Shown here: piece after piece, positions 1 to 64,000 of the stretch | Position numbering within the stretch: position 1 is the first letter of the stretch | Layout: the number at the start of each line of letters is the position of its first letter | From: Trebouxia sp. TZW2008 | Taxonomy: Eukaryota; Chlorophyta; Trebouxiophyceae; Trebouxiales; Trebouxiaceae | Assembly (NCBI GenBank): GCA_002118135.1 | Contig: BDIU01000211.1 | Coordinates: forward strand, 372,001 to 436,000 | Direction of reading: 5' to 3' | DNA: 64,000 nucleotides | The notes under the pieces: model-generated | The model's database searches: none | What the model was told of the DNA's origin: nothing | Seen by the model: the letters and a program-made list of their open reading frames with translations, nothing else | Program-made: the position numbers and the translations under genes

Positions 1-2833
1 TCAGCCTCCAAAACAAGTTTTGAGCTTGTCTTTCTGTGGTCTGATGCAGTCAGAGCAACCAATGCTTTTGGGTCAGATTTTGTTTCAGGGTGCTTTAAAA
101 GAATGTCAGATGCCGTTGGGTCCGCATTCACAATGGACTATTTGTGCAAGATTGTAGTTGACTGTCTCTTGTATAATAGACCATAAGAATCATTGTGTAG
201 CTGCTTCACTCCTGGCCATTTCAGTGTGTGGCCCTAGGACAAAAGCTTACATTACGCTCACAAGAGCAGCATTTTGTGATCCTTTGAATTTGTGACAAGT
301 CTAGCATTGCCAACCAAGATTGCAAGGCGTGCTTGATCTGCAGCAAAACTTGCGCACTGGGTTGGCAGCTGCAGCTCAGTCATTGATGTGACATTGTCAA
401 CCGATAATATATACATGTTATGTCAAATCATTCAGGGCAGACCTGATGGCCTTCCTGTTGTGTATGTTCAAGGCTATTGCCATGTTCAGCGCAGCTTGCA
501 GGCGTTGGCCCTTTGTCATTGGCGCATGCAATCCTGATCAGCATTTACTGTTAAGCTGAACATGTTGAGTCGAAATCAAGCAATGAAGCCAGTGGCAGTA
601 CCTGAGGCCGCTGCAGCTACATCGTTTAGCATTTCGGCTGCAAAGCCAGAGAATACTGAGAAGTGCAAGACTTGATGACATGTGCATAGTCTGTGTAAAA
701 GGGGCACTTTTACACTACTGTTCGAAGCAAGAATTCAGGTGTTGACCCTGACATCATGCTTGGATTCAAGCTAGAGGCCAGTCACAATGTCAGAATCTGC
801 ATGCACACGGTCATGTCTGCGACTTCATGTCTCCATCACTATCGTGATGCACCTGATCTCATGAGAAGGCTGCCCAGACTTCGCTACGACATCGACTTCA
901 AACTTGGTACAGTCACGGTGTAGTGCAGATCAATGGACAGTCTATGTTTTCAGTTGAGAGTGTCTAGGCTGTCACGGTGAAGGCACTTGATCATAAAGAT
1001 GATGTCCGTGACACAAAGCGAACCCTTATGTGCAAGGTATCCTAGGGAATAAAATGGTGTGAAGTGTGACATTCACAGCCCGAAATGCAGAAAACAATAG
1101 TCTACTCAACTGAGAGCATCTGACATGTGTCGGCTTGCAGCAAAAACATTGCAAATAACACAAAGGCCGTTGTAGACCACCCCTCAAAAGCAATTAGTTT
1201 CCAGCTTGGTGACACATGGCCATGAGTTTTCACATTTTTGACAACCAATGGAGCTGGACCCGTGGCAGCTGATCATCATATGTAGCAAGGCTGCTGTCAT
1301 GCCCTGCATTGGCACATAAGCTTCACACAAGCCCATGACAGCACAAAACCAGGCTTCAGGTTTCAGACACAGTGTGCATGTCAGCAATGCTTGTTGGCAA
1401 CACTTTGGTTCAGTGGGAATCCGACTAAAGATGAGCAACTCATCATCCATGCACACAAGGATACAGTGTCAGCCTGACGGAAGCAATTGGCATGAACCTA
1501 CTGCTCAACTTCCAACAAACAACATTGCACAACATCTTGAAACATGACAGATGATGTACCTTGCAACACGGCAGGTGATACACCATACAACACGGGCAAG
1601 GATAGCAGTCAGTTGCAGAGCAGGGTTGGTAACCAAAAAGAATTGCAACACAAAGCAGAGCCTGGCAAGGCAAGCCTCAGACATCCAAGGAAGATACGCC
1701 GCAGCAGCTCTCAACCCCGGCGAAAGGGGAAAGCTCTAGAGCGGGCACTGCGAATGGTTTGTTGAGGACGGGCCCTATTTTGGAAACATCATCCTCAGCT
1801 GCCTGCCAGATACGCTTTTGTTTTCACCATGTCAAATGCCTCAAAGACCGCTCTAAAGGCCTTGCATTTTGCAAGTGTGGCACTCAAGTGAGCTATTCCT
1901 TGAGGCATCTGGTTTCGGTTGCTTGGTTTTCAAACACCAACTTCTTCAAACATCCCACCACAGTCGAGGAGCTTTTGTTAAAGTTGCCTTCTGCAGTGGT
2001 AGAGACTTTCTGTCAGGTCGAGAGGTGAAAGTGCAAATTGATCCATCGATTGCCATTGACGCAGCCAATCAATGGCAACTTGCGTTTTCATCACTTGCGT
2101 CAACCTGACGGAAATTCTCGACCACCGCAGAAGGCAACTTTGACAAAAAGCTCCTCAACTGTAGTGGGATGTTTGAAAAACTTGGTGTCCGGAAACCAAG
2201 CTTTCAGCCTTTCCACATGCAGGCCAGGCCAGGAAAGTGGAGTCATACCTCACAGTATTAGGCACAGAAAGTCTGAGTGGGGGATGTCTGCTGTGACCAT
2301 TAGCCTTTCCAGAATTGGCTCTTCTGCATCATGTCAGTAGCTGGCTTGTGATGGCATTCTGCTGCTGCAATCATTGAACACATTTTGTCTGCACCACACA
2401 TAAATGAGCTTGCAGCTTTGCACATGTTGCTATCAACATCATGATCAGCACAGGATCTTAGACTGCTCAGAACAGCGGAGAAATAGGTTTCTGCATTGAG
2501 CTGTGCTCATCAGATCTGTTGAGCTTGAATATTTCTAGGATTCATCACAGCAGCCAGATACAGCGTACAAGACCAGGCAATGCCATGCAAATAGCTGTAT
2601 GGTTTATTGGACAAGAAGCGTCAGTTAGAGCTAATAGCTAATCAGCAGTCAAGCCGGCCTTGGCCTGTAAGACAGGGATAACTAAGATGAATCATCATCC
2701 GCTTGTGTCCTCGTGTTTTCCAACAGGCAATGGGATTTGAAGTGGATGGACAATGCAATCACTTAAATGACAGACGTCCAAAAGGCAAAAACAACCAAAT
2801 TGAGGAAATGAGTAGAAGTACCTCTTTGAGCGC
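1..2833. other. Gene-free left end
   Basis: I see no exon here with recognisable protein similarity or a convincing chain of splice sites. The short open frames are all below about 100 codons and overlap on both strands. The one structured element is the inverted repeat at 1921-2201, described separately. The stretch lies downstream of the minus-strand bS6 gene, so its right part probably includes that gene's 3' UTR. Confidence 0.5.
1921..2201. repeat. Long imperfect inverted repeat (hairpin)
   Basis: The segment 1921-2056 pairs with 2072-2201 read in reverse complement. In the outer 41 nt I count six mismatches, and in the next ~60 nt about eight differences including one 1-nt bulge. The inner part is looser but ends in a perfect 9-bp stem (TTGCCATTG / CAATGGCAA) around a short loop near 2058-2076. 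An RNA from either strand would fold into a stem of roughly 130 bp. It could be a small-RNA (long-hairpin miRNA or siRNA) precursor or a foldback/MITE-like element. I see no clear target-site duplication, and no protein is encoded by both arms. Confidence 0.7.
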
Positions 2834-3350
2834 TTAGTGTGGTGCAACGTGCTGCTCAACTGGATCTGCCAAATGAACGCCTCGCTGATCCAGATTTCTT
2901 GCAGCCGCTTTGGCAACTGTATGAGTGTTGGGATTGACTGGGTGCTGCCGCTTCTTGACGAAGATCCATCTCAGCACGTCTTCGTCGATCTGCAAATTGC
3001 GGTTTATCTCCGGAAGCGCAGACGGCCCAACCAGAAAGTTCATTTGCCACATCTCTGCCTGCGCAAACAGCGCTACGAGATGTCAGAACGTAGCCGCCAC
3101 AGTCAGCCAAAGTGCATGAATAAGGCAGTCACAACATGAAGTGACGTATACAGTCTGGAGTACTGGCCTCAGTATACTTGACGCCAGCTTTTCTGATGGG
3201 GTATGCTAGGTCCCGCAAGCCATAAGACGAGATATCAGTCATGACGCCAGATTTGCTGAAGACAGCATTGCTTGCTGTTTTGATTACAGATGCCAAGGCC
3301 TCCCTCGATACTTGGGGCCTAGCCAGGCAGAACAGCTCGTACACCGGCAT
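2834..3350 (-). CDS. Mitochondrial small-subunit ribosomal protein bS6
   Basis: Two exons, 3350-3164 and 3054-2834, joined in phase 1 (GCCA|GTACTC ... GCAG|AGATG), give 135 aa. The product begins MPVYELFCLARPQ and runs through SYGLRDLAYPIRKAGVKY and INRNLQIDEDVLRWIFVKK. These are the beta-strand/helix landmarks of bS6: the Met-Pro-x-Tyr-Glu start, the 'G-x-R-x-L-A-Y-x-I' strand and the 'D-x-x-V-L-R' helix. bS6 binds 16S-like rRNA with bS18 on the small-subunit platform. The protein starts directly at the domain with no long transit extension, as in plant putative mitochondrial S6, so mitochondrial location is favoured over plastid (inference). Its ATG faces the acetolactate synthase gene, with both 5' regions sharing the ~0.4-1.4 kb between them. 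Confidence 0.85.
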
Positions 3351-4723
3351 GTTCGAAGCAAATCTGGCAAGTCAGATGCAACGGCGAGGACTGCACAGCG
3401 GCGCACTGCTCTGTTGCGTGCAAAAGGCTCAGCATGCAATTCAGCCGCCCAACAACCCTTTGAAAGCCCTGATTGCCTAAACAAGCCTTAAAGGCCGTCC
3501 ATCACGTTGTGACCAAAGTCTTCGGCCTGCGAAGCTTGCAAAATCGAGCGCAAATTTGGCTGCGGCGCATACTAGTGCCAATCATGACGACAATACATGC
3601 TGGGCGCATGAGCCAATGTATGCATGGACAGCGTTGCCACTCTCTGCCTGCAGCTGAGCTTCCTCGTGCAGTAACACAGGTAGCTTGCTCACGAACTTAG
3701 CGCAAGCGACATTGTGCCCAATGACGACGGTAGGAAACAGTCTTAGGGCGTTTTGTTGCAGCTGCAGGCAAGCAAGCCAGTCACATGCGGCCGGCGACGG
3801 CGAGCAGAAGCGATCCGGGCTCAAAGGTATGCTCCCGACATGGAGCCTTCAGTCCCTGTTGTGAAGGAAACCTCCTGATCATGCCATATGCCATTCTTGC
3901 ACATCAATTACTCCGCGCAGCCTGTCCATCTGGTGTTGATAAGTACAGCAATAGACATGCACTGATCTGCTGTTTGCAAATCTGCTTTATTTCCATACTG
4001 CAGGCAAGACAGCAGAGTAGAGGCAGCATCAGCGAAGCTCACTCCTTCTGAAATTAAGCAGGCTCAACAGCCACAGCAGGTACATGCAATTCCTTTCTTC
4101 CGGGCAGGACTTCATGAATATAAACGCCTCTGCAGCAGTGTATTTAGTGGTTGCCAAAAACGAATGTCCAACGCATTGACAGTCGCAACATGCCACCACA
4201 GCAGAACAATCTGCATGAGCAGTCTTTGCAATGAGGAAAAGCGTTCTGACTGATACATATGCAACATGACTCATGACCAGAATCATCTGCATTCTTCTGT
4301 GCTTGCCTTTTCTGTCTGCTGACGGCTGCAGATAATGGTTGAAGAGGCACAGGCTAACATCTCAGGGGGTCAGACAAGCAGACAAAGCCGCAATTTCTCA
4401 CAATTTGGATGGTCTGACATGTTGGGTTGTCATCTATGACATATTGATTTTATTATTGTACAATTAATGGACAGCAACAGGCTATCAGCGGGGGGAGGTT
4501 AGACAGGCAGCCATGGTGTCTTTCATCCTGTTCCTCACATCAGGTTTGCCTGTTTACAGTTTGCTAATTGTTGCAGTATGATGACTGGACAACAACAGGC
4601 TATTAGCTGGAGGGAGCCAGACAGGCAGCCAAAGCCTCCATGGACTCTCAGTCCCCCACCAAGTGGGTGGACAGCTTTGTATTTTCAACTTTACCCCTTC
4701 ATGACATCTTCATTTTGTTGCAG
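3351..4723. promoter_or_regulatory. Divergent intergenic region between bS6 and acetolactate synthase
   Basis: This holds the 5' flank of bS6 (minus) and the unseen 5' end of acetolactate synthase (plus). A candidate first exon for the latter is 3785-3826: ATG followed by 13 codons rich in Arg, Ser and Ala, then AAG|GTATGC in phase 0, matching the phase-0 acceptor at 4724. It would supply only the very start of a transit peptide, so I rate it about 0.35. The 4348-4660 part consists of decayed copies of the exon at 4724. No TATA-like element stands out. Confidence 0.4.
4348..4660 (+). repeat. Exon echoes of acetolactate synthase exon 4724-4984
   Basis: Three degenerate copies of the first ~80 nt of the exon at 4724 lie upstream of it, at about 4348-4392, 4466-4520 and 4571-4660. 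The copy at 4571 keeps the acceptor and the run GCAGTATGATGACTGGAC, compared with the true GCAGTATGACGACTGGAC. All keep the 'CAGACAGGCAGCCAAAGC' core in altered form. The reading frames are broken, so these are not functional exons. Confidence 0.75.
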
Positions 4724-7700
4724 TATGACGACTGGACAGCGACAGGTTACCAGCTGGAAGAAGCAAGGCAAGCAGCCAAAGCTTCCATGGACTCACAGTC
4801 CCCTGATGAGTGGGTGGACAGGTTTGGCAGCGAGCCCCGCAAGGGAGCAGACATTGTGGTGCAGTGCCTTGAAAGGGAAGGCGCCCACCGTGTGTTTGCT
4901 TACCCTGGGGGAGCGTCCATGGAGATCCACCAGGCCCTGACGCGCAGCAACCTTGTGAAGAACATTCTTTGTCGGCATGAGCAGGTACTGTGTTGCATTA
5001 TGAGGTGAACGCTTTGCATATGCACCAAATAGACTGCGTAAGGCAATGCAGTAGCTTGCCTTAGCTTTGGTCAGCGGTGCCCTCATGTGTCAGCCACCAT
5101 TCAAGATTCACATATGCCGTTACCGCTTCTTTGACAGATCTATCTGTTTTCAGCCACATGCTTGCAGCTGACAATCATTACAGCATCTACAGCGCGGCTG
5201 CAGATGTTCAGATGGAAGCATTGCTGTGCAAGTCCAAACCTCCTCAGACCATGTTGTCATTTCTGCAGGGTGAAGTATTTGCAGCAGAGGGCTACGCCAA
5301 GACTACTGGGGATGTGGGTGTGTGCATAGCTACCTCTGGGCCTGGAGCCACAAACTTAGTCACTGGCCTGGCTGACGCCCTATTGGACTCTGTGCCCATG
5401 GTTGCCATCACAGGCCAAGTGCCACGTAAGATGATCGGCACAGATGCCTTCCAGGAGACGCCCATTGTGGAGGTCACAAGGCAGATCACCAAGCACAATT
5501 ACCTTGTGATGCAGATTGAGGACCTTCCAAGGTGAGCTTTGCTTCAGCTGTGACCGCTTTTCATGCGCTGCATCTCAGCTAGCAGGTTGCTTTAGGCTTG
5601 TTGACTGATTGTGACTACACTTTGACTTTGCCTATCAAGCGACTTAAGAACTCCATGCACGTCACAACTGAGAATTGCTCAAAGACGAGTGAGCCCCTGT
5701 CACCCTTGGGCGGAAAAGCAGATGTGCCCTGAGCAACATTCACGACAGCCCAGCAGCAGTGAGCTGAGAAACGGTGTCTTTCAGCTGTCAGCTGGGAAAG
5801 CTGCGCTGTGCTCAGTCTTGGCAAGGACTGCACAGCATGGTACACAGCAACACAGCTGATGTTCATGCTGCACTATGGCAGCATTGTCAAGGAGGGCCTG
5901 CTACCTAGCCAGGACAGACTCAGGCCGACACGCCCAAAGTCATCCAGCAGCAGCTAATAGGGCCAGGCTGGAGTGCTGTCTTGTTCACACGCACCTTGTA
6001 TCTCGTTTTATCAGTCAGCATCAGCGTCTGTTCTCAAAATGGTGTCGTGCTACGGCAGGATCATCAAGGAGGCTTTTTAGCTAGCCAGGGCTGCCACAGC
6101 TGCTGCTGGTTCATTTACCCAAGAACATTCAGCAGTGACTGGTTTGGCCAAGTTTCAGTGCTAGGATTGACACTGGTGCTGTATGCTGTGGCAGGATCAT
6201 CAAAGAGGCCTTCTACCTAGCAAGGACTGGCAGACCAGGACCTGTGCTGGTGGATGTACCCAAGGACATTCAGCAACAGCTAGCAGTGCCAGACTGGAGC
6301 ACCCCCATGGCCATTTCAGGCTACATGAGCCGCCTACCTCAGCCCCCTAGAGAGCAGGAGCTCAAGCGCGTAGTCGAGGCTCTGCATGGGGTAAGCAGCC
6401 AACGTTGAAGTGTGCCAGGCTTGACTAATCAAAACAGGAGAAGACTGCTTGTTACCCATAGATTGCCAGCCTCAGCACTGATTGCAACTATTGCTTCTCA
6501 AAATGCTTCTCTCTGTCATCAAGCTGCAGCTGAGAGCGGTAGCGGACCATACAAGCAGCCTGCGCAACTGTTGCACCGCTTGCTTTTCAAAAGGTCTCCC
6601 CGTGTTGACAAGCTGAGCCTGAGAGTTTTTTTGAGCACGCAACTTTGCATGCTCAAGATATTCGTGTGCTCAGCTTGTTAACTGTGGAAGACCTCCTGCT
6701 TACTTTGCACTGCCAGCCTCAGCAAATCGCCAAAAGAACCCTTCAACGCACTGCCAAGGGCAGTTTACGGTTCAGCTGCTTGCACAGTTGCTGCTGGGCT
6801 GTTGCTGCTGCTGCAAAGCTTCCTGTGCAGTTTATCTACAGAGCTATGTGCTTCTTTGATTGAGAGCTCTGTAAATAAAATTGCACAGCAAGGTTTGCAG
6901 CAGCAGAAAACAGCCCAGCAGCTACCGTGCAAACAATTGGAGCCCGAGGTGCCCTGGGCAATGTCTTGAAGAGCAGTTGAGTTGCTGTATGCCTCTGCTG
7001 CAACAAACCTTGAATTTTACAAGCAGGTCATGCTTTGCTGATTGGCAACAACAGGCTGCTGCTGTTGCTGTGTCACCTGTCAGTGTTGCAATCTTGGCTT
7101 AGTGTATAGACGGCAACTGCAGCAGCAAAGCTGTCATCACGCTGCATTCCTTAAGCTACATCATACTTTTTGTTTGGACAGGAACTTGTTGTCGGATGTG
7201 GGCAGCCCCAAGCTGGACGTTTTCTCATGTGCACATGATGTGTACATTCAACATTGTCATGTCCTTTTGGACAAAAGGCTATCAATTCTGTGTAGCATAC
7301 TCAATATAAGACTGGGTTATGATGACATGCTCAAGGGCAGGTGCATAGGTCTGACCTGCACGTACAGCTGTCTTAACTGATAAGAACGTTCTGGTCCACA
7401 CTTTGTGTGCATAAGCATCTCTGCCTCTCGAAACGGCATGCAAGCCTGATGTTGTTCTGCTGCCATGTCTTAGGCTGCAGCTGTTAAGAGGTAACATTTT
7501 GCTACGCGTTGGCTGAGGCTGCCCAGATGGTCACAGGCTGCTTCTCAGAATTGAATCGTGAACCTGTGCAGGGACGCAAGCACTTGCAGTCTATGACTGT
7601 TGAAAACAGGCATAGACTGCATCTGCAAATTGAACTTGGGACCTGTTGCAGGCGCGATAGCTTGTGCTGTGTGGGGCCAGGGGCTGCCTGAAAGCATAGT

Positions 7701-10700
7701 GTCACAACAGGCTGCCTCTCAACAGTTCTGTGCCAAGCCACAAAATCCATGGCCATCATTGTTCAAGTCACGCAGATCTTGTCCTGATCTTGCAAGCACA
7801 CATTCTGCATCTGGAAAGTGACAGATGTGATCATAGATTGCATTTGCAATTTGACTGATGTGATCATAGTCTGCATCAGTCAAACTCTGGACCTGTTGCA
7901 GGCGCGCAAGCCTGTGCTATATGTGGGAGGAGGCTGCCTTGATGCCAGCAGGGAGCTCAGGGAGTTTGTGGACAAGACAGGCATTCCTGTAGCCTCAACA
8001 CTGATGGGCCTGGGTACCTTCCCTGACAATGATGACAGAGCACTACAGGTAAGTAAATGATCATTTCGTGATAAGAGCATTTGTCTGTTCTGTTGTTCTG
8101 CGCTATTGAGCAGTCTTAGTGGACCCAGCTGCCCTGACAATCATGACACAGCTTTCCAGGTACATGCTCAGTTCATGGTGACAAGCGTAGCTAAATTATT
8201 GTTGAGCAGTCCTGGAGGGCGCATGTGTCCACGGCAGATGTGGTTGATAGCCACCTGTTGGTGTGATCCCTGTCACTGTTGGCATCAAGCATGTGTGGTA
8301 CAATCTGCTGCTGCATCTAACAGCCGCTTGTAACATCCACTTGCTTAAAGCACACAGCCTGCTTTGAACATGCTGCAAACACGCAGGTCTGTCTATGTTG
8401 TCCTGCCATGACCTACTTCTTGGTAGGTAGCAGCATCAAACATGCATCATGCAGTCTGCTGATGCATGCAAGAGAGGCTTGTCAATCTCATGCTGCTCAT
8501 TCATGCTTATTGCCCTGGTTACCATGGCCATCACGCCTGTGTCATGTTAGTTGCAATGAGGGCTGTCCCAGCTCAGATGTATTTTGTTCTTGCAGATGCT
8601 AGGAATGCATGGGACTGTCTATGCCAACTTTGCCGTGGACGAGGCAGACTTGCTGCTGGCCTTTGGAGTGCGGTTTGATGACCGTGTGACTGGCAAGCTG
8701 GAGACCTTTGCTTCCAAGGCGCGTGTGGTGCACATTGACATTGACCCTGCAGAGATCAACAAGAACAAGGAAGCACATGTCATGGTGTGCTCAGACACAA
8801 GACCAGCACTCAGAGGTGAGCATGTGTCTTGCCGTGATTTTCTGCTTGGTTTTGCTGATCACAAGTATTGCAAGGTGTGCATGATGCAGCGTATGTCGTT
8901 GTGTGCTTAGACATGGGTCCTGCTCTGGGAGCTGAGCATTTACTGTCAGCTTGACCTCCTCCTTTTGTCGCAGCTGGGCACAGTGTAAAGGTACCGTTCA
9001 AACAATGTGAAAGCAGTGTCTGAACAAGCAAGCACACATCATGGTATGCTGAAGGCACAATATTGACTCTCATGGGTGAGCATATGATGTTGTGTCGCTG
9101 CTTGCACTTGTTTGATCTGATACGGGATTGATCCAGAAGTTTGTGGCAAACTGCAGGGTGTGTGGCTGCTATGGCTGGGAGCATGCTTGACCTAGCATGA
9201 CAAGGCTTTGTGCAATGTCGCAAATCTGGCCCCTTCAGGTTGTGTTGCTTCGCTGGCTGCAGTTGAGGCCTTCAGTCTTCATGTAGCAGTGCCCCTGTTG
9301 CTATGCTACATGTCATTGAAAGACTCCTTTTGGTCATGCCGTCAGGTTTTTGACATCAGCTTCACATTGGGCTGTCACCACTGAGCTATGTGAATGTTAC
9401 ACTGGGATGGCCACCAAACTGACTGTATTTGCAGGCATCAACAAGCTGCTGGAGCAGCATCCAGTGCCTCAAGGGCAGTTCAGCAAATGGATAGACAGCA
9501 TTGATGAAGTGAGGAAGAAGTTCCCCATGTGGTATCCTGAAAAGGATGACGTCATCATCCCACAATGGGCTGTCAAGGTACAGTCATCATCCTGTAAAGC
9601 TTGTACTCAACAGATTGTGCTCAATCTACCTTGCAGTATACTAAAGCTACAAAAAAGCTCATAAGCATACAAGGAAACTTCACACTATGGCATTGCAGCC
9701 GATGAGTGTGGTACAAAGTGGTGCCTTGCTATCTATGGTGTTGCTATATATTGTACATTGCATCACAGCCAGGGCTTTAGCCTACGCCCGCTTCACGTGG
9801 TGGCTTGGCTTGTTTTTCACATCGCCTTTTGGTTTATATTCATCAGCTGTTTTATGCTCGCAATTTGATGTTGCTGCAGACGCTGTGTGAAGAGACCAAA
9901 GGCGAGGCAATCATCACCACAGGCGTAGGTCAGCATCAGATGTGGGCGGCGCAATGGTACAACTACAATGAGCCTAGGAGATGGGCCTCCTCAGGGGGTC
10001 TTGGGTCCATGGGCTTTGGGCTGCCTTCTGCCTTGGGTGCAGCAGTTGCATATGATGGCACGGACTCTGGCCGACCGCACAGGGTGAGTCTGCAGGCCCT
10101 TGTCATGTGTGCAACGACATATGCAACTGTATGTGGCAGGATGGGCTTCCTCAGGGGGTCTGGGGTCCTTGGGGTTTGGGCTTTAGATCTGATCACTGCA
10201 TTTGCTTGATGAGCTTTCACTTGATGGGCCTCGTCAGGACTGGGATCTATGAATGTTAGGCTGCCATCTTCACTGCAAGCAGCAGTTGCGTATGACGGCA
10301 CAGACTCTGGCCGACCGCACAGAGTGAGACACTCTTTTTTGTTGGTGTTTTGTCACCAAGCATGCTTTGTCATCAATTGTGCAGTGTCAGTCAGAGCGCA
10401 CTGACAGCATCAGAGGCTGCATGTTGGCGCTGGGAACAACAGTTGCATGTGATGGCACAGACTTTGGCTGACCGCACAGGGTGAGCCTGTACTTGAAGAG
10501 CTGTATTCTCCTTGTAGTGCTAACAGCTGCATGCATGTCAAGGGTTTTCTCTGGGGTCATGGGCTTTGGATTGCCCTCTGCCTTGTGATGCGGCAGTTGC
10601 ATACGACGGCGCGCACCCTGATCAACCGTTGAGGGTGATACACTGTGTCCTGTTTGGTTGTTGCCGTCAAGTGCGCTCTGAGAACATCACAGGCTGCCAC

Positions 10701-12775
10701 CTGCCTTGATGGTAGCAAACTTGTATTTGCTTATTGAGCTTTAGCCTGTCCTCTGCATAGCGCAGCAATTGGACATGACAGCATAGGATTTGGCAAGTTG
10801 CAGCGGGTGAGATCAAGTGTAAAGAGCTGCTTTTGCTTGCTGGGTTTTGGGCTGCCATCTGCATGGAATTTGCAGTGGCACAGTTCCTGCCCACTTGCGT
10901 AGGGTGAGTTACTAATGTCACCAATGTGTAGTGATTTTGGGTGTATATGGTAGACCTTGCAGCTGTGCCGTTGCGTTTGTGCCAGAGGCTTTGGCTTGCC
11001 CTCTTGAACGGGGCGAGCTGTGGCATAAGTCTGTTGTATGCAATGGCTGCTCCTTCTGAAGTGGGCAGTCCTGAGCCTATCGACCCAGACCCAGTGCATA
11101 GAGCGAGACGCTGTTGTTTTAAAGCGCATTGCGAGGTGCAGCTGCGTTCTTCATGAGTTCTTGAGATGGGCCTCCTCTGAATTTGAGCTTCATGGGCTTT
11201 GGCCTGCCCTCTGCACCAGGGGAGCAGCAGTAGCGTATGACAGACTGGACTGTGGCTGATTGCACAGGGGAACACACCGTTGTTATCGAGCGCCTGCAGG
11301 GTGCAGCTGTGCACAGTGTTGACTCCTAAACTGGGCCTGCTCACTAATCAAGGCTTTAATCTGCAGGTGGTGGTTGACATTGACGGGGACGGCAGCTTCT
11401 TGATGAACTGCCAGGAGCTAGCAACAGCCTTCATTGAGAAGCTAGACGTCAAATGCTTCATCCTGAATAATCAGCACCTGGGCATGGTGGTGCAGTGGGA
11501 GGATAGGTTTTACAAGCAAAACAGAGCGCATACGTACCTGGGCCACAGGGTGGGTCTTATTACAGCTGCAAAGCGCTGCATTTTAGACCCTTGTCTCGAA
11601 ACCTCTAGTGTCTTGAAATGCATGTGTCTCCAGCACACCTTCACTTGATTACTTGTCTGTGCAATTTGCAGAATGCAAACAGATCACTGACTTACCTGAT
11701 TGCACATGTGTCTTGCACACATGCTGTCTTGCACATAGGGTTGGGTGCTGCTGTATGCATTGCATGACACCAGCTCAGCATTCAGGCAACCAATCTGCTG
11801 CGATTAGGTGCTATAGAATGTTAGCATTACTCTCAGCATGTGCAGGCGTTGAGATTTTGTCATGGAAAATCACACCTGCTTGCAGCATCAGTCTGTACAT
11901 GATAAGGTTGAGCTGTGACTGAGCAAGGTGCAGTGTTGATACTTTTGAGCCTGGCTAGCTTGTTTGTGATGGAGGCAGTGACTGTGCTCAGTACAAATGG
12001 TGCAGGAAAGCACAGGACCAGACTGATTGGACACAACTGATTGCTCCAGTACGTACCTAGCTGAGCCTGCTGAGCACTGCCGCCTAGCACACATTTCATG
12101 AATGAAAGATTGTGCAGGATGCTGAGTACCACACATCGCATGAGATCAAGGACATCTACCCTGACTTTGTCAAAATGGCTGCGTCTTTCAGCGTGCCTGC
12201 CAAGCGTGTGTTGAGACCTGAGGAGTTGAGACCAGCAATCAGGTACAAGTCTGCTCTTATCCTGGTATGCTGCTGCATAGCATCGCAAAGCAGCGATTAC
12301 AAATTGTTTGTTGGGTGTTGATCATTTGGTGTGCAGTCATGTGGCTGCCCTGATTCAGAGCTTGTGCAGAGCTTGTGTGGCAGATGTAATTCAGCAGGGT
12401 TGCATGCTTTTGATCACCTGCTGTCCATTATCTGGTTGGTACCCAGGACGTCTGTTTGAGCACCATGTAGACTTGAGCCAATGTCTATCCACAGCAGATC
12501 TGTGTGCTCATCCAGTCTCAGAGCCTCATGTAACACGTGTGCCATGTGCGTGCATGCGTACTGTGCTTGTGCTACGGCCTTTCCAAAGCGTTTGGGATAA
12601 AGCTGCATCGTTCAGGCATGGTCGTATTTTATGCAGGGAAATGCTAGACACTCCTGGACCCTACCTGCTAGATGTCATGGTACCGCACATAGAGCACGTA
12701 CTGCCCATGATCCCTGGTGGTGGGTCGTACAAGGATATCATCACCAGTGGCGACGGCAGCATTGTCTATGGTTGA
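4724..12775 (+). CDS. Acetolactate synthase (acetohydroxyacid synthase) catalytic subunit
   Basis: This ThDP- and FAD-dependent enzyme condenses two pyruvates, or pyruvate with 2-oxobutyrate, as the first committed step of Val/Leu/Ile synthesis in the plastid. Ten exons chain in phase: 4724-4984, 5269-5531, 6195-6390, 7902-8048, 8596-8815, 9435-9577, 9880-10083, 11367-11549, 12118-12242 and 12637-12775 (626 codons plus stop). The start codon is not in these exons; the transit peptide must lie upstream (candidate 3785-3826). Landmarks are [20 protein letters not shown] with the catalytic Glu, [43 protein letters not shown], a ThDP motif of GDG-24 residues-NN, and [13 protein letters not shown]. 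Residues at the classical inhibitor-contact positions (Ala122, Pro197, Ala205, Asp376, Trp574, Arabidopsis numbering) are the usual ones. The Ser653 position reads Gly (MIPGGGSY). Several introns are stuffed with decayed copies of adjacent exons. Confidence 0.96.
5873..6130 (+). repeat. Exon echoes of acetolactate synthase exon 6195-6390
   Basis: Two decayed copies of the exon at 6195 (GGCAGGATCATCAAAGAGG...) precede it, starting near 5873 and 6052. The first aligns from the acceptor through the 'CAGCAACAGCTAGC' region with a gap in the middle. The second has an in-frame TAG soon after the acceptor. Both are followed by non-homologous intron sequence. Confidence 0.7.
7560..7700 (+). repeat. 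Exon echoes of acetolactate synthase exon 7902-8048
   Basis: Partial copies of the acceptor region ACCTGTTGCAGGCGCGCAAG occur near 7562 and 7641 (ACCTGTGCAGGGACGCAAGC, ACCTGTTGCAGGCGCGATAG). They are followed by a short, frame-broken likeness of the exon. A separate copy of the exon's 3' end plus donor is at 8108-8165. Confidence 0.6.
8108..8165 (+). repeat. 3'-end echo of acetolactate synthase exon 7902-8048
   Basis: The segment resembles the last ~55 nt of the exon including its donor: CCCTGACAATCATGACACAG then CAG|GTAC, compared with the true CCCTGACAATGATGACAGAG then CAG|GTAAG. It lies 60 nt downstream of the real donor, in the intron. Confidence 0.65.
8897..9088 (+). repeat. 3'-end echoes of acetolactate synthase exon 8596-8815
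   Basis: Two decayed copies of the exon end and donor lie in the downstream intron, at about 8897-8940 and 9025-9088. The second matches 'AACAAGGAAGCACATGTCAT' as AACAAGCAAGCACACATCAT and keeps GGTGAGCATATG at its end. Confidence 0.6.
10125..11270 (+). repeat. Array of seven or more exon echoes of acetolactate synthase exon 9880-10083
   Basis: The 1.28-kb intron 10084-11366 is largely made of degenerate copies of the 3' half of the preceding exon plus its donor. Anchors are variants of GGGCTTTGGGCTGCCTTCTG (near 10168, 10245, 10560, 10735, 10842, 10990 and 11190) and of GACTCTGGCCGACCGCACAG followed by GTGAG (near 10300, 10465 and 11245). Copies carry stops and indels. This array produces the spurious 225- and 132-codon minus-strand ORFs seen here. 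Confidence 0.8.
12004..12095 (+). repeat. Dispersed repeat, copy 1 (in acetolactate synthase intron)
   Basis: About 90 bp are shared with 49161-49250 in the same orientation: both contain GGAAAGCACAGGAC, then CTGATTGC, ACGTACCTAGC, GCCTGCTG and CTAGCACACATT in the same order with small differences. The two loci are introns of unrelated genes, so this is a dispersed element (possibly a SINE or other TE remnant) and not an exon echo. I see no tRNA-like promoter boxes. Confidence 0.6.
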
Positions 12776-13880
12776 TGCATCACCATCACAACTGATTGGT
12801 GTTTCATTTGTCAGCATCCTCAGAGCAGCCAGCTAGGGCTAAAACCGCTTTGCCATCTTGTTCACGCTTTCAGTCTTCTCAGCTCTTTTATTTGATGCGT
12901 GATGCTTAACGTGCAGTCATTGACATTGCATTGCAGTGTATACTTCGTGAAGTTGGTGTTTCGTTCATGTGTTTGGTTACAAGTTTGTGCAGTGCCTTGC
13001 TTGATCATGACCTTTACAGCTTACGTTCCGTTTGACAGTGTCCTTCACTGTCTTCAAACTAGGAGTAAACATTAGGTGATTTGTAGAGCAGTGTATGGTG
13101 CCGTGATAGCCAGGTCCCTTCCATACAAGGCTTGCTTGGCACTCTAACATGTGCCATAGCCATCATGATGCTGTTCGCTTGACACGCCTGTAGCCTTGTA
13201 CACAACTGCAACACCTCAAGCTGTACTGCATTGCTGTAGGGCAAAATTGTTCCTGTTGCAGGTGTTATAAGCTGCATCATCATAAGCTTGCATGAAGAGT
13301 GCTGTGTAACGGGGCGCATGAAAAGGGTATGCTAGCTACGTGTCAGAGAGCCAATTAAGTTTGCCCTGTAACATGCTGCAGACATTTGTCCCTACAGTGT
13401 ACATGTGCATGCTAATTATGGACACTCTTGCAATGCCTTGCTCTGATGCATCGTTCAGCCAGCATGCTTTGCTTGGACACACATCACAAGAGCAGAAAAT
13501 TCAGGACATACAGAAGCATTGATTGCTGGCTGAAGAGGCAGCACAATGCCATGACCTTAAGGACCGACCCAGCTTCGCCTCGTTGTCAAATTGGCAGCTG
13601 CTTGGGCACGTATTCTTGCACAATCAGCTGACAATTGCTTGGTCGCTGAAGGCTGTTCATACTCATCTTGTTGGCGGCATTGACATGGCAATTTCACGTG
13701 CTGACGTGCTTTGCTGACAAGCAGGAAGCCATGCTGTCCTGTGAGCCATAAGACCGAAATTATGGCGTAATTTAACGCTTCCATACGCCCCAAGACAGCT
13801 GCAGCTGCGCATTCTGCACGATCCCCTTGCGCTTTTGTTGACCTGTCTGCCTCCAACGTATCTCTCTTCGCATCGTCAGC
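12776..13880. other. Intergenic, 3' flank of acetolactate synthase
   Basis: No exon is recognisable in this 1.1 kb. It contains the 3' UTR of the upstream gene and, near its right end, a more GC-rich stretch expected to be the promoter and 5' UTR of the membrane-protein gene starting at 13881. A TGTAA, the common green-algal polyadenylation signal, occurs near 13371 but is far from the stop. Confidence 0.5.
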
Positions 13881-14925
13881 ATGATGAAAAAATTCGGCAA
13901 CCGTGGCGGGGCATCCCGTAGCGGAGCGCAGATAGGCGTTGGCGCTCTTGTGCTCGGATTTGTGTTCCTGTCATGGTGTGTGCTGGTCGGAGGGTTGTCC
14001 GCCGTGCAGCATCGATGTAAGTCACGTTGCCGCATCTGAGACATTTGACTACATGTGACGGGCAGCTGTCGACCGCTTTGCTTGTGTTTCTGCAGCTAAC
14101 ACCAACAATCAGTTTGAGTTCGAGTGGTGGGTGAGCATCTCGACGCTTGCTTTCGCCGCACAGCTTCAACTTCGCAGGGCAATCTTGAAAGTATTGATGT
14201 AACTCCTTTTGCTGCGCAGATCATCTTCTTTGAGCTGTTCCTGGTGTTGACCGCTGCCATCGAGCTGTCGGTGAGGCTTTGGCCCGTCCAGCATGCATGT
14301 ATATTGCAGTGCACGCGTGCGGGGCGACAAAGGTGCATCACATCCAGTTCTGGAAGTAGGACGATACATGTTGTGCTGCAGGGGTTCCGCAGAGGCCACT
14401 CTGGTTTGGTCGCGCTGAAGGCCGTCAACACCGCCTTGATCATGCTGTACTGCCAAAGTGAGTTTGACTGCAAATGTTCTGTGTGCTGTCATCCTTGCCA
14501 GCTGCTGCCGTGTGCATCTCTGCCCCTGCACCAGTGAGAAAATGTCTAAGCTGTGCATTCACTCTATGGCGTGACTAGCCAAGACTCCGTGTACACAGCC
14601 ATCAGCAACTATCTTATAAGAGTGAATACCTCCAATCAATGCTTGAACAATGTGTGCTGCTGCAGACTGGAACAACAACCGCCGCAACACCGCAGTGTAC
14701 GGCGCTTACGGCATCAGAGCAGTCAGAACTGTCTTTGCTGGTTTCATCCTCCTCGCAATCTCCAATGCGTTGTTGATACTAACAATAGGAACAGAGCCTG
14801 CTGTGGATGACCACTCAGCACGCACTAGTGCTCCTGTCGCCTCTGCACCTACCGGTGTGCAAAGCACCAGGACACTTGGCGCATCAACTGCCCCTCTGGC
14901 AGGACAAGCCCAGACAGTTGTCTGA
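13881..14925 (+). CDS. Four-helix membrane protein, tandem copy A
   Basis: Five exons (13881-14016, 14096-14130, 14220-14270, 14382-14457, 14666-14925) encode 185 aa. Four hydrophobic segments are visible: about residues 18-42 (GVGALVLGFVFLSWCVLVGG), 56-74 (WWIIFFELFLVLTAAIELS), 80-98 (GLVALKAVNTALIMLYC) and 120-142 (VFAGFILLAISNALLILTI). A short basic N-terminus precedes them and an Ala/Thr/Ser/Pro-rich tail ends AGQAQTVV. The four-helix layout is reminiscent of MARVEL/CASP-like proteins, but I do not recognise the family and assign no function. The neighbour at 15790 is a paralogue with identical internal exon lengths. The start is the first ATG of an ATGATG pair in a GC-rich 5' region. Confidence 0.75.
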
Positions 14926-15789
14926 GTTAGCTAACTTAGTTTCAGCTGCTTGCTAGCAGCTCAATATTGAGCTGCTTCACAGCTCTTGTATCAACTGCTT
15001 AGCCGCAGCAGGAATGCTGTACAATTGCAAGAGGGGGCCTGCTTCCAGCATGACATCATTGGTCACTGAACCTAATCTGCCAAGAACAGATGAAACTTAG
15101 CTATTCTTTTGCCTGTTTGATTAGACCTTTTGAGTGCTGCTTTGTACAAAGTGCTGATGTGACATCTTTGGGAACTTGCATCTTTGCTGGCAGGGTTGCT
15201 ATGCTTGCTCTGAGACATCACTGAATGCTGTTGGCATAGCCTCTACACCGCTTGTCAGCTGTTTAGATTGTTTGAGATTTTGATTCTTCCTCAGTTGATA
15301 TGTGTGTAACGATTTCTCGTAAACTGATTCATTTGACCAGACTCTACTTTGTTGCTTGCAAACAGGCATGTTTATTATTAACTTCATGACCCATATTTTA
15401 TACATAATATCATGCTGAGATGTCTGGCAACACATCTCATTCGTCGTGTTCAGCGGCAAGGCTTATGAGTCTCCATCGAGATGGCATGGGAGTGCAGTCT
15501 GCAGGCCTACTCTCGACTAAGCAGGAGCACGGTCCAGGCTGCAGGACCTGCAGCAAAGACAAGCTGCGGATTTACACAGGCTAGCAGGCGGCCTTGTGGT
15601 GAGCTTTGCAGTGAGCTTTGCCATTGTACTCAACTCGACATCACCTGCCACTCCTGAGTTCAGATGCGGCAGAGGTGACTCAACGAAAAAACGCTTGCTT
15701 TGAATTCCGCAAGAGCTGTTGATCGGGCACAGCGCTACAGGCACCCGCAACCAGCATCTTCGCAGTGCTCGCTGCTGCACATCGCGACC
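14926..15789. other. Spacer between the tandem membrane-protein genes
   Basis: No exon is recognised in this 864 bp. It holds the 3' UTR of copy A and the promoter/5' UTR of copy B. The ~100 bp before 15790 are more GC-rich, as before copy A. Confidence 0.45.
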
Positions 15790-16829
15790 ATGGCTATGGT
15801 TAGACATAGCAAGGGTCATCTCGGAGCTGGAGCGGCAGTGCTTGCGTGCATTTTCCTCTCGTGGCTTATTCTTTTGGCTGGTATTGCTGCCTGCCAAAGA
15901 CAAGGTAGACCGCTCTTACATTCAAGGCAAATCAATCTTTTCAAAAACTCTGGTCTCGACTTACAACTTGTGTGCCTCTGCAGTCCTAGACAAGAAGTCT
16001 CTTGAGTTCGAGTGGTGGGTAAGTGCCATTCCTGGTTTGACTCCAGCTCAAGAGCGCCACAAACTTGCGCTTCCAGCTCAAGTCCCAAACTGACTCGATC
16101 TTTGTGCTGACGCAGATCATAGCCTTTGAGTTTCTGCTGGTGCTGCTTTCCGCAACCCACCTATCGGTGAGTTCTGCATTGGTGCAGCAGATCGTGTTTG
16201 ATCCCAGTTTGTGTTCATACAACAATCATGCAAGCATCGCTAGCATCAGCTTGACACCATGTACCAAACATCAACGCTGCTTGCAGGGATATCACAGGAG
16301 TCATGCTGGACTTGTGGCTTTGAAGGCTGTCAACACTGTCCTCTGCATGGTATATGCACAGAGTAAGCCAACATGCTTTTGTTTTGCTGATAGTCGAAGT
16401 GTTCAGCTGACTCCTTTGCAGCAATCACATATGACATGAAAGCCCTACAATGCAGATGCAAACACCAGCACATGGAACTGACACTTGCTTTCATGCCTTC
16501 CTGCAGTCTGGAACAAGACATACAGGCAGGGTGGCACAGAGTTTGCCACCGCGCTTGGGTTCTACCCCACCGGCGGTGATGTGGCAAATGTGTCAAACGT
16601 GACACCCCACCGCATCGACGCTGCTCTTGCGGGTTTCGTCCTGCTGTCCATCTTCAACACAATTCTGCTGGCCGTTCTTGGCACTGCACCAACTGTGGCT
16701 GCAACCGCCTACAACAACCAGGAAGTGAGGTCCACAAGAGGCGCGCCTGTTGGCACTGGTGCAGTCGCTGCCCCTTACGCCACTACTGCTGGAGCCCCAG
16801 TTGCTGGTGCAGGCCAGACTGTAGTTTAA
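15790..16829 (+). CDS. Four-helix membrane protein, tandem copy B
   Basis: Five exons (15790-15904, 15984-16018, 16116-16166, 16287-16362, 16507-16829) encode 199 aa. The second to fourth exons are exactly 35, 51 and 76 nt, the same as in copy A, with the same phases, so the pair arose by tandem duplication. Shared landmarks are FEWW at the second exon end, the third-exon helix (IIAFEFLLVLLSATHLS), the SGLVAL/HAGLVAL-KAVNT helix and a tail ending AGQTVV. Copy B carries a ~20-residue insertion after the fifth-exon WN motif. The first donor (CAAG|GTAGAC) is weaker than the rest, so the first exon's 3' end is the least sure part. Function unknown. Confidence 0.75.
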
Positions 16830-17624
16830 ATGCTGACAACAAACAGTTGCTGATCATGATTGTCATGCCTGTTTGAGCCATATGACATAGCCTTGATGAC
16901 TGATGTTGACATAATGCTATGCAAGTATTTGATGATTGTGACAATGTGAGCTGCTTGATCAAGCTTGTGTTTGTCTTGATACAGCATCTGATTGTCAAAC
17001 ATTTGAAATTCCACTCTTCAAGGGCAGAGCTCCGTGTGCATCACATGGAAAGGTCAGGACAAGTTTTTGAAAACTTGACCTTGAAATTGTGCCTGCTACC
17101 GGCTCTGCATGTGCGCAAGCTGTGTTGCATGGTCTCAGCAAAGTCCTAGGCGCTTCAGACATAATAAGCCAGCAGCTATCATAGCTGCTATCATAATGCA
17201 TCATCATGAGCATGATGCTCATACAATCAACTTGAGTTCATCTGCAAGCTTGCAAATACTGCTAGGCATGATGCGCCAGCATTGCCACAGTCAAAAGCCA
17301 CTGCAGCCACGCACTTTTGGTGTTCGGCCAATGCGGGTTGCACCATGTAGACATGACAAACAAACACCCAGCTCAGGGAAGCTTCATCTTTTTCCACTCG
17401 AGTATGCAAAGCAAAGCTTTGCGAACGACAAAGCATATGCTCCTCTGAAGATTGCTGTGGCTATCAATGTTGTCTCGCCCTGGGGCGTTTCGGCAATCGG
17501 CTCAACTGCAGGCAGGTTGCCCTACAGACAGTTGCGCTTTCAGCAGGCCGACCTCGAATCTTGCGCGCCTGGCCGGCGAAGAGTCGCGACAGACTTGACG
17601 CAAGCAGTTTGACGCGTTGCAGCC
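16830..17624. other. Intergenic, upstream of the HAT-repeat gene
   Basis: No protein-like exon is recognised. The last ~200 bp before the ATG at 17625 are GC-richer and are the expected promoter/5' UTR. A local CAT/ATG-rich stretch lies near 17185-17220. Confidence 0.4.
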
Positions 17625-20600
17625 ATGACTTCCGTCCTGTGTACTGCGCTGCGTCACTTCAGAGCAGACAACACTTGTCAGCCGCAGCGCGCTCACACGA
17701 TACAACACCATGTCAAGGTTGGCAGGCAGCTTGCGCACAGGTGCATCTGCGCAGCTGGGACTCTGCTTGAGCCTACGTCCCTCAGAATACCCAAGAAAGT
17801 GACTGTAGACGATGCACAGCGCGGGTGGTATGCACGCGCCAAGAGTCTCGCTGCAGACGGTGAGCCTTCAACGCCTATCACTGGCTTGGCTGCTAGGCAT
17901 CTGCCTGCCTGAACGTCGGCGTCCCTTGCAGGCAAAGTTGAGATTGCTCTGCGTGAGGCGCATAAGGGCTTAAGACTGTGGCCAACAAACAGCCATTTGG
18001 CTTTTCTAGCTGCCAATATGGAAGCAAAAGCAGGGCATGTGGACAAGGCCAGGAGGCTGTATGCTTTAGCTGCAAAGCATGGGGTCAATACAATAGCCAT
18101 TCAGGTGCTAAATTACCTTTCATCTCCTCAAGCACTCATCAATTGTCCCTAGCTAGCAAGCCAGCAAGCAAGCATGAACAGTATGAATGGCGACAGCACA
18201 CATGGCAAGCCAATCCAGCATTTTCTCAATGCTCGATTACATGCTGTCTACAATCATCAATTGGCCTGTTAAAGTTTGACAGTATCTTCTCACAAGCAAG
18301 TGGTTATTGCAAGCCTTCCTATCTTGGACAAGAGATGATTTGCAGACATTTGTCATTGCTCATGTAGGCCTGGGCAGGCTTTGAGGTCAAGCAGAGATGT
18401 TATGCCAAAGCATATGACCTGTTTGCTGAGGCATGCTTTCTTGAGCAAGGAAGTGATCGAGCTGACAGAAGGGCATCACTTCTCAAGGCTTGGGCTGATG
18501 CAAAAATGCTCCAGGGTGATTTGTCTGGAGCCCGTGAGCTATATGTTCAAGCCATAGAACTGGAGCCAGAAAACGTCAAACTCATTGGGGTGCGTAACAC
18601 TGTGCTACAGTTACAGTGCTTGCAGTATTCACTACATGAAGCCTCTATGAGGAAGGCTGGTACATTCAAAAGATTTAACGCGCTTTGCTTGATGGATGCA
18701 GGCTATAGCGCGACTGTATGAGAAGCAAGGCAAACCGGAACATGCTTGCCACTGGTATCAGAAAGCCCTAGTCATTGATCCCGCATCTGTCAGCACCTAT
18801 CAGGTATGACTTACAAGCCTTTTCTTCTGACATTGCTGGCCTGGCAAGACAGGACTAGGGTCACCCACACCTAGCACCTGTGCTAAAATGCCTGACGTAC
18901 TACAATACTCTGATAGTTATCATGATTGTCATTGCCATGTTCTTCTCATTATTCACAGCATCAAAATGATGGTTATTATCATGTTGCTGACTGTTTTCAG
19001 GCCATTGCACTGCTGGAGTGGCACAATGGGCACTACAGAGCAGCGCAGGAGCTGTTTCAGACTGCCATAGACAAGTGTGGGCCCCATGCCCCCATCTTCA
19101 ATGCGTGGGCCCATATGGAGGTGGGTTCTGTTCCTTCTTTGTACCAATTGTTAATTTCCAGTTTTGCAAGGGAAGAGCAAAGGTTGTTCTCGTTTCTTTG
19201 TTTCAGGTCCATCTTTTGGTCAATCTTGTAGTCACATTACTACTTTGAAGCACCTTGCAAACTCCCCAATTTCATATTACGCGCGCAGCATGCGTATTGC
19301 TGCGTTAACAGATGTAGCTGAGCCCAGCTCTGCAATTTCTTTTGTTCCTCAAGAACCATCAAAGAAAAGTCAAAAATGTACACAAGCCCAGAAAAGTAAA
19401 TATCACAAACTTATCCTTAATCGCAGGCCAGTAGATCCTGCCGCAACAGAGCCAGGTCTCTGTTTGACCAAGCTCTAGAGGTTGATCCCACCCATATCCA
19501 GTCTCTGCTGGGCCTAGGGTTGATGGAGGCCAGGGCTGGCAATGTGGACCGCGGTCTCACTCTTTTGCAACAGGGACTTAGACTGCAGCCCGGCAACAAG
19601 CAGATCAGGCATTGCATTGCTCAGTGGCAGCGAAAGAATGGGGACAAAGAGGTACAGCCAGCTCCATTCATGGTGAAATGCATCCATAACAGCATGGTGT
19701 TGGCTTTGAATTGCGCTTCAGGACTTTCAATTGCGATAGGCTTTCTGCACACTCCTCTATTACACACATGACCTGTGGATTTGTATCAGAAGGCAGAGCA
19801 CGATCTGTGAATATTGGTCCACAGTGTAGAGCATGGTCGTCTTATTGCAGTCTTCTTGCATGCAATCCATTGTTGTGCCTCAAGCCATACCTCCACCACT
19901 TTGTGTGCTGTTCCTCAGGATGCCAAGGCCGAGCTTCACGCTGTCCTGGCGCAAGACCCCAGCAGCAGCCACGCCTGGCACACCCTGGGCCAGATGGCTG
20001 AGGAGACTGGTGACTTGACTCAGGCGGTGCACTGCTTCTCTCAGGGTCTCCGCAGCTCAGGTATTGCACCTCAATCAATGCACCTGCCTGCAACATGTGT
20101 GCTCAAGACATCTGGCCAGCTGTCAGCAGGCTTGCCTGGCACACCCTGGGCTAGATGGCTGAGAAGACTGGTGACTTGACGCAGGCAGTCCACTGCTTTT
20201 CCCAGGGTCTCTGCAGCTCAGGTGTGTGACTGCATTCACAAATGCAAGACTGAATTTTGAGTTTTAACTACAACAGCTGAGAAAGCCTTTGCACCCAGGG
20301 TTTGACAAAACCAGCGTGCAAGGTGGATCGTGAGCAACATCGGGCTCACACACTGAGTGAACTGGCGGCGCCACTGATGCAGTGATTCTCTCCTGCTGTC
20401 ACTTTGCACACTCATACTGTTTGCATGTTACAGATCCTGTTGCCCTGTTTTGGAGACAGCAGGAATGGCAAACCAACATAAAAAGGAGGTCAGTTGGACA
20501 TTGTCAGAGGTGTACCACTATGAGAGGTTCCAGAGGGTCTCACATGCTGATGCTGTACGTTGGCTGCAGATCTGGCACCCTGTTGTGCTATGAGGGCCTG

Positions 20601-23600
20601 GCAAACTCTGAAGCTTTTTGGGGCAGCAACAAAAGAGCCAGGGAGGTCTTTCAACAGGGTTATGCAAGATTTGACGGAACCTCATGTTTCTGTTGACAGG
20701 AGGCCCCATGCTGGTGCTGTGTATCTGTTGCAGATCCCGACTGGAAGTCACACGCTTATGGTGTGTGACTGTTGCTCATCCTGATCGTCTGTTGTGCTGT
20801 CAGGGGGTTCAGCGGACAGCAGATGCTGATGATGTGCGTCTGTTGCAGATCCGGGTGCGCTGCTGTGCTACGAGGGCCTGGCAAATGCTCAATCCTTCTG
20901 GGGCAATGATAGAAGCGCCAGGGAGGTTTTTCAAGAGGGCCATGCAAGGTTTGGTGGTACCTCACGCTTCCTGAGAGCCTGGGCCCAGTTTGAGAAGAAG
21001 CAGGGCAACTTGCAAGTATGTCACTGCGATTCATTTCCTTTCTTTCTACATCTTTTGACTTCACTTCCTTTCCTTTCAGTTCCTCTGCTTTTGGTTGCTG
21101 AGAACCTGGCTCCACAAAGAAGCAGGTCAGCTTGCAGCTGTGTGGATCCAACTCATTTCAATTCTTGTGATTGGTTTTCAGTTGTTTTCTTTCAGTTTCT
21201 TCACAACTTGCCTTGCCTTGCATTGCTTTGCCTTGCCTTCACCTTTGTGTATTGTTTGGATGTCACCTCAGAGGCTGTCAGGCTGGAGATGCTACAACAC
21301 TCTCAACAAGCCTTCATTTGCCTCATACCAGACATGTTCTTGGTCGATCATATGAGGTACAGGGAGGGGATTGAGAATGCTGTAAGACCTCTCTACCCTG
21401 ACAGCCTCTGAGACAACATGCACCTGCTGCAGCAAGCATGAATGGTCAGTATTCTCAGTCCCTGCATTGGTGGGACCACTGAAAGGAAGGCTATGAGACA
21501 AAGGCAGTCCTTGTGGTCCTGCGATCTACGGCAACAAATCCAATGAAGTGTGTACATTGCTATCGCATTGCAACGTCTGTACCTGTGACCTTCTCGTGCA
21601 AGGTGATGCTCTGTGCTGGCTGTTCTGCTCAGGAGGGCATGGCTACACATTGAGCCATGACTGCTTAAAGCTAAGCACAACTGCCTACACATGAACAACA
21701 GAACTGCATGGCCAGCCTGGCTGTTGTCTTTGCAGTGTCATTCAACAGTGTGCAAGCTCAGAGACTTTGACTGAAATCAGCAGAAGGAACTTACATGTGA
21801 AAACACGCTGACTTTGCTATCATCTCCACTGTAGTCATGCATGTTGTTCCTTGTGCAGAGGGCGTCTGAGCTGTTCTCCCAGGCTGCTGCTGTGGGACCC
21901 ACCGACGCACGGACATGGCTCAACTGGGGCCTGTTGGAGAGGCGAAGAGACCGTCATGAGGAAGCCAGACAGTAAGTTTACATCTGCCTCTAGCTCCTCC
22001 ACTCCTATTATGCTGGAACTTCCATCATCATTGTAATAGCAGTCATGTGATGATGATAAAACTACCTGATACCAATCAGTTATGTTTAGTCATCACTGCA
22101 ATGAGCAGTCATGTGACGATGATAGTACTGACTGTTAGTCCTCAATTACACTTTCTGGCATATGTATCTCTTGTTGCAGCTGTAGTGACAGTTGGCGCGG
22201 TATTTGCAGGTGCTTTGCCAGGGCTGTGGGCTTGATGCCTCGCAACCCCTACATCTACTCGGTGAGTTGCACACAGTTCAACTAATGTAAAGCACTAGCC
22301 ATCATGCACCACTTGGTCAATCAGTTGAAGCACAGTCAGCCTGCGGTAGTGTTTGGTCAGGTCAAAGGTTCAAACCCTTCAGATTGGCCTGGCAAGATCT
22401 GGACTGACATTGTCTTGTCTGACTTTGAGAGTTGAATGTAAGACGTCCCTACAAACATGCTCAGAACAAGCCTGCCTGGCGAGCCAAGACTTGGGCAACT
22501 TTTACCTAGCACATGTACTGGAACGTGTTATGATCGTTATCACTGTTATTAGCCTGCAGTACAAAGCGTCATGCACACAGGCATTGGATCCTTGAGCATG
22601 AGTGCTTGCCACTAAGTTCAAGCCCTTTTGCACAAAGCAGTGCAGCAACAACTGTCAGATCAACCGCACTTGACACGCTGTCAAGTGACACATCGCATCT
22701 GTAGTGTGGCGGCTGCTTGGATGCTTGTGGTAGAAATGTACACTCTGTACACAGCCTCTATGATAGCATCATAGTGACTCAAAGTAGGCAAAATGATATT
22801 GAAAGTGAAGCTTTTGCTTCTCCCATACCGTTTTCTGCAATGAATTGTTTGCCTGTCTTTGCAGACACGGACTGCAATGGAGGCCAAGCAGGGGGATGAC
22901 ATTGCAGCGACATATTGCATCTGTAGCGTGCCTGGCGCCGTTTGCGACAATTGTCTGTACATACACTTTGAAAGCATGATCGTCTCTCACAAAGTGCAGG
23001 ATCATTTCAAAGGAAAGCCTTGAAATGTGCCATGCCATGCTTTGCAATAACCTGCCTGCCTGTCTTTGCAGACATGGGCTGCGATGGAGGCCAAGCAGGG
23101 GGACGATGCACGAGCGCGCTGGCTCTTTGCGAAAGGCTGCACCATCTGCAGCAAGTAAGGATTCTCTCTGCACAATCTGCCTTGCATTTTATGCGGTACG
23201 CAGTTGACGCAAACCTTCTGTGTGAATGGCTTTGTGACTTGCTCTGGTTGCAAAGCACAGGCGCGCTGGCTGTTTGCCACAGGCAGCACCATCCGCTCCA
23301 AGTAAGCACACCTCCTTGGCTTCAATCAAATCTGCTGTTCATGCGCAGTGCATGCAAATGTTCTGTTTGCAACATGCCAACAGTTCAAAAGACATGTCAT
23401 TTGGCATGTTCAGGCAGCTATTTGCCAAAGGCAGTACCATCCGCAGCAAGTAAGGGTTCTGTCTGCACAGTCTGCCTTGCGCTTAACACAGTACACTGTT
23501 GACGTACAGATTTTGTGTCAATGGCTTTGTGACTCGATTTGTTGCAAAGCACAGGCGCGCTGGCTATTTGCCAAGGGCAGCACCATATGCAGCAAGTACG

Positions 23601-24514
23601 CACACTGCCTGTTTGCACAGTCCACTCTCCCTTTCTGCCTGCATGGGCATGACGCTGTGTCCTGGCTTAGTTGCAAGAACTGTGTTTTGAAATGTGTGCG
23701 CAGCAGCAGTCCATTTGCAGCAAGCAAGCACATCTTCTGTTGACACAGTTTGCCCTATTGCGCTGCAACATCGCACATTACTCTAGTCATTCTGCCTGCA
23801 TGATATTGTGTCTTGGCTTACTTCCAAAGAAGTAGTTGTTGGCAGATAGAGATAGCAGGCCATGCTCTGTATGAGTTTTGCTTACTCATCTCAGCTGCTT
23901 CAAAGATGAAGGTGGGCATTTGAGCTGTGCAGTGCTACCTTGAGCGATCAGCATTTCTCTGTTGGATTTGTATAATTATCTGTTGGTTTGTGTAGGCGTG
24001 TCTTGAGTGCTGTGCGGCGTGGGCTGCAGCTTGTCATCAACATCACGTTATTAGTCTTCTTAGCATGTGTTGACTTATCACAATCGCGTCGCTAACAGCG
24101 CATTAACATCGAGCTATTTGGCGTCCTGGCACCTCTAGTTGTTAGTCCGCAGACGCCACCAGGGCTGCACTACAGGTGCTGTTGGGCTCCATTAGTTTCT
24201 GGCACTAATGGGAGACTAAAAACGCCCACCAAGCTCGTCTTTGTGATCTCAGCACTGAAAATGCCCAAGTCACAACAGTCAGCAGTAAGTGCCTCTGACT
24301 GCTGTACTTGCACAGGACGCCTGCACTGCTGATGGAGTGGGCAATCTTTGAGGGCGGCCTCGGTGATGTTGCCAAAGCCAGGGAGCTGTTTGAGAGGGGT
24401 GCTGCAGTGACCCCCCTTCACTTACCCCTCCTTGCTGCCTGGGCCCACTTTGAGGCCAGTCAGGGATGCACTGAAGAAGCTGCACGGATTCAGGCCAAAG
24501 CAGATACCTGCTGA
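17625..24514 (+). CDS. HAT/TPR-repeat RNA-processing protein, HCF107/Mbb1-like
   Basis: Twelve exons chain in phase (17625-17859, 17932-18104, 18368-18589, 18702-18803, 19001-19120, 19427-19651, 19919-20060, 20849-21015, 21859-21971, 22210-22261, 23072-23154, 24316-24514) for 610 aa. After a ~75-residue Arg/His/Ser-bearing leader, about eleven half-a-TPR (HAT) repeats follow. Examples are HVDKARRLYALAAKHG, GARELYVQAIELEPEN, AAQELFQTAIDKCGPHAPIF, SAREVFQEGHARFGGTSRF and DVAKARELFERGAAVTP, each with the W-A-x-x-E / A-R-x-L-F pattern. In plants and Chlamydomonas, HCF107/Mbb1 proteins of this length and architecture stabilise and process plastid psbB/psbH transcripts. That assignment is by architecture only; another HAT protein is possible. 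Introns carry many decayed copies of neighbouring exons, and the array continues past the stop codon. Confidence 0.75.
20095..20225 (+). repeat. Exon echo of HAT-gene exon 19919-20060
   Basis: A well-preserved copy of the 3' ~110 nt of the preceding exon, including its donor, starts 35 nt after that donor. It keeps CTTGCCTGGCACACCCTGGG and the end CTGCAGCTCAGGTGTG but has an in-frame TAG (CTGGGCTAGATGG where the exon has CTGGGCCAGATGG), so splicing it in would end the protein. Confidence 0.8.
20430..20770 (+). repeat. Exon echoes of HAT-gene exon 20849-21015
   Basis: A nearly full copy at 20566-20700 keeps the acceptor and an open frame (LCYEGLANSEAFWGSNKRAR) until a TGA shortly before the original exon end. 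Shorter acceptor-only copies occur near 20431 and 20731 (GCAGATCCTGTT, GCAGATCCCGACTGG). The ~30 nt before each acceptor (variants of ATGCTGATGATGTGCGTCTG) are duplicated too, so the unit spans the intron-exon junction. Confidence 0.8.
22850..22935 (+). repeat. Upstream exon echo of HAT-gene exon 23072-23154
   Basis: TTTGCAGACACGGACTGCAA and the following GGAGGCCAAGCAGGGGGATG repeat the start of the exon at 23072 (TTTGCAGACATGGGCTGCGA), but the frame is lost after about 40 nt. Confidence 0.7.
23250..23740 (+). repeat. Downstream exon-echo array of HAT-gene exon 23072-23154
   Basis: Four copies of the exon 3' end with its donor occur near 23260-23304, 23405-23452, 23553-23600 and 23690-23735, at a spacing of about 145 bp. 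Each resembles GCGCGCTGGCTNTTTGCCAA ... AGCACCATCTGCAGCAAGTA. Part of the following intron (for example TTGTGTCAATGGCTTTGTGA) is also repeated, showing that the duplicated unit was exon end plus intron. Confidence 0.8.
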
Positions 24515-25031
24515 AGGCCTGAGCTTTAGAGCAGAAAAGCACAAGGATGAACACAAAAGCAGATGCCTGCAGACAGCTGCAACACATTTCTGAGGTCATG
24601 TAAAGCCTGGAGCAGAGCCTTGCAAACATGAAGGCAAAGGCAGGTGCCTGCTGACTGCCTGAGGTCACTTTGAGGGCCGCCAGCTATGAAGCAGTAAGCT
24701 GCACAGACAAAGGCAAGAGCAGGTGCCTTTTGAGCCTCTCAATGCAGCCAGCCTGAAGCAGAGGGCTGATCAGACTCAGGCAATAGCGGATGCCCCATTA
24801 ATGTTTTGGCTCAGGCTGAGAGGCAGCCAGCCAAGTTTTGAAGCAGAAGGCAGCAAGGTTCCAGGCAAACGGGAGATGCCTACTGTTTGCCTGGAGTCAC
24901 CCTGAGGTCAGCTGACCAAGATCCCAAGCAACAGACAGCAGGCAGCAGGGGCTCAGGCGAAAGCAGATGCCTGCAGGGCAGTCAGCGCAGCTTTCAAGCA
25001 GACAGGAGCATGAATTCAGGCAAGAGCAGAT
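24515..25031 (+). repeat. Echo array beyond the HAT-gene stop codon
   Basis: Six or more degenerate copies of the last coding segment (GATTCAGGCCAAAGCAGATA CCTGCTGA) follow the stop at ~60-90 bp spacing, near 24545, 24630, 24700, 24770, 24855, 24945 and 25010. Each has a form of CAGGCAAAAGCAGATGCC. This shows the duplication process is not confined to introns. Confidence 0.7.
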
Positions 25032-26150
25032 GGTGTTGCCTGATCCTGTTGCGTATGACTAGTGCGCAATAACAACACAGCCCATGGGCATTGGTCGACC
25101 GCTCAATAGCAAAACAACAGCACTTGCCTGTGCTTTGCGCTAGTGCTGCAGATGTTGCCTTTCCGTTCTTGATGTCAGTCTTTGTCCCAAGCTCAAGCCC
25201 TTTATGTATTCAGCATTGTCCAGACCTGAACTCTGTGCAGATGTTGTGTGCAAACCACATCTGAAGCACTGTTGCTGGATGCAGCATGCGTAGGAAAGCA
25301 ACTGCATGTTTCTTAAAGCATCTGATGTTGGCATGCAGGCAAATGGCAAGTGTAGACCAGCTGCTGTACCAAGGCTTGTGCTGAGACATGCACATCAAAG
25401 GGACTGCATGCAACGCTGTGGCCGCAACAGGAATGAAATTTGTTGCAGCAGCGTCTCAGGGATGACAGGGCACTAGCAGCTGCGATTGCAACGCAGACAT
25501 TGGACAAGACTACTTCTCAACCAGGATTGCTCGTTTAATCAAAACATTTCGCCAAGTTGGCCATCTAGTAAAATGCAGATGAGCGTACAGCGTTTCAGAT
25601 TGCGGTGACTTGATTCAGCTGGCCTACTTTTGACATGACATGACAAGGGCGACAAGCACTTGCACTCACAGACAGCATGCCAGAGAATTGAGAACATTGT
25701 CAAGTCCACAAAGTCAAGAATGGTGACATTTTGCGCTGAGTGTGATGAACACATGCGTGCAAAGAGGTTATTGCACAAAATTGCAATGTGAAATAGCACT
25801 GTTTGAGCACAAACAATCATTGCCAACCCCAATGCACAGTCTCAAGTCAAGTTCAAGGTAGATAAGCTGAGTCATGCCTGGGCTGTTCACCCAAAAATCC
25901 TACAGGTTGTCGAGAGCTCATGCCAGAAATGATTTCCAAAACCCCCTGATACTGCAACACAGCTATTATGATCAGAATTTATACAACATCAGACACGACA
26001 AATATATCATCAACGACGCACAATACAAAGCAAGCTGGCCACACAGTGTTCAGGCAGAGGATCCCATGTGCAAAGAGAGCTACAGCAATTGCTGACAGAG
26101 CAGAAAGAACGACACCATGCCAAATCTTGTTCAATATAGAAATGACATTG
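25032..26150. other. Intergenic between the HAT gene and the BTB cluster
   Basis: I see no gene or strong repeat in this ~1.1 kb. It would contain the rest of the HAT-gene 3' flank and the 3' flank of the convergent BTB gene ending at 26151. Confidence 0.4.
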
Positions 26151-26915
26151 TCATGCAAGCACAGCTTTGCAGCTGCTGTTTGTCTGCCAGCCAACAAGGA
26201 TTGGCACATCTACATGATTGGGTATCTTGACGGTGTAGCCAGATCGCCCTCGCGCTAGCTCATTGATCTTGCTGTGACAGCCCTCAGTGTGCCACTGTGC
26301 TGCTCGCAGAATGCGCATGAGACAGTTTCGGCTAAGCTGATGAAAGGCGGGAACAGATGGTTGCCAGAAATCTGATGAGGCGTGTTTGACCAAGTATAGC
26401 TCTGCATGCGCAAGTAGAGTGCTGAGGTTGCACTGCTCTGCCAAAGCTGCCCAGGACGCTGCTGCTGCAGCATTTGGAAACATGTCATTGTTGCTTTCTT
26501 CTGCTTTGCTGATGAGGAAAGGTTCACATTCTGTGAGGATTGCCTTCATGTCATACTTGTGTGCGAACTGCAGGATTGAGCGGGCATTGTTGATTGATCT
26601 CCATAAATGTTGGCCTGGTGTGTCAGCCACAACCCCACCATGCCGCTGATACAGATACTTCAGAGCAGTCTGTACATCTGAAAGGCTGTGCCCGCTCATA
26701 GGTACACAAATCTGGTCCATGTTTGTCCCTGTTGCTGAGTTTGCCATCGACAAGAACAGCTCAGCAAGCACTGGCGAGACCGCAGCTAAAATTGCCTTGT
26801 GGACTGGGAATTGTGTTCCTTCAACCTCCAGGTAAGCGTCTGTGAGCTGGGCAAACTGCTTGGGAAATGTGTCTGCCTGGAGGTGTGCATCACTGCTCGG
26901 TTTTTGTTTACTCAT
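26151..26915 (-). CDS. BTB/POZ domain protein 1
   Basis: A single uninterrupted frame of 254 aa starts at an ATG (26915). An N-terminal BTB/POZ fold runs over about residues 20-135: FPKQFAQLTDAYLEVEG, PVHKAILAAVSPVLAELF, then DVQTALKYLYQR and ILQFAHKYDMKAILTECEPF. A short BACK-like helical tail follows (AALAEQCNLSTLLAHAELYL, LSRNCLMRILRAAQ). BTB domains dimerise and commonly act as CUL3 ubiquitin-ligase adaptors, but no substrate-binding domain such as MATH or Kelch is visible, so the role is open. It is the first of a minus-strand family with four further members here. Unlike the intron-rich genes around it, it has no introns. It is divergent from the small ORF at 27055. Confidence 0.85.
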   Translation of the reverse strand: MSKQKPSSDAHLQADTFPKQFAQLTDAYLEVEGTQFPVHKAILAAVSPVLAELFLSMANSATGTNMDQICVPMSGHSLSDVQTALKYLYQRHGGVVADTPGQHLWRSINNARSILQFAHKYDMKAILTECEPFLISKAEESNNDMFPNAAAAASWAALAEQCNLSTLLAHAELYLVKHASSDFWQPSVPAFHQLSRNCLMRILRAAQWHTEGCHSKINELARGRSGYTVKIPNHVDVPILVGWQTNSSCKAVLA

Positions 26916-27054
26916 CGCGACCTGTTGTTCGCGGTGATGCTTGGACGGTGCAGCCGTGCGTGAGGCAAGTCAGAACGCAGGTATGCGCCTAAAGCTCTGC
27001 AGGCTCATCTGCAGCACGTAAGTAAAAGACGATCACTCAAAAAGCTTCTTCGCT

Positions 27055-27429
27055 GTGTCCGACGGAGATCGACAGCACCTCCATCAGCCAGCTGAACAAG
27101 AGCCGCCAAGGACTTTGACAAGTGGTCGTGTCGCAGCAGAGCAAAAATTTGCAACACAGCATCTCGGTGCTTCTGCAGAGCTGCAGTGCAAGCAGCTTAC
27201 GGGAGATCTAGAGCACAAGAAGTCGCTGAGCACGTCGGCGACGGCCGTGAACTGTATACCAAGACTTGACGAAAATACCGAAATGCGCAACGTCATGCGC
27301 GACCTCACTTTACCTTTTGCGCTGACACCCGATCTTGTCAAAATGCTCCAATCGCGATCGTCAAAGTTGAGCGTTGCGCGAAGCGACCGTCCCGCCTTCA
27401 ACACGTTCTGCAATAGGCCACGACTTTAA
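27055..27429 (+). CDS. Hypothetical 124-codon ORF, divergent from BTB 1
   Basis: An open frame of 124 codons starts at GTG, not ATG, so a true start may lie in an upstream exon or the frame may be incidental. The product is polar with one compact segment, RNVMRDLTLPFALTPDLVKM. The stretch is more GC-rich and CpG-rich than its surroundings, which supports coding or promoter function. It begins 139 bp from the BTB 1 start on the opposite strand. An overlapping 109-codon minus-strand frame is less protein-like. I recognise no family. Confidence 0.3.
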   Translation: MSDGDRQHLHQPAEQEPPRTLTSGRVAAEQKFATQHLGASAELQCKQLTGDLEHKKSLSTSATAVNCIPRLDENTEMRNVMRDLTLPFALTPDLVKMLQSRSSKLSVARSDRPAFNTFCNRPRL

Positions 27430-28179
27430 GCAAGCTTTCTCTGCACTCTTTGAGCAACAGCTGCGCCACAAAAGCAGGAGTGCGGACACTTGAGCAAGGG
27501 CGACAATGTCATCTGTCATGGGGTCAAGCTTGATCCCAGGCCACCCCTAAAATGTTTCACGGCATGCACTAAGTCATAGGGGCTGAGACACTTCAGTCAA
27601 AGCATGCTGCAGGGTAGCTGAAGCAGAAGCGCCTGAGATACAGAAACGTGAGCAGAGACGGCTGCAAGGCTCAAGAACATGCAGCTAACAGTCATGTGAA
27701 CTGCGCACTGTGCACAGGTTGCATGTCACCCCTTTCTTGCATGATGTTGTTGCAATGACGCAGCATGTGAGGCCACCCACATGCGTGCAACTGCTTTCTC
27801 AGCCATCTCATTGGCCATTTCTAGACAGGTACTCTTGAACCTACAGCAATGCAGGGGTTTTACACAGCAGAGCAGACATTTGTGATGACGGTCAACCCGG
27901 CTTGATACTGCAAGATGAAGTGCTAGCATAAACACAGCTGTGAACGTTGTCTAAATCTTCTTGTCACTATAAGCACTCAACAGCTAGAGCATGCCAACAT
28001 AGTTTCTCTGGATTTGCGCATCATATTGCATCACATGACAAGTCAAGCATTGTTGTAAAGTCCCAAACCTATAGAACAGTCAAGCGTCACAGACGGCAGC
28101 TGCCTGTCCCAAGCAACCTTTGCAAAATGTCATGAGACAGCTGCCTGGCAAAAGAAGACAATTTACCGCCAAAGCGGCT
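27430..28179. other. Intergenic within the BTB cluster
   Basis: No gene or clear repeat is seen in these 750 bp between the small ORF and the 3' end of BTB 2. Confidence 0.4.
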
Positions 28180-28995
28180 TCATCCTTCGAGAAGCGTATG
28201 CTCTGCTTGCGTCTGACCATGGCGCCAGCTACGGAAGTCAGATACAGAGGCATGACTGCCTTTCTGCAGTAAAGGTGTTGGTCTGTATGCTTGCAGCGAA
28301 CCAGTGTTTGTTGTGGCCTCCTTGGTTTGTCTTGCATTGTTTACTGACACAGAAGCCCAGTCATTCATGTGAAACTGTGCTGCTTGCAGCATGCGCAAAA
28401 GGCAGCCAGGGTTGAGTTCATGGGCTGCTGCGCTGGTCCAGAATGTCTTATCAGCAGTCTTGACCATGAACAATTCTGCATGTGCCAGAAGATAGCTGAG
28501 ATCACACTGGTCGGCCAAAGTGGCCCATGCCACTGTCCTTTCAAAGTCTGAGAAGAACGTTTGTCCATCAAACTGCTGCGCTTTCTCTGTCAAGTAATGG
28601 TCACACTCCTTCAGAACATTCTGCATGTTGTACTTGTGCGCAAACTGCAGGATGGGACGCGATTCTTCCACATGCCAGAGCCTTTTGCTGGGAGTGTCAT
28701 TTGCATGATCTGCTCCAACACGCTCATACAAGAATTGCAGTGCCATCTGTACATCAATTGCTGAGTGCCCTATCATTGGGATGCAAGGCTGAGCAGGTGG
28801 TAGATCTGTTTCTGAGGCTGAAGCCACAGCCAGAAACAGGTCAGCAAACACAAGCGATGCTGCTGACAAGATAGCCTTGTGTACTGGCATCTTGATGCCT
28901 TCAACTTCCAGGAATGCATCTGCCAGAAGTGCAAACTGCTTTGGAACGGTTTTTGCACGCAGGTGTGCTTCAGGATCTAAGCTTGTTGGTGCCAT
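28180..28995 (-). CDS. BTB/POZ domain protein 2
   Basis: A 271-aa intronless frame. I take the ATG at 28995 (MAPTSLDPEAHLRAKT) and not the longer TTG-initiated frame, because it lines up with the N-termini of the paralogues. The BTB core is FALLADAFLEVEGIKMPVHK, then PCIPMIGHSAIDVQMALQFL and PILQFAHKYNMQNVLKECDH. The tail carries the BACK-like LADQCDLSYLLAHAELFM and LNPGCLLRMLQAAQFH segments. The C-terminal ~65 residues are polar and specific to this copy. It is the closest relative of BTB 1 by eye. Role as a possible CUL3 adaptor is inferred from the domain only. Confidence 0.85.
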   Translation of the reverse strand: MAPTSLDPEAHLRAKTVPKQFALLADAFLEVEGIKMPVHKAILSAASLVFADLFLAVASASETDLPPAQPCIPMIGHSAIDVQMALQFLYERVGADHANDTPSKRLWHVEESRPILQFAHKYNMQNVLKECDHYLTEKAQQFDGQTFFSDFERTVAWATLADQCDLSYLLAHAELFMVKTADKTFWTSAAAHELNPGCLLRMLQAAQFHMNDWASVSVNNARQTKEATTNTGSLQAYRPTPLLQKGSHASVSDFRSWRHGQTQAEHTLLEG

Positions 28996-31823
28996 GGTTG
29001 CAAGAGCGTAGCTGCTCACTAACCGTCTTAAAAGCAGGCTGGAGGCGAGGTGATGACCGGGCTGTACAGTGCAGGCTATGGCAATGCACGCTTGCAAGAC
29101 AAAATGGCTCTTCCGTCGATCAGGCTGATCAGCCTGCTGTACGAGAGATCAAAGGCTTTGAGTTGCGCGCGTGTATGTAGCTTTTGTGACTTGATGGGAG
29201 TGCAATGCTGCATTGGAATGTTTGCAGCAGCCGAAAATCACGCAGAGGTTTGGCAGGCCATCAAAGCACGGAAGTGCGTCTTGTGTTCTTTCTGTATTGC
29301 AGGAAGCTGTCTTCTCAGTTGACGCGCGCTTGACTTCGAGCTGCAAATGAAGCAGCAGTCAACATAACAAAGGCTGAATCTGGAAAGTCGGGATCTGTTG
29401 CCAGTTGGAAGCTATGCAACTCAGCAGCTTTCAAGTTGACCAGTGTAGCTAGCACCGTAGAAGAAGAGGCAAAGCAGGAACATAAAGACCTGACAAAGTC
29501 AATTTGTTCAAGCCCTGACCATGATGATAGCTAAAGATGCTCGCAACTGCAATGGCCTTGACCATTGGCTGTGTCGTGCAGAAATTACCGTGTGTACAAC
29601 CGACTGCAGTCAGTTGGCTGAAGAACTATACACATCCTGCCTGCACCTTGGCAGGTCCTCAGTGCTAGCATGCTGGTAGTGCGTACTACTGACGCGCCTG
29701 CAGGACAGCGCAATGTGCTCTGAAGCAGCAGGCTGCATCCTTGATACAGCATCAGGCAAGCACACTACGGTCAGCCACCACTGCTGCCAGAAACAAATGC
29801 AAGTGCCGGAGCAGCTCTTGTATGCAGCTGCATATATGTATATATAGGCACAGCACCTGCAAACAGCCCTTCAGCAAATCACAACCTGACATCAAATCAT
29901 TGCCAAGCATTTGCTGAGCAGTGAGCAGGTGAGCACTTTATGCTCCAAGCAATCCCCATTGACACCATCACTGGTAGGAAGATGTGCAACCACGTGTGCA
30001 GGAGGTGCTCTTTGCACCCGCCGATAATCTGTCCTGTCCACTGCATGCGACTGGCCTCAAGTCACTCTAATGCTTCAAGCAAGATTTGTAAGTGATATGT
30101 TGCTAATGACTGGTTTTTGTGCCACCTGGAGGAGAACACTGATGTTAAGCCCAAGTTGCACCCGCCACTGCAGTCTGAATGCTTAGACTGCACTTTGCAG
30201 CTTGACAGGTCTAACAGGACTCCTTGTGATGAGTCTGCGTTGTCTGTGTGCATGCCTTGCAGGCTGACAGCAGCGATACATTCACACAGCATCTATTGTA
30301 GATGAAAAGATGGATGCATTGTTCTGGTAGACATACATGCTGGGCTTCCCATTCTGCCAGATTGCTTTGTCTGTTGGGCTGCAGTATGGTCACCAGCTGC
30401 TTGGCGCTGCCAATCAGACAAGGTGACGTCTTTTCATGACAGCAGTGTGAAAGAGCTTTGTGCATTGATCTCCTAATGCATGTGGACAGCACAGACTGGC
30501 AAGCCTTCGCCCTTGTTGAAAGCAATTGGAGTCAGAGAGTCAAGCAAAACAAATCTGCACAGTTGATAAGAGGAGCTTTAGCGTTGGCAGTGGCAGCGTA
30601 CCTACACTCAAGCCTCATGTTCAGCACATCTGTGTCGCACTATAGAAATCACCGTCTTTTGGCCATGCTGATCATGATAGAAAAATATGCCGCACATCCC
30701 GATTCACCTCGGCACTGCACAAGATTGTGATACAGGCGGCTTATGCGTGACATGTGACATGCACACTAGCATTACCAGTGATGCTGCAAATGCTTGTCTC
30801 TGAGGCAAAATGACTCTGCTTGTGGCAAGGCTCAATAATTCTTTTGGTGAGAAAGGATCTTGAAGTAGCAGACAAGCATCCAGGGGGTTTCTAGACCGCA
30901 TTTATTGTGTGCGTTGTGTTTCAATAATGTGACCTATATATTGCTTGTGTCTGGATTGAACACGGGCTTCTGTGGAAGCTGGCACAACAAAGCAACCTTC
31001 ATGGCATACTTTGACACAGCTGAAGCCACTAGCTGCCGTCTGCTTGAAGCTTCTGCAGAACTTTCAGACATGAAACAATTTCTCAAAGCATTACCTGGCA
31101 GCTGGGCAGAGCAGACACACAGCACAAGCTTGAACGAACCTTGCACTTGTGTCACTTGACACATCGCAAAGAATGATCCTTTTACATTTCCTCAGATCAA
31201 GCCTAGTCAAACAACAGCTTGCAATGGATAGCACAACAAAGCAGCTTCCAGAACAGCGCTATGCCATGCAGTGCTGGTCTACCAAGATGGTAGTCTTCTC
31301 TGCTAAACCCATATTTGTTGTTGCTCAATTGAAAATTGGCACAGCTGTTGACATTGCTGCTGTCCTGTTTAGGTTAACACTGTTGATGTATACTGGTATC
31401 TAGGTCTACACTCAGACTTGCTCAGTATGCATACGATAGTGCTTACTGCAAAGCTGTTGCTCATGTAATCTGATACTATACAGACATCATGACTCGCTCA
31501 AAGCATTGTTACAGCCGCATAAATAACAATGCATGATGTTCCAGAGGTCTGAGTCCAATCTTTGCTGATAAAGTGCTCCACAAAGAATCATCACACGTCA
31601 AACTTCAAACATACAATTCACATTGTCAGTACTTGAGTCGTTGATTAAGGGATTGATAGATGCAGGGTGCACCATGCACTGATGCCAATACAAAATACAT
31701 ATGTGTTTTAGAGTGTCAAGGGTGTCAAGAGAGAGACGGAGCTGATTGACCATAACGAACAGGACCGTACAATGGTGCACTGAATGGACAATGTGATGGT
31801 TCAGTAAACTTTGCAGCTTGCTT
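28996..31823. other. Gene-poor 2.8 kb inside the BTB cluster
   Basis: The frames here are short and not protein-like, and no splice-flanked exon or family similarity is visible. The part just right of 28996 must include the BTB 2 promoter. I see no strong repeat. Confidence 0.4.
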
Positions 31824-32370
31824 TTAGCTCATCAACATGGCAGCGTTGAGGGGAGTGAAGCCAGCCTGACTGTTACGCCGCATGGTATACTGATAACCCC
31901 GCAGTAGCCTTGCAAGACATGCTTGGCTGAGCTGCTGCAGAGGCGGATTGTTGTCGCACCAGAACTTGCAGTCCTCATTCACCAGCATTGCTAGCTCCAC
32001 ATGGGCAAGAAAAGTAGCAAATTGGTACTGATCAGCCAAAGAAGCCCATTCTTGTGCTGTATAAGCATCAGCAAATATGACTGCCTGCTTCACTTCAGCA
32101 GGCTGTATGCCAAAAGCAAACTTGAGAGGCTTCAGACTGAACATGTCAGTTTCAGATGAGGTTGTTTGCTTTTTAGGTGCAGAGGGCGGCTGACCAAAAC
32201 TTTTGCTTGACTGAGCTGCCTCAATCAGGTAGCTGTCACACTCCTCAAGTATGTTCTGCATGTTGAATTTGTGTGCAAATTTCAAAATGGCACTCTTCTC
32301 TTGAAAGGACTTCCACAAGTCTGTGCTAGGTGTTTTGGTGCACGAGCTGCCTGCTCTTTTGTACAGAAAT
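31824..32370 (-). pseudogene. Detached 3' half of BTB/POZ gene 3
   Basis: The open frame continues up to 32384 but has no ATG. It begins abruptly inside the BTB domain (FLYKRAGSSCTKTPS) and runs to the end of the BACK-like tail (LADQYQFATFLAHVELAMLV, LSQACLARLLRGYQ). Its first 317 nt (32370 down to 32054) are a near-identical copy of 33117-32801 in the gene just upstream, while its 3' part is missing there. It is therefore the 3' half of one ancestral gene cut off from its start by the 32371-32800 insert. No promoter or start is evident. Confidence 0.75.
32054..32370 (-). repeat. 317-bp direct duplication, downstream copy
   Basis: This is identical to 32801-33117 (offset exactly 747) except for three substitutions that I can count (99% identity). 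Identity begins at GTGCTGTATAAGCATC and stops sharply after GTACAGAAAT on the other side. See the partner at 32801. Confidence 0.95.
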
Positions 32371-32744
32371 TCCAGTCGCAGCAAGAGAAGGTTTGCAAGA
32401 TCGTGCTTTGTTGGATATCACGGCTTCTCATGAGCTGCCGCATTGAACCCATTCCGTCATTTGACAACACGGAACGGAGAGCGTGACTTATCCCCCATCT
32501 GTGAAATGCCTGAACACATTTGTTGAGAAGGTCGGCAAGCATGTCACTGCATCATTGTCGAAAAGCAAAATTGTCGCCGCTCAGCGATCTGCGCTGCAAG
32601 GCTGCGATGTGCACCACATGAGATAGCAAGGCGTTGAAACGCCATCCTTGCTCTTTCAAGTCTTCTCTGCACAGCTTGCAGAAGGTTGCCACATTCAATC
32701 TGCTGCAATCATGAAGCGCAGCAGAGCCAAATCAAGGGATGATA

Positions 32745-33392
32745 TCATGACTTTGATGCATGTAACCTACAGTGCTGTAATGGAGTTATCAGGGATTCCA
32801 GTGCTGTATAAGCATCAGCAAATATGACTGCCTGCTTCACTTCAGCAGGCTGTATGCCAAAAGCAAACTTGAGAGGCTTCAGACTGAACATGTCAGTTTC
32901 AGATGAGGTTGTTTGCTTTTTAGGTGCAGAGGGCGGCTGACCAAAACTTTTGCTTGACTGAGCTGCCTCAGTCAGGTAGCTGTCACACTCCTCAAGTATG
33001 TGCTGCATGTTGAATTTGTGTGCAAATTTCAAAATGGCACTCGTCTCTTGAAAGGACTTCCACAAGTCTGTGCTAGGTGTTTTGGTGCACGAGCTGCCTG
33101 CTCTTTTGTACAGAAATGAGAAAGCCTTCTGGATGTCTTGCACGGTTTCTCCAGGCAAAGGAATGCAGCAGCACTCTGCATCTGGATCCGGCACAGGACA
33201 GGATAGCATTTCTGCAAGTACTGGTGAGGAGACGGTTAAAAGCGCAGTGTGCAGGGGAAAATGCTTTCCTTCGACGACAAAGCACGCGTCGGCTTGGCTT
33301 GCAAAATGTTCTGACATTCCTTCGAAATGAGCAGTGATGTGAGTGCCGGCTGCACTGGAGCTTGCCTCCTGACTCGGCAAGTCTGTAGCCAT
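32745..33392 (-). CDS. BTB/POZ domain protein 3, truncated
   Basis: From the ATG at 33392 (MATDLPSQEASSS, aligned with paralogue starts) the frame gives 215 aa. A much longer frame extends upstream to 33752 but lacks BTB-family similarity. The BTB domain is complete: FASQADACFVVEGKHFPLHT, IPLPGETVQDIQKAFSFLYK, AILKFAHKFNMQHILEECDS. The protein then leaves the family pattern right after FADAYTA, where the 317-bp duplicated block ends, and stops 19 residues later. The missing tail is found intact at 31824-32054. A BTB domain without the BACK-like tail may still dimerise, so the truncated product could act as a dominant partner, or the gene may simply be broken. Confidence 0.65.
   Translation of the reverse strand: MATDLPSQEASSSAAGTHITAHFEGMSEHFASQADACFVVEGKHFPLHTALLTVSSPVLAEMLSCPVPDPDAECCCIPLPGETVQDIQKAFSFLYKRAGSSCTKTPSTDLWKSFQETSAILKFAHKFNMQHILEECDSYLTEAAQSSKSFGQPPSAPKKQTTSSETDMFSLKPLKFAFGIQPAEVKQAVIFADAYTALESLITPLQHCRLHASKS
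32801..33117 (-). repeat. 317-bp direct duplication, upstream copy
   Basis: Partner of 32054-32370. The 430 bp between the copies (32371-32800) show no similarity to the BTB gene. The arrangement is 5' half, duplicated block, unrelated insert, duplicated block, 3' half, as if an insertion had been accompanied by a 317-bp duplication of its target. A merge of two haplotypes in assembly would look similar. Confidence 0.95.
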
Positions 33393-34546
33393 TCGTATGT
33401 CTAGCTGGATCCTGTTCTCAGATTTTGCTCCTGGAGGTGAGACATACTTCACGCAAGCGGCTCTTCCACCAGCAGCCAATACTTTGTGCTTCCCACGTCG
33501 TCGTTGCTGAAGTGGAAGACAACACAATCGCTCCTGCCAGAAATGGAGCGAAATCGAATTTTGAATTGGGCACTGCATCAAAGTTGAGGGTTCCCCTGGA
33601 GGGGGCACCCCATGATTGTGAGTGCCTGATGGCACCCACGCAAATGCCACAAAAGATTGTATGCAAGGGCAGCTCTGACATTGAGCAGCCCTTCTAGACA
33701 CCTGCTGCATCATGCAGCCAGCTTGCAGACTTGCAGCTCTCAGTTTCACCATGCCATAGCTATGAGCTGTAACATGGCTTCATCTGCACTTGCCACATAT
33801 AACGTTGAGCAGCTATGCAGAGCATTCTGGTAGAGCTTCTGGGTTGTGCGACCTGAGTCTGTTGCTTCTGATCATGGGACTCCGGGAGTTGTCGCTGTTT
33901 TCAGTCAGGGTTTCTTGCTGTTGGTGACCTGTAGTCACCGTTGTAGCGCTTCAAGCATCAATTTTCAACGATTGTTGTCAACGTCATCATCATGTGTCTG
34001 GCCAAACTGGTTTGCTACAGCACTGAAACGGCAAGCCAACCTTTGCACATGCAGATATGGTTACAGCGGCTTGGCATTCACGCCAACATTGGTTCAATTC
34101 CGAATCAGTCATACTGGAGATGGAAAGACAGAGTGCTCTATTACTTGAGTCATTGGGTTGGAGATTGGGTCCCAAAAGCAACAGCCAACTCTGGATTTAT
34201 ACGTGAGTACACAAGATCAAGCAGTCAGCGTGTCAACACAAGGTTTTCATAGAAAGCATAATTCAGCTAGTATGCTTTCTGTTCAGTAGCCGTTGGGGTA
34301 AATGCATCAGATCATGAGGTGCGCGGTTGGATACGCATTATGGTCATGGAACGAATTGTTAGTATCAGTTGATATTATCATAAGTGCCAGCTTGCCCAAA
34401 ATCCCTTAGGAAAACTCGCTGCAACACCTTTACCAATCATTCATTCATGGCTCCAAATTGCACAGCACGTAATGTTCAGCACAGGCAGGTGGGCCTCATG
34501 ATCGCCGTTGCAGCAAGGCAAGATGATTATAACTCCTGACTTCTGC
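33393..34546. other. Intergenic between BTB 3 and BTB 4
   Basis: No gene is recognised. The long minus-strand frame extending upstream of 33392 to 33752 and the plus frames here lack family similarity. It is probably the BTB 3 promoter and the BTB 4 3' flank. Confidence 0.4.
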
Positions 34547-35473
34547 TCATGCATCCTGCTCTTGCTTCCATCTGCGCATTGTGCTAACGCCACCAAAAAA
34601 GTTGTCAAAGCTCTCAGGCCTTGGTGGATAAGCAAGACAATATCCACTTTGCAAACCTCCAGAATTGCTGTTCCCTGCCGGAGCTCTCCCAACTGCCACA
34701 TGCTGCTGTGCTCGCAGAAGTCGTTGCAGGCAAGCTTTGCTGAGCTTGTGCACAGGAATGTCCGTGTCCATCCAGAACTTCAAATCTGGACACTGTACTA
34801 TGGACACCTCTACATGTGCAAGGAAGGAATCGAGCTGACACTGCTCTGCCAGGGCAGCCCACTCTATGGCGCATTCAGCATCATCACAAAGATGTAGAAC
34901 ATTGTATGAAGTGTCGGGTTTTACTTTGGACCGTGCTGCCTCTGTGAGTGCATCATCAATCTCCAGTAGGATGGTCTGCATGTTGAACTTGTGCGCAAAG
35001 GTAGCAACAGCATGCGTTGTCTCAAATGACTCCCACAAAATTCTGCTTGGTGCGTCTGTCGCCGGCAGCACTGCTCTCTGATAGATATAGTTCAGCACTG
35101 TACTGATCTCAGCTACTGTGTTGCCAGGAAGTGGTATGAGGAAAGAGCTCGTTTTGTGATCCCACAAGCTATCTGCCTCTGCTTTACAAGACTGCATGTC
35201 TGCAAACACTGGCGACAACATAGCCAGAAGTGTCATGTGTGCAGGCATAAGTGAACCCTCAACAACAAAGTGGACGTCTGCTTGGTTAGCAAAACCCTCT
35301 GGCAACCCCAACGCATGAATATGGCTATCGTGACGGGGTATAAGCTTGTCAGAGGGTGGTTCCTCGCTTAAGGCCACATCCGAGGTTGATCTCTCGTGTA
35401 TTTTTCCTGATCCATAGTCTGGACCTCTACCTGCCCCTGTTGCGTTCTGCACCGGTGCGCAGAGGCCGAACAT
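34547..35473 (-). CDS. BTB/POZ domain protein 4
   Basis: An intronless 308-aa frame from an ATG at 35473. A ~60-residue polar N-terminal extension precedes the BTB domain (EGFANQADVHFVVEGSLMPA, IPLPGNTVAEISTVLNYIYQ, AVATFAHKFNMQTILLEIDD). The BACK-like tail (LAEQCQLDSFLAHVEVSIVQ, LSKACLQRLLRAQQH) follows, and then a ~45-residue Gly/Pro/Ser-rich end. It is more diverged than BTB 1-3, with IPLPG in the strand where BTB 1 and 2 have PMSGH/PMIGH. BTB 3 shares IPLPG, so 3 and 4 form a subgroup. Confidence 0.85.
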   Translation of the reverse strand: MFGLCAPVQNATGAGRGPDYGSGKIHERSTSDVALSEEPPSDKLIPRHDSHIHALGLPEGFANQADVHFVVEGSLMPAHMTLLAMLSPVFADMQSCKAEADSLWDHKTSSFLIPLPGNTVAEISTVLNYIYQRAVLPATDAPSRILWESFETTHAVATFAHKFNMQTILLEIDDALTEAARSKVKPDTSYNVLHLCDDAECAIEWAALAEQCQLDSFLAHVEVSIVQCPDLKFWMDTDIPVHKLSKACLQRLLRAQQHVAVGRAPAGNSNSGGLQSGYCLAYPPRPESFDNFFGGVSTMRRWKQEQDA

Positions 35474-36071
35474 TTGTTGCTGCCAATTTTGAGTATCGGA
35501 GTCGCAACTCTGTGCGTAGTGGCACGGCGACCAGAAGCGGTGTCAAGATATCAGAGCATGTACAACATCCACGTGACCGCTTCAGCTTCCAATGCAGGTC
35601 CTGCTGTCGCAGTAGCATCCCTCCCTGTGGTCTCATGGCAGGTCTCATGGACTGCTTATCACAACAACATGTTTTGCGCAACACAAATATTAACACCGCA
35701 CATTGGTTCAGGGCATGGAGACATCAAGCTAAGCTGTCGCGTGCAGTACATTACTGCTGATTTGCACTGACAATGTCTGTATTTCCCCTGCTGGGGATCC
35801 CTCTGACAGTTGCATTGCAATATACTCAGCATCAAACGCCCCAGAGTGGCAGTTGCTTTGCTTCTTAGTTTAGCCTTGCAAGCTTGAAAGTTTGATCTAG
35901 GAGGGTGTGATCACTGCATTACTGTCCTGTTTTGATCTGTTGCATTGCAACCCAAGTCACAGAGCATTGGAACTGCTCGCAAGGCTGACTCAAATCAAAT
36001 ACAATGATACATTCATTGTGACAACAGGTACGTATATTGTGGCATGGGCCAGCAGGCAAAAGGTGTCACAC
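35474..36071. other. Intergenic between BTB 4 and NAA25
   Basis: This 598 bp holds the BTB 4 promoter (right next to 35473) and the 3' flank of NAA25. A 98-codon plus-strand frame at 35474-35770 starts with TTG and has no recognised similarity; I do not call it. Confidence 0.4.
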
Positions 36072-39000
36072 TCAAAGCGTTGACAACAAGTCAGTGGCCT
36101 GTGATCTGATTCGTTTCAAGGTGACAACTTGCGCAGCAGAAACAGCATCCAACACACCATGTGCTGCACTCTGTGACATACAACCAGCCAATGCTTGCGC
36201 CAAGGCAGACTGCTGATCACCAAGCAATGCATGCATTGCATTCGCCAGCTGCACCTTTGCAGGAGACTTCAAGCGTGCATTGAAAGCGTTCACCAAACCT
36301 TGCAGACTTTGCGCAACTGCTTGCTGCGTCTGCACCAGCTGTTCTTTGATGATAGCCTGGCCAGGATGGTCTGATTGGCTGCCTTCGGTCTTTACATCCG
36401 CTTTACTCTTCTTCCCTTGCTTCTTCTTTGCACCACCAAACTGGTGCTGCCATGCAGTGATGAAGAGGCAAAGCCATGTGGCTGGCTCTGAAACCAGATG
36501 CACAGCAGCCAGGACAGTGCTGCCTAGAATCATGTATTCATTCTGACACTGTATCTGCTGTATCGTGTGTTGGCAGCAAGCCAAAAAGGCAGTCTGAACA
36601 GCTACTAGGCGCTTGGCAAATGTAGTGGCTTGAGCTTCTACCGAACTGGACTGGCTTGCATCAGATGCATCACTGTGCTGACATTGCTGCCAGTAAGCCT
36701 GCACACCAAGAGGATGGACATCTCAGCGACGGCAAGCCAGACTTGTGACATGACACACACCTAATGCAGGAAGCTACAAATGGCATGGGGTCATCTGTTT
36801 CTGTAACTCAGCAATCTGAATAGCTGACAGCAGTACGAGATCTCAGCACAAAAGGCTGGAAGTGCTGAGAAGTGCTGATGAGCTGGCATGGTTTGCATCA
36901 GATGCCCCACTGTGCTGACATTGTTGCCGACATGCCTGTGAACATCAAGAGAGTGGTTTGCAGCAATGGCAAGACAGATAAAGGGCATGCAACATGCATA
37001 TCACAGGCTGCTGCTAAATGACTGCAAAGGGTATCAAAGCCCGGCTGCACAGCTGACTGCAGTGAGGACTCATGGCACAAATGTCTGAAGCTCTAGAACG
37101 TGATGGCAATGAATGCCATAAAACCTTGCGCCAACAGCACTCACCTTTCCAGCATCAGCCGCAGCAAAAGCAGCCAAGCCGAGCAGCTGTTGCGTCTGAA
37201 GCTGTGATTGATGTGGAGGCCCAGGTCTCTGATACTCGCCTGCATCTGTTTGGGTGTCTGATGGCCACTGCTGAGGCAGCTGTGGCGAGCTGGGAGACAC
37301 TGAGTTGAGCCAAGGATCCAAGTCTGGGTATGGCACCCCCAACAATGCACTCAACTGAGGCAGAGCTGATGCTTGCTCTGCATTCATTTTCAGCACTGCT
37401 GGGGGCTCACCGCGCTTTCGATGCAAATACTTCCATGTTGAGGGCATAGCTCAGCAAGATGCTCCCCCCGTGCGCAAATGACTCAGCAAAAGCACTCAAT
37501 GTGTGGACAGTCCATCGACGGCCAGCAAAGGCAACAGACCTTGTCTGCTGAACAGAGTATGAAGCTGTGGGTTTACAGCATGCGATGCATAATCATCAGT
37601 CAGGAAAATGCAGCTTATTAGACACACATGGCACTTTCTCTGGATAAACAAGAAAAACTCCAGGCGGAGCACGAATGTTCTGTGCAGTGTACGGTTATCA
37701 CTCACATCACTTCAGTTTGCTCAGAATGTGTGCATCTTCCCATCTTAGCAAAGGTTGCTGGGCATCACCTGTCGTCTGCTCACTGCTGATGCCATCTGCT
37801 GCGGTGCCAGCACCACCAGCAGCAGCAGTATCTTCAGGGAGCTGTGTCTCAAAGGTTGTGAGCTGAAGCATGACTTGAGGCATGAGCCAGCGCGCTTGCA
37901 GGCTGTGAAAGCACTGCTGCCTGTAGGCGTGTGCGGCCTGATCAGGCAACTCTGCTGCGCCAGGCCTCGCCCACCAACACCGCCCATAGCCTGAATACAA
38001 TAATCATGTGCTATGAAAGAATTCAATACAAAGGGATTCTGTATTGAATGTAAGGAAACATGTTTCTGGGAACACAGAAAGTCATCGGGAACTCACTGAA
38101 CCAGTGTTCATTAGCGCCTCAGGAATTATCTGCCAAGTACACGAGCATCAGATGATCTTGTCAGGTACATGGGACATGGCATCTGACAATGGAGCCAGAT
38201 GTATGTTTGCAGATACATGGGCAACTGCAGAAAGGCTGGTTGAAGCTTTTTGGGCGATGCATCAGAGCCGTTGGGAGACAATCAAGATACATCCTGCGAG
38301 ACATTGGCTCGGTGCTCACTCACCAAGTGTGTGCAGCATCAGGCGTGCAGTCAGCAGCGGCACATCCCTGAGTGTGATCCGAGTTGTATGCAGCATTGCA
38401 ATGAGCAGACTATCATGCCATTGTCAATATAGACTGGCTGCGCTTGCACATGCTCAATGTAGCAGCAAAGTGTGCCAAACTACTCTGCTTTGTCACAAGA
38501 CGAAGATAAAGAAGATGATGATGTTGATGATGATGACGAAAACAATGCCAAACATACTAGCGTGGTAAGCTACCTGGATCTATGGCAGTCACTTGCTGCT
38601 CCCACCACTGCATCAAAGAGACCCCTACCCCACACCCTTGAGGGAGGAGCCAGTGGGGGCGAGTGCTGAGGTCCTCATTGAACCTCAGCTGCTCAAGACT
38701 CGGCAGCCCTGAGTGCTGAGTGAGCAGTGAGGTCTGGCTGAGATTCTGACAGGCTTTGCTGAGAGCTGATTGCATGTTACTGATACGCTGAGGAACAGAT
38801 TGTCTGATGTGTGTTAGTGCTTGCTCTGAACGGGCAACTGTCAGTGCATGTGACCTCTCCAGGCGTTCCTTGAAGTTCACAAACTCAACGACCTGTGTAT
38901 ATGACAGAAGACTTCATGAACACTTGTAGACACTGTTTGCACCTTGAATCCGACAGCGCTTTTGTTTAATGCAAGACCATGGGGTTTGAAGCTGTGATAC

Positions 39001-42000
39001 AGCTTTGCCAAAGGGCACTTGTGCCTCAGAATGTCCAATCTGCATGCAACTGCTGCTAAGTCGCTCAAGCTATGGCAAACGTTTTATGCTGGCAAGGCAG
39101 ATTATGATACCTTTGTGAAGGTGCCCTTGTCAAAAGCCATCATCAGTGTATCGCCAGCGTCCCTGTCATGATCCTCATGAAGCAGCATCGTGTCTGTCAA
39201 CATTGCTTCTGTTAAAGCTGGATCCTGACAGCCAATAGAGACAGGGAGCATGTGATGACCTGCATACACCAATACTACATCCAGGGCTGCCTGTATAGAC
39301 AGAGGCTCCTGTCATGACGTGTAGCGGCGTAGACTTGTCTTGTCTATTACAACTGTACAGTTGTCACCACGCAGCAATTTGCCAATGTCAGAAAAGTCTG
39401 GCGGCATCTAGATCAAACGGACAGCTGGTCTGGATCAAGCAGCAATGCGCCAGTGTTTCAAAGACCTGATTGGCGGCTGTGCTAGGCTGAACATCTTGCG
39501 CCTGACCTCTGCAGCAGCATGCAAGTACATGCTTAAAGGCTTCCCCAATGTGCTAGAGTAGGTCCAGGGCGCTTAACATGCGCGTTTCCGAGACAGTCTG
39601 GTCATGACCGCATCATCAGGAAAACTTCCTGCAGACCCTTGTTGTACAGCAAACTGCATCAGCTGCATGTTGCCAGTGTATTTACACAGCAAAGAATTGA
39701 CTGGCTTGGTTTGCAGAACTTGCAGCTGTAGCACTTCAGCAAATTTGCCAATCCATGCACTGCAACCTTGGCAACCACTGCTGCTGGTGCTCCCGACCCA
39801 TACAGGGGGTTTTTGTTTTTCAAGTGCTAAGTTGCACAGTGTTTTGCTCTTCCTATCTTCGGAAGTGACGAAACTGCAAGACATCCAGCATGTGGCGTCT
39901 GACCTGTGATGGTGTCATGCTGGATGTGTTTGATAGCCAGGGCCTTGAAGTTCACAAACGCTGGTGCTGCGGCCCCCAGCAACCCATACAGGGCGGTGCA
40001 GGCAAATCTGGTTTCAGCCACCACTGTGCTGCGCTTCTGTGCTGCCTCAGCCACAAGCAGTGCCTGCACGCATGTTGACAATGAGCAGAGCCAACATTGC
40101 TGTTTGGTATCCTGCAGCCGCAGGCAAAGCTGATGCTGCTGCCCTCAGCAACCCATACAGGGCAGTGCAGGCGAATCCAGTCTCAGCCACCACTGTGCTG
40201 CATTGCTGTGCTGCCTGAGCAACGAGGAGTGCCTGCAAGCATGCTATGATTTGACAGATGTGAACTTGCAACCTCTCTAAGCCAGATGTCTAGCTTGACA
40301 TCCATGCTGTTGCTGATCAGAAGAAAGCATGCAATGGCCCTTGACTGGATGGACAAAGATCGAAGTCTAGGTGCGATGCAGACAAGACACATTAGACTTT
40401 GTGCAACTGCAAATGGTAAAGAGAGAAAGGGTTGGTTGGCTATACTTTGACAAGTTACGTGCCACATGCAGCGCACAAGGCAAGTTAACAAAATCATTGC
40501 AGGGGCTGAACGCTGACTTTGATGTACATGTAGAGATTTGGTCAGGCTATTGCATCTGTTCAATCCATGCCCCTGTCAAAGTAGCTAAGAGCAAAGCTGT
40601 CGCAGAAGTTCTGCAGGAAATGCACGAGGAGCAGGAAGATGCAACTGCACACCTGTAGCATCCTTTTCTGCACCAGTCTCTCCACATCCATGCTTGATGC
40701 CCTGCCACTCTGTGAGCCAGAAAGTTCTGCTTGATCCAGAGTCCTTGCTGCCATCAAGGAGGCCACAGCTAAGGGGATTAGGTCATCCCCTGGGGCTTTC
40801 TCCTTAGGGTCCAAACCCTTGCACAGGCTCAGGCTGTGCTTGTACAGTATGAATAGCTCCACAGCATGAGCTTCAGCTTCGGCTGCTGAGGCAAAAGGCA
40901 TTGCCAGGTCATGCTGAATCTGCAGGGCACATAACAATGTCATTCTTTGTGCATGATGTGTGAAATGAATTCCAATTATGTTTGAAAAGAGCGTGAGCTT
41001 TAGTCTCTGCAGCTGAGGCCTGAGGCAGGGCCAGATCATGCTGAGTCTGCAGAGTCCAAGACCTTGATCATGAAAGTGCAGTCCCGCACCTGTACACGAA
41101 GTCCAATCCTACATGAGAGGCAGAATCATTGAACGAGCTTTTGTGACAGCAGCTGCCATGTGCAGTAATGGCTTCACTGAAGCAGCTGAACACAGACAGG
41201 CATCGGTCGTAGTATTGTCCAAGCCACAACGCCCACCTTATGTATGAAGAGTCACAGTCTGAGCAAGCCCACAATTCGATGGATCTGACAGCTTGATTTA
41301 ACAAGCAGAGCATTCAGAGAAAATACATAGTGAGTGAAAACGTAAGGCAAGAACTCGGCACCATTAAATTCAAGTATATATTACCGCTACAAAGTTGATG
41401 AGGCACAATCGCACTTGAAGCTGAACCGGTACAAGCTTCGTCGCTGTTGATCCTGCTTTTCCTTATGCCCTTGAATGCTGCCAGTCACAAGGTCACATGC
41501 AGACCTTCTGCACCATTGACTCAGTCCGCTACTGCAGTGAGAGTAGCTCACCTGATAGGCAGATATCTGCTTCCGTAGCCTTGCCAGGGAACTCAGGTTT
41601 TGCAGGTCAGCATCAGCAGAGGATTGCTGCTGCTGTACGCTCCTGGCTTCAGCCTGCAGAGATTGTAGCTCATCTTGCAGTTGCTGTGCTAGCCACGCTT
41701 TGCTAGAGCCCTCAATTCGTGTTGTGTAAGACCTGCATGACAAGACTAAGTTGCACTCTGAACTTGTAAGTAGCTGCCAGCGTATGGAAAAAGCAGCATG
41801 CCAATGGGTTGTGTACACAGCAAGTTCTGAGTCAAGAATGCAGGTGAAGTTTACATCTCAAGCGTTAGCTTGCGCTGTGTAACACAGTAGCACCAGCTAG
41901 ACTTGCTGCAGTTTTTGATCTGTTGCATCTGAGCTCTGGCAGGGCTCAATGACAAGCATACAAACTTCCACCAAAAGAGGCATAACTTGCCGGACAGAAA

Positions 42001-45000
42001 CCTTCAAGGCCCAGACAAATTTCCTTATTCACCAAAGTGAGGGAGACATTTTGCTCACAATCGGCGAATCTGCAATGCATGGCTCAGTCTATGCTTGTCT
42101 TGATTAACCCAACAACAGGTACAGCAGGCAACAGAGCTTGACACACAACAGAGCATCTGCGGCATATGAGAAGAGGATCTGAAATTGTGAAGCAGTCTCA
42201 ATCTGTTGTGCAAAGGCAAGCACACCTTAGCCTACCTGAGATCAACTGCACAGCTCAGCATATGGCCCAGCTGCTTGTAGTAGCTCCAGACAGCCTCAGC
42301 CAGGCTATGGCTTGCGTTGTCCTGTAACAGGACTCCCTCATACACTTCTGACTGAGCAACACCTGCCTCCTGACCCTTGAGCTTCCCACTGATGCCATTA
42401 GCTTGCCTTTCAGGCTCTGCCTGTTGCTGGTCATTGACAGCCGCTTGGTGGTGGTTTGCTTGCCCTGAAGGCTCTGCCTGTTGCTGTCTATCACTGTCAG
42501 CCAAGTGCTTATTTGCTTCCCTTTTGGGCTCTAACTGTTGCTGCCCATTGACCTCAGCCTGATGGGCATCCATTTGCCCTTGAGGCTCTGCCCGTTGCTG
42601 CTTGTTGATGACAGCCTGGTGTTCATCCATGAGCTGTTGATTTGGGTGTGCAGCGTCCAACTTGCGCAGCTGAAGCTCTACCAAGGCTAGTTGGGGTGCT
42701 CTGATGAACCCCTTGGCTGCCTCTGCTTTCAATTTTGGGTCGTTCTGGATCTTGTCCAGCAGCTGGTGCACTGTGCGCTCAGCTTCATCCAAGGCTGCCT
42801 GCAGAAAGCATCAAACAGCTCATAATCACTGGTAAGCAAACCACAGCTGTACTTCTGTTGCAGCTGGCGAGCCCTGATGAACCCATGTGCAGCATCTGCT
42901 TTTAGCTTGGTGTCAACTTGGAGCTTGTCCAACAGTTAAGGCAACGTGCGCTCAGCTTCATCCAAGATTGCCTGCAGCAAGCATCAAACAACTCACAATC
43001 ACTGGTAAGCAAGGTGCAGCTCTACTACTGTTGCAGTTGGCGAGCCCTGACGAGCCCCTGTGCTGCGTCCGCTTCCAGCTTGGAGGCTGTTTGGATTTGT
43101 CCAGTAGCTGGTGCACTGTGCGCTCAGCTTGTTCCAGAGGCTGCCTGCACTGAGCAGCAAATTCATGTACATTAGTGAGCAAGCAACAGCTGCATCGCTA
43201 TGGCAATTGGCAAGCTCTGCTGGATCCCTTTGCTGCATATGCCTTGAGCAAGCAGTCATTTGGGAGATTGTCTGGCAACTGGTACACTGTCCATTCAATG
43301 TTTGTCCAAGGCTGCCTGCACTGAGCATCAACTTCATGTGCACTAGCGAGCCAGGATCAGCTGTATCCCTTTGGCACTTGGCGAGCGCTGACCAAACCCT
43401 TTGCTGCATGTGCCTTCAGCAACCAGTCATTTGGGAGGTTGTCTGGCAGCTAGTATACTGTTGATACAAACTTTCACCAAGGCGGCCTGCAGCAAGCGTC
43501 AAGTCCATGTGCACTGCGAGCAAGAAACAGCTATGTTTTTGTCGCACACTATCTTGCAATGTGCTAAGACACTGCATTGGCCGGCTGCGTCTCTGCTTCA
43601 GCACTTGATGGCTCAGCTGGGGTCTGATATGGCTGCGTGATGAACTTATTCCAGAAGCCAGAGTATAGAAACGCTCTCACCAGTGTGCCATCTTGCAGTG
43701 AGCTATGAGAGGGTGCATTGGCAAGCTGTGTCTTTGCTTGATCAGTGGGAGTTTATCTCGATGGGGTAACAAGTATGCCTCTGAGTCAGAACACAGATGT
43801 TGCTCTTACTAGTGTTGCAGGGAGGTGTGAGACAGGCTGTTGGCTAGCTGTGTCTCTGCTTCAGTAGTTGGGTCGCTGGGGGTCTGCTAAGGTTGCGTGA
43901 TGAACTTGTTTCAAAATCAGAATATAGAAACGCGCTCACCAGTGCGCCATCTTTGCAGTGAGCTGTGAGAGAGTGCATTGGCAAGCTGTGTCTCTGCTTC
44001 AGCACTTGATGGATCAGTGGGGTCCTGCATGCATGGGTTGGTGAGCATGTTTCTGAGTCAGGATGCAGATGTCGTTCTTACCAAATTGCCATCTTGGAGT
44101 GAGGTGTGATACACTTCGTTGGCAAGCTGTTCTCTGCTTCAGCACTTGAAGAATTGGCCAGTATCTGCTCGGCTGGGGTAATGAACATGCCTCTGAGTCA
44201 GGACACAGATGTTGCTCTTACCAGTTTGCCATCTTGCAGGGAGGCGTGAGTCAGGCTGTTGGCAAGCTGTGTCCCTGCTTCAGCACTTGATGGGTCTGTG
44301 GGGGTCTGCATGGGTAGGATGGCCAGCAGGCAGTCCAAGTACTGCTGAAGGCAGGTCCAGTCATCAGGGCTGTCCATCAGGGCTTCTTGAAACAGGGCAG
44401 CCGCTTGCTGCCTCTGACCTAAGTCATCCTACATAAGACACCAGGCTGAGTTGCAGTGGATACTGCAGAGCCTGCCGTCCAAAATGCAGATGTTGTTTGT
44501 CAAGCCTTTTGCTGCCATTGCTGTGCTAAGGAACAGAAACCGTTGGAGTGTAGACAGAGACTGATTTGAGGCAGATACGTGCTGCTGTCGGTCCAAAATA
44601 AATCAGATTGCACAAGGCTCTGTCATGCCTACATGCAAACGCTAGCAGTTTGCTCAACCTCAAATAGAAAAGGTTGCATTTCAACACCATGCTGTGACAA
44701 GTTAAAGCACTCCTGACAGACTTCATTGACGAACATGTAAAATCAAAGCGTACGTGTAAAGATGCCCGCAAGGTGCGCCGTTCAGCCGCCATGGTAATCA
44801 CATCTCCCTTGGGCCCCTCCAACAGCCCCAGGGCTGCCTTCAGCTTGCCCTGACTCTGCACAAATGCATGTTGGCTGTAGCTTGTCCTGAATCTGCCATG
44901 AGATGTGACACATTGCAACTGGATATGCTATGAAGACTCACGCTTTGATGCAAAGTCATCTCAGCAGCAACATTAAAGTCAGCAGCATGTAATACAGTTC

Positions 45001-46967
45001 TTGCTGGTTGGGCTACATCAGCTTGCTGGTGCACACTCTGAGTGCTGCAATACTGTATGGCTGCTGGCTGCCAATGGAACGCTGACACGTCGCTCAGTTG
45101 TGATTTGCGTACTCACCACTACCGACTACGAGGAATGTAAGCAATTGTGCACCAGCTGCATTGGCAAGCTAGTGCTGTCAGCTTTTCCTCCCCTTCTTCC
45201 TTGATGAGTGTGCATGAACTCTGTCGGCCTCACACGGGCTGATAGATTCATGACCGCATTATCAAGGAAGTGATGAGAAATCAAGTTTACAGAATCAGTT
45301 CACCAAGCAGCTGGTATGCAACTTTAGCCAGCAGCTGCACTGTCATAGCAAATGACATTGCTGCCTACTTGCTGATGACCAGCTGCAATTACTCGAACAA
45401 TGCGTCATGAGTCTAGATTCTGGTGGTGATCTGAGACCCACAGACCCTTCTGCGACATGCTGTGTCATGTAACAAAAGCAGAGCATACTAGAGTGCTCCT
45501 GGTTTGCTGGCACCTCAGCAAAATAATTCATCTGCAAGTTCTCACAGTTGCAAACAGCTGCCTTCCAGCCCATTTGGACAATGTCTATGGCATGCAGTTT
45601 GACTTATGTGGGGATCAAGGTACATGCCATGCGCGTGTCCATCTGCTTAAGCAACAAGTGTGCAGAAGCACCTTGAGAACATCCAGAAACAGCATCAGCT
45701 GCTCATAGGTTTTGACGCCTTCCTTCTGCGCCTGCTTGGCTATCATCACTTCTGCCAGCTGAAACAACTTCTCTGGTGGAAGGGCAGACTTCCTGCCCTT
45801 CAATGCCGCCTTTGCCTGAAGGGTGATGGCAACAATGGCCCACCAGATGTAGAAGTCGTCCTTTGGGCCTGCCATCTTGTGCAGCTTGAGGGCAATTTGC
45901 TGCTGACCAGCAAAGTTAAAGTCCCTGCAGTGATAGAAATGCCTGAATGGCAACGGCAAGCTGAAGTTTTGGGCAATTTGCTGCTGGCCAGCACAATCAA
46001 GGATTCTGCAACGTCTTGCGTCCTGATACCAGGTGCGAGGTGGACCTTGATGTCGGGTGCAGATTGTCAGCTTGCAGTAACGTTGCAGCATGCAAGACCA
46101 GACAACATAACATGGAAAGATCTAGAAAGCATGTGTCATCCAGATTTACAAACAACACGTGGCATGGCGGCAAACAACTTCATCACATTTTCATTCCAAA
46201 AAATGAATCAGCCAATATTGCCACCCCGCATGGTGATGCGATGTGCTGCTGAGCATTACAGCGCTATGCCAATCGTGCAAAGACGTAACAAGAACAATAT
46301 TGCTGAAGTTCATGATGATTCTGACAATGCTTGCCTGACATGGCTTGTGAAAACTCCTCTCAACAGTCCTTCATCCCATGGGCAAGCTTCACTTGCTGCG
46401 GCAAAGGCAGCTGACATGTGTTGCATGCAATTGGCCTTGCGGTACACAATGGCCATTGTGCTCAGTACAGTCTCATCTGTTGGGGTCTCGTGCCGCACCT
46501 CTTCACAGACCTGTCTCAATCGTGCATGATAGGTCATTCTGCTTGCATAAAACTACAGCGTGCTCACTAGTATATAGGACTGCAGATAAAATTCTTAGCT
46601 TGCATGCATTGCACAGAGACACTACAACTGCCACTGATATGTTAGGATGCACAATGCCTGTTGATTGTGTGGCCTGTCAGGCAATACCTGTAAGCCCTCG
46701 TCGTCTTTGCCAGTCCGCTGCAATGCTATTGCTTTCAGAATGCGGAGCATATGATGCTTTGGATGCTTTTGCAAAGCGCTATTTATTAGTTTCAGAGCTG
46801 ACTGCAGAGAGCAATAAGTCGTTTGAGCGCCACATACGACGTGAAGTAGAAACAAGCAGCGCCAGCGCCCTCAGGCAACCAATTCGGACATTGGTGCTTA
46901 CTTTGTTGTTACGGGAGTCCAAAGCATCGTATATAGCCGGCAAGCGTCGTTCGACCGCCTGAGCCAT
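36072..46967 (-). CDS. NAA25: NAA25, auxiliary subunit of N-terminal acetyltransferase B
   Basis: NAA25 anchors the catalytic NAA20 to ribosomes; NatB acetylates N-termini starting Met-Asp/Glu/Asn/Gln. Fifteen exons chain in phase: 46967-46902, 46801-46688, 46510-46335, 45924-45672, 44855-44754, 44428-44222, 42798-42236, 41732-41552, 40919-40653, 40063-39904, 39259-39111, 38892-38574, 37990-37769, 37449-37145 and 36698-36072 (1236 aa, longer than the ~970 of animals). Landmarks are the start MAQAVERRLPAIYDALDSRN, the TPR segment LKAIALQRTGKDDEG, FYIWWAIVAITLQ, GLDPKEKAPGDDLIPLA, KHIQHDTI and FDKGTFTKVVEFVNFKERL. The start ATG sits in a good context (GCCATGG). Intron 3 has a GC donor (CAG|GCAAGC). 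Exon 42798-42236 carries four 19-aa repeats. The joints around 37769/37449 are the least certain. It is divergent from the DUF1664 gene 601 bp away. Confidence 0.9.
36890..36945 (-). repeat. Exon echo of the last NAA25 exon
   Basis: Read on plus, GCATCAGATGCCCCACTGTG and CTGACATTGTTGCC repeat the start of the exon at 36698 (GCATCAGATGCATCACTGTG, CTGACATTGCTGCC). It lies ~200 bp upstream of that exon in transcript sense, within the intron. Confidence 0.6.
40115..40245 (-). repeat. Exon echo of NAA25 exon 40063-39904
   Basis: The segment repeats ALLVAEAAQ...STVVAETRFACTALYG as ALLVAQAAQ...STVVAETGFACTALYG in an open frame, then diverges before the KHIQHDT end of the true exon. The frame and the acceptor (GCAG) are kept, so this copy is young or constrained. 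It lies just upstream of the true exon in transcript sense. Confidence 0.75.
40995..41056 (-). repeat. Exon echo of NAA25 exon 40919-40653
   Basis: In transcript sense CTGCAGACTCAGCATGATCT then GGCCCTGCCTCAGGCCTCAG repeats the exon start CTGCAGATTCAGCATGACCT. Only the first ~60 nt are recognisable. Confidence 0.65.
42403..42630 (-). repeat. 57-bp coding minisatellite in NAA25 (4 units)
   Basis: Four 19-residue units follow one another inside the exon: MDEHQAVINKQQRAEPQGQ, MDAHQAEVNGQQQLEPKRE, ANKHLADSDRQQQAEPSGQ and ANHHQAAVNDQQQAEPERQ, with a partial fifth. They are Gln/Glu/Asn/His-rich and hydrophilic and interrupt the TPR region between the HPNQ and SLAEAVWSYYKQL segments. No such insertion is known to me in other NAA25 proteins. 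It is likely a flexible, fast-evolving loop. Confidence 0.9.
42830..43490 (-). repeat. Exon-echo array of NAA25 exon 42798-42236 (5' end)
   Basis: Four tandem decayed copies of the exon's first ~110 nt plus acceptor lie upstream in transcript sense, near 42842-42975, 43020-43145, 43195-43320 and 43370-43490 (spacing ~160-175 bp). On plus, each has forms of GAACCCNTGTGCAGCATCTG, CAGCTGGTGCACTGTGCGCT and GCCTGCAGCAAGCATCAA. Copies contain stops. Confidence 0.8.
43540..44205 (-). repeat. Exon-echo array of NAA25 exon 44428-44222 (3' end)
   Basis: Five tandem copies of the exon 3' end with its donor lie downstream in transcript sense, near 43545, 43685, 43815, 43930 and 44085 (spacing ~120-150 bp). 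On plus, each shows variants of CTTACCAGTTTGCCATCTTG, TTGGCAAGCTGTGTCTCTGC and TTCAGCACTTGATGG. The repeated unit spans the exon-intron junction. Confidence 0.8.
45955..46012 (-). repeat. Exon echo of NAA25 exon 45924-45672
   Basis: On plus, GGCAATTTGCTGCTGGCCAG followed by CACAATC repeats GGCAATTTGCTGCTGACCAG CAAAGTT, the 5' end of the exon, ~75 bp upstream of it in transcript sense. Confidence 0.65.
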
Positions 46968-47568
46968 GGCGACTGATCGCAGCAAATGTCACAGCTTCAG
47001 CTGAAAGTCATGTCAGCCACGGGTCGTGACTCATAATTGCTGCGACGACCAGCACGATGTCGAACATAATGTCTGCCAGCGTACTGCGTAAATGTGTTTG
47101 CGGCAAACACCGTGTTCATACATAGCTTGGTGTGGGGTGCGCACGCTCGAACGCAAGCGCACACGTTTCTCCCAGCTCAGCTTGGCTTCAGCACACAGTT
47201 AGGTTGAGTATGATGCGGGCAAATTGATGGCCGTCGACGTTCTCAGGGTGCGACAGAGCAGGCTTCTCGCTCGGAACTCGCTCCCAAGGAAGCGAAAAAA
47301 TCAATCGAGGTGAGGCAACGTCGACATCACTGTACAGTGTCAGCATTTCGGCAGTCAGGCCACAGCGCTGCGTCCGAGCAAGTTTAGATAGCATTTTCCT
47401 GAAGTTCAGCCGTTGCTTGCACTGTGCAGCGCCTCCTGACTCTCGTGCAACTGTGATTATCCGAAAGACCGTGCTTTCGCTGCTGCACGTGTCGAAACTG
47501 AATATCTGAGCAGCAGACTCGCAGCACCATTGATATCTGTCGCTGCGAGGGTCTGTATTTTGTAAAGT
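46968..47568. promoter_or_regulatory. Shared divergent promoter region of NAA25 and DUF1664 gene
   Basis: The two start codons face away from each other across 601 bp. The region is richer in CpG than most of the window, as are the 5' ends of other genes here, and contains no exon that I can support. A bidirectional promoter is the simplest reading (inference). Confidence 0.5.
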
Positions 47569-49725
47569 ATGATGGTGCGACCCGGAGGGGCTGTCTTTGG
47601 TACGTGCAATAGCCCGCAAGAGCTATACAGCCACAGGCAGCAAGGGATGTGGCTTGCACATAGCAACACTTTGAGCACTTGCAGGTAGTTTGGTTGGCGC
47701 TGGTGGCGTAACAGCTTACAACGCGTATCACAGTAATGATTGGGGCATTGTGCGGACGCTTCAGTGGTGGGTAGACAAGGGACAGCACGATAATGCCAGA
47801 GCACAGAACCCAGAGCTAGCCAGACTTGAGGACATGGTAAAACAAATGCAAGAATATTGCTTGACTTCTTCCTTCATCTCAACAGCTTCTTGCCAGCAGT
47901 CAGCCTATCTCGCTCTTGCAGGTTGGCAGGCTGACCCGTGAGATGGCAAGCAGAGGACGAGAGGTGCACTACATGCCTTCTCACAGCGGCACAGGGTAAG
48001 GCACAGCATCATGCATGCAGTCTACAAGCACCATCAACAACCCCCTTCAGACACAGCAACACCTTATCTTGTTTGTGTGCAGGTACTCAAGCTTTTACAT
48101 TGTGAGTGGAGGAGTGATAGTTGGCATTGCATACTTGAGGGTCTGGAAGGGTTGGACTTTCAGCTCCATGATGCCAGTTACGAAAGAAGCTTTAAAGCAA
48201 GGACTCTCCACCATTAGATCTGGTGAGAGCCATTGCAATTTGCAGTGAAAGTCCAACGTTTGAACCGCACTCTGTTGGTAAATTGCCCTTACCTAGTGTA
48301 TTCAAGCCTCAACTTATGGACACAGCACACACACTGTAGCAACCGCATAAGATGTTGAGCTTGCAATCACTGGTGTAGGTGTGGATGGTCTGAGCAGAAA
48401 GATCCAGGAGGTAAAAGACTTTGTAGATGAACGGGTAGAGGCCTTGTCCAGAAAGCAAGACGATCTTGCTGAGAGCCAGGAAGAAATGAAAGATCAGCTG
48501 GGAGATGTACAGAACAACATTCAAGGGGTGAGCGCAGCGTGCCACTGACATTGGATCGTATTGTACACTCATGGCTATCTCCTGTGTACACATTGAGTTT
48601 TCATGTGCTACATGGTTTGCACCATCGAACACAGCAATGCCAGCCCAATCTGCACTGACCAGTGATTCACTTGCTGAGGCATACAGATCTTCTCAGCGGA
48701 TGTCATCATGCAAACCTACTGAAGTCGTCATGAGTACAGATCCTTGGAATACCATGTACAATTGGCTTTCGCATCTGCAATCATCTCTGCTGGTCTGATG
48801 CCAACTGCATTTCCACGCAGATGCGAGGTGACATCAAGACTATAGAAGGGGATATGAAGCAGTTTCGGGATCAGCAGATGTACACCAACGAGGGCATCTT
48901 CACCTTGTGCAGTGTTCTCAAAGATATAATGAGCGGTCAGGGGCAGAAGGCTCGGGGTTCACGCGCTCAAACTCTACTAGACATGTTCCTAAACCGAACT
49001 CCCAAGCTGCCAGTGCACCATAATGCGGTACGCTTTCATTGCTTGACTGGCTTGTGAAAGTTCTGTTCTCTGTTGCAGCTGCAGTAACAGCCAATATGTT
49101 GTTCGTTGGGATCACTCAGGAGAGCAGCGCAAGCGCTTTGGCATGCCCAATATAATTGTTTGAGGAAAGCACAGGACTAAACTGGTTTGAGTTAGCTGAT
49201 TGCCCCAGAACGTACCTAGCCGGGCCTGCTGGGCCTGTCTAGCACACATTGAAAACAGATGGAATGAGCGGAGACGCATTTGCATGCACCTGTTTAGATG
49301 TCTAGTCAGCTTATTTGTTGCCTTTGAGGTAGCAGCTTCACTGGCAGGCGCGCTGTGCTGTAGGGCAGAGGTCACACATGTGCTTGTCATGTGCTACACA
49401 TCTGGACTGTGCCAACATGATACGTACCTCATGACAGTGACTTGAACGATCAATCATTTGATCAGTCAATGACTGTGTGCAGGGTTTGGAGTCCTTACTG
49501 GAGAGTGCTGATGAGGGACAGAGTGAGAACAGAGGCCCCCTTGCAACCAGAGCAATGCCATTCCGTCAGAGGTCTGGCAGCCTGCAAGATGAGACACAAA
49601 ACCTGATTCCCATTGCACGGTCTCGCACTCAGAGTGATGGACTGACAGGCTTGCGTCGCAGTGACAGCGCCAGCAGTTCTTTCAGCTCAGGTTTCTGGCA
49701 TAGACAAGGACCGGCCGCACAGTAA
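47569..49725 (+). CDS. DUF1664 family membrane/coiled-coil protein
   Basis: Seven exons chain in phase (47569-47599, 47685-47836, 47922-47995, 48083-48222, 48379-48527, 48821-49027, 49483-49725) for 331 aa. The order matches the plant DUF1664 family: a Gly-rich start (GGAVFGSLVGAGGVTAYN), an LTREMASRGREV segment, one membrane helix with a Trp-rich end (IVSGGVIVGIAYLRVWKGW, about residues 92-110), an ALKQGLSTIRSG helix, and then a long charged coiled coil (VDGLSRKIQEVKDFVDERVE onward). The C-terminal third is Ser/Arg-rich and disordered-looking (RSRTQSDGLTGLRRSDSAS). Plant members are of unknown function, and some are annotated as bZIP-like because of the coiled coil. The second in-frame ATG at 47572 is an equally good start. 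An intron holds copy 2 of a dispersed repeat. Confidence 0.88.
49161..49250 (+). repeat. Dispersed repeat, copy 2 (in DUF1664 intron)
   Basis: Same orientation and order of blocks as 12004-12095 (GGAAAGCACAGGACTAAACT, CTGATTGCCCCAGAACGTAC, CTAGCACACATTG). See copy 1. Both copies lie in introns, shortly upstream of an exon. Confidence 0.6.
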
Positions 49726-50669
49726 AGACATCTTTGTTCAGCATTTGGTCCTGTTATGCATGTTTGTGGAAAGCGGTCTGGTGATGCATTTGTGCTTGTG
49801 CATTTGATTTGCGTGTCACCGGGCAGCTGCAGTGGCTCTGACTATTGACTGCTCTGAGTGCAAGATTTACTGCATTGAGTTTCAAAGTTTTTGACTGCTG
49901 ATTTGATGTTATGGCTTATGAGAGAACCACTGAATCACCATACACTCTACTGCAGTGATTGATGCCTTCAAATGCTAATATGATGGAACTCTCAATATGG
50001 TATGTGTAGATCACTTGCCAGCGGTGGCTGTCTGTTTGCATATTTGAACAATGTTTGGCCGGCTCCATGTCCACTTGATGTTTGATGCAACATCAGATAT
50101 TGCTACACAGCAACAGCAAAACCGTTGGCCTGCACCTTCAAAACATCATGTCCACTGTGCATGTCCACTGTGCATGCCATGCAGTTGAAGTTTGAGCTCG
50201 CTGTGTCCAAAAATGTTGACAGTTGGTGTATGTGTAAGTGAGACAGACATCCCAGAACGCATAAAAGTATGCAGCACAATAGTCTATTCATATAAACATC
50301 ACGCATCTTTCTCCATGAGTACACATGCCTTGAAGTGCTTTCAGCTTTTTGTGGCCTGGTGTCAATGCAGCATGGAGTAGCTGCTCAACTTGATTGGAAG
50401 ACCAGTGGCCTCTATGTTCAACAAGCCAGGTACCAAATCTAAGCAGGGCAACGTTGACAATGTTAACACTGTCACCTGCACGACCTACCCTCTGCTGCAG
50501 AGGTTTTTCTCAGCTCAGGCAACACTGTCTGAATAATCAATCCTCTCATTGCACAACGTGAAGTTGCTTCAAGACCGACTTGAAAGTTTGTTGTTGCTGT
50601 AGCTATTCACTTATTTGGCAAGCAGCATTCATTAGCATTTGCACCCCTGAGTCAAGCTAGCTCATTTGC
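49726..50669. other. Intergenic between DUF1664 gene and BTB pseudogene
   Basis: No gene is seen in 944 bp. A short local duplication (ATGTCCACTGTGC twice near 50147-50175) is the only structure noted. Confidence 0.4.
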
Positions 50670-51432
50670 CTACAAAGGGCAAGCTGTGCCTCTGACTACA
50701 TCAGATGTACAGCTTGCTGACTTTTCCTTGGAATTGCCAATTGAGTCCTCGTGCCATTGCAGCAGATCAGTCAGGCTGACAGTATACCTAAAGGCACTCT
50801 TGCTTGCACAAGATTGTCCAGCTCGAAGCATTCGCAACATACAATCACGGCTGAGAGCATGTTTGGCAAAGGCAGAAGTCGTCCAAAATTTGTCGTCAAG
50901 GCTGGATAGCATGTACACCTCTGCATGTGCCAGCAGCGTACTGAGACCACATTGCTCAGCTAATGCTGCCCATGTAACAGTTTCTTCACCACTTGTAAAC
51001 ACGGAGGCAGGCCTGCCTTTGGCTTTAGCATCCAAGTAAATCTCGTACTCCTTGAGAATGCCTTTCAAGTCATACTTGTGCGCAAATTGCAAAATGGGAC
51101 GAGCAGTATCTGCACAGTGCAAGGAATACTTGCTCTGTAGGGTTGCGAAGCCTGTTGCATTATACTCATATAGGAACTTGAGCGCCACTTGTACTTCTGC
51201 CTGGGTATGACCAGTCAAAGCAGTGCTGAGCAGGCTGGACTGCTTTTCCGCTGTTGCAGCAGACTCTGCTGACGCCACAAACAGGTCAGCGAACACAGGT
51301 GATGCTGCCGCAAGCACCGCCTTGTGCACTGGAAGTTGCACTCTTCCACCTCAAGGTGAGCATCCGCCAGAAGGGCAAGCCGCTCTCTGGGATGCTATTA
51401 GCATGTAGATGAGCATCATTGCTCAACTTCAT
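50670..51432 (-). pseudogene. BTB/POZ domain protein 5, frameshifted
   Basis: Family similarity is clear but spread over three frames near the 5' end. The start MKLSNDAHLHANSIPE (ATG at 51432) is in one frame, LALLADAHLEVEE in a second, and PVHKAVLAAASPVFADLFVA onward (from about 51341) in a third. It then stays open to 50670 through the BTB core (TGHTQAEVQVALKFLYEYNA, PILQFAHKYDLKGILKEYEI) and the BACK-like tail (LAEQCGLSTLLAHAEVYMLS). One shift lies near 51385-51395, and the second near 51343 looks like loss of one base. With no introns in the family, this is either a recent pseudogene or two assembly errors. Most similar to BTB 1. Confidence 0.75.
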
Positions 51433-52542
51433 TGAAGCCGTGCCGGCCCAGGGTCTCTTGAAAATCCTGCAGATGATACACGTACTGATCCGCATAGTGA
51501 CTCATCGTCACAAATCTGTTTGGCCTAGCATTGCTGGAGTGTAAGCGTTGCAGATGGTGGCAACATCAAATGATCAAGGCTACCAGAGAGAGAGAGAGAG
51601 TAATTTTACATGCTTCAGCTAGACAACAAGTCTAATTGCATGTGCCACAAGTGGCAAACTCTTATTCAATTAACTGAATTGTGTGATTGTATCATTGTAA
51701 GTCATGAGTGACAACAAAAACAAAACACGATAAGCAAAAAAAAATTGTGTTGTAAAGAAATAACCGGAAAGCAACCTCAAGCGTTAGCATTGGAATCAAC
51801 AGCCATTGAAGTAGACCCAGCAGCATCTACAATTGAGGCAGCAACGTTGCTCGGGGCCTCTGGCAAAATGGTAACCCCAGCCTGCTGAAGTGCTATTGTG
51901 GGGTCTACAGCCACTGATTTGCAGATGGGCTTTGGCCTGCCTGCCATGCCAAAACCTGCTGGCCTGCGCGTTGCAGCAGGAGTCTGGGCAGGTGCATGTG
52001 GCGGCGCCAAGGAGACAACCTTATTGGCTTCACCCCGAGCGCAAGTCCAAAGTGCGTGTAAAACGGACCAGCACCAGAGTGGCAAGCCGAACGACAGCTT
52101 AGGGGGCCATCTCGTGCAACGCCAGACCTCAAGTGCTGCTGCACTGCTCGGCCGCTGCGCACGGAGGTGAGCCGAGCTTCAGCAAGTGCAGGTGACGCAA
52201 GTAAAGGACAGTCTTGTGCTCAGGCATGATCTCACGGTGTAGCCGCGATGCAGCATGGCTTGTGCTTGACAAGTTTGCCAGTGGCAAATCCATTTTTGGC
52301 GTGTTTTGCACCTTGAATACAGCTCACAGCGTCTTTGAGCAATGTCACATTTGCAACGCGCCGCTTATTCTTGAATGACACCAAAACCATCATGTGACAC
52401 ATTCAATTCCTTTCAAGAGGAATATGGTAGTGATGTCCCAGCACTAGCATCTTCCTTCATTATATTCCTGGCACTTCTCGCTTTGTTGAGAACATCAAAG
52501 ACAATTAAGGTGTAGTAGTGTGTTAGTGGCGTCGCAGCACTA
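51433..52542. other. Intergenic, with an (AG)n tract
   Basis: It contains a short (AG)n microsatellite at 51584-51600 and an A-rich tract near 51735. Frames at 51777-52170 overlap on both strands, and I could not tie them to a family or to splice sites. Confidence 0.4.
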
Positions 52543-52571
52543 NNNNNNNNNNNNNNNNNNNNNNNNNNNNN
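52543..52571. other. Assembly gap (29 N)
   Basis: A run of 29 undetermined bases lies immediately before the LINE-like tail. The true length may differ. The gap probably marks a repeat that the assembler could not cross. Confidence 0.99.
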
Positions 52572-52678
52572 TTAGTTTAGGTATGATTTGCATTGATTCA
52601 TTGTTGATATTGTCTGTTGACCCCCCTGTTGGGTCCCAAGGACAGTGAAATTGATTGATTGATTGATTGATTGATTGA
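52572..52678 (+). mobile_element. 3' tail of a probable LINE (RTE-like) with (ATTG)n end
   Basis: After the gap, the sequence ends CCCCCCTGTTGGGTCCCAAG GACAGTGAA and then six or more ATTG units (52650-52678). A conserved GC-rich 3' UTR end followed by an (ATTG)n/(TTGA)n tail is the usual terminus of RTE-clade and related non-LTR retrotransposons in plants and algae. No ORF is visible because the body would lie in or beyond the gap or is 5'-truncated. It sits ~100 bp downstream of the MTR4 stop codon, in opposite orientation. Confidence 0.5.
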
Positions 52679-52775
52679 AGAGACAAAGAGACAAGACAGC
52701 CCTCAGAGCAAAACAACTGTTGTGTCCTTTGAGCAAAGACACTCCCTGGAGTGTTACCTGAGTTGCAGCTGTGTC

Positions 52776-55700
52776 TCACAGGTACAGGGAAGCTGCGAAG
52801 ATGATGTCCCTCTTGATCTTCTCCCTGCTTTGTTCAAACAAGGCCTCAAGATCTCCCTCCCCAATGACCTGAGCAGCGCTGCTGAGTTGGCGCAACACCT
52901 CCTCAATACGACGTACTGCCCTCACAAGCGAACCCTGCAGCATAAGTGCCCCCTGTCATCATCTAAGCCACAGCCACAGCAGTTCACTGAAGAAATGGTG
53001 TGTTGTCTGTGATGAGGCCGTATCAACATATGCAGCATCCTGCAGCTGTTTTGAGCAGGCAGGTTGCAGATTGACAAGTGGATGCAAGTTGAATTTAACT
53101 TGCTGTACACACATGCAGCAGACTAAATTGTAGTTGGCGCCTCAACAGAAAAATATGTTTAACACTTATGCCGACAAGACTGAGGCTCATAATCTCAAGC
53201 AGATCTGGTGTTACTTGCGTTGATAAGCATACAGCACAACTTAGCAGACATTGCAGTCAGCAGAATATAGCTAGCTGTACCTCAAAGACATCACTGAAGG
53301 TGATTTCAGCAGGAGTGGTGCCTTGTCACCAGGCAGAGTTCCCATCTATAATAGACCATATCAAGCTGTACTTCAAAAACATTGCTGCAGGAGAGGACTT
53401 TGGCACCAGGCAGAGACCACATCTACAGCAGAACAGCATTAAGCTGTATCCAAAAACTTTTCTTCATCACTTCAGCAGAAGTGGTGCTGTAGCACCAAAC
53501 AGAAGTTGCATCTACATAGTTCATAAAGCTGTACCTCAAAGACGTCAGTGAGGGTGAGAACTTTATCGAAAAGGGCGGCTTAGCACCAGGCAGCAAGTGC
53601 ATCTACATAGTTTGTGAAGCTGTACCTCAAAAGCGTCAGTAAGGATAATAACTTCGACAAAAGTTGCGCCTTGGGCACCAGGCAGAAGGCATCTGTCACA
53701 GACAACATCAAGCTGAATCTAAAGACATCAATGAGTATGAAAATTACATGATTGGTAACAGTGGCGCCTTGGCACCAGGCAAACAAGTCTTGTGTGACAG
53801 AAAAGATCAAGCTGTACCTCAAAATTGTCGGTGATGGTGAGGACTTTGGCAAAAGTGGCGCCTCAGCACCAGGCAGAGACAGTATCAACAACAGAAAAAA
53901 CGGAGCTTTACCTCAAAAACATCAGTGAGGGTGAGAACTTTGGCAAATGTTGCGCCTTGGCACCAGGCAGAGACTGCATCTATGATGTCTGGTCTGAAGG
54001 AGGTGGCGCAATCTTCAATGTCCACTGCCATCTTGCACTCCACTGCCACCTGAGCCGCATAATAGCAGCTGCTTTACTGATCCAGAAACACACAAAATGT
54101 GTTCAAATATTTGTTTTCAGAATGTGCAAGATGCATGAGCAAAGCGTCAGCACTCTGTGCTTCAGAGGCATGTGGAGCATGGAGACACCGCAGAGCATAC
54201 AAAGCAGGCAAAGCATGCAGAGCACATACCTTTGCAACAGTACGGGCAGCTTCACAGAGGGCGCCGTATGGGCCTTGCATGTCCTCTCGCACCTTCTGCC
54301 CAGTTTCTGCCCTCTCCTGCCAGATGAAACAGGAGGCAAGAGCTACAACCTGATCTGGACTCAACTCCTGCATATCCCAACCACCCTCAGCCATGCTGCT
54401 GAAGAGCATTTGGTCCCAAGTATTATTTGGACGTATCAGCTCTACAACAGAGTCCAGTGATGGTATCACCATGCAAATATGAAAGGCACAAAGCACAGCA
54501 TGGCATCCAAATCATTGCCACAGTATGGGAGTGACAGTCCCCTACGATGTTCAGCATGTCCACCATGGGAAAACATTGCTGTGTCATGCTGCTTGTTCAT
54601 GCAGCTTGCCCAGCAGGTTGCAGCAGCAAAGGCAATCCACATGAAGTTGACGTTCAACACTGGCAGCCACCTGTGACACTATGTGGAAGACACGTTCAGT
54701 CAACACCAGCTCATTAGCACTGGACAGTGCAATGAGCTGACTTGCAGTGGAGTCTTCAAGGTGAGTGCTGATGCTAAATGTGCACGCACTGCACTGCAAC
54801 AGACTGCACGGCACAATAAACATCAGCTCGCACCTTGAAGGCTTAATCGCAAATCAACTCAGTAAATATCAGCTGGTGAGCCATTGTCAGTGCACATGCG
54901 CTGCACACAGAGATTGAGAGGCAGAAATATTTGTGCTTCGTGCAATGCACACTCAGAAACAGCAGTCACCTTGCATAATCCGTCAAAAATAAGCTCAGTG
55001 AACACTAGCTCATCAGCACTCGAGATTGCACACAGAGAGAGATAGGATTTTACAAGCTTCATGCACTGCACAGTCCATGTCAGCAGTCACCTTGAACACC
55101 CCGTTGAAAATCAGCTCAGTCAACACAAGCTCATCAGCACTTTGGATCTCAGCTGCAGCTCTCCCCTTGACAGTCACGATGCCATCACTGTCCACATAAC
55201 CCAGGCGTCGCAGCACCCTGCGGCGCGCTTTCAGCTCTGACTGCAAAATCAGGTTTTGTGCTGCTTTGACTTCCTTTCTTGCTAGCCTTGCTTTCTCTGC
55301 CAATGCCTGCAGCATTGATAGTTTCAGGTCAGCAGGCCTTGTTGCCGCAGAATCACATTTTCTGCTTCTTTGACTTCCTATCTTGCCAGCTTTGCTTTCT
55401 CCGCCAATGCAACAGCACTAGCTGAGGGTCAGCGAGCCTTGCTGTGGCAACACAAAGTTTAATGCTGCTTTAAATTCCTTTCTTGCCAGCCTTGCTTGCT
55501 CTACTAGCGCCTGCAAAAGCATGAGATTAAAGTTAGCAAGCCTTGCCATAAGCTTTGTGCTGCTTTGACTTCCTTTCTTGCTAGCCTTGCTGTCTCTGCC
55601 AACGACTGCACAAGCACCAGCACAGCTTAGCCAGCTGTACCACTGTGAGCAGTAGCTTTTGTGCTGCTTTGAGTTCCTGTCTTGCTAGCCTTGCCTTCTC

Positions 55701-58700
55701 TGCGAGAACCTGCAGAAGCGTTGCAGCTTTGGTTGTGGTTGCATTCAGCTTACTCTGCCATTTTTGATACCTCAGGTGCATCAGTGATTTGCCTGACTTA
55801 CTTGAATGAGAGACTTTAGACAAGCCAGGCTGTCAGGTGATGCTTGAGCTATGACTGAAACCATAACATTTGTCCAGAAACAGCAGCTGAAGCTTGACCT
55901 GCTTGTGTCTCAGAGGGAGATGGGACCGTGTGTTACAGCTGGTACAATACATCTATGCAAGACCATCAGCTGACGCATTACCTGCTTGTGCCTCAGCAGC
56001 GTAAGGCGCTCTTGCAAAGTTGGACTGCTGGCAAGGGGGTGCTTTACCAACAACCCCTCCAAGGTTTCTGACTTGCGCTGGGCTTTACGGTATTCCCCGT
56101 CTGTAATGGACATGTCAGTTTCTGGATCTAGTTCAGGCAAGTCCCTCTTGAAACGCTTCCTGACCTCGTTGATGGCCTGCAGCAACAGTGCAATCAATTG
56201 ATGCAACATATTCCATTTCTGCCTGGTGTGCTTGGTCATCTCATCATTTCAGTTCTCATGCTATCTTCTCTGAATCAATTCAGTTCTCTTGCTAGCTTTT
56301 ACCGGTGACATAAGTAGAGAATTAAGCAGCTCTGCCTGGATTGGGCACAGTCAATCAACTACAACAGTTGTGTCCTTGATTGCATAAAGATATGAGCTTT
56401 GTGACAAAGTCAACTTGATACCTAAATCAATCAACTGCAACAATATGTAGATTCAAATGCTACACAACGCTAATGCATTGCCCACCAGTAATTCGCCTAC
56501 TCACCATCACCGACAATGAGGAATGTAAAGAAGCAAAGCAGATGTGACAATCAAAAGCACTAAGCAATGAGCATCACAGCAGATCACTTTGGTGCAGTAC
56601 AAATCAACAGTGATTGTCACATGTTGCATGACTCAGAATATGCAAACATCCGACAGGGTCACCTTGATGCCTAGAGCCCTTGCATCAGGTTGCCTGAGGT
56701 CCTTGGACAGGTAGATTCTGACGCTGCTCAGGGCTTCCAGCTCTTCAAGCCTAACAGGCACCACCTGAGGACTCCCTGCCGCATCAGACGCCACACACAC
56801 CGCTCGCCTGCAAACCAAGACAGCAATCATGGTGAAGATTCAGGTAACAAGCATCATCAGGCAAGAGAACGTTGCTGGGAGAGAGTCTGACTCTGCTGAG
56901 GGCTTCCAACTCGTCAAGCCTGACAGGCGCCACTTGAGGATTCCCTGCCTCATCAGCCGCCACACACGCTGCTTGCACTCATTCTGCGTCGGCTCACAGG
57001 ACTTCAGCCAAAACAGAAAAGTCAACAGCTTTGCCAACGCACTTTATGCCAGTGCACTGACAGTACAGTTGTCACGTTAAATGCCATCAGAGCCTGATCA
57101 ATTTCTTTGTGCAGTGCCAGCAGCAGAGGACATCCATGATAGAATGCATGCGTAAGTGATGGCTGCGCGCACAACGTGCAAAGCACTACCAGGGTGTGGA
57201 AACTCACACAGCATACTACAGTGCAAGTTCCATGCCTGAAACAGATTTGCAAAGCGTACAAGGCACAGTATGACCTAACATGGTACCTCTTGGGACCAGT
57301 GCCAGGTACGCTGTCAGCTTCACAATTGACCAACACATCCACAATGTATGGTCCCTCCTTTCTCTTCTTATGGCTTTCACCATCTCCACCATCTGTGTTT
57401 TCCTTCTTGCCCACACGTTCAAAATTGACCACAGCACCCCAGACTGGGCTTGCCAAAGCGTGCTCAGCATGCCTACCACTTGTACTTGTATCCCCATCCT
57501 CCAAACCTGAGTTGCAGGTCATTGCAGTCATAAGATGTGATGTGATGCTGTATGTTGTCATGTGAAGCTACTTTGCAGAAAAGGTTTTGAGTGTGCTTTT
57601 GACAATGCAGCTTGATTGCTGATGAGTCAAAGCGTTTTGTGATATGACTGAAACAGGATTCTGCTGCATGACAGTACCATGCAAAAGGCTATACCATGGA
57701 GTAGAGACAGCACAGCACAGCACAGCACAGCACAGCACAGCACAGCGCAGCGCAGCGCAGCGCAGCACAAGCGTTTGGGATTGCAGGCACACAGTTTTGA
57801 CGCAAAACATGAGCATCTGACTTACTTGATGTTGTTGTTGCAATGTTGACAAGGCGTCCAGGCTGTAGAAAGGGCAGCACATGACGGGGCTGGTTCACTA
57901 CAGCCCTCATGGCTGCCTTTGCAGCTGCCAGCTGCTGCTGCAGCTGTAGGTATGACTCAACCAGCTCCTCTTGAGACACTTGTACCTTGTCTCGCTCCGC
58001 CTGTATAGCAACAAGCGGCGTGATTCGGTTGTAGGCTTGCAAAATGTGAGACAGTACAAATCAGTCAGACAATGCACAAGCCATGTCGTAGTCGACGTCG
58101 TTGTTGGCTACATGTGCGGTTGTATCTGGTCATACGGACTTTATGTGTCAGCTTAAGCATTGCAAAAAGCGTTATTAAGCTGTGGCTTAAGATTTTGAAA
58201 GTCTGATGCAAATTTTATTGCATATATTGTCGAATAAGTACATGCATGCCATCATCTCCGGACAATGCAGTGCCAATCCCTCTTACCTCCAGATCTTGAA
58301 CCTGTTTCTCCAGTTGAGGCAAGGAGCGCTCCATCTGGAACTGGCGGTAAGACGCCCGCAGTAGTGTTTCAGGGTTTGCCCCCTCAACCCTGAGCATGTT
58401 CAGCAGCATATTGTACCCCAGGTGAAATTCGCTGTGGAGGGTATCCGGTGCGCCCTTGACCATATCCTTGGCTAATCCTGGTTCCATTTTGGTGTCCAGC
58501 ATCAAAACCACAACTCCCTTGTCATCCAGACCACGCCTGCCTGCTCTCCCACTCATCTGAATGTACTCTCCTGAGGTCACCCACCTACGCACAGACACCT
58601 CAAACTGTCTGTGGATTACAGCAGGGTTCAACAGGCGACATGAGCAATCAAGTTTGGCAGAACTGAGCAGGATTCAGCTTAGACAAGAGGTCATTAGTGG

Positions 58701-61700
58701 GTATCACAGTGTATTATTCAAAAGACTGCTGCTGGAAAGAGACATCACAAGGCATTTTGAACGCAAGCTTGACATCCATATGGCCCATAGATAACAGCTT
58801 TGTGGGGAGTTGCCTGCTTTTGGAGGGACTGTGTCCTTATTTGCATGGGCTAAGACAGATGTTCTGTTGCCACAATGCAGTCCTATGCAAGTGCATACAC
58901 AGCATGGTGAAATGCACAAGAGAGCAGTCCAGTGCAGAGTGCAAATTGCCCAATGAAACTGTGATATGCAGCCTGCTGACCTGAAAGCTCCCCCATCAAA
59001 CTTGCGCGCATTGGTGAAGACCACAGTCTTGGCAGGCATGTTCAGCCCTGTGGAGAATGTCTCTGTGGCAAAAAGCACCTGCACGGTAATAAAGCAAAGG
59101 TGGACATACATCAAAGCAGCACCATTCAGATGCTCATGACTACATACACTTAGCACCTGCTTTGGTTATTTACATTTGGTCCTGTAACGCAAACTCTGCC
59201 GCAGAGTTTCATGCAGGACCAGTTGCTTGATGCATGATCTCCAAGCGCGTGTTGTAAGTCTCAAAGGTAAGAACATGGTGCTGTCTAGTTTGCATAGAGC
59301 AACACCTTGATGTGACCCTATCGGAACTCATCGACTTCCTTCAGCATTAGCAGCAGCCTCAAATGATGCATCCCCTTCTTCAACACAGCAACTGCTCACC
59401 GCGATCATCCGACACCGTTGGTAGAACATAGCATGTCACCATTTTGACTAGTTGCTGACCTTGATGAGGCCCTCTTGAAAGAGGATCTCAATGACTTCCT
59501 TGAGGATTGGTAGCAGCCCAGAGTGATGTACCCCTACCCCCCTCTTGAGCATGGGTAAAATGGCATGAATGTGAGGTAGCCTGCGATCTTGCTCGCTCAG
59601 AATGTCCACAGCATTCCAGAAGACGCCCTCTACCACTTTCTTCTCAGCATCATCATTCAGATCCATGTCTATCATCTGAACCACCAGTCCTGACTTTAGT
59701 TGCAAGAAGCAGAAGCCGTGTTTGCTCTGCATGCCTGTTTGCAGCAAGGCTCACAGTGTTCACCATCACAAGCGGCTGAGCCTTTCATTTCTTTCTGCCA
59801 TGCAAAGCGTCATTTTTTCCTGCCATGCAAAGCATTAGGATTGCTGCAGGAACGTATCAACAGATGCGCACACATAACATACCTGCTTAGCCAGGTTCTC
59901 ACACTCCTTTTTGCTGAAGCTGAAAACAATCAATGGGTCGTAGTTGCGCTCCATACACATCCGCACAATCTTGTAAATGTCAGGCTTCTCGTTGGGGCCG
60001 GTTTTGGAATTGCCCTTCTTGTTGCCCTTGCCTGAATTGGCTCCTGGCCTGCCCTTGGCTTCAGCAGCAGCTTCTGTCAGGGCTCCAATGGCTTTCTGGA
60101 AATTATCTTCTCTGAACGTGCCTACACAGAACTCAGTGCAGTGATGATAGGCATCCCATTCTCAGCAAAAGCACCAGGGTCCTCGCATGGTCCAGCTCAA
60201 TACACACAGAACTCAAAGAATGCAGATGAGTCTGGCTGATCCTTCAGAATCAAGCTGAGGACCAACTGACATTGGGTCAGACAGACTGCTGCCTTGCTGA
60301 CATCATTGGGTGTAGACACTGTTTGGTAAATGCTGAAAGCTATGTTTCTCTTGACTCAACTCACTGGAAGGAGCATCCATGTGCTTCAGTATACATGCCT
60401 TCGCAACTCATCAGAAGGCATTTTAAACACTTTACATCAAGTGCCGCACAGTGCTTGACGCCACCACTGCATGTTGCCAGCAACTCATACACCCTCAACA
60501 ACCTCAACCTATGTCACCTTTGACAAATGCGTCAGCAACAGCGAGTCCAAACTCTGTGCAGCCCTACTCAGCGTCTAGACAGAGTGAAGCAGCCTGCCTA
60601 CCTTTCTCATCAACCACCATATAGAGTCCTTGAGCCCCTGATGGGAACAGGTAATGCTGAAGAGGAGTGGGCCGGTAGTCTGTGTACACCACATGACATG
60701 GAGATCGGTGTGTTTTGGCAATCCACTCAGCAAACTCTCTGGCATTTGGGATTGTAGCTGACAGGAAAACAAAACGGGCTGTTTTGGGAGCCATGATGAT
60801 GCTCTCCTCCCAGACTACACCCCTCTCCTTATCCCTCAGGTAGTGAATCTCATCATACACAATCAGTTGCACCTGCACACAGTCAATCAAGCAACTTGTG
60901 TACAAACAGTGACTAAGATGACTTGAAATGGACTTTCCTCGGTGAAGGTCATACACAATAACAGGAAGTCATGCCCGTGTCGAAGTGCAGGGGCTGATGG
61001 CAACTGCTTGTGGGCTTGGGCATGTATTGATGTCACTGTTGTTGACAAACTGCTTGACTCCGTCAGCAGCGCGAGTGAGCCATGAGGCAAGAGATCTGAG
61101 CCAGCTGCTCATTGTATGAGACTAGCCGAGGTCACTCTGTTGCTCAGACAGGGTGCTTTACTGTCTTGACGAAGGCAAAACTACTGTCCAGGACTTGCTT
61201 TGCTCAATGCAAAATCTGAGAATAATTGAAAGGGCTATCAAGCTAGAAAATTAATGCTGTCTCTGCACGCAAGACATGCGAAGTAGAGCCTTGGCCAGCA
61301 GCGTATGACAGCTCACCTCTCGTACAACTTCGCTTCCTTTGTACAGCATGCTCCGCAGAATCTCAGTTGTCATTACTAAGCATGACGCGTTGGGGTTGAT
61401 TGTGACATCTCCTGTCATAAGCCCAACATCCTGAAACTCTTCATACAGCTGGCGGTATTTCTGCATGCACGCATGACAGCCATGTCATCAGCATAGCATG
61501 CAATGCATGATGGATTGATGATACAGCCTTGGGTGCACAATGCAGGCAGAGATTTATGCCTGTTGCTAAGCAGGTTTGGCTAACAGCAACTTGTGCATCA
61601 CTGCATTTGTACATGACTGACAACAGGCAGCGGTGCGTCTTGCATACGGATCGGGCAGTTGTACATGTGTGAGCTTGCTGTACCTGATTGCTCAGTGCCT

Positions 61701-62293
61701 TTAGAGGAGATGTATATATGACCCTCTGATTGTCCCTGCAAGTCAGCATTGCATGGTGATTCTAGCATGTCAATTGGAATAGAAGAGTTGGAAGTCAAGC
61801 TCAGTTCACCTGAGAGCCATGGCAAAAGCGTACTCAGCCACCACAGTCTTTCCCGCTGAAGTGTGGGCAGCAACCAGCACACTGTGACCTGCGCGTACAG
61901 TACTGCAGGGTCACTCTGGCAAAGCAGTAATGTGTCGGTCCTCATGCTCTAGGAGCGACGACATCCAGCCACAAATGGTTTGCTTGACAGCATTCAAGCC
62001 AGGAGAGAGCCTGCCGCTGGCTGACCTGTTTCAAGACTGTTGATCGCTGTCTGCTGAAAGGGGTCCAGCGCAAAAGCATATTCCTTGGCAGACGGTGCCG
62101 TAGATTTGCTGGGTGGCAATGGACTCCCTTGCAATCCCGGAGGCCAAGCTACTTCATGCGTGCACGTCTTGTCGTTGGCTTGAATTAGGTTTACACCGTT
62201 AGGGGATGCGGCTATCCGGTCGTCCTCAAGCTTTGACGATTTGTGCGATCGGTCGACCGTATCTGCGTCGCGCGGTCTCTTGCTGCCAACCAT
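52776..62293 (-). CDS. MTR4: MTR4-type nuclear exosome RNA helicase (Ski2-like)
   Basis: Seventeen exons chain in phase: 62293-62026, 61888-61810, 61735-61684, 61460-61317, 60872-60602, 60121-59883, 59693-59460, 59078-58981, 58584-58287, 58000-57826, 57506-57287, 56807-56663, 56176-55982, 55306-55091, 54367-54230, 54049-53912 and 52934-52776 (1022 aa, the usual MTR4 size). MTR4 unwinds RNA for the 3'-5' nuclear exosome, often within a TRAMP-like complex. Visible motifs are Walker A AHTSAGKT (~96-103), the DEIH box YDEIHYLRD (~187), SAT in [12 protein letters not shown] (~212), [17 protein letters not shown], and motif [12 protein letters not shown] (~472). The arch/KOW insertion region follows, then the C-terminal DSHCT end, which closes [14 protein letters not shown]. 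The full arch favours MTR4/HEN2 over cytosolic SKI2. The start at 62293 (MVGSKRPRD) gives a basic, NLS-like N-terminus; an upstream in-frame ATG at 62368 is possible. Several introns contain exon echoes. Confidence 0.95.
53320..53905 (-). repeat. Exon-echo array of MTR4 exon 54049-53912 (7 copies)
   Basis: The final intron is mostly seven tandem decayed copies of the exon end [19 protein letters not shown] plus donor. The anchor CACCAGGCAG (antisense of the AWCQ codons) starts at 53327, 53404, 53493 (variant CACCAAACAG), 53584, 53676, 53773 and 53867, and at 53961 in the true exon. The spacings are 77, 89, 91, 92, 97, 94 and 94 bp. Each copy also repeats the donor region (antisense AAGCTGTACCTCAAA). 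Divergence tends to increase away from the real exon, fitting serial outward duplication. Confidence 0.88.
54666..55030 (-). repeat. Exon echoes of MTR4 exon 55306-55091 (3' end, 3 copies)
   Basis: Three decayed copies of the exon 3' end and donor lie downstream in transcript sense, at about 54666-54740, 54830-54900 and 54961-55030. On plus, they keep forms of CAGCAGTCACCTTG, CAACTCAGTNAACAC and AGCTCATCAGCACT. The spacing is ~130-150 bp. Confidence 0.75.
55340..55725 (-). repeat. Exon echoes of MTR4 exon 55306-55091 (5' end, 4 copies)
   Basis: Four copies of the segment encoding [16 protein letters not shown] lie upstream in transcript sense, at about 55361-55420, 55461-55515, 55555-55615 and 55655-55720. 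On plus, each reads like TTTGACTTCCTTTCTTGCTA then GCCTTGCTTTCTCTGCCAA. The same exon thus has echoes on both sides, each derived from its nearer end. Confidence 0.8.
56845..56990 (-). repeat. Exon echo of MTR4 exon 56807-56663, frame still open
   Basis: The segment encodes [20 protein letters not shown] then [12 protein letters not shown], compared with [20 protein letters not shown] and [13 protein letters not shown] in the true exon. The copy loses the [13 protein letters not shown] end and has no good donor at the matching place. Because over 30 codons stay open with mostly conservative changes, an alternative exon cannot be ruled out. Confidence 0.75.
57708..57769. repeat. Pentanucleotide microsatellite (CACAG/CGCAG)n
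   Basis: About twelve tandem 5-bp units in an MTR4 intron: a run of CACAG changing to CGCAG toward the right. It explains the low-complexity Cys/Ala/Leu-rich reading frames on minus here. Confidence 0.95.
59310..59400 (-). repeat. Exon echo of MTR4 exon 59693-59460
   Basis: On plus, TCGACTTCCTTCAGCATTAG and GATGCATCCCCTTC repeat TGACTTCCTTGAGGATTGG and GATGTACCCCTACC of the exon end. The copy lies ~60-150 bp downstream of the exon in transcript sense. It is strongly decayed. Confidence 0.6.
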
Positions 62294-63019
62294 CTTGACG
62301 AAAGTGTCGAGACGCTGGTTGCGCAGTTCTCTGCTGCACTGCAGCGCGGCGAATGCAGTCACATGCATTACTAAAATGAGTCACGCCTGAAGCTCTTGGG
62401 CTTCAGTGTGCTACAGCATGCCGTTTGACAGCCAAAGTTGCTCTTCACCTTGCATCACTTTTATGCACTGGGTCGAGGTCAATTCACAACACGCGATTTC
62501 GGTCTGACTGAATGCCAATGACGATCAAGATTTGCGTGACACACATTGTGACATGATGCATGCGCAGCAGCTGCAGGACCTTGCATGAAACAATCCCGAA
62601 AGCCCTGGCCCACAAAATTGATACTTTATTGTCAACCTTTTGGCACCTGGCATCATGCATTACGCGTTGCTGGCTTGCAGACCACCTGAAATCTGCAGAC
62701 CATTGAACGGTGCCTGATGTTGCTGCATACTTGCTCATGGCAATTTGACCATTTTTACTCCATGATGCAATAAATTGGCCTGACACTCATTGGCAAAAGC
62801 ATGTCATTGATCAACTTGCAACAGTGATGGAGCAAGCCAGTGCAATGTTGTCATGCCAAGTACCTGTCACAAGCATCTCTGACATTGTGGCTGAGCCGTG
62901 CTGCGTCGTTTAGCACTGATAGAAGCACAGGCTTTCAGTTACGCTCAGGGATTTCAGTTTATGGGTAAGCATGTGATGCAGAATTTGTGTCAAGCTCAAG
63001 TGCAACAAGTTCAACTCAC
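62294..63019. other. MTR4 promoter side and 3' region of the right-edge gene
   Basis: No exon that I can support lies in this 0.7 kb. It must include the MTR4 5' UTR and promoter (GC-richer near 62294-62400) and possibly the last exon(s) of the minus-strand gene at the right edge. Confidence 0.4.
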
Positions 63020-64000
63020 TTGTTCCAGCAATTGCAAAGGGTGCGCCAGCTGGCTCAGACTGTCCAGGAATCTGGCTGCAGCCAGGCACTCTTGGTAGCT
63101 CTCAAGGCCGCTTCCCTGCAGCGATTTACAACGTAGACAACAAGAATACCTGAATGCAAACAAGTGACATCATAGGAGTATCATAAACAGAAACAGTGTC
63201 AAGCAACATCAATTTTGCTCTGATAAGAGATACAGACACAGTGACAATTGTGAATAAATGGCAATGACCACAATGATGATGCAAAACCCTGTGACAACCC
63301 TGATGATGTTGCAAAACATGGCAACGACGGGGACAATGACAACTCACATTAGACAGGATACAACAGTGACTGTGTCAACAATATACTCGACATGAGCAGA
63401 CTTGCAAGTCAGCATATGTACTAGATATTGACAGTGAAACAGATGAGGCCCTCAAGGCTTCGACAGGCTGCATCTGCTTTTGAATAGGCAGCGATGCCTT
63501 TCATGGTAAAGTCTATATAGCCAGAAGCAGGTGTGCACGTACAGAGTTTTGCTGTCTGCAAATGAAACATTATGCAGTTACATGCACCAGACACCGCAAG
63601 CATGCCAGCTCAATCTTGAGGTGTAATGTCTGGCCAGCCAATCTGATTGCTACAAGCGCGCTGGACCCATGCGCAATCATACCTTGTAAAGCTTCTGCGC
63701 ACAGGCATCCATCAGCTGTGCAGCCTTGGGCAGGCGGGACTGCATGCCTTTATCTGCTGGTGGTGGTGGACATCTAGGCGCTGATCCCACAGTCTGGCTA
63801 GGCATGCTGCAGCTAAGTGCAGAGTTGGATCATGTTCCTTTCTGTTTGCCCTTTCCATGTCAGCTTGGAACACAGCCTCTGCCTCAGCGAGATGCTCTGA
63901 CTGTAACCAGCTGGCAAGGTTGTCATTGGCCAGCAGGTCGTACTTGGCATTCAGGTGCAGCAGTGCAGCATCAATGTACTTGTCATCATCTGCAGCGCCA
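63020..64000 (-). CDS. Unidentified gene, partial, running off the right edge
   Basis: Splice-flanked coding pieces on minus are 63115-63020 (GCAG|GGAAGCGG to CAA|GTGAGT, encoding SYQECLAAARFLDSLSQLAH), a piece starting at 63555 (GCAG|ACAGC, encoding DFTMKGIAAYSKADAACRSL) and one ending at 63684 (TACAAG|GTATGA, encoding SRLPKAAQLMDACAQKLYK). From the edge to about 63785, a further open piece encodes YIDAALLHLNAKYDLLANDN then LASWLQSEHLAEAEAVFQAD. The pieces look alpha-helical and TPR-like. The edge piece and the 63684 piece are in different frames with no obvious intron between, so an exon boundary or an indel is missed. I do not recognise the family. The transcript would end upstream of MTR4, in the same orientation. 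Confidence 0.45.

Follow-up and report, generated by a model that had tools for sequence, protein, structure and literature searches.

Exon-edge copies in four genes

The window, by which we mean the whole 64,000-nucleotide stretch of Trebouxia DNA analysed here, holds four genes (ALS, HAT/TPR, NAA25-like and MTR4) whose introns contain degenerate copies of the border of an adjacent exon, splice site included. We call such a copy an 'echo', and all coordinates are positions within the window. At 18 predicted exon ends in these genes we found 34 degenerate copies, corresponding to 31 distinct places because three places within 55347–55602 were listed twice, and six further copies lie at an MTR4 exon that is absent from the gene models. 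The first-pass annotation of this DNA had put the number of places at about twenty, spread over four genes and holding one to seven or more copies each, and the counts bear this out.

The acetolactate synthase (ALS) gene, on the forward strand, shows 92% identity to Trebouxia ALS. The start and acceptor of its exon 4724–4984, placed by junctions and reading frame, are copied upstream as two acceptor-side echoes with a 147-bp period (4468–4513 and 4577–4646), one of which contains a TAG stop. Exon 6195–6390 has an acceptor-side echo at 6059–6123, and exon 8596–8815 has a donor-side echo at 9022–9060 with a second copy at 8888–8939. The end and donor of exon 9880–10083 are copied downstream in an array spanning 10140–11269, with echoes at 10256–10322, 10415–10480 and 10564–10628 and extra pieces at 10140–10182 and 11220–11269, all on the forward strand. 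A whole-genome search with 10090–11300 found no copy of this array elsewhere save its own exon, and the ALS proteins of two Trebouxia strains have only one copy of the segments echoed here.

In the HAT/TPR gene (forward strand), exon 19919–20009 has a donor-side echo at 20124–20170, and exon 23072–23154 is flanked by one echo upstream and three downstream (22865–23595). These echoes are ambiguous, since this is a repeat protein, whose parts may resemble one another for a separate reason.

The NAA25-like (NatB/MDM20-like) gene, on the reverse strand, has single acceptor-side echoes of exon 39904–40063 (at 40165–40232) and of exon 40653–40919 (at 40990–41044). Predicted exon 42236–42798, which lies beyond the Pfam-matched portion of the gene model, has three acceptor-side echoes with a period of ∼171 bp (42907–43315), and predicted exon 44222–44428 has five donor-side echoes with a period of ∼140 bp (43551–44149). 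The arrays at 42.7–43.5 kb and 43.5–44.3 kb are real, and a whole-genome search with 43540–44330 gave matches only at this single place.

The MTR4 gene also lies on the reverse strand. Its exon missing from the gene models (53912–54035, named from its translation) has a clear end at 53912 and a provisional start, and is followed by six donor-side echoes (53273–53886) with scores of 24–51 and identities of 78–86%, compared with a best score of 9 for the reversed sequence; a weak seventh (53469–53514) scored 18 at 70% identity. Searching the whole genome with 53300–54000 again returned only this one place. Both arrays that had been singled out beforehand, near 53300–54000 and 43500–44250, are real. 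Exon 55091–55306 is echoed on both sides, with acceptor-side echoes at 55347–55410, 55447–55502, 55554–55602 and 55641–55709 and two donor-side echoes at 54676–54721 and 54970–55020. The gene finder had taken the in-frame copy at 55641–55709 for an exon, so that the model has two such segments (55091–55306 and 55641–55709), whereas MTR4 of known structure has one; the double listing of the three places within 55347–55602 stems from this copy. An acceptor-side echo of exon 56663–56807 lies at 56907–56976.

Frequency in the genome sample

The genome sample comprised 238 kb, the window plus 18 other stretches, with 333 exon ends and 197 modelled introns. Exon models are our own predictions, made from sequence without RNA, of which 70 exons form a homology-supported subset. 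The penalised setting of the gene finder gave 28 models with 225 exons; the unpenalised setting, which over-predicted tiny exons (up to 3,619), was discarded. Reversed introns, inverted introns and introns of other genes served as controls for echo matches, and local duplications were sought by self-comparison with a diagonal scan.

Across the 238 kb, a same-strand copy was present in the adjoining intron at 64/333 exon ends, against 0/333 in reversed and 1/333 in inverted introns. Homology-supported exons had echoes at 25 of 106 ends (controls 0/106 and 1/106), and a 20-kb hold-out had them at 4 of 25 ends, with none in the controls. The own intron outscored all 20 foreign introns at 48/166 upstream and 43/167 downstream ends, where ∼8 would be expected in each case. 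A chance origin of the matches is excluded, because reversed, inverted and foreign introns give far fewer. The first-pass annotation had offered a genome-wide excess of self-exon matches as the check on its own proposal, and an excess was found in the sample: outside the window, echoes occur at 47/244 ends in the 18 other stretches, in 12 of the 17 that have usable exon ends.

Profile searches of other contigs added cases on C57, C150, C165, C328 and possibly C144. Additional tandem exon copies, a number of them containing stops, were found on other contigs in genes of the XPG, HSP70 and AAA families (19 of 180 candidates scored in one of these searches). The proteasome, Aldedh and AMP-binding profiles gave no match pair with at least 30 common model positions and no clear echo, with 12/65 and 13/56 candidates scored in two of the three. 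Counted by hand, the profile searches yielded 10 extra matches (at least 30 common model positions) among the 220 listed, at six gene loci.

The earlier wording that introns are built from their exons is overstated, as 55 of the 197 modelled introns carry echoes and junction copies make up 21% of the bases within these. All local-duplication arrays combined account for 27.5% of intron bases. The greater length of echo-carrying introns is partly a matter of room.

Geometry and decay of the copies

The copies keep the orientation of their source exon and come mostly from its junction side (64/333 ends, against 20/333 for far ends). The junction is crossed by at least 6 nt in 81 of 117 copies, of which 44 are acceptor-side and 37 donor-side, and several close pairs are separated by only 0–6 bp. 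This is the pattern of same-orientation local tandem duplication across junctions that had been proposed from the window.

Divergence between copy and exon is roughly 10–25%. Stops occur in 28/117 copies, compared with 21–30 expected under free decay, and frameshifts in 49/117; as a class the copies are without constraint on an open frame, though single copies may differ. Differences between copy and exon at codon positions 1, 2 and 3 are 0.156, 0.113 and 0.237. The decay is about neutral, as anticipated by the first-pass view that one copy stays under selection and the rest degenerate. Between echoes the corresponding differences are 0.196, 0.157 and 0.230, so some periodicity remains; one-time neutral decay would not give this, whereas staggered departure from the exon or past coding use would. 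Only one copy in 117 is below a divergence of 0.05, a scarcity that would be unexpected if the process ran on steadily and so kept supplying very young copies.

Over all alignments, splice sites are kept in 41/52 acceptors and 39/44 donors, an apparent preservation that we set aside because it comes partly from alignments that stop at the site. With at least 15 nt of intron side aligned, acceptors are kept in 23/33 (0.71 expected) and donors in 23/28 (0.68 expected; p 0.07), a slight excess for the latter, and among these echoes neither purging of decoy splice sites nor a clear preservation of them was seen.

Origin of the arrays and relation to known systems

We consider it probable, with good confidence, that the arrays arose by DNA-level tandem duplication of a junction-containing segment, the spare copy being left in the intron to decay. 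A segment with one exon–intron junction, at exons mostly 120–180 bp long, would be duplicated in tandem; splicing would stay with the junction copy joined to the rest of the exon, leaving the mRNA unchanged, while the spare copy would become part of the intron, lose constraint and decay. Repeated rounds would produce an array and a longer intron, with the spare splice sites presumably ignored by splicing. The sequence suggests that introns can lengthen by such repeated local copying of exon–intron junctions, and intron growth would then proceed through these duplications.

Several other origins would leave partly similar traces. Duplicated exons in use by alternative splicing, for example mutually exclusive ones, could account for in-frame echoes taken for exons by the gene finder (in MTR4 and apparently four more models) and for the residual codon periodicity between echoes, but with stops at the neutral level, frequent frameshifts, mostly a single exon end copied and offsets free of multiple-of-three bias (47, 47 and 45), this is very unlikely. 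Intron gain by tandem genomic duplication (the AGGT model) likewise involves tandemly duplicated exonic sequence, with copy and source in tandem; its predicted copy position (within 6 nt) was found in 0/117 copies, and 81 bring the old junction along, which makes it highly improbable. The assembly, in 527 contigs, might be suspected of artefacts, yet assembly errors would yield near-identical copies rather than ones ∼10–25% off the exon, and we give this hardly any credence. Mobile introner-like elements would also place related sequence in many introns, but the likeness here is to the own exon, and 53300–54000, 43540–44330 and 10090–11300 match only themselves or their own exon genome-wide, as the first-pass annotation had held in setting echoes apart from introners; such elements have next to no chance of being the source.

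A weightier alternative, which we regard as possible though doubtful, is that local tandem duplication goes on throughout the genome as an ordinary background, with junction copies staying recognisable longer as the exon copy is conserved. Arrays confined to introns number 20 in 107.7 kb, a density similar to that of arrays beyond the modelled genes (28 in 99.7 kb). Exon-touching arrays number 88 against 20 intron-only arrays, or 38 against 8 for supported exons, a count in which exonic arrays may extend 300 bp past the supported span and intron-only arrays may not. Simulated random placement at divergences like those measured places 30–41% of arrays on exons, well below the observed 88/108 and 38/46; if all copies are old (divergence 0.25–0.5), 65–71% are expected, from which 38/46 does not differ significantly (p 0.053) and 88/108 differs mildly (p 0.009). 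Unit size also separates the classes, with 120–180 bp units in 38/88 exonic arrays and 6/48 others (p 0.0002). The exon excess and the 120–180 bp peak seem to go beyond background duplication. The clustering step may merge arrays, and the random-placement simulation is our own.

Tentatively, and with less than even confidence, a distinct duplication process with nucleosome-sized units of ∼120–180 bp may act preferentially at exon junctions, its arrays being either made or ratcheted there, and may have been a main source of added intron length in Trebouxia. Two readings would fit the preference for exons and for this unit: duplications may arise more often at exons, at nucleosome or Okazaki-fragment scale, or exon-touching arrays may persist better, as a contraction would join a damaged copy to the exon. 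If the preference is true, an explanation is needed, either for a connection of exon position with duplication or for a selective ratchet acting on the arrays.

Internal gene duplication was reportedly described by Gao and Lynch in 2009 as a common event that duplicates coding parts and introns; the echoes share duplication within genes, but are decayed junction copies within introns. In the potato RdRp gene PGSC0003DMG402000361.L, one recent tandem duplication over an intron–exon boundary created a new intron (PMC4974935). Its unit joins the 3' part of an intron to the 5' portion of the exon that follows, the geometry of the acceptor-side echoes, whereas here there are dozens of copies in many genes, on donor and acceptor sides and in existing introns, often arrayed and decayed. 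The earlier statement that no description was known is thus too sweeping for the single junction-spanning event, which that paper describes, while the scale appears new. In the AGGT model of Hellsten, as outlined in a review (PMC3443670), the start of the downstream exon is copied to the beginning of the intron, or the end of the upstream exon to the intron's end; tandemly duplicated exonic sequence turns into intron in both cases, but here the old splice junction is copied too. Introners, which are mobile and have no sequence relation to the host exon, are a bulk source of intron sequence that occurs in green algae (PMC9860276); the arrays resemble them as a bulk supply of intron sequence in a green alga, but are local and related to their own exon. 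Faulty Okazaki-fragment maturation, which produces short local tandem duplications (PMC13202174), is a possible source of the 120–180 bp unit, although excerpts of that paper describe it without a link to exons.

Intron sequence is usually without a readable origin, whereas here a measurable share is traceable to the neighbouring exon. Together with the rough clock of neutral decay and the unit size, this traceable origin makes intron growth datable and its mutational source testable. Since in-frame echoes can be mistaken for exons, as in the models named above, some duplicated exons annotated in algae of this kind may be spurious.

Copies of exon ends in adjoining introns

The genome assembly comprises 527 contigs and 68,541,624 bases in all, the window being part of it. 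The sample consisted of the window and 18 stretches of at most 10 kb each (174 kb) from elsewhere in the genome, picked blind by contig number, with two further 10-kb stretches kept as a hold-out. Gene models came from a small gene finder trained upward from the acetolactate synthase (ALS) gene of the window (~4.0–12.8 kb), which gave 225 exons in 28 models. This ALS is 92% identical to that of Trebouxia sp. strains C0009 and C0005, and the genome accordingly belongs to a Trebouxia or near relative distinct from both strains. Exons had to reach a length of 45 nt and a score of 6; up to 80 nt of either end was aligned with the flanking introns, and the same alignments were made against reversed and inverted introns as controls.

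Exon starts were matched in the upstream intron in 36 of 166 cases (reversed control 0, inverted control 1) and exon ends in the downstream intron in 28 of 167 (0 in both controls). Matches of the exon end in the upstream intron numbered 12/166 (0 in both controls), and of the exon start in the downstream intron 8/167 (reversed 1, inverted 0). Junction-side ends carried copies in 17/89 cases inside the window and in 47/244 outside, the latter spread over 12 of the 17 stretches having usable ends. The observation in the first-pass annotation that introns hold degenerate copies of neighbouring exon ends (echoes) is thus confirmed, and the process it proposed is supported and present beyond the window. 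With the model frozen, 4/25 ends of predicted, homology-unsupported exons in the hold-out had copies (controls 0/25). Among homology-supported exons, the figure was 25/106 (reversed 0, inverted 1). This set rests on protein or domain matches, including ALS, MTR4, NAA25, VPS41, SufB, Dus, IFT122, coatomer epsilon and an ABC transporter, and takes in 15 of 17 gene groups, two having been left out with fewer than two supported exons each; its cyclin N and 2OG-Fe(II) domain matches lie slightly under the Pfam cut-off.

A profile search on other contigs of the genome yielded further cases, with steps worked out from match coordinates. Three matches to an XPG-family exon follow one another on C57, spaced by 155 and 172 bp, and TGA stops interrupt two of them. 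On C150, an HSP70 exon is accompanied by two extra copies (steps ~174 and ~172 bp) and a second exon by one copy ~166 bp off that carries two TAG stops, while HSP70 on C165 has one copy ~316 bp from the exon and an AAA exon on C328 a copy ~191 bp off. Cpn60 on C144 is a possible further case. Predicted proteins of four sampled stretches (L005, L006, L011 and L013) contain nearly repeated stretches resembling in-frame echoes that were mistaken for exons, a caution for the annotation of genomes of this kind.

Anatomy, locality and contribution to introns

In a fuller count, 65 exon ends had 117 copies between them (acceptor side 58, donor side 59), totals that are slightly high because three places in the window entered under two exons each. 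One copy was present at 35 ends, two at 18, and three to six at 12. The alignments cross the junction into the intron part by at least 6 nt in 81/117 cases, by 1–5 nt in 17 and not at all in 19, and the copied unit is therefore genomic DNA with its splice junction, not spliced RNA. In several close pairs, the copies stand in tandem, separated by 0–6 bp. Copied junctions lie a median of 166 bp from the real ones, with 32/65 of these distances within 120–180 bp and 7/65 within 180–240 bp. Units of 120–180 bp make up 38/88 exonic arrays versus 6/48 intron-only and non-genic arrays (p = 0.0002). Detection is unlikely to cause the drop above 180 bp, since longer units are easier to detect, and partly accounts for the low side of the peak. 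Individual arrays lie off it, such as that at 53.3–54.0 kb (unit 91–94 bp). With moderate confidence, we add this unit-size peak of exonic arrays to the original account.

Local duplication is common throughout: direct repeats 40–2000 bp apart cover 35,312 of the 238,313 bases of window and stretches (14.8%), their share being 23% in predicted exons, 19% in introns and 7.6% in the remainder. In the first version of the repeat scan, direct repeats occurred in 23/24 sequence pieces, inverted repeats at comparable distances in 9/24, and matches to another piece in 2/24. The first window piece had 88 inverted matches in the scan; an inverted-repeat-like stretch recognised by eye at window ~1921–2200 is possibly a small transposable element.

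The arrays at 53300–54000, 43540–44330 and 10090–11300 matched nothing else in the genome except themselves and, for 10090–11300, its exon; these three arrays are not mobile, which bears out the claim that echoes are unlike mobile introners. Echoes were found in 55/197 introns. The claims that introns are built from their exons and that this is a main mode of intron growth are both toned down. Introns with echoes have a median length of 670 bp versus 361 bp (p = 8e-7), a gap that is partly unavoidable because longer introns offer more room. Junction copies make up 21% of echo-intron bases, and all arrays together span 27.5% of intron bases.

A potato study describes a tandem duplication that 'crosses the intron-exon boundary' (PMC4974935), and tandem genomic duplication is listed among proposed intron-gain mechanisms in a review (PMC3443670). 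Pervasive decayed junction copies in introns were described in none of the titles and abstract beginnings listed by word searches of open-licence literature, a scope outside which most subscription literature lies. The main texts of two Trebouxia genome papers contain neither 'tandem' nor 'introns' (PMC12712428) and neither 'tandem' nor 'intron' (PMC11523091).

Decay and age of the copies

Exon and echo differ by 0.156, 0.113 and 0.237 at codon positions 1, 2 and 3, which we read as ~0.11–0.12 contributed evenly by the free echo, with change in the exon itself, mostly synonymous, on top. Directly upstream of acceptors, the intron parts differ by ~0.24 on average, as expected for two free copies, and the mean echo–echo distance of 0.239, versus 0.374 for the summed exon distances, is as expected from a shared exon branch. 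In-frame stops are present in 28/117 copies (21–30 expected) and frame-shifting indels in 49/117; no purging of echo splice sites was seen. As read from the ALS proteins of two Trebouxia strains, the echoed segments are present there as a single copy. Echo–echo differences at the three codon positions (0.196, 0.157 and 0.230) retain a periodicity that speaks against simple one-time decay; departure of copies from the exon at different times would explain it, and former coding use of some echoes may be a source.

Exon–echo divergence is below 0.05 in 1/117 copies, 0.05–0.10 in 11, 0.10–0.15 in 20 and 0.15–0.20 in 38. Under steady birth and loss, copy number would not climb with age in this way; a past burst would account for the scarcity of young echoes across the whole sample, and so would an assembly that had collapsed near-identical copies.

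Placement of arrays relative to exons

The 139 arrays comprise 88 touching a predicted exon, 20 intron-only, 28 outside modelled genes and 3 straddling. Simulated random placement followed by decay predicted an exonic share among genic arrays of 30–41% at divergences like those measured and of 65–71% if every copy were old, the simulation and its age distribution being our own construction. The observed share was 88/108, from predicted gene models and a clustering that may merge arrays, and 38/46 with supported exons (two ambiguous arrays excluded), a count that tilts slightly toward exonic arrays at the margins and shows no significant excess over the old-copy expectation (p = 0.053). Intron-only arrays and those outside genes have about the same density, and any excess is therefore located at exons. 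Such an excess is likely, not proven, and we add it as a feature with moderate confidence.

It might arise if junctions were duplicated more frequently, if exon arrays were lost more rarely, since a contracting array would leave the exon joined to a damaged echo, or if introns were far shorter at the time of the duplications. For the first of these, the array unit is reminiscent of a nucleosome or an Okazaki fragment in size. Faulty Okazaki-fragment maturation produces local duplications, according to one report (PMC13202174).

Several other features were seen. On the minus strand, window 26151–35542 and 50670–51350 hold a series of related open frames, BTB/POZ-like by reading, within which 32048–32370 and 32795–33117 are 98% identical, a recent partial duplicate. 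On the plus strand, adjacent gene models at 14096–14854 and 15612–16724 have like exon patterns and similar hydrophobic products and are apparently tandem paralogues. Gene models of stretches L002 and L003 have in common a segment that reads, in translation, like a retrotransposon reverse transcriptase. Among stretches L017, L012 and L005, matches to IFT122, ARMC9-like CTLH and NYD-SP28-associated domains mark flagellum-related genes in a lichen-alga-like genome.
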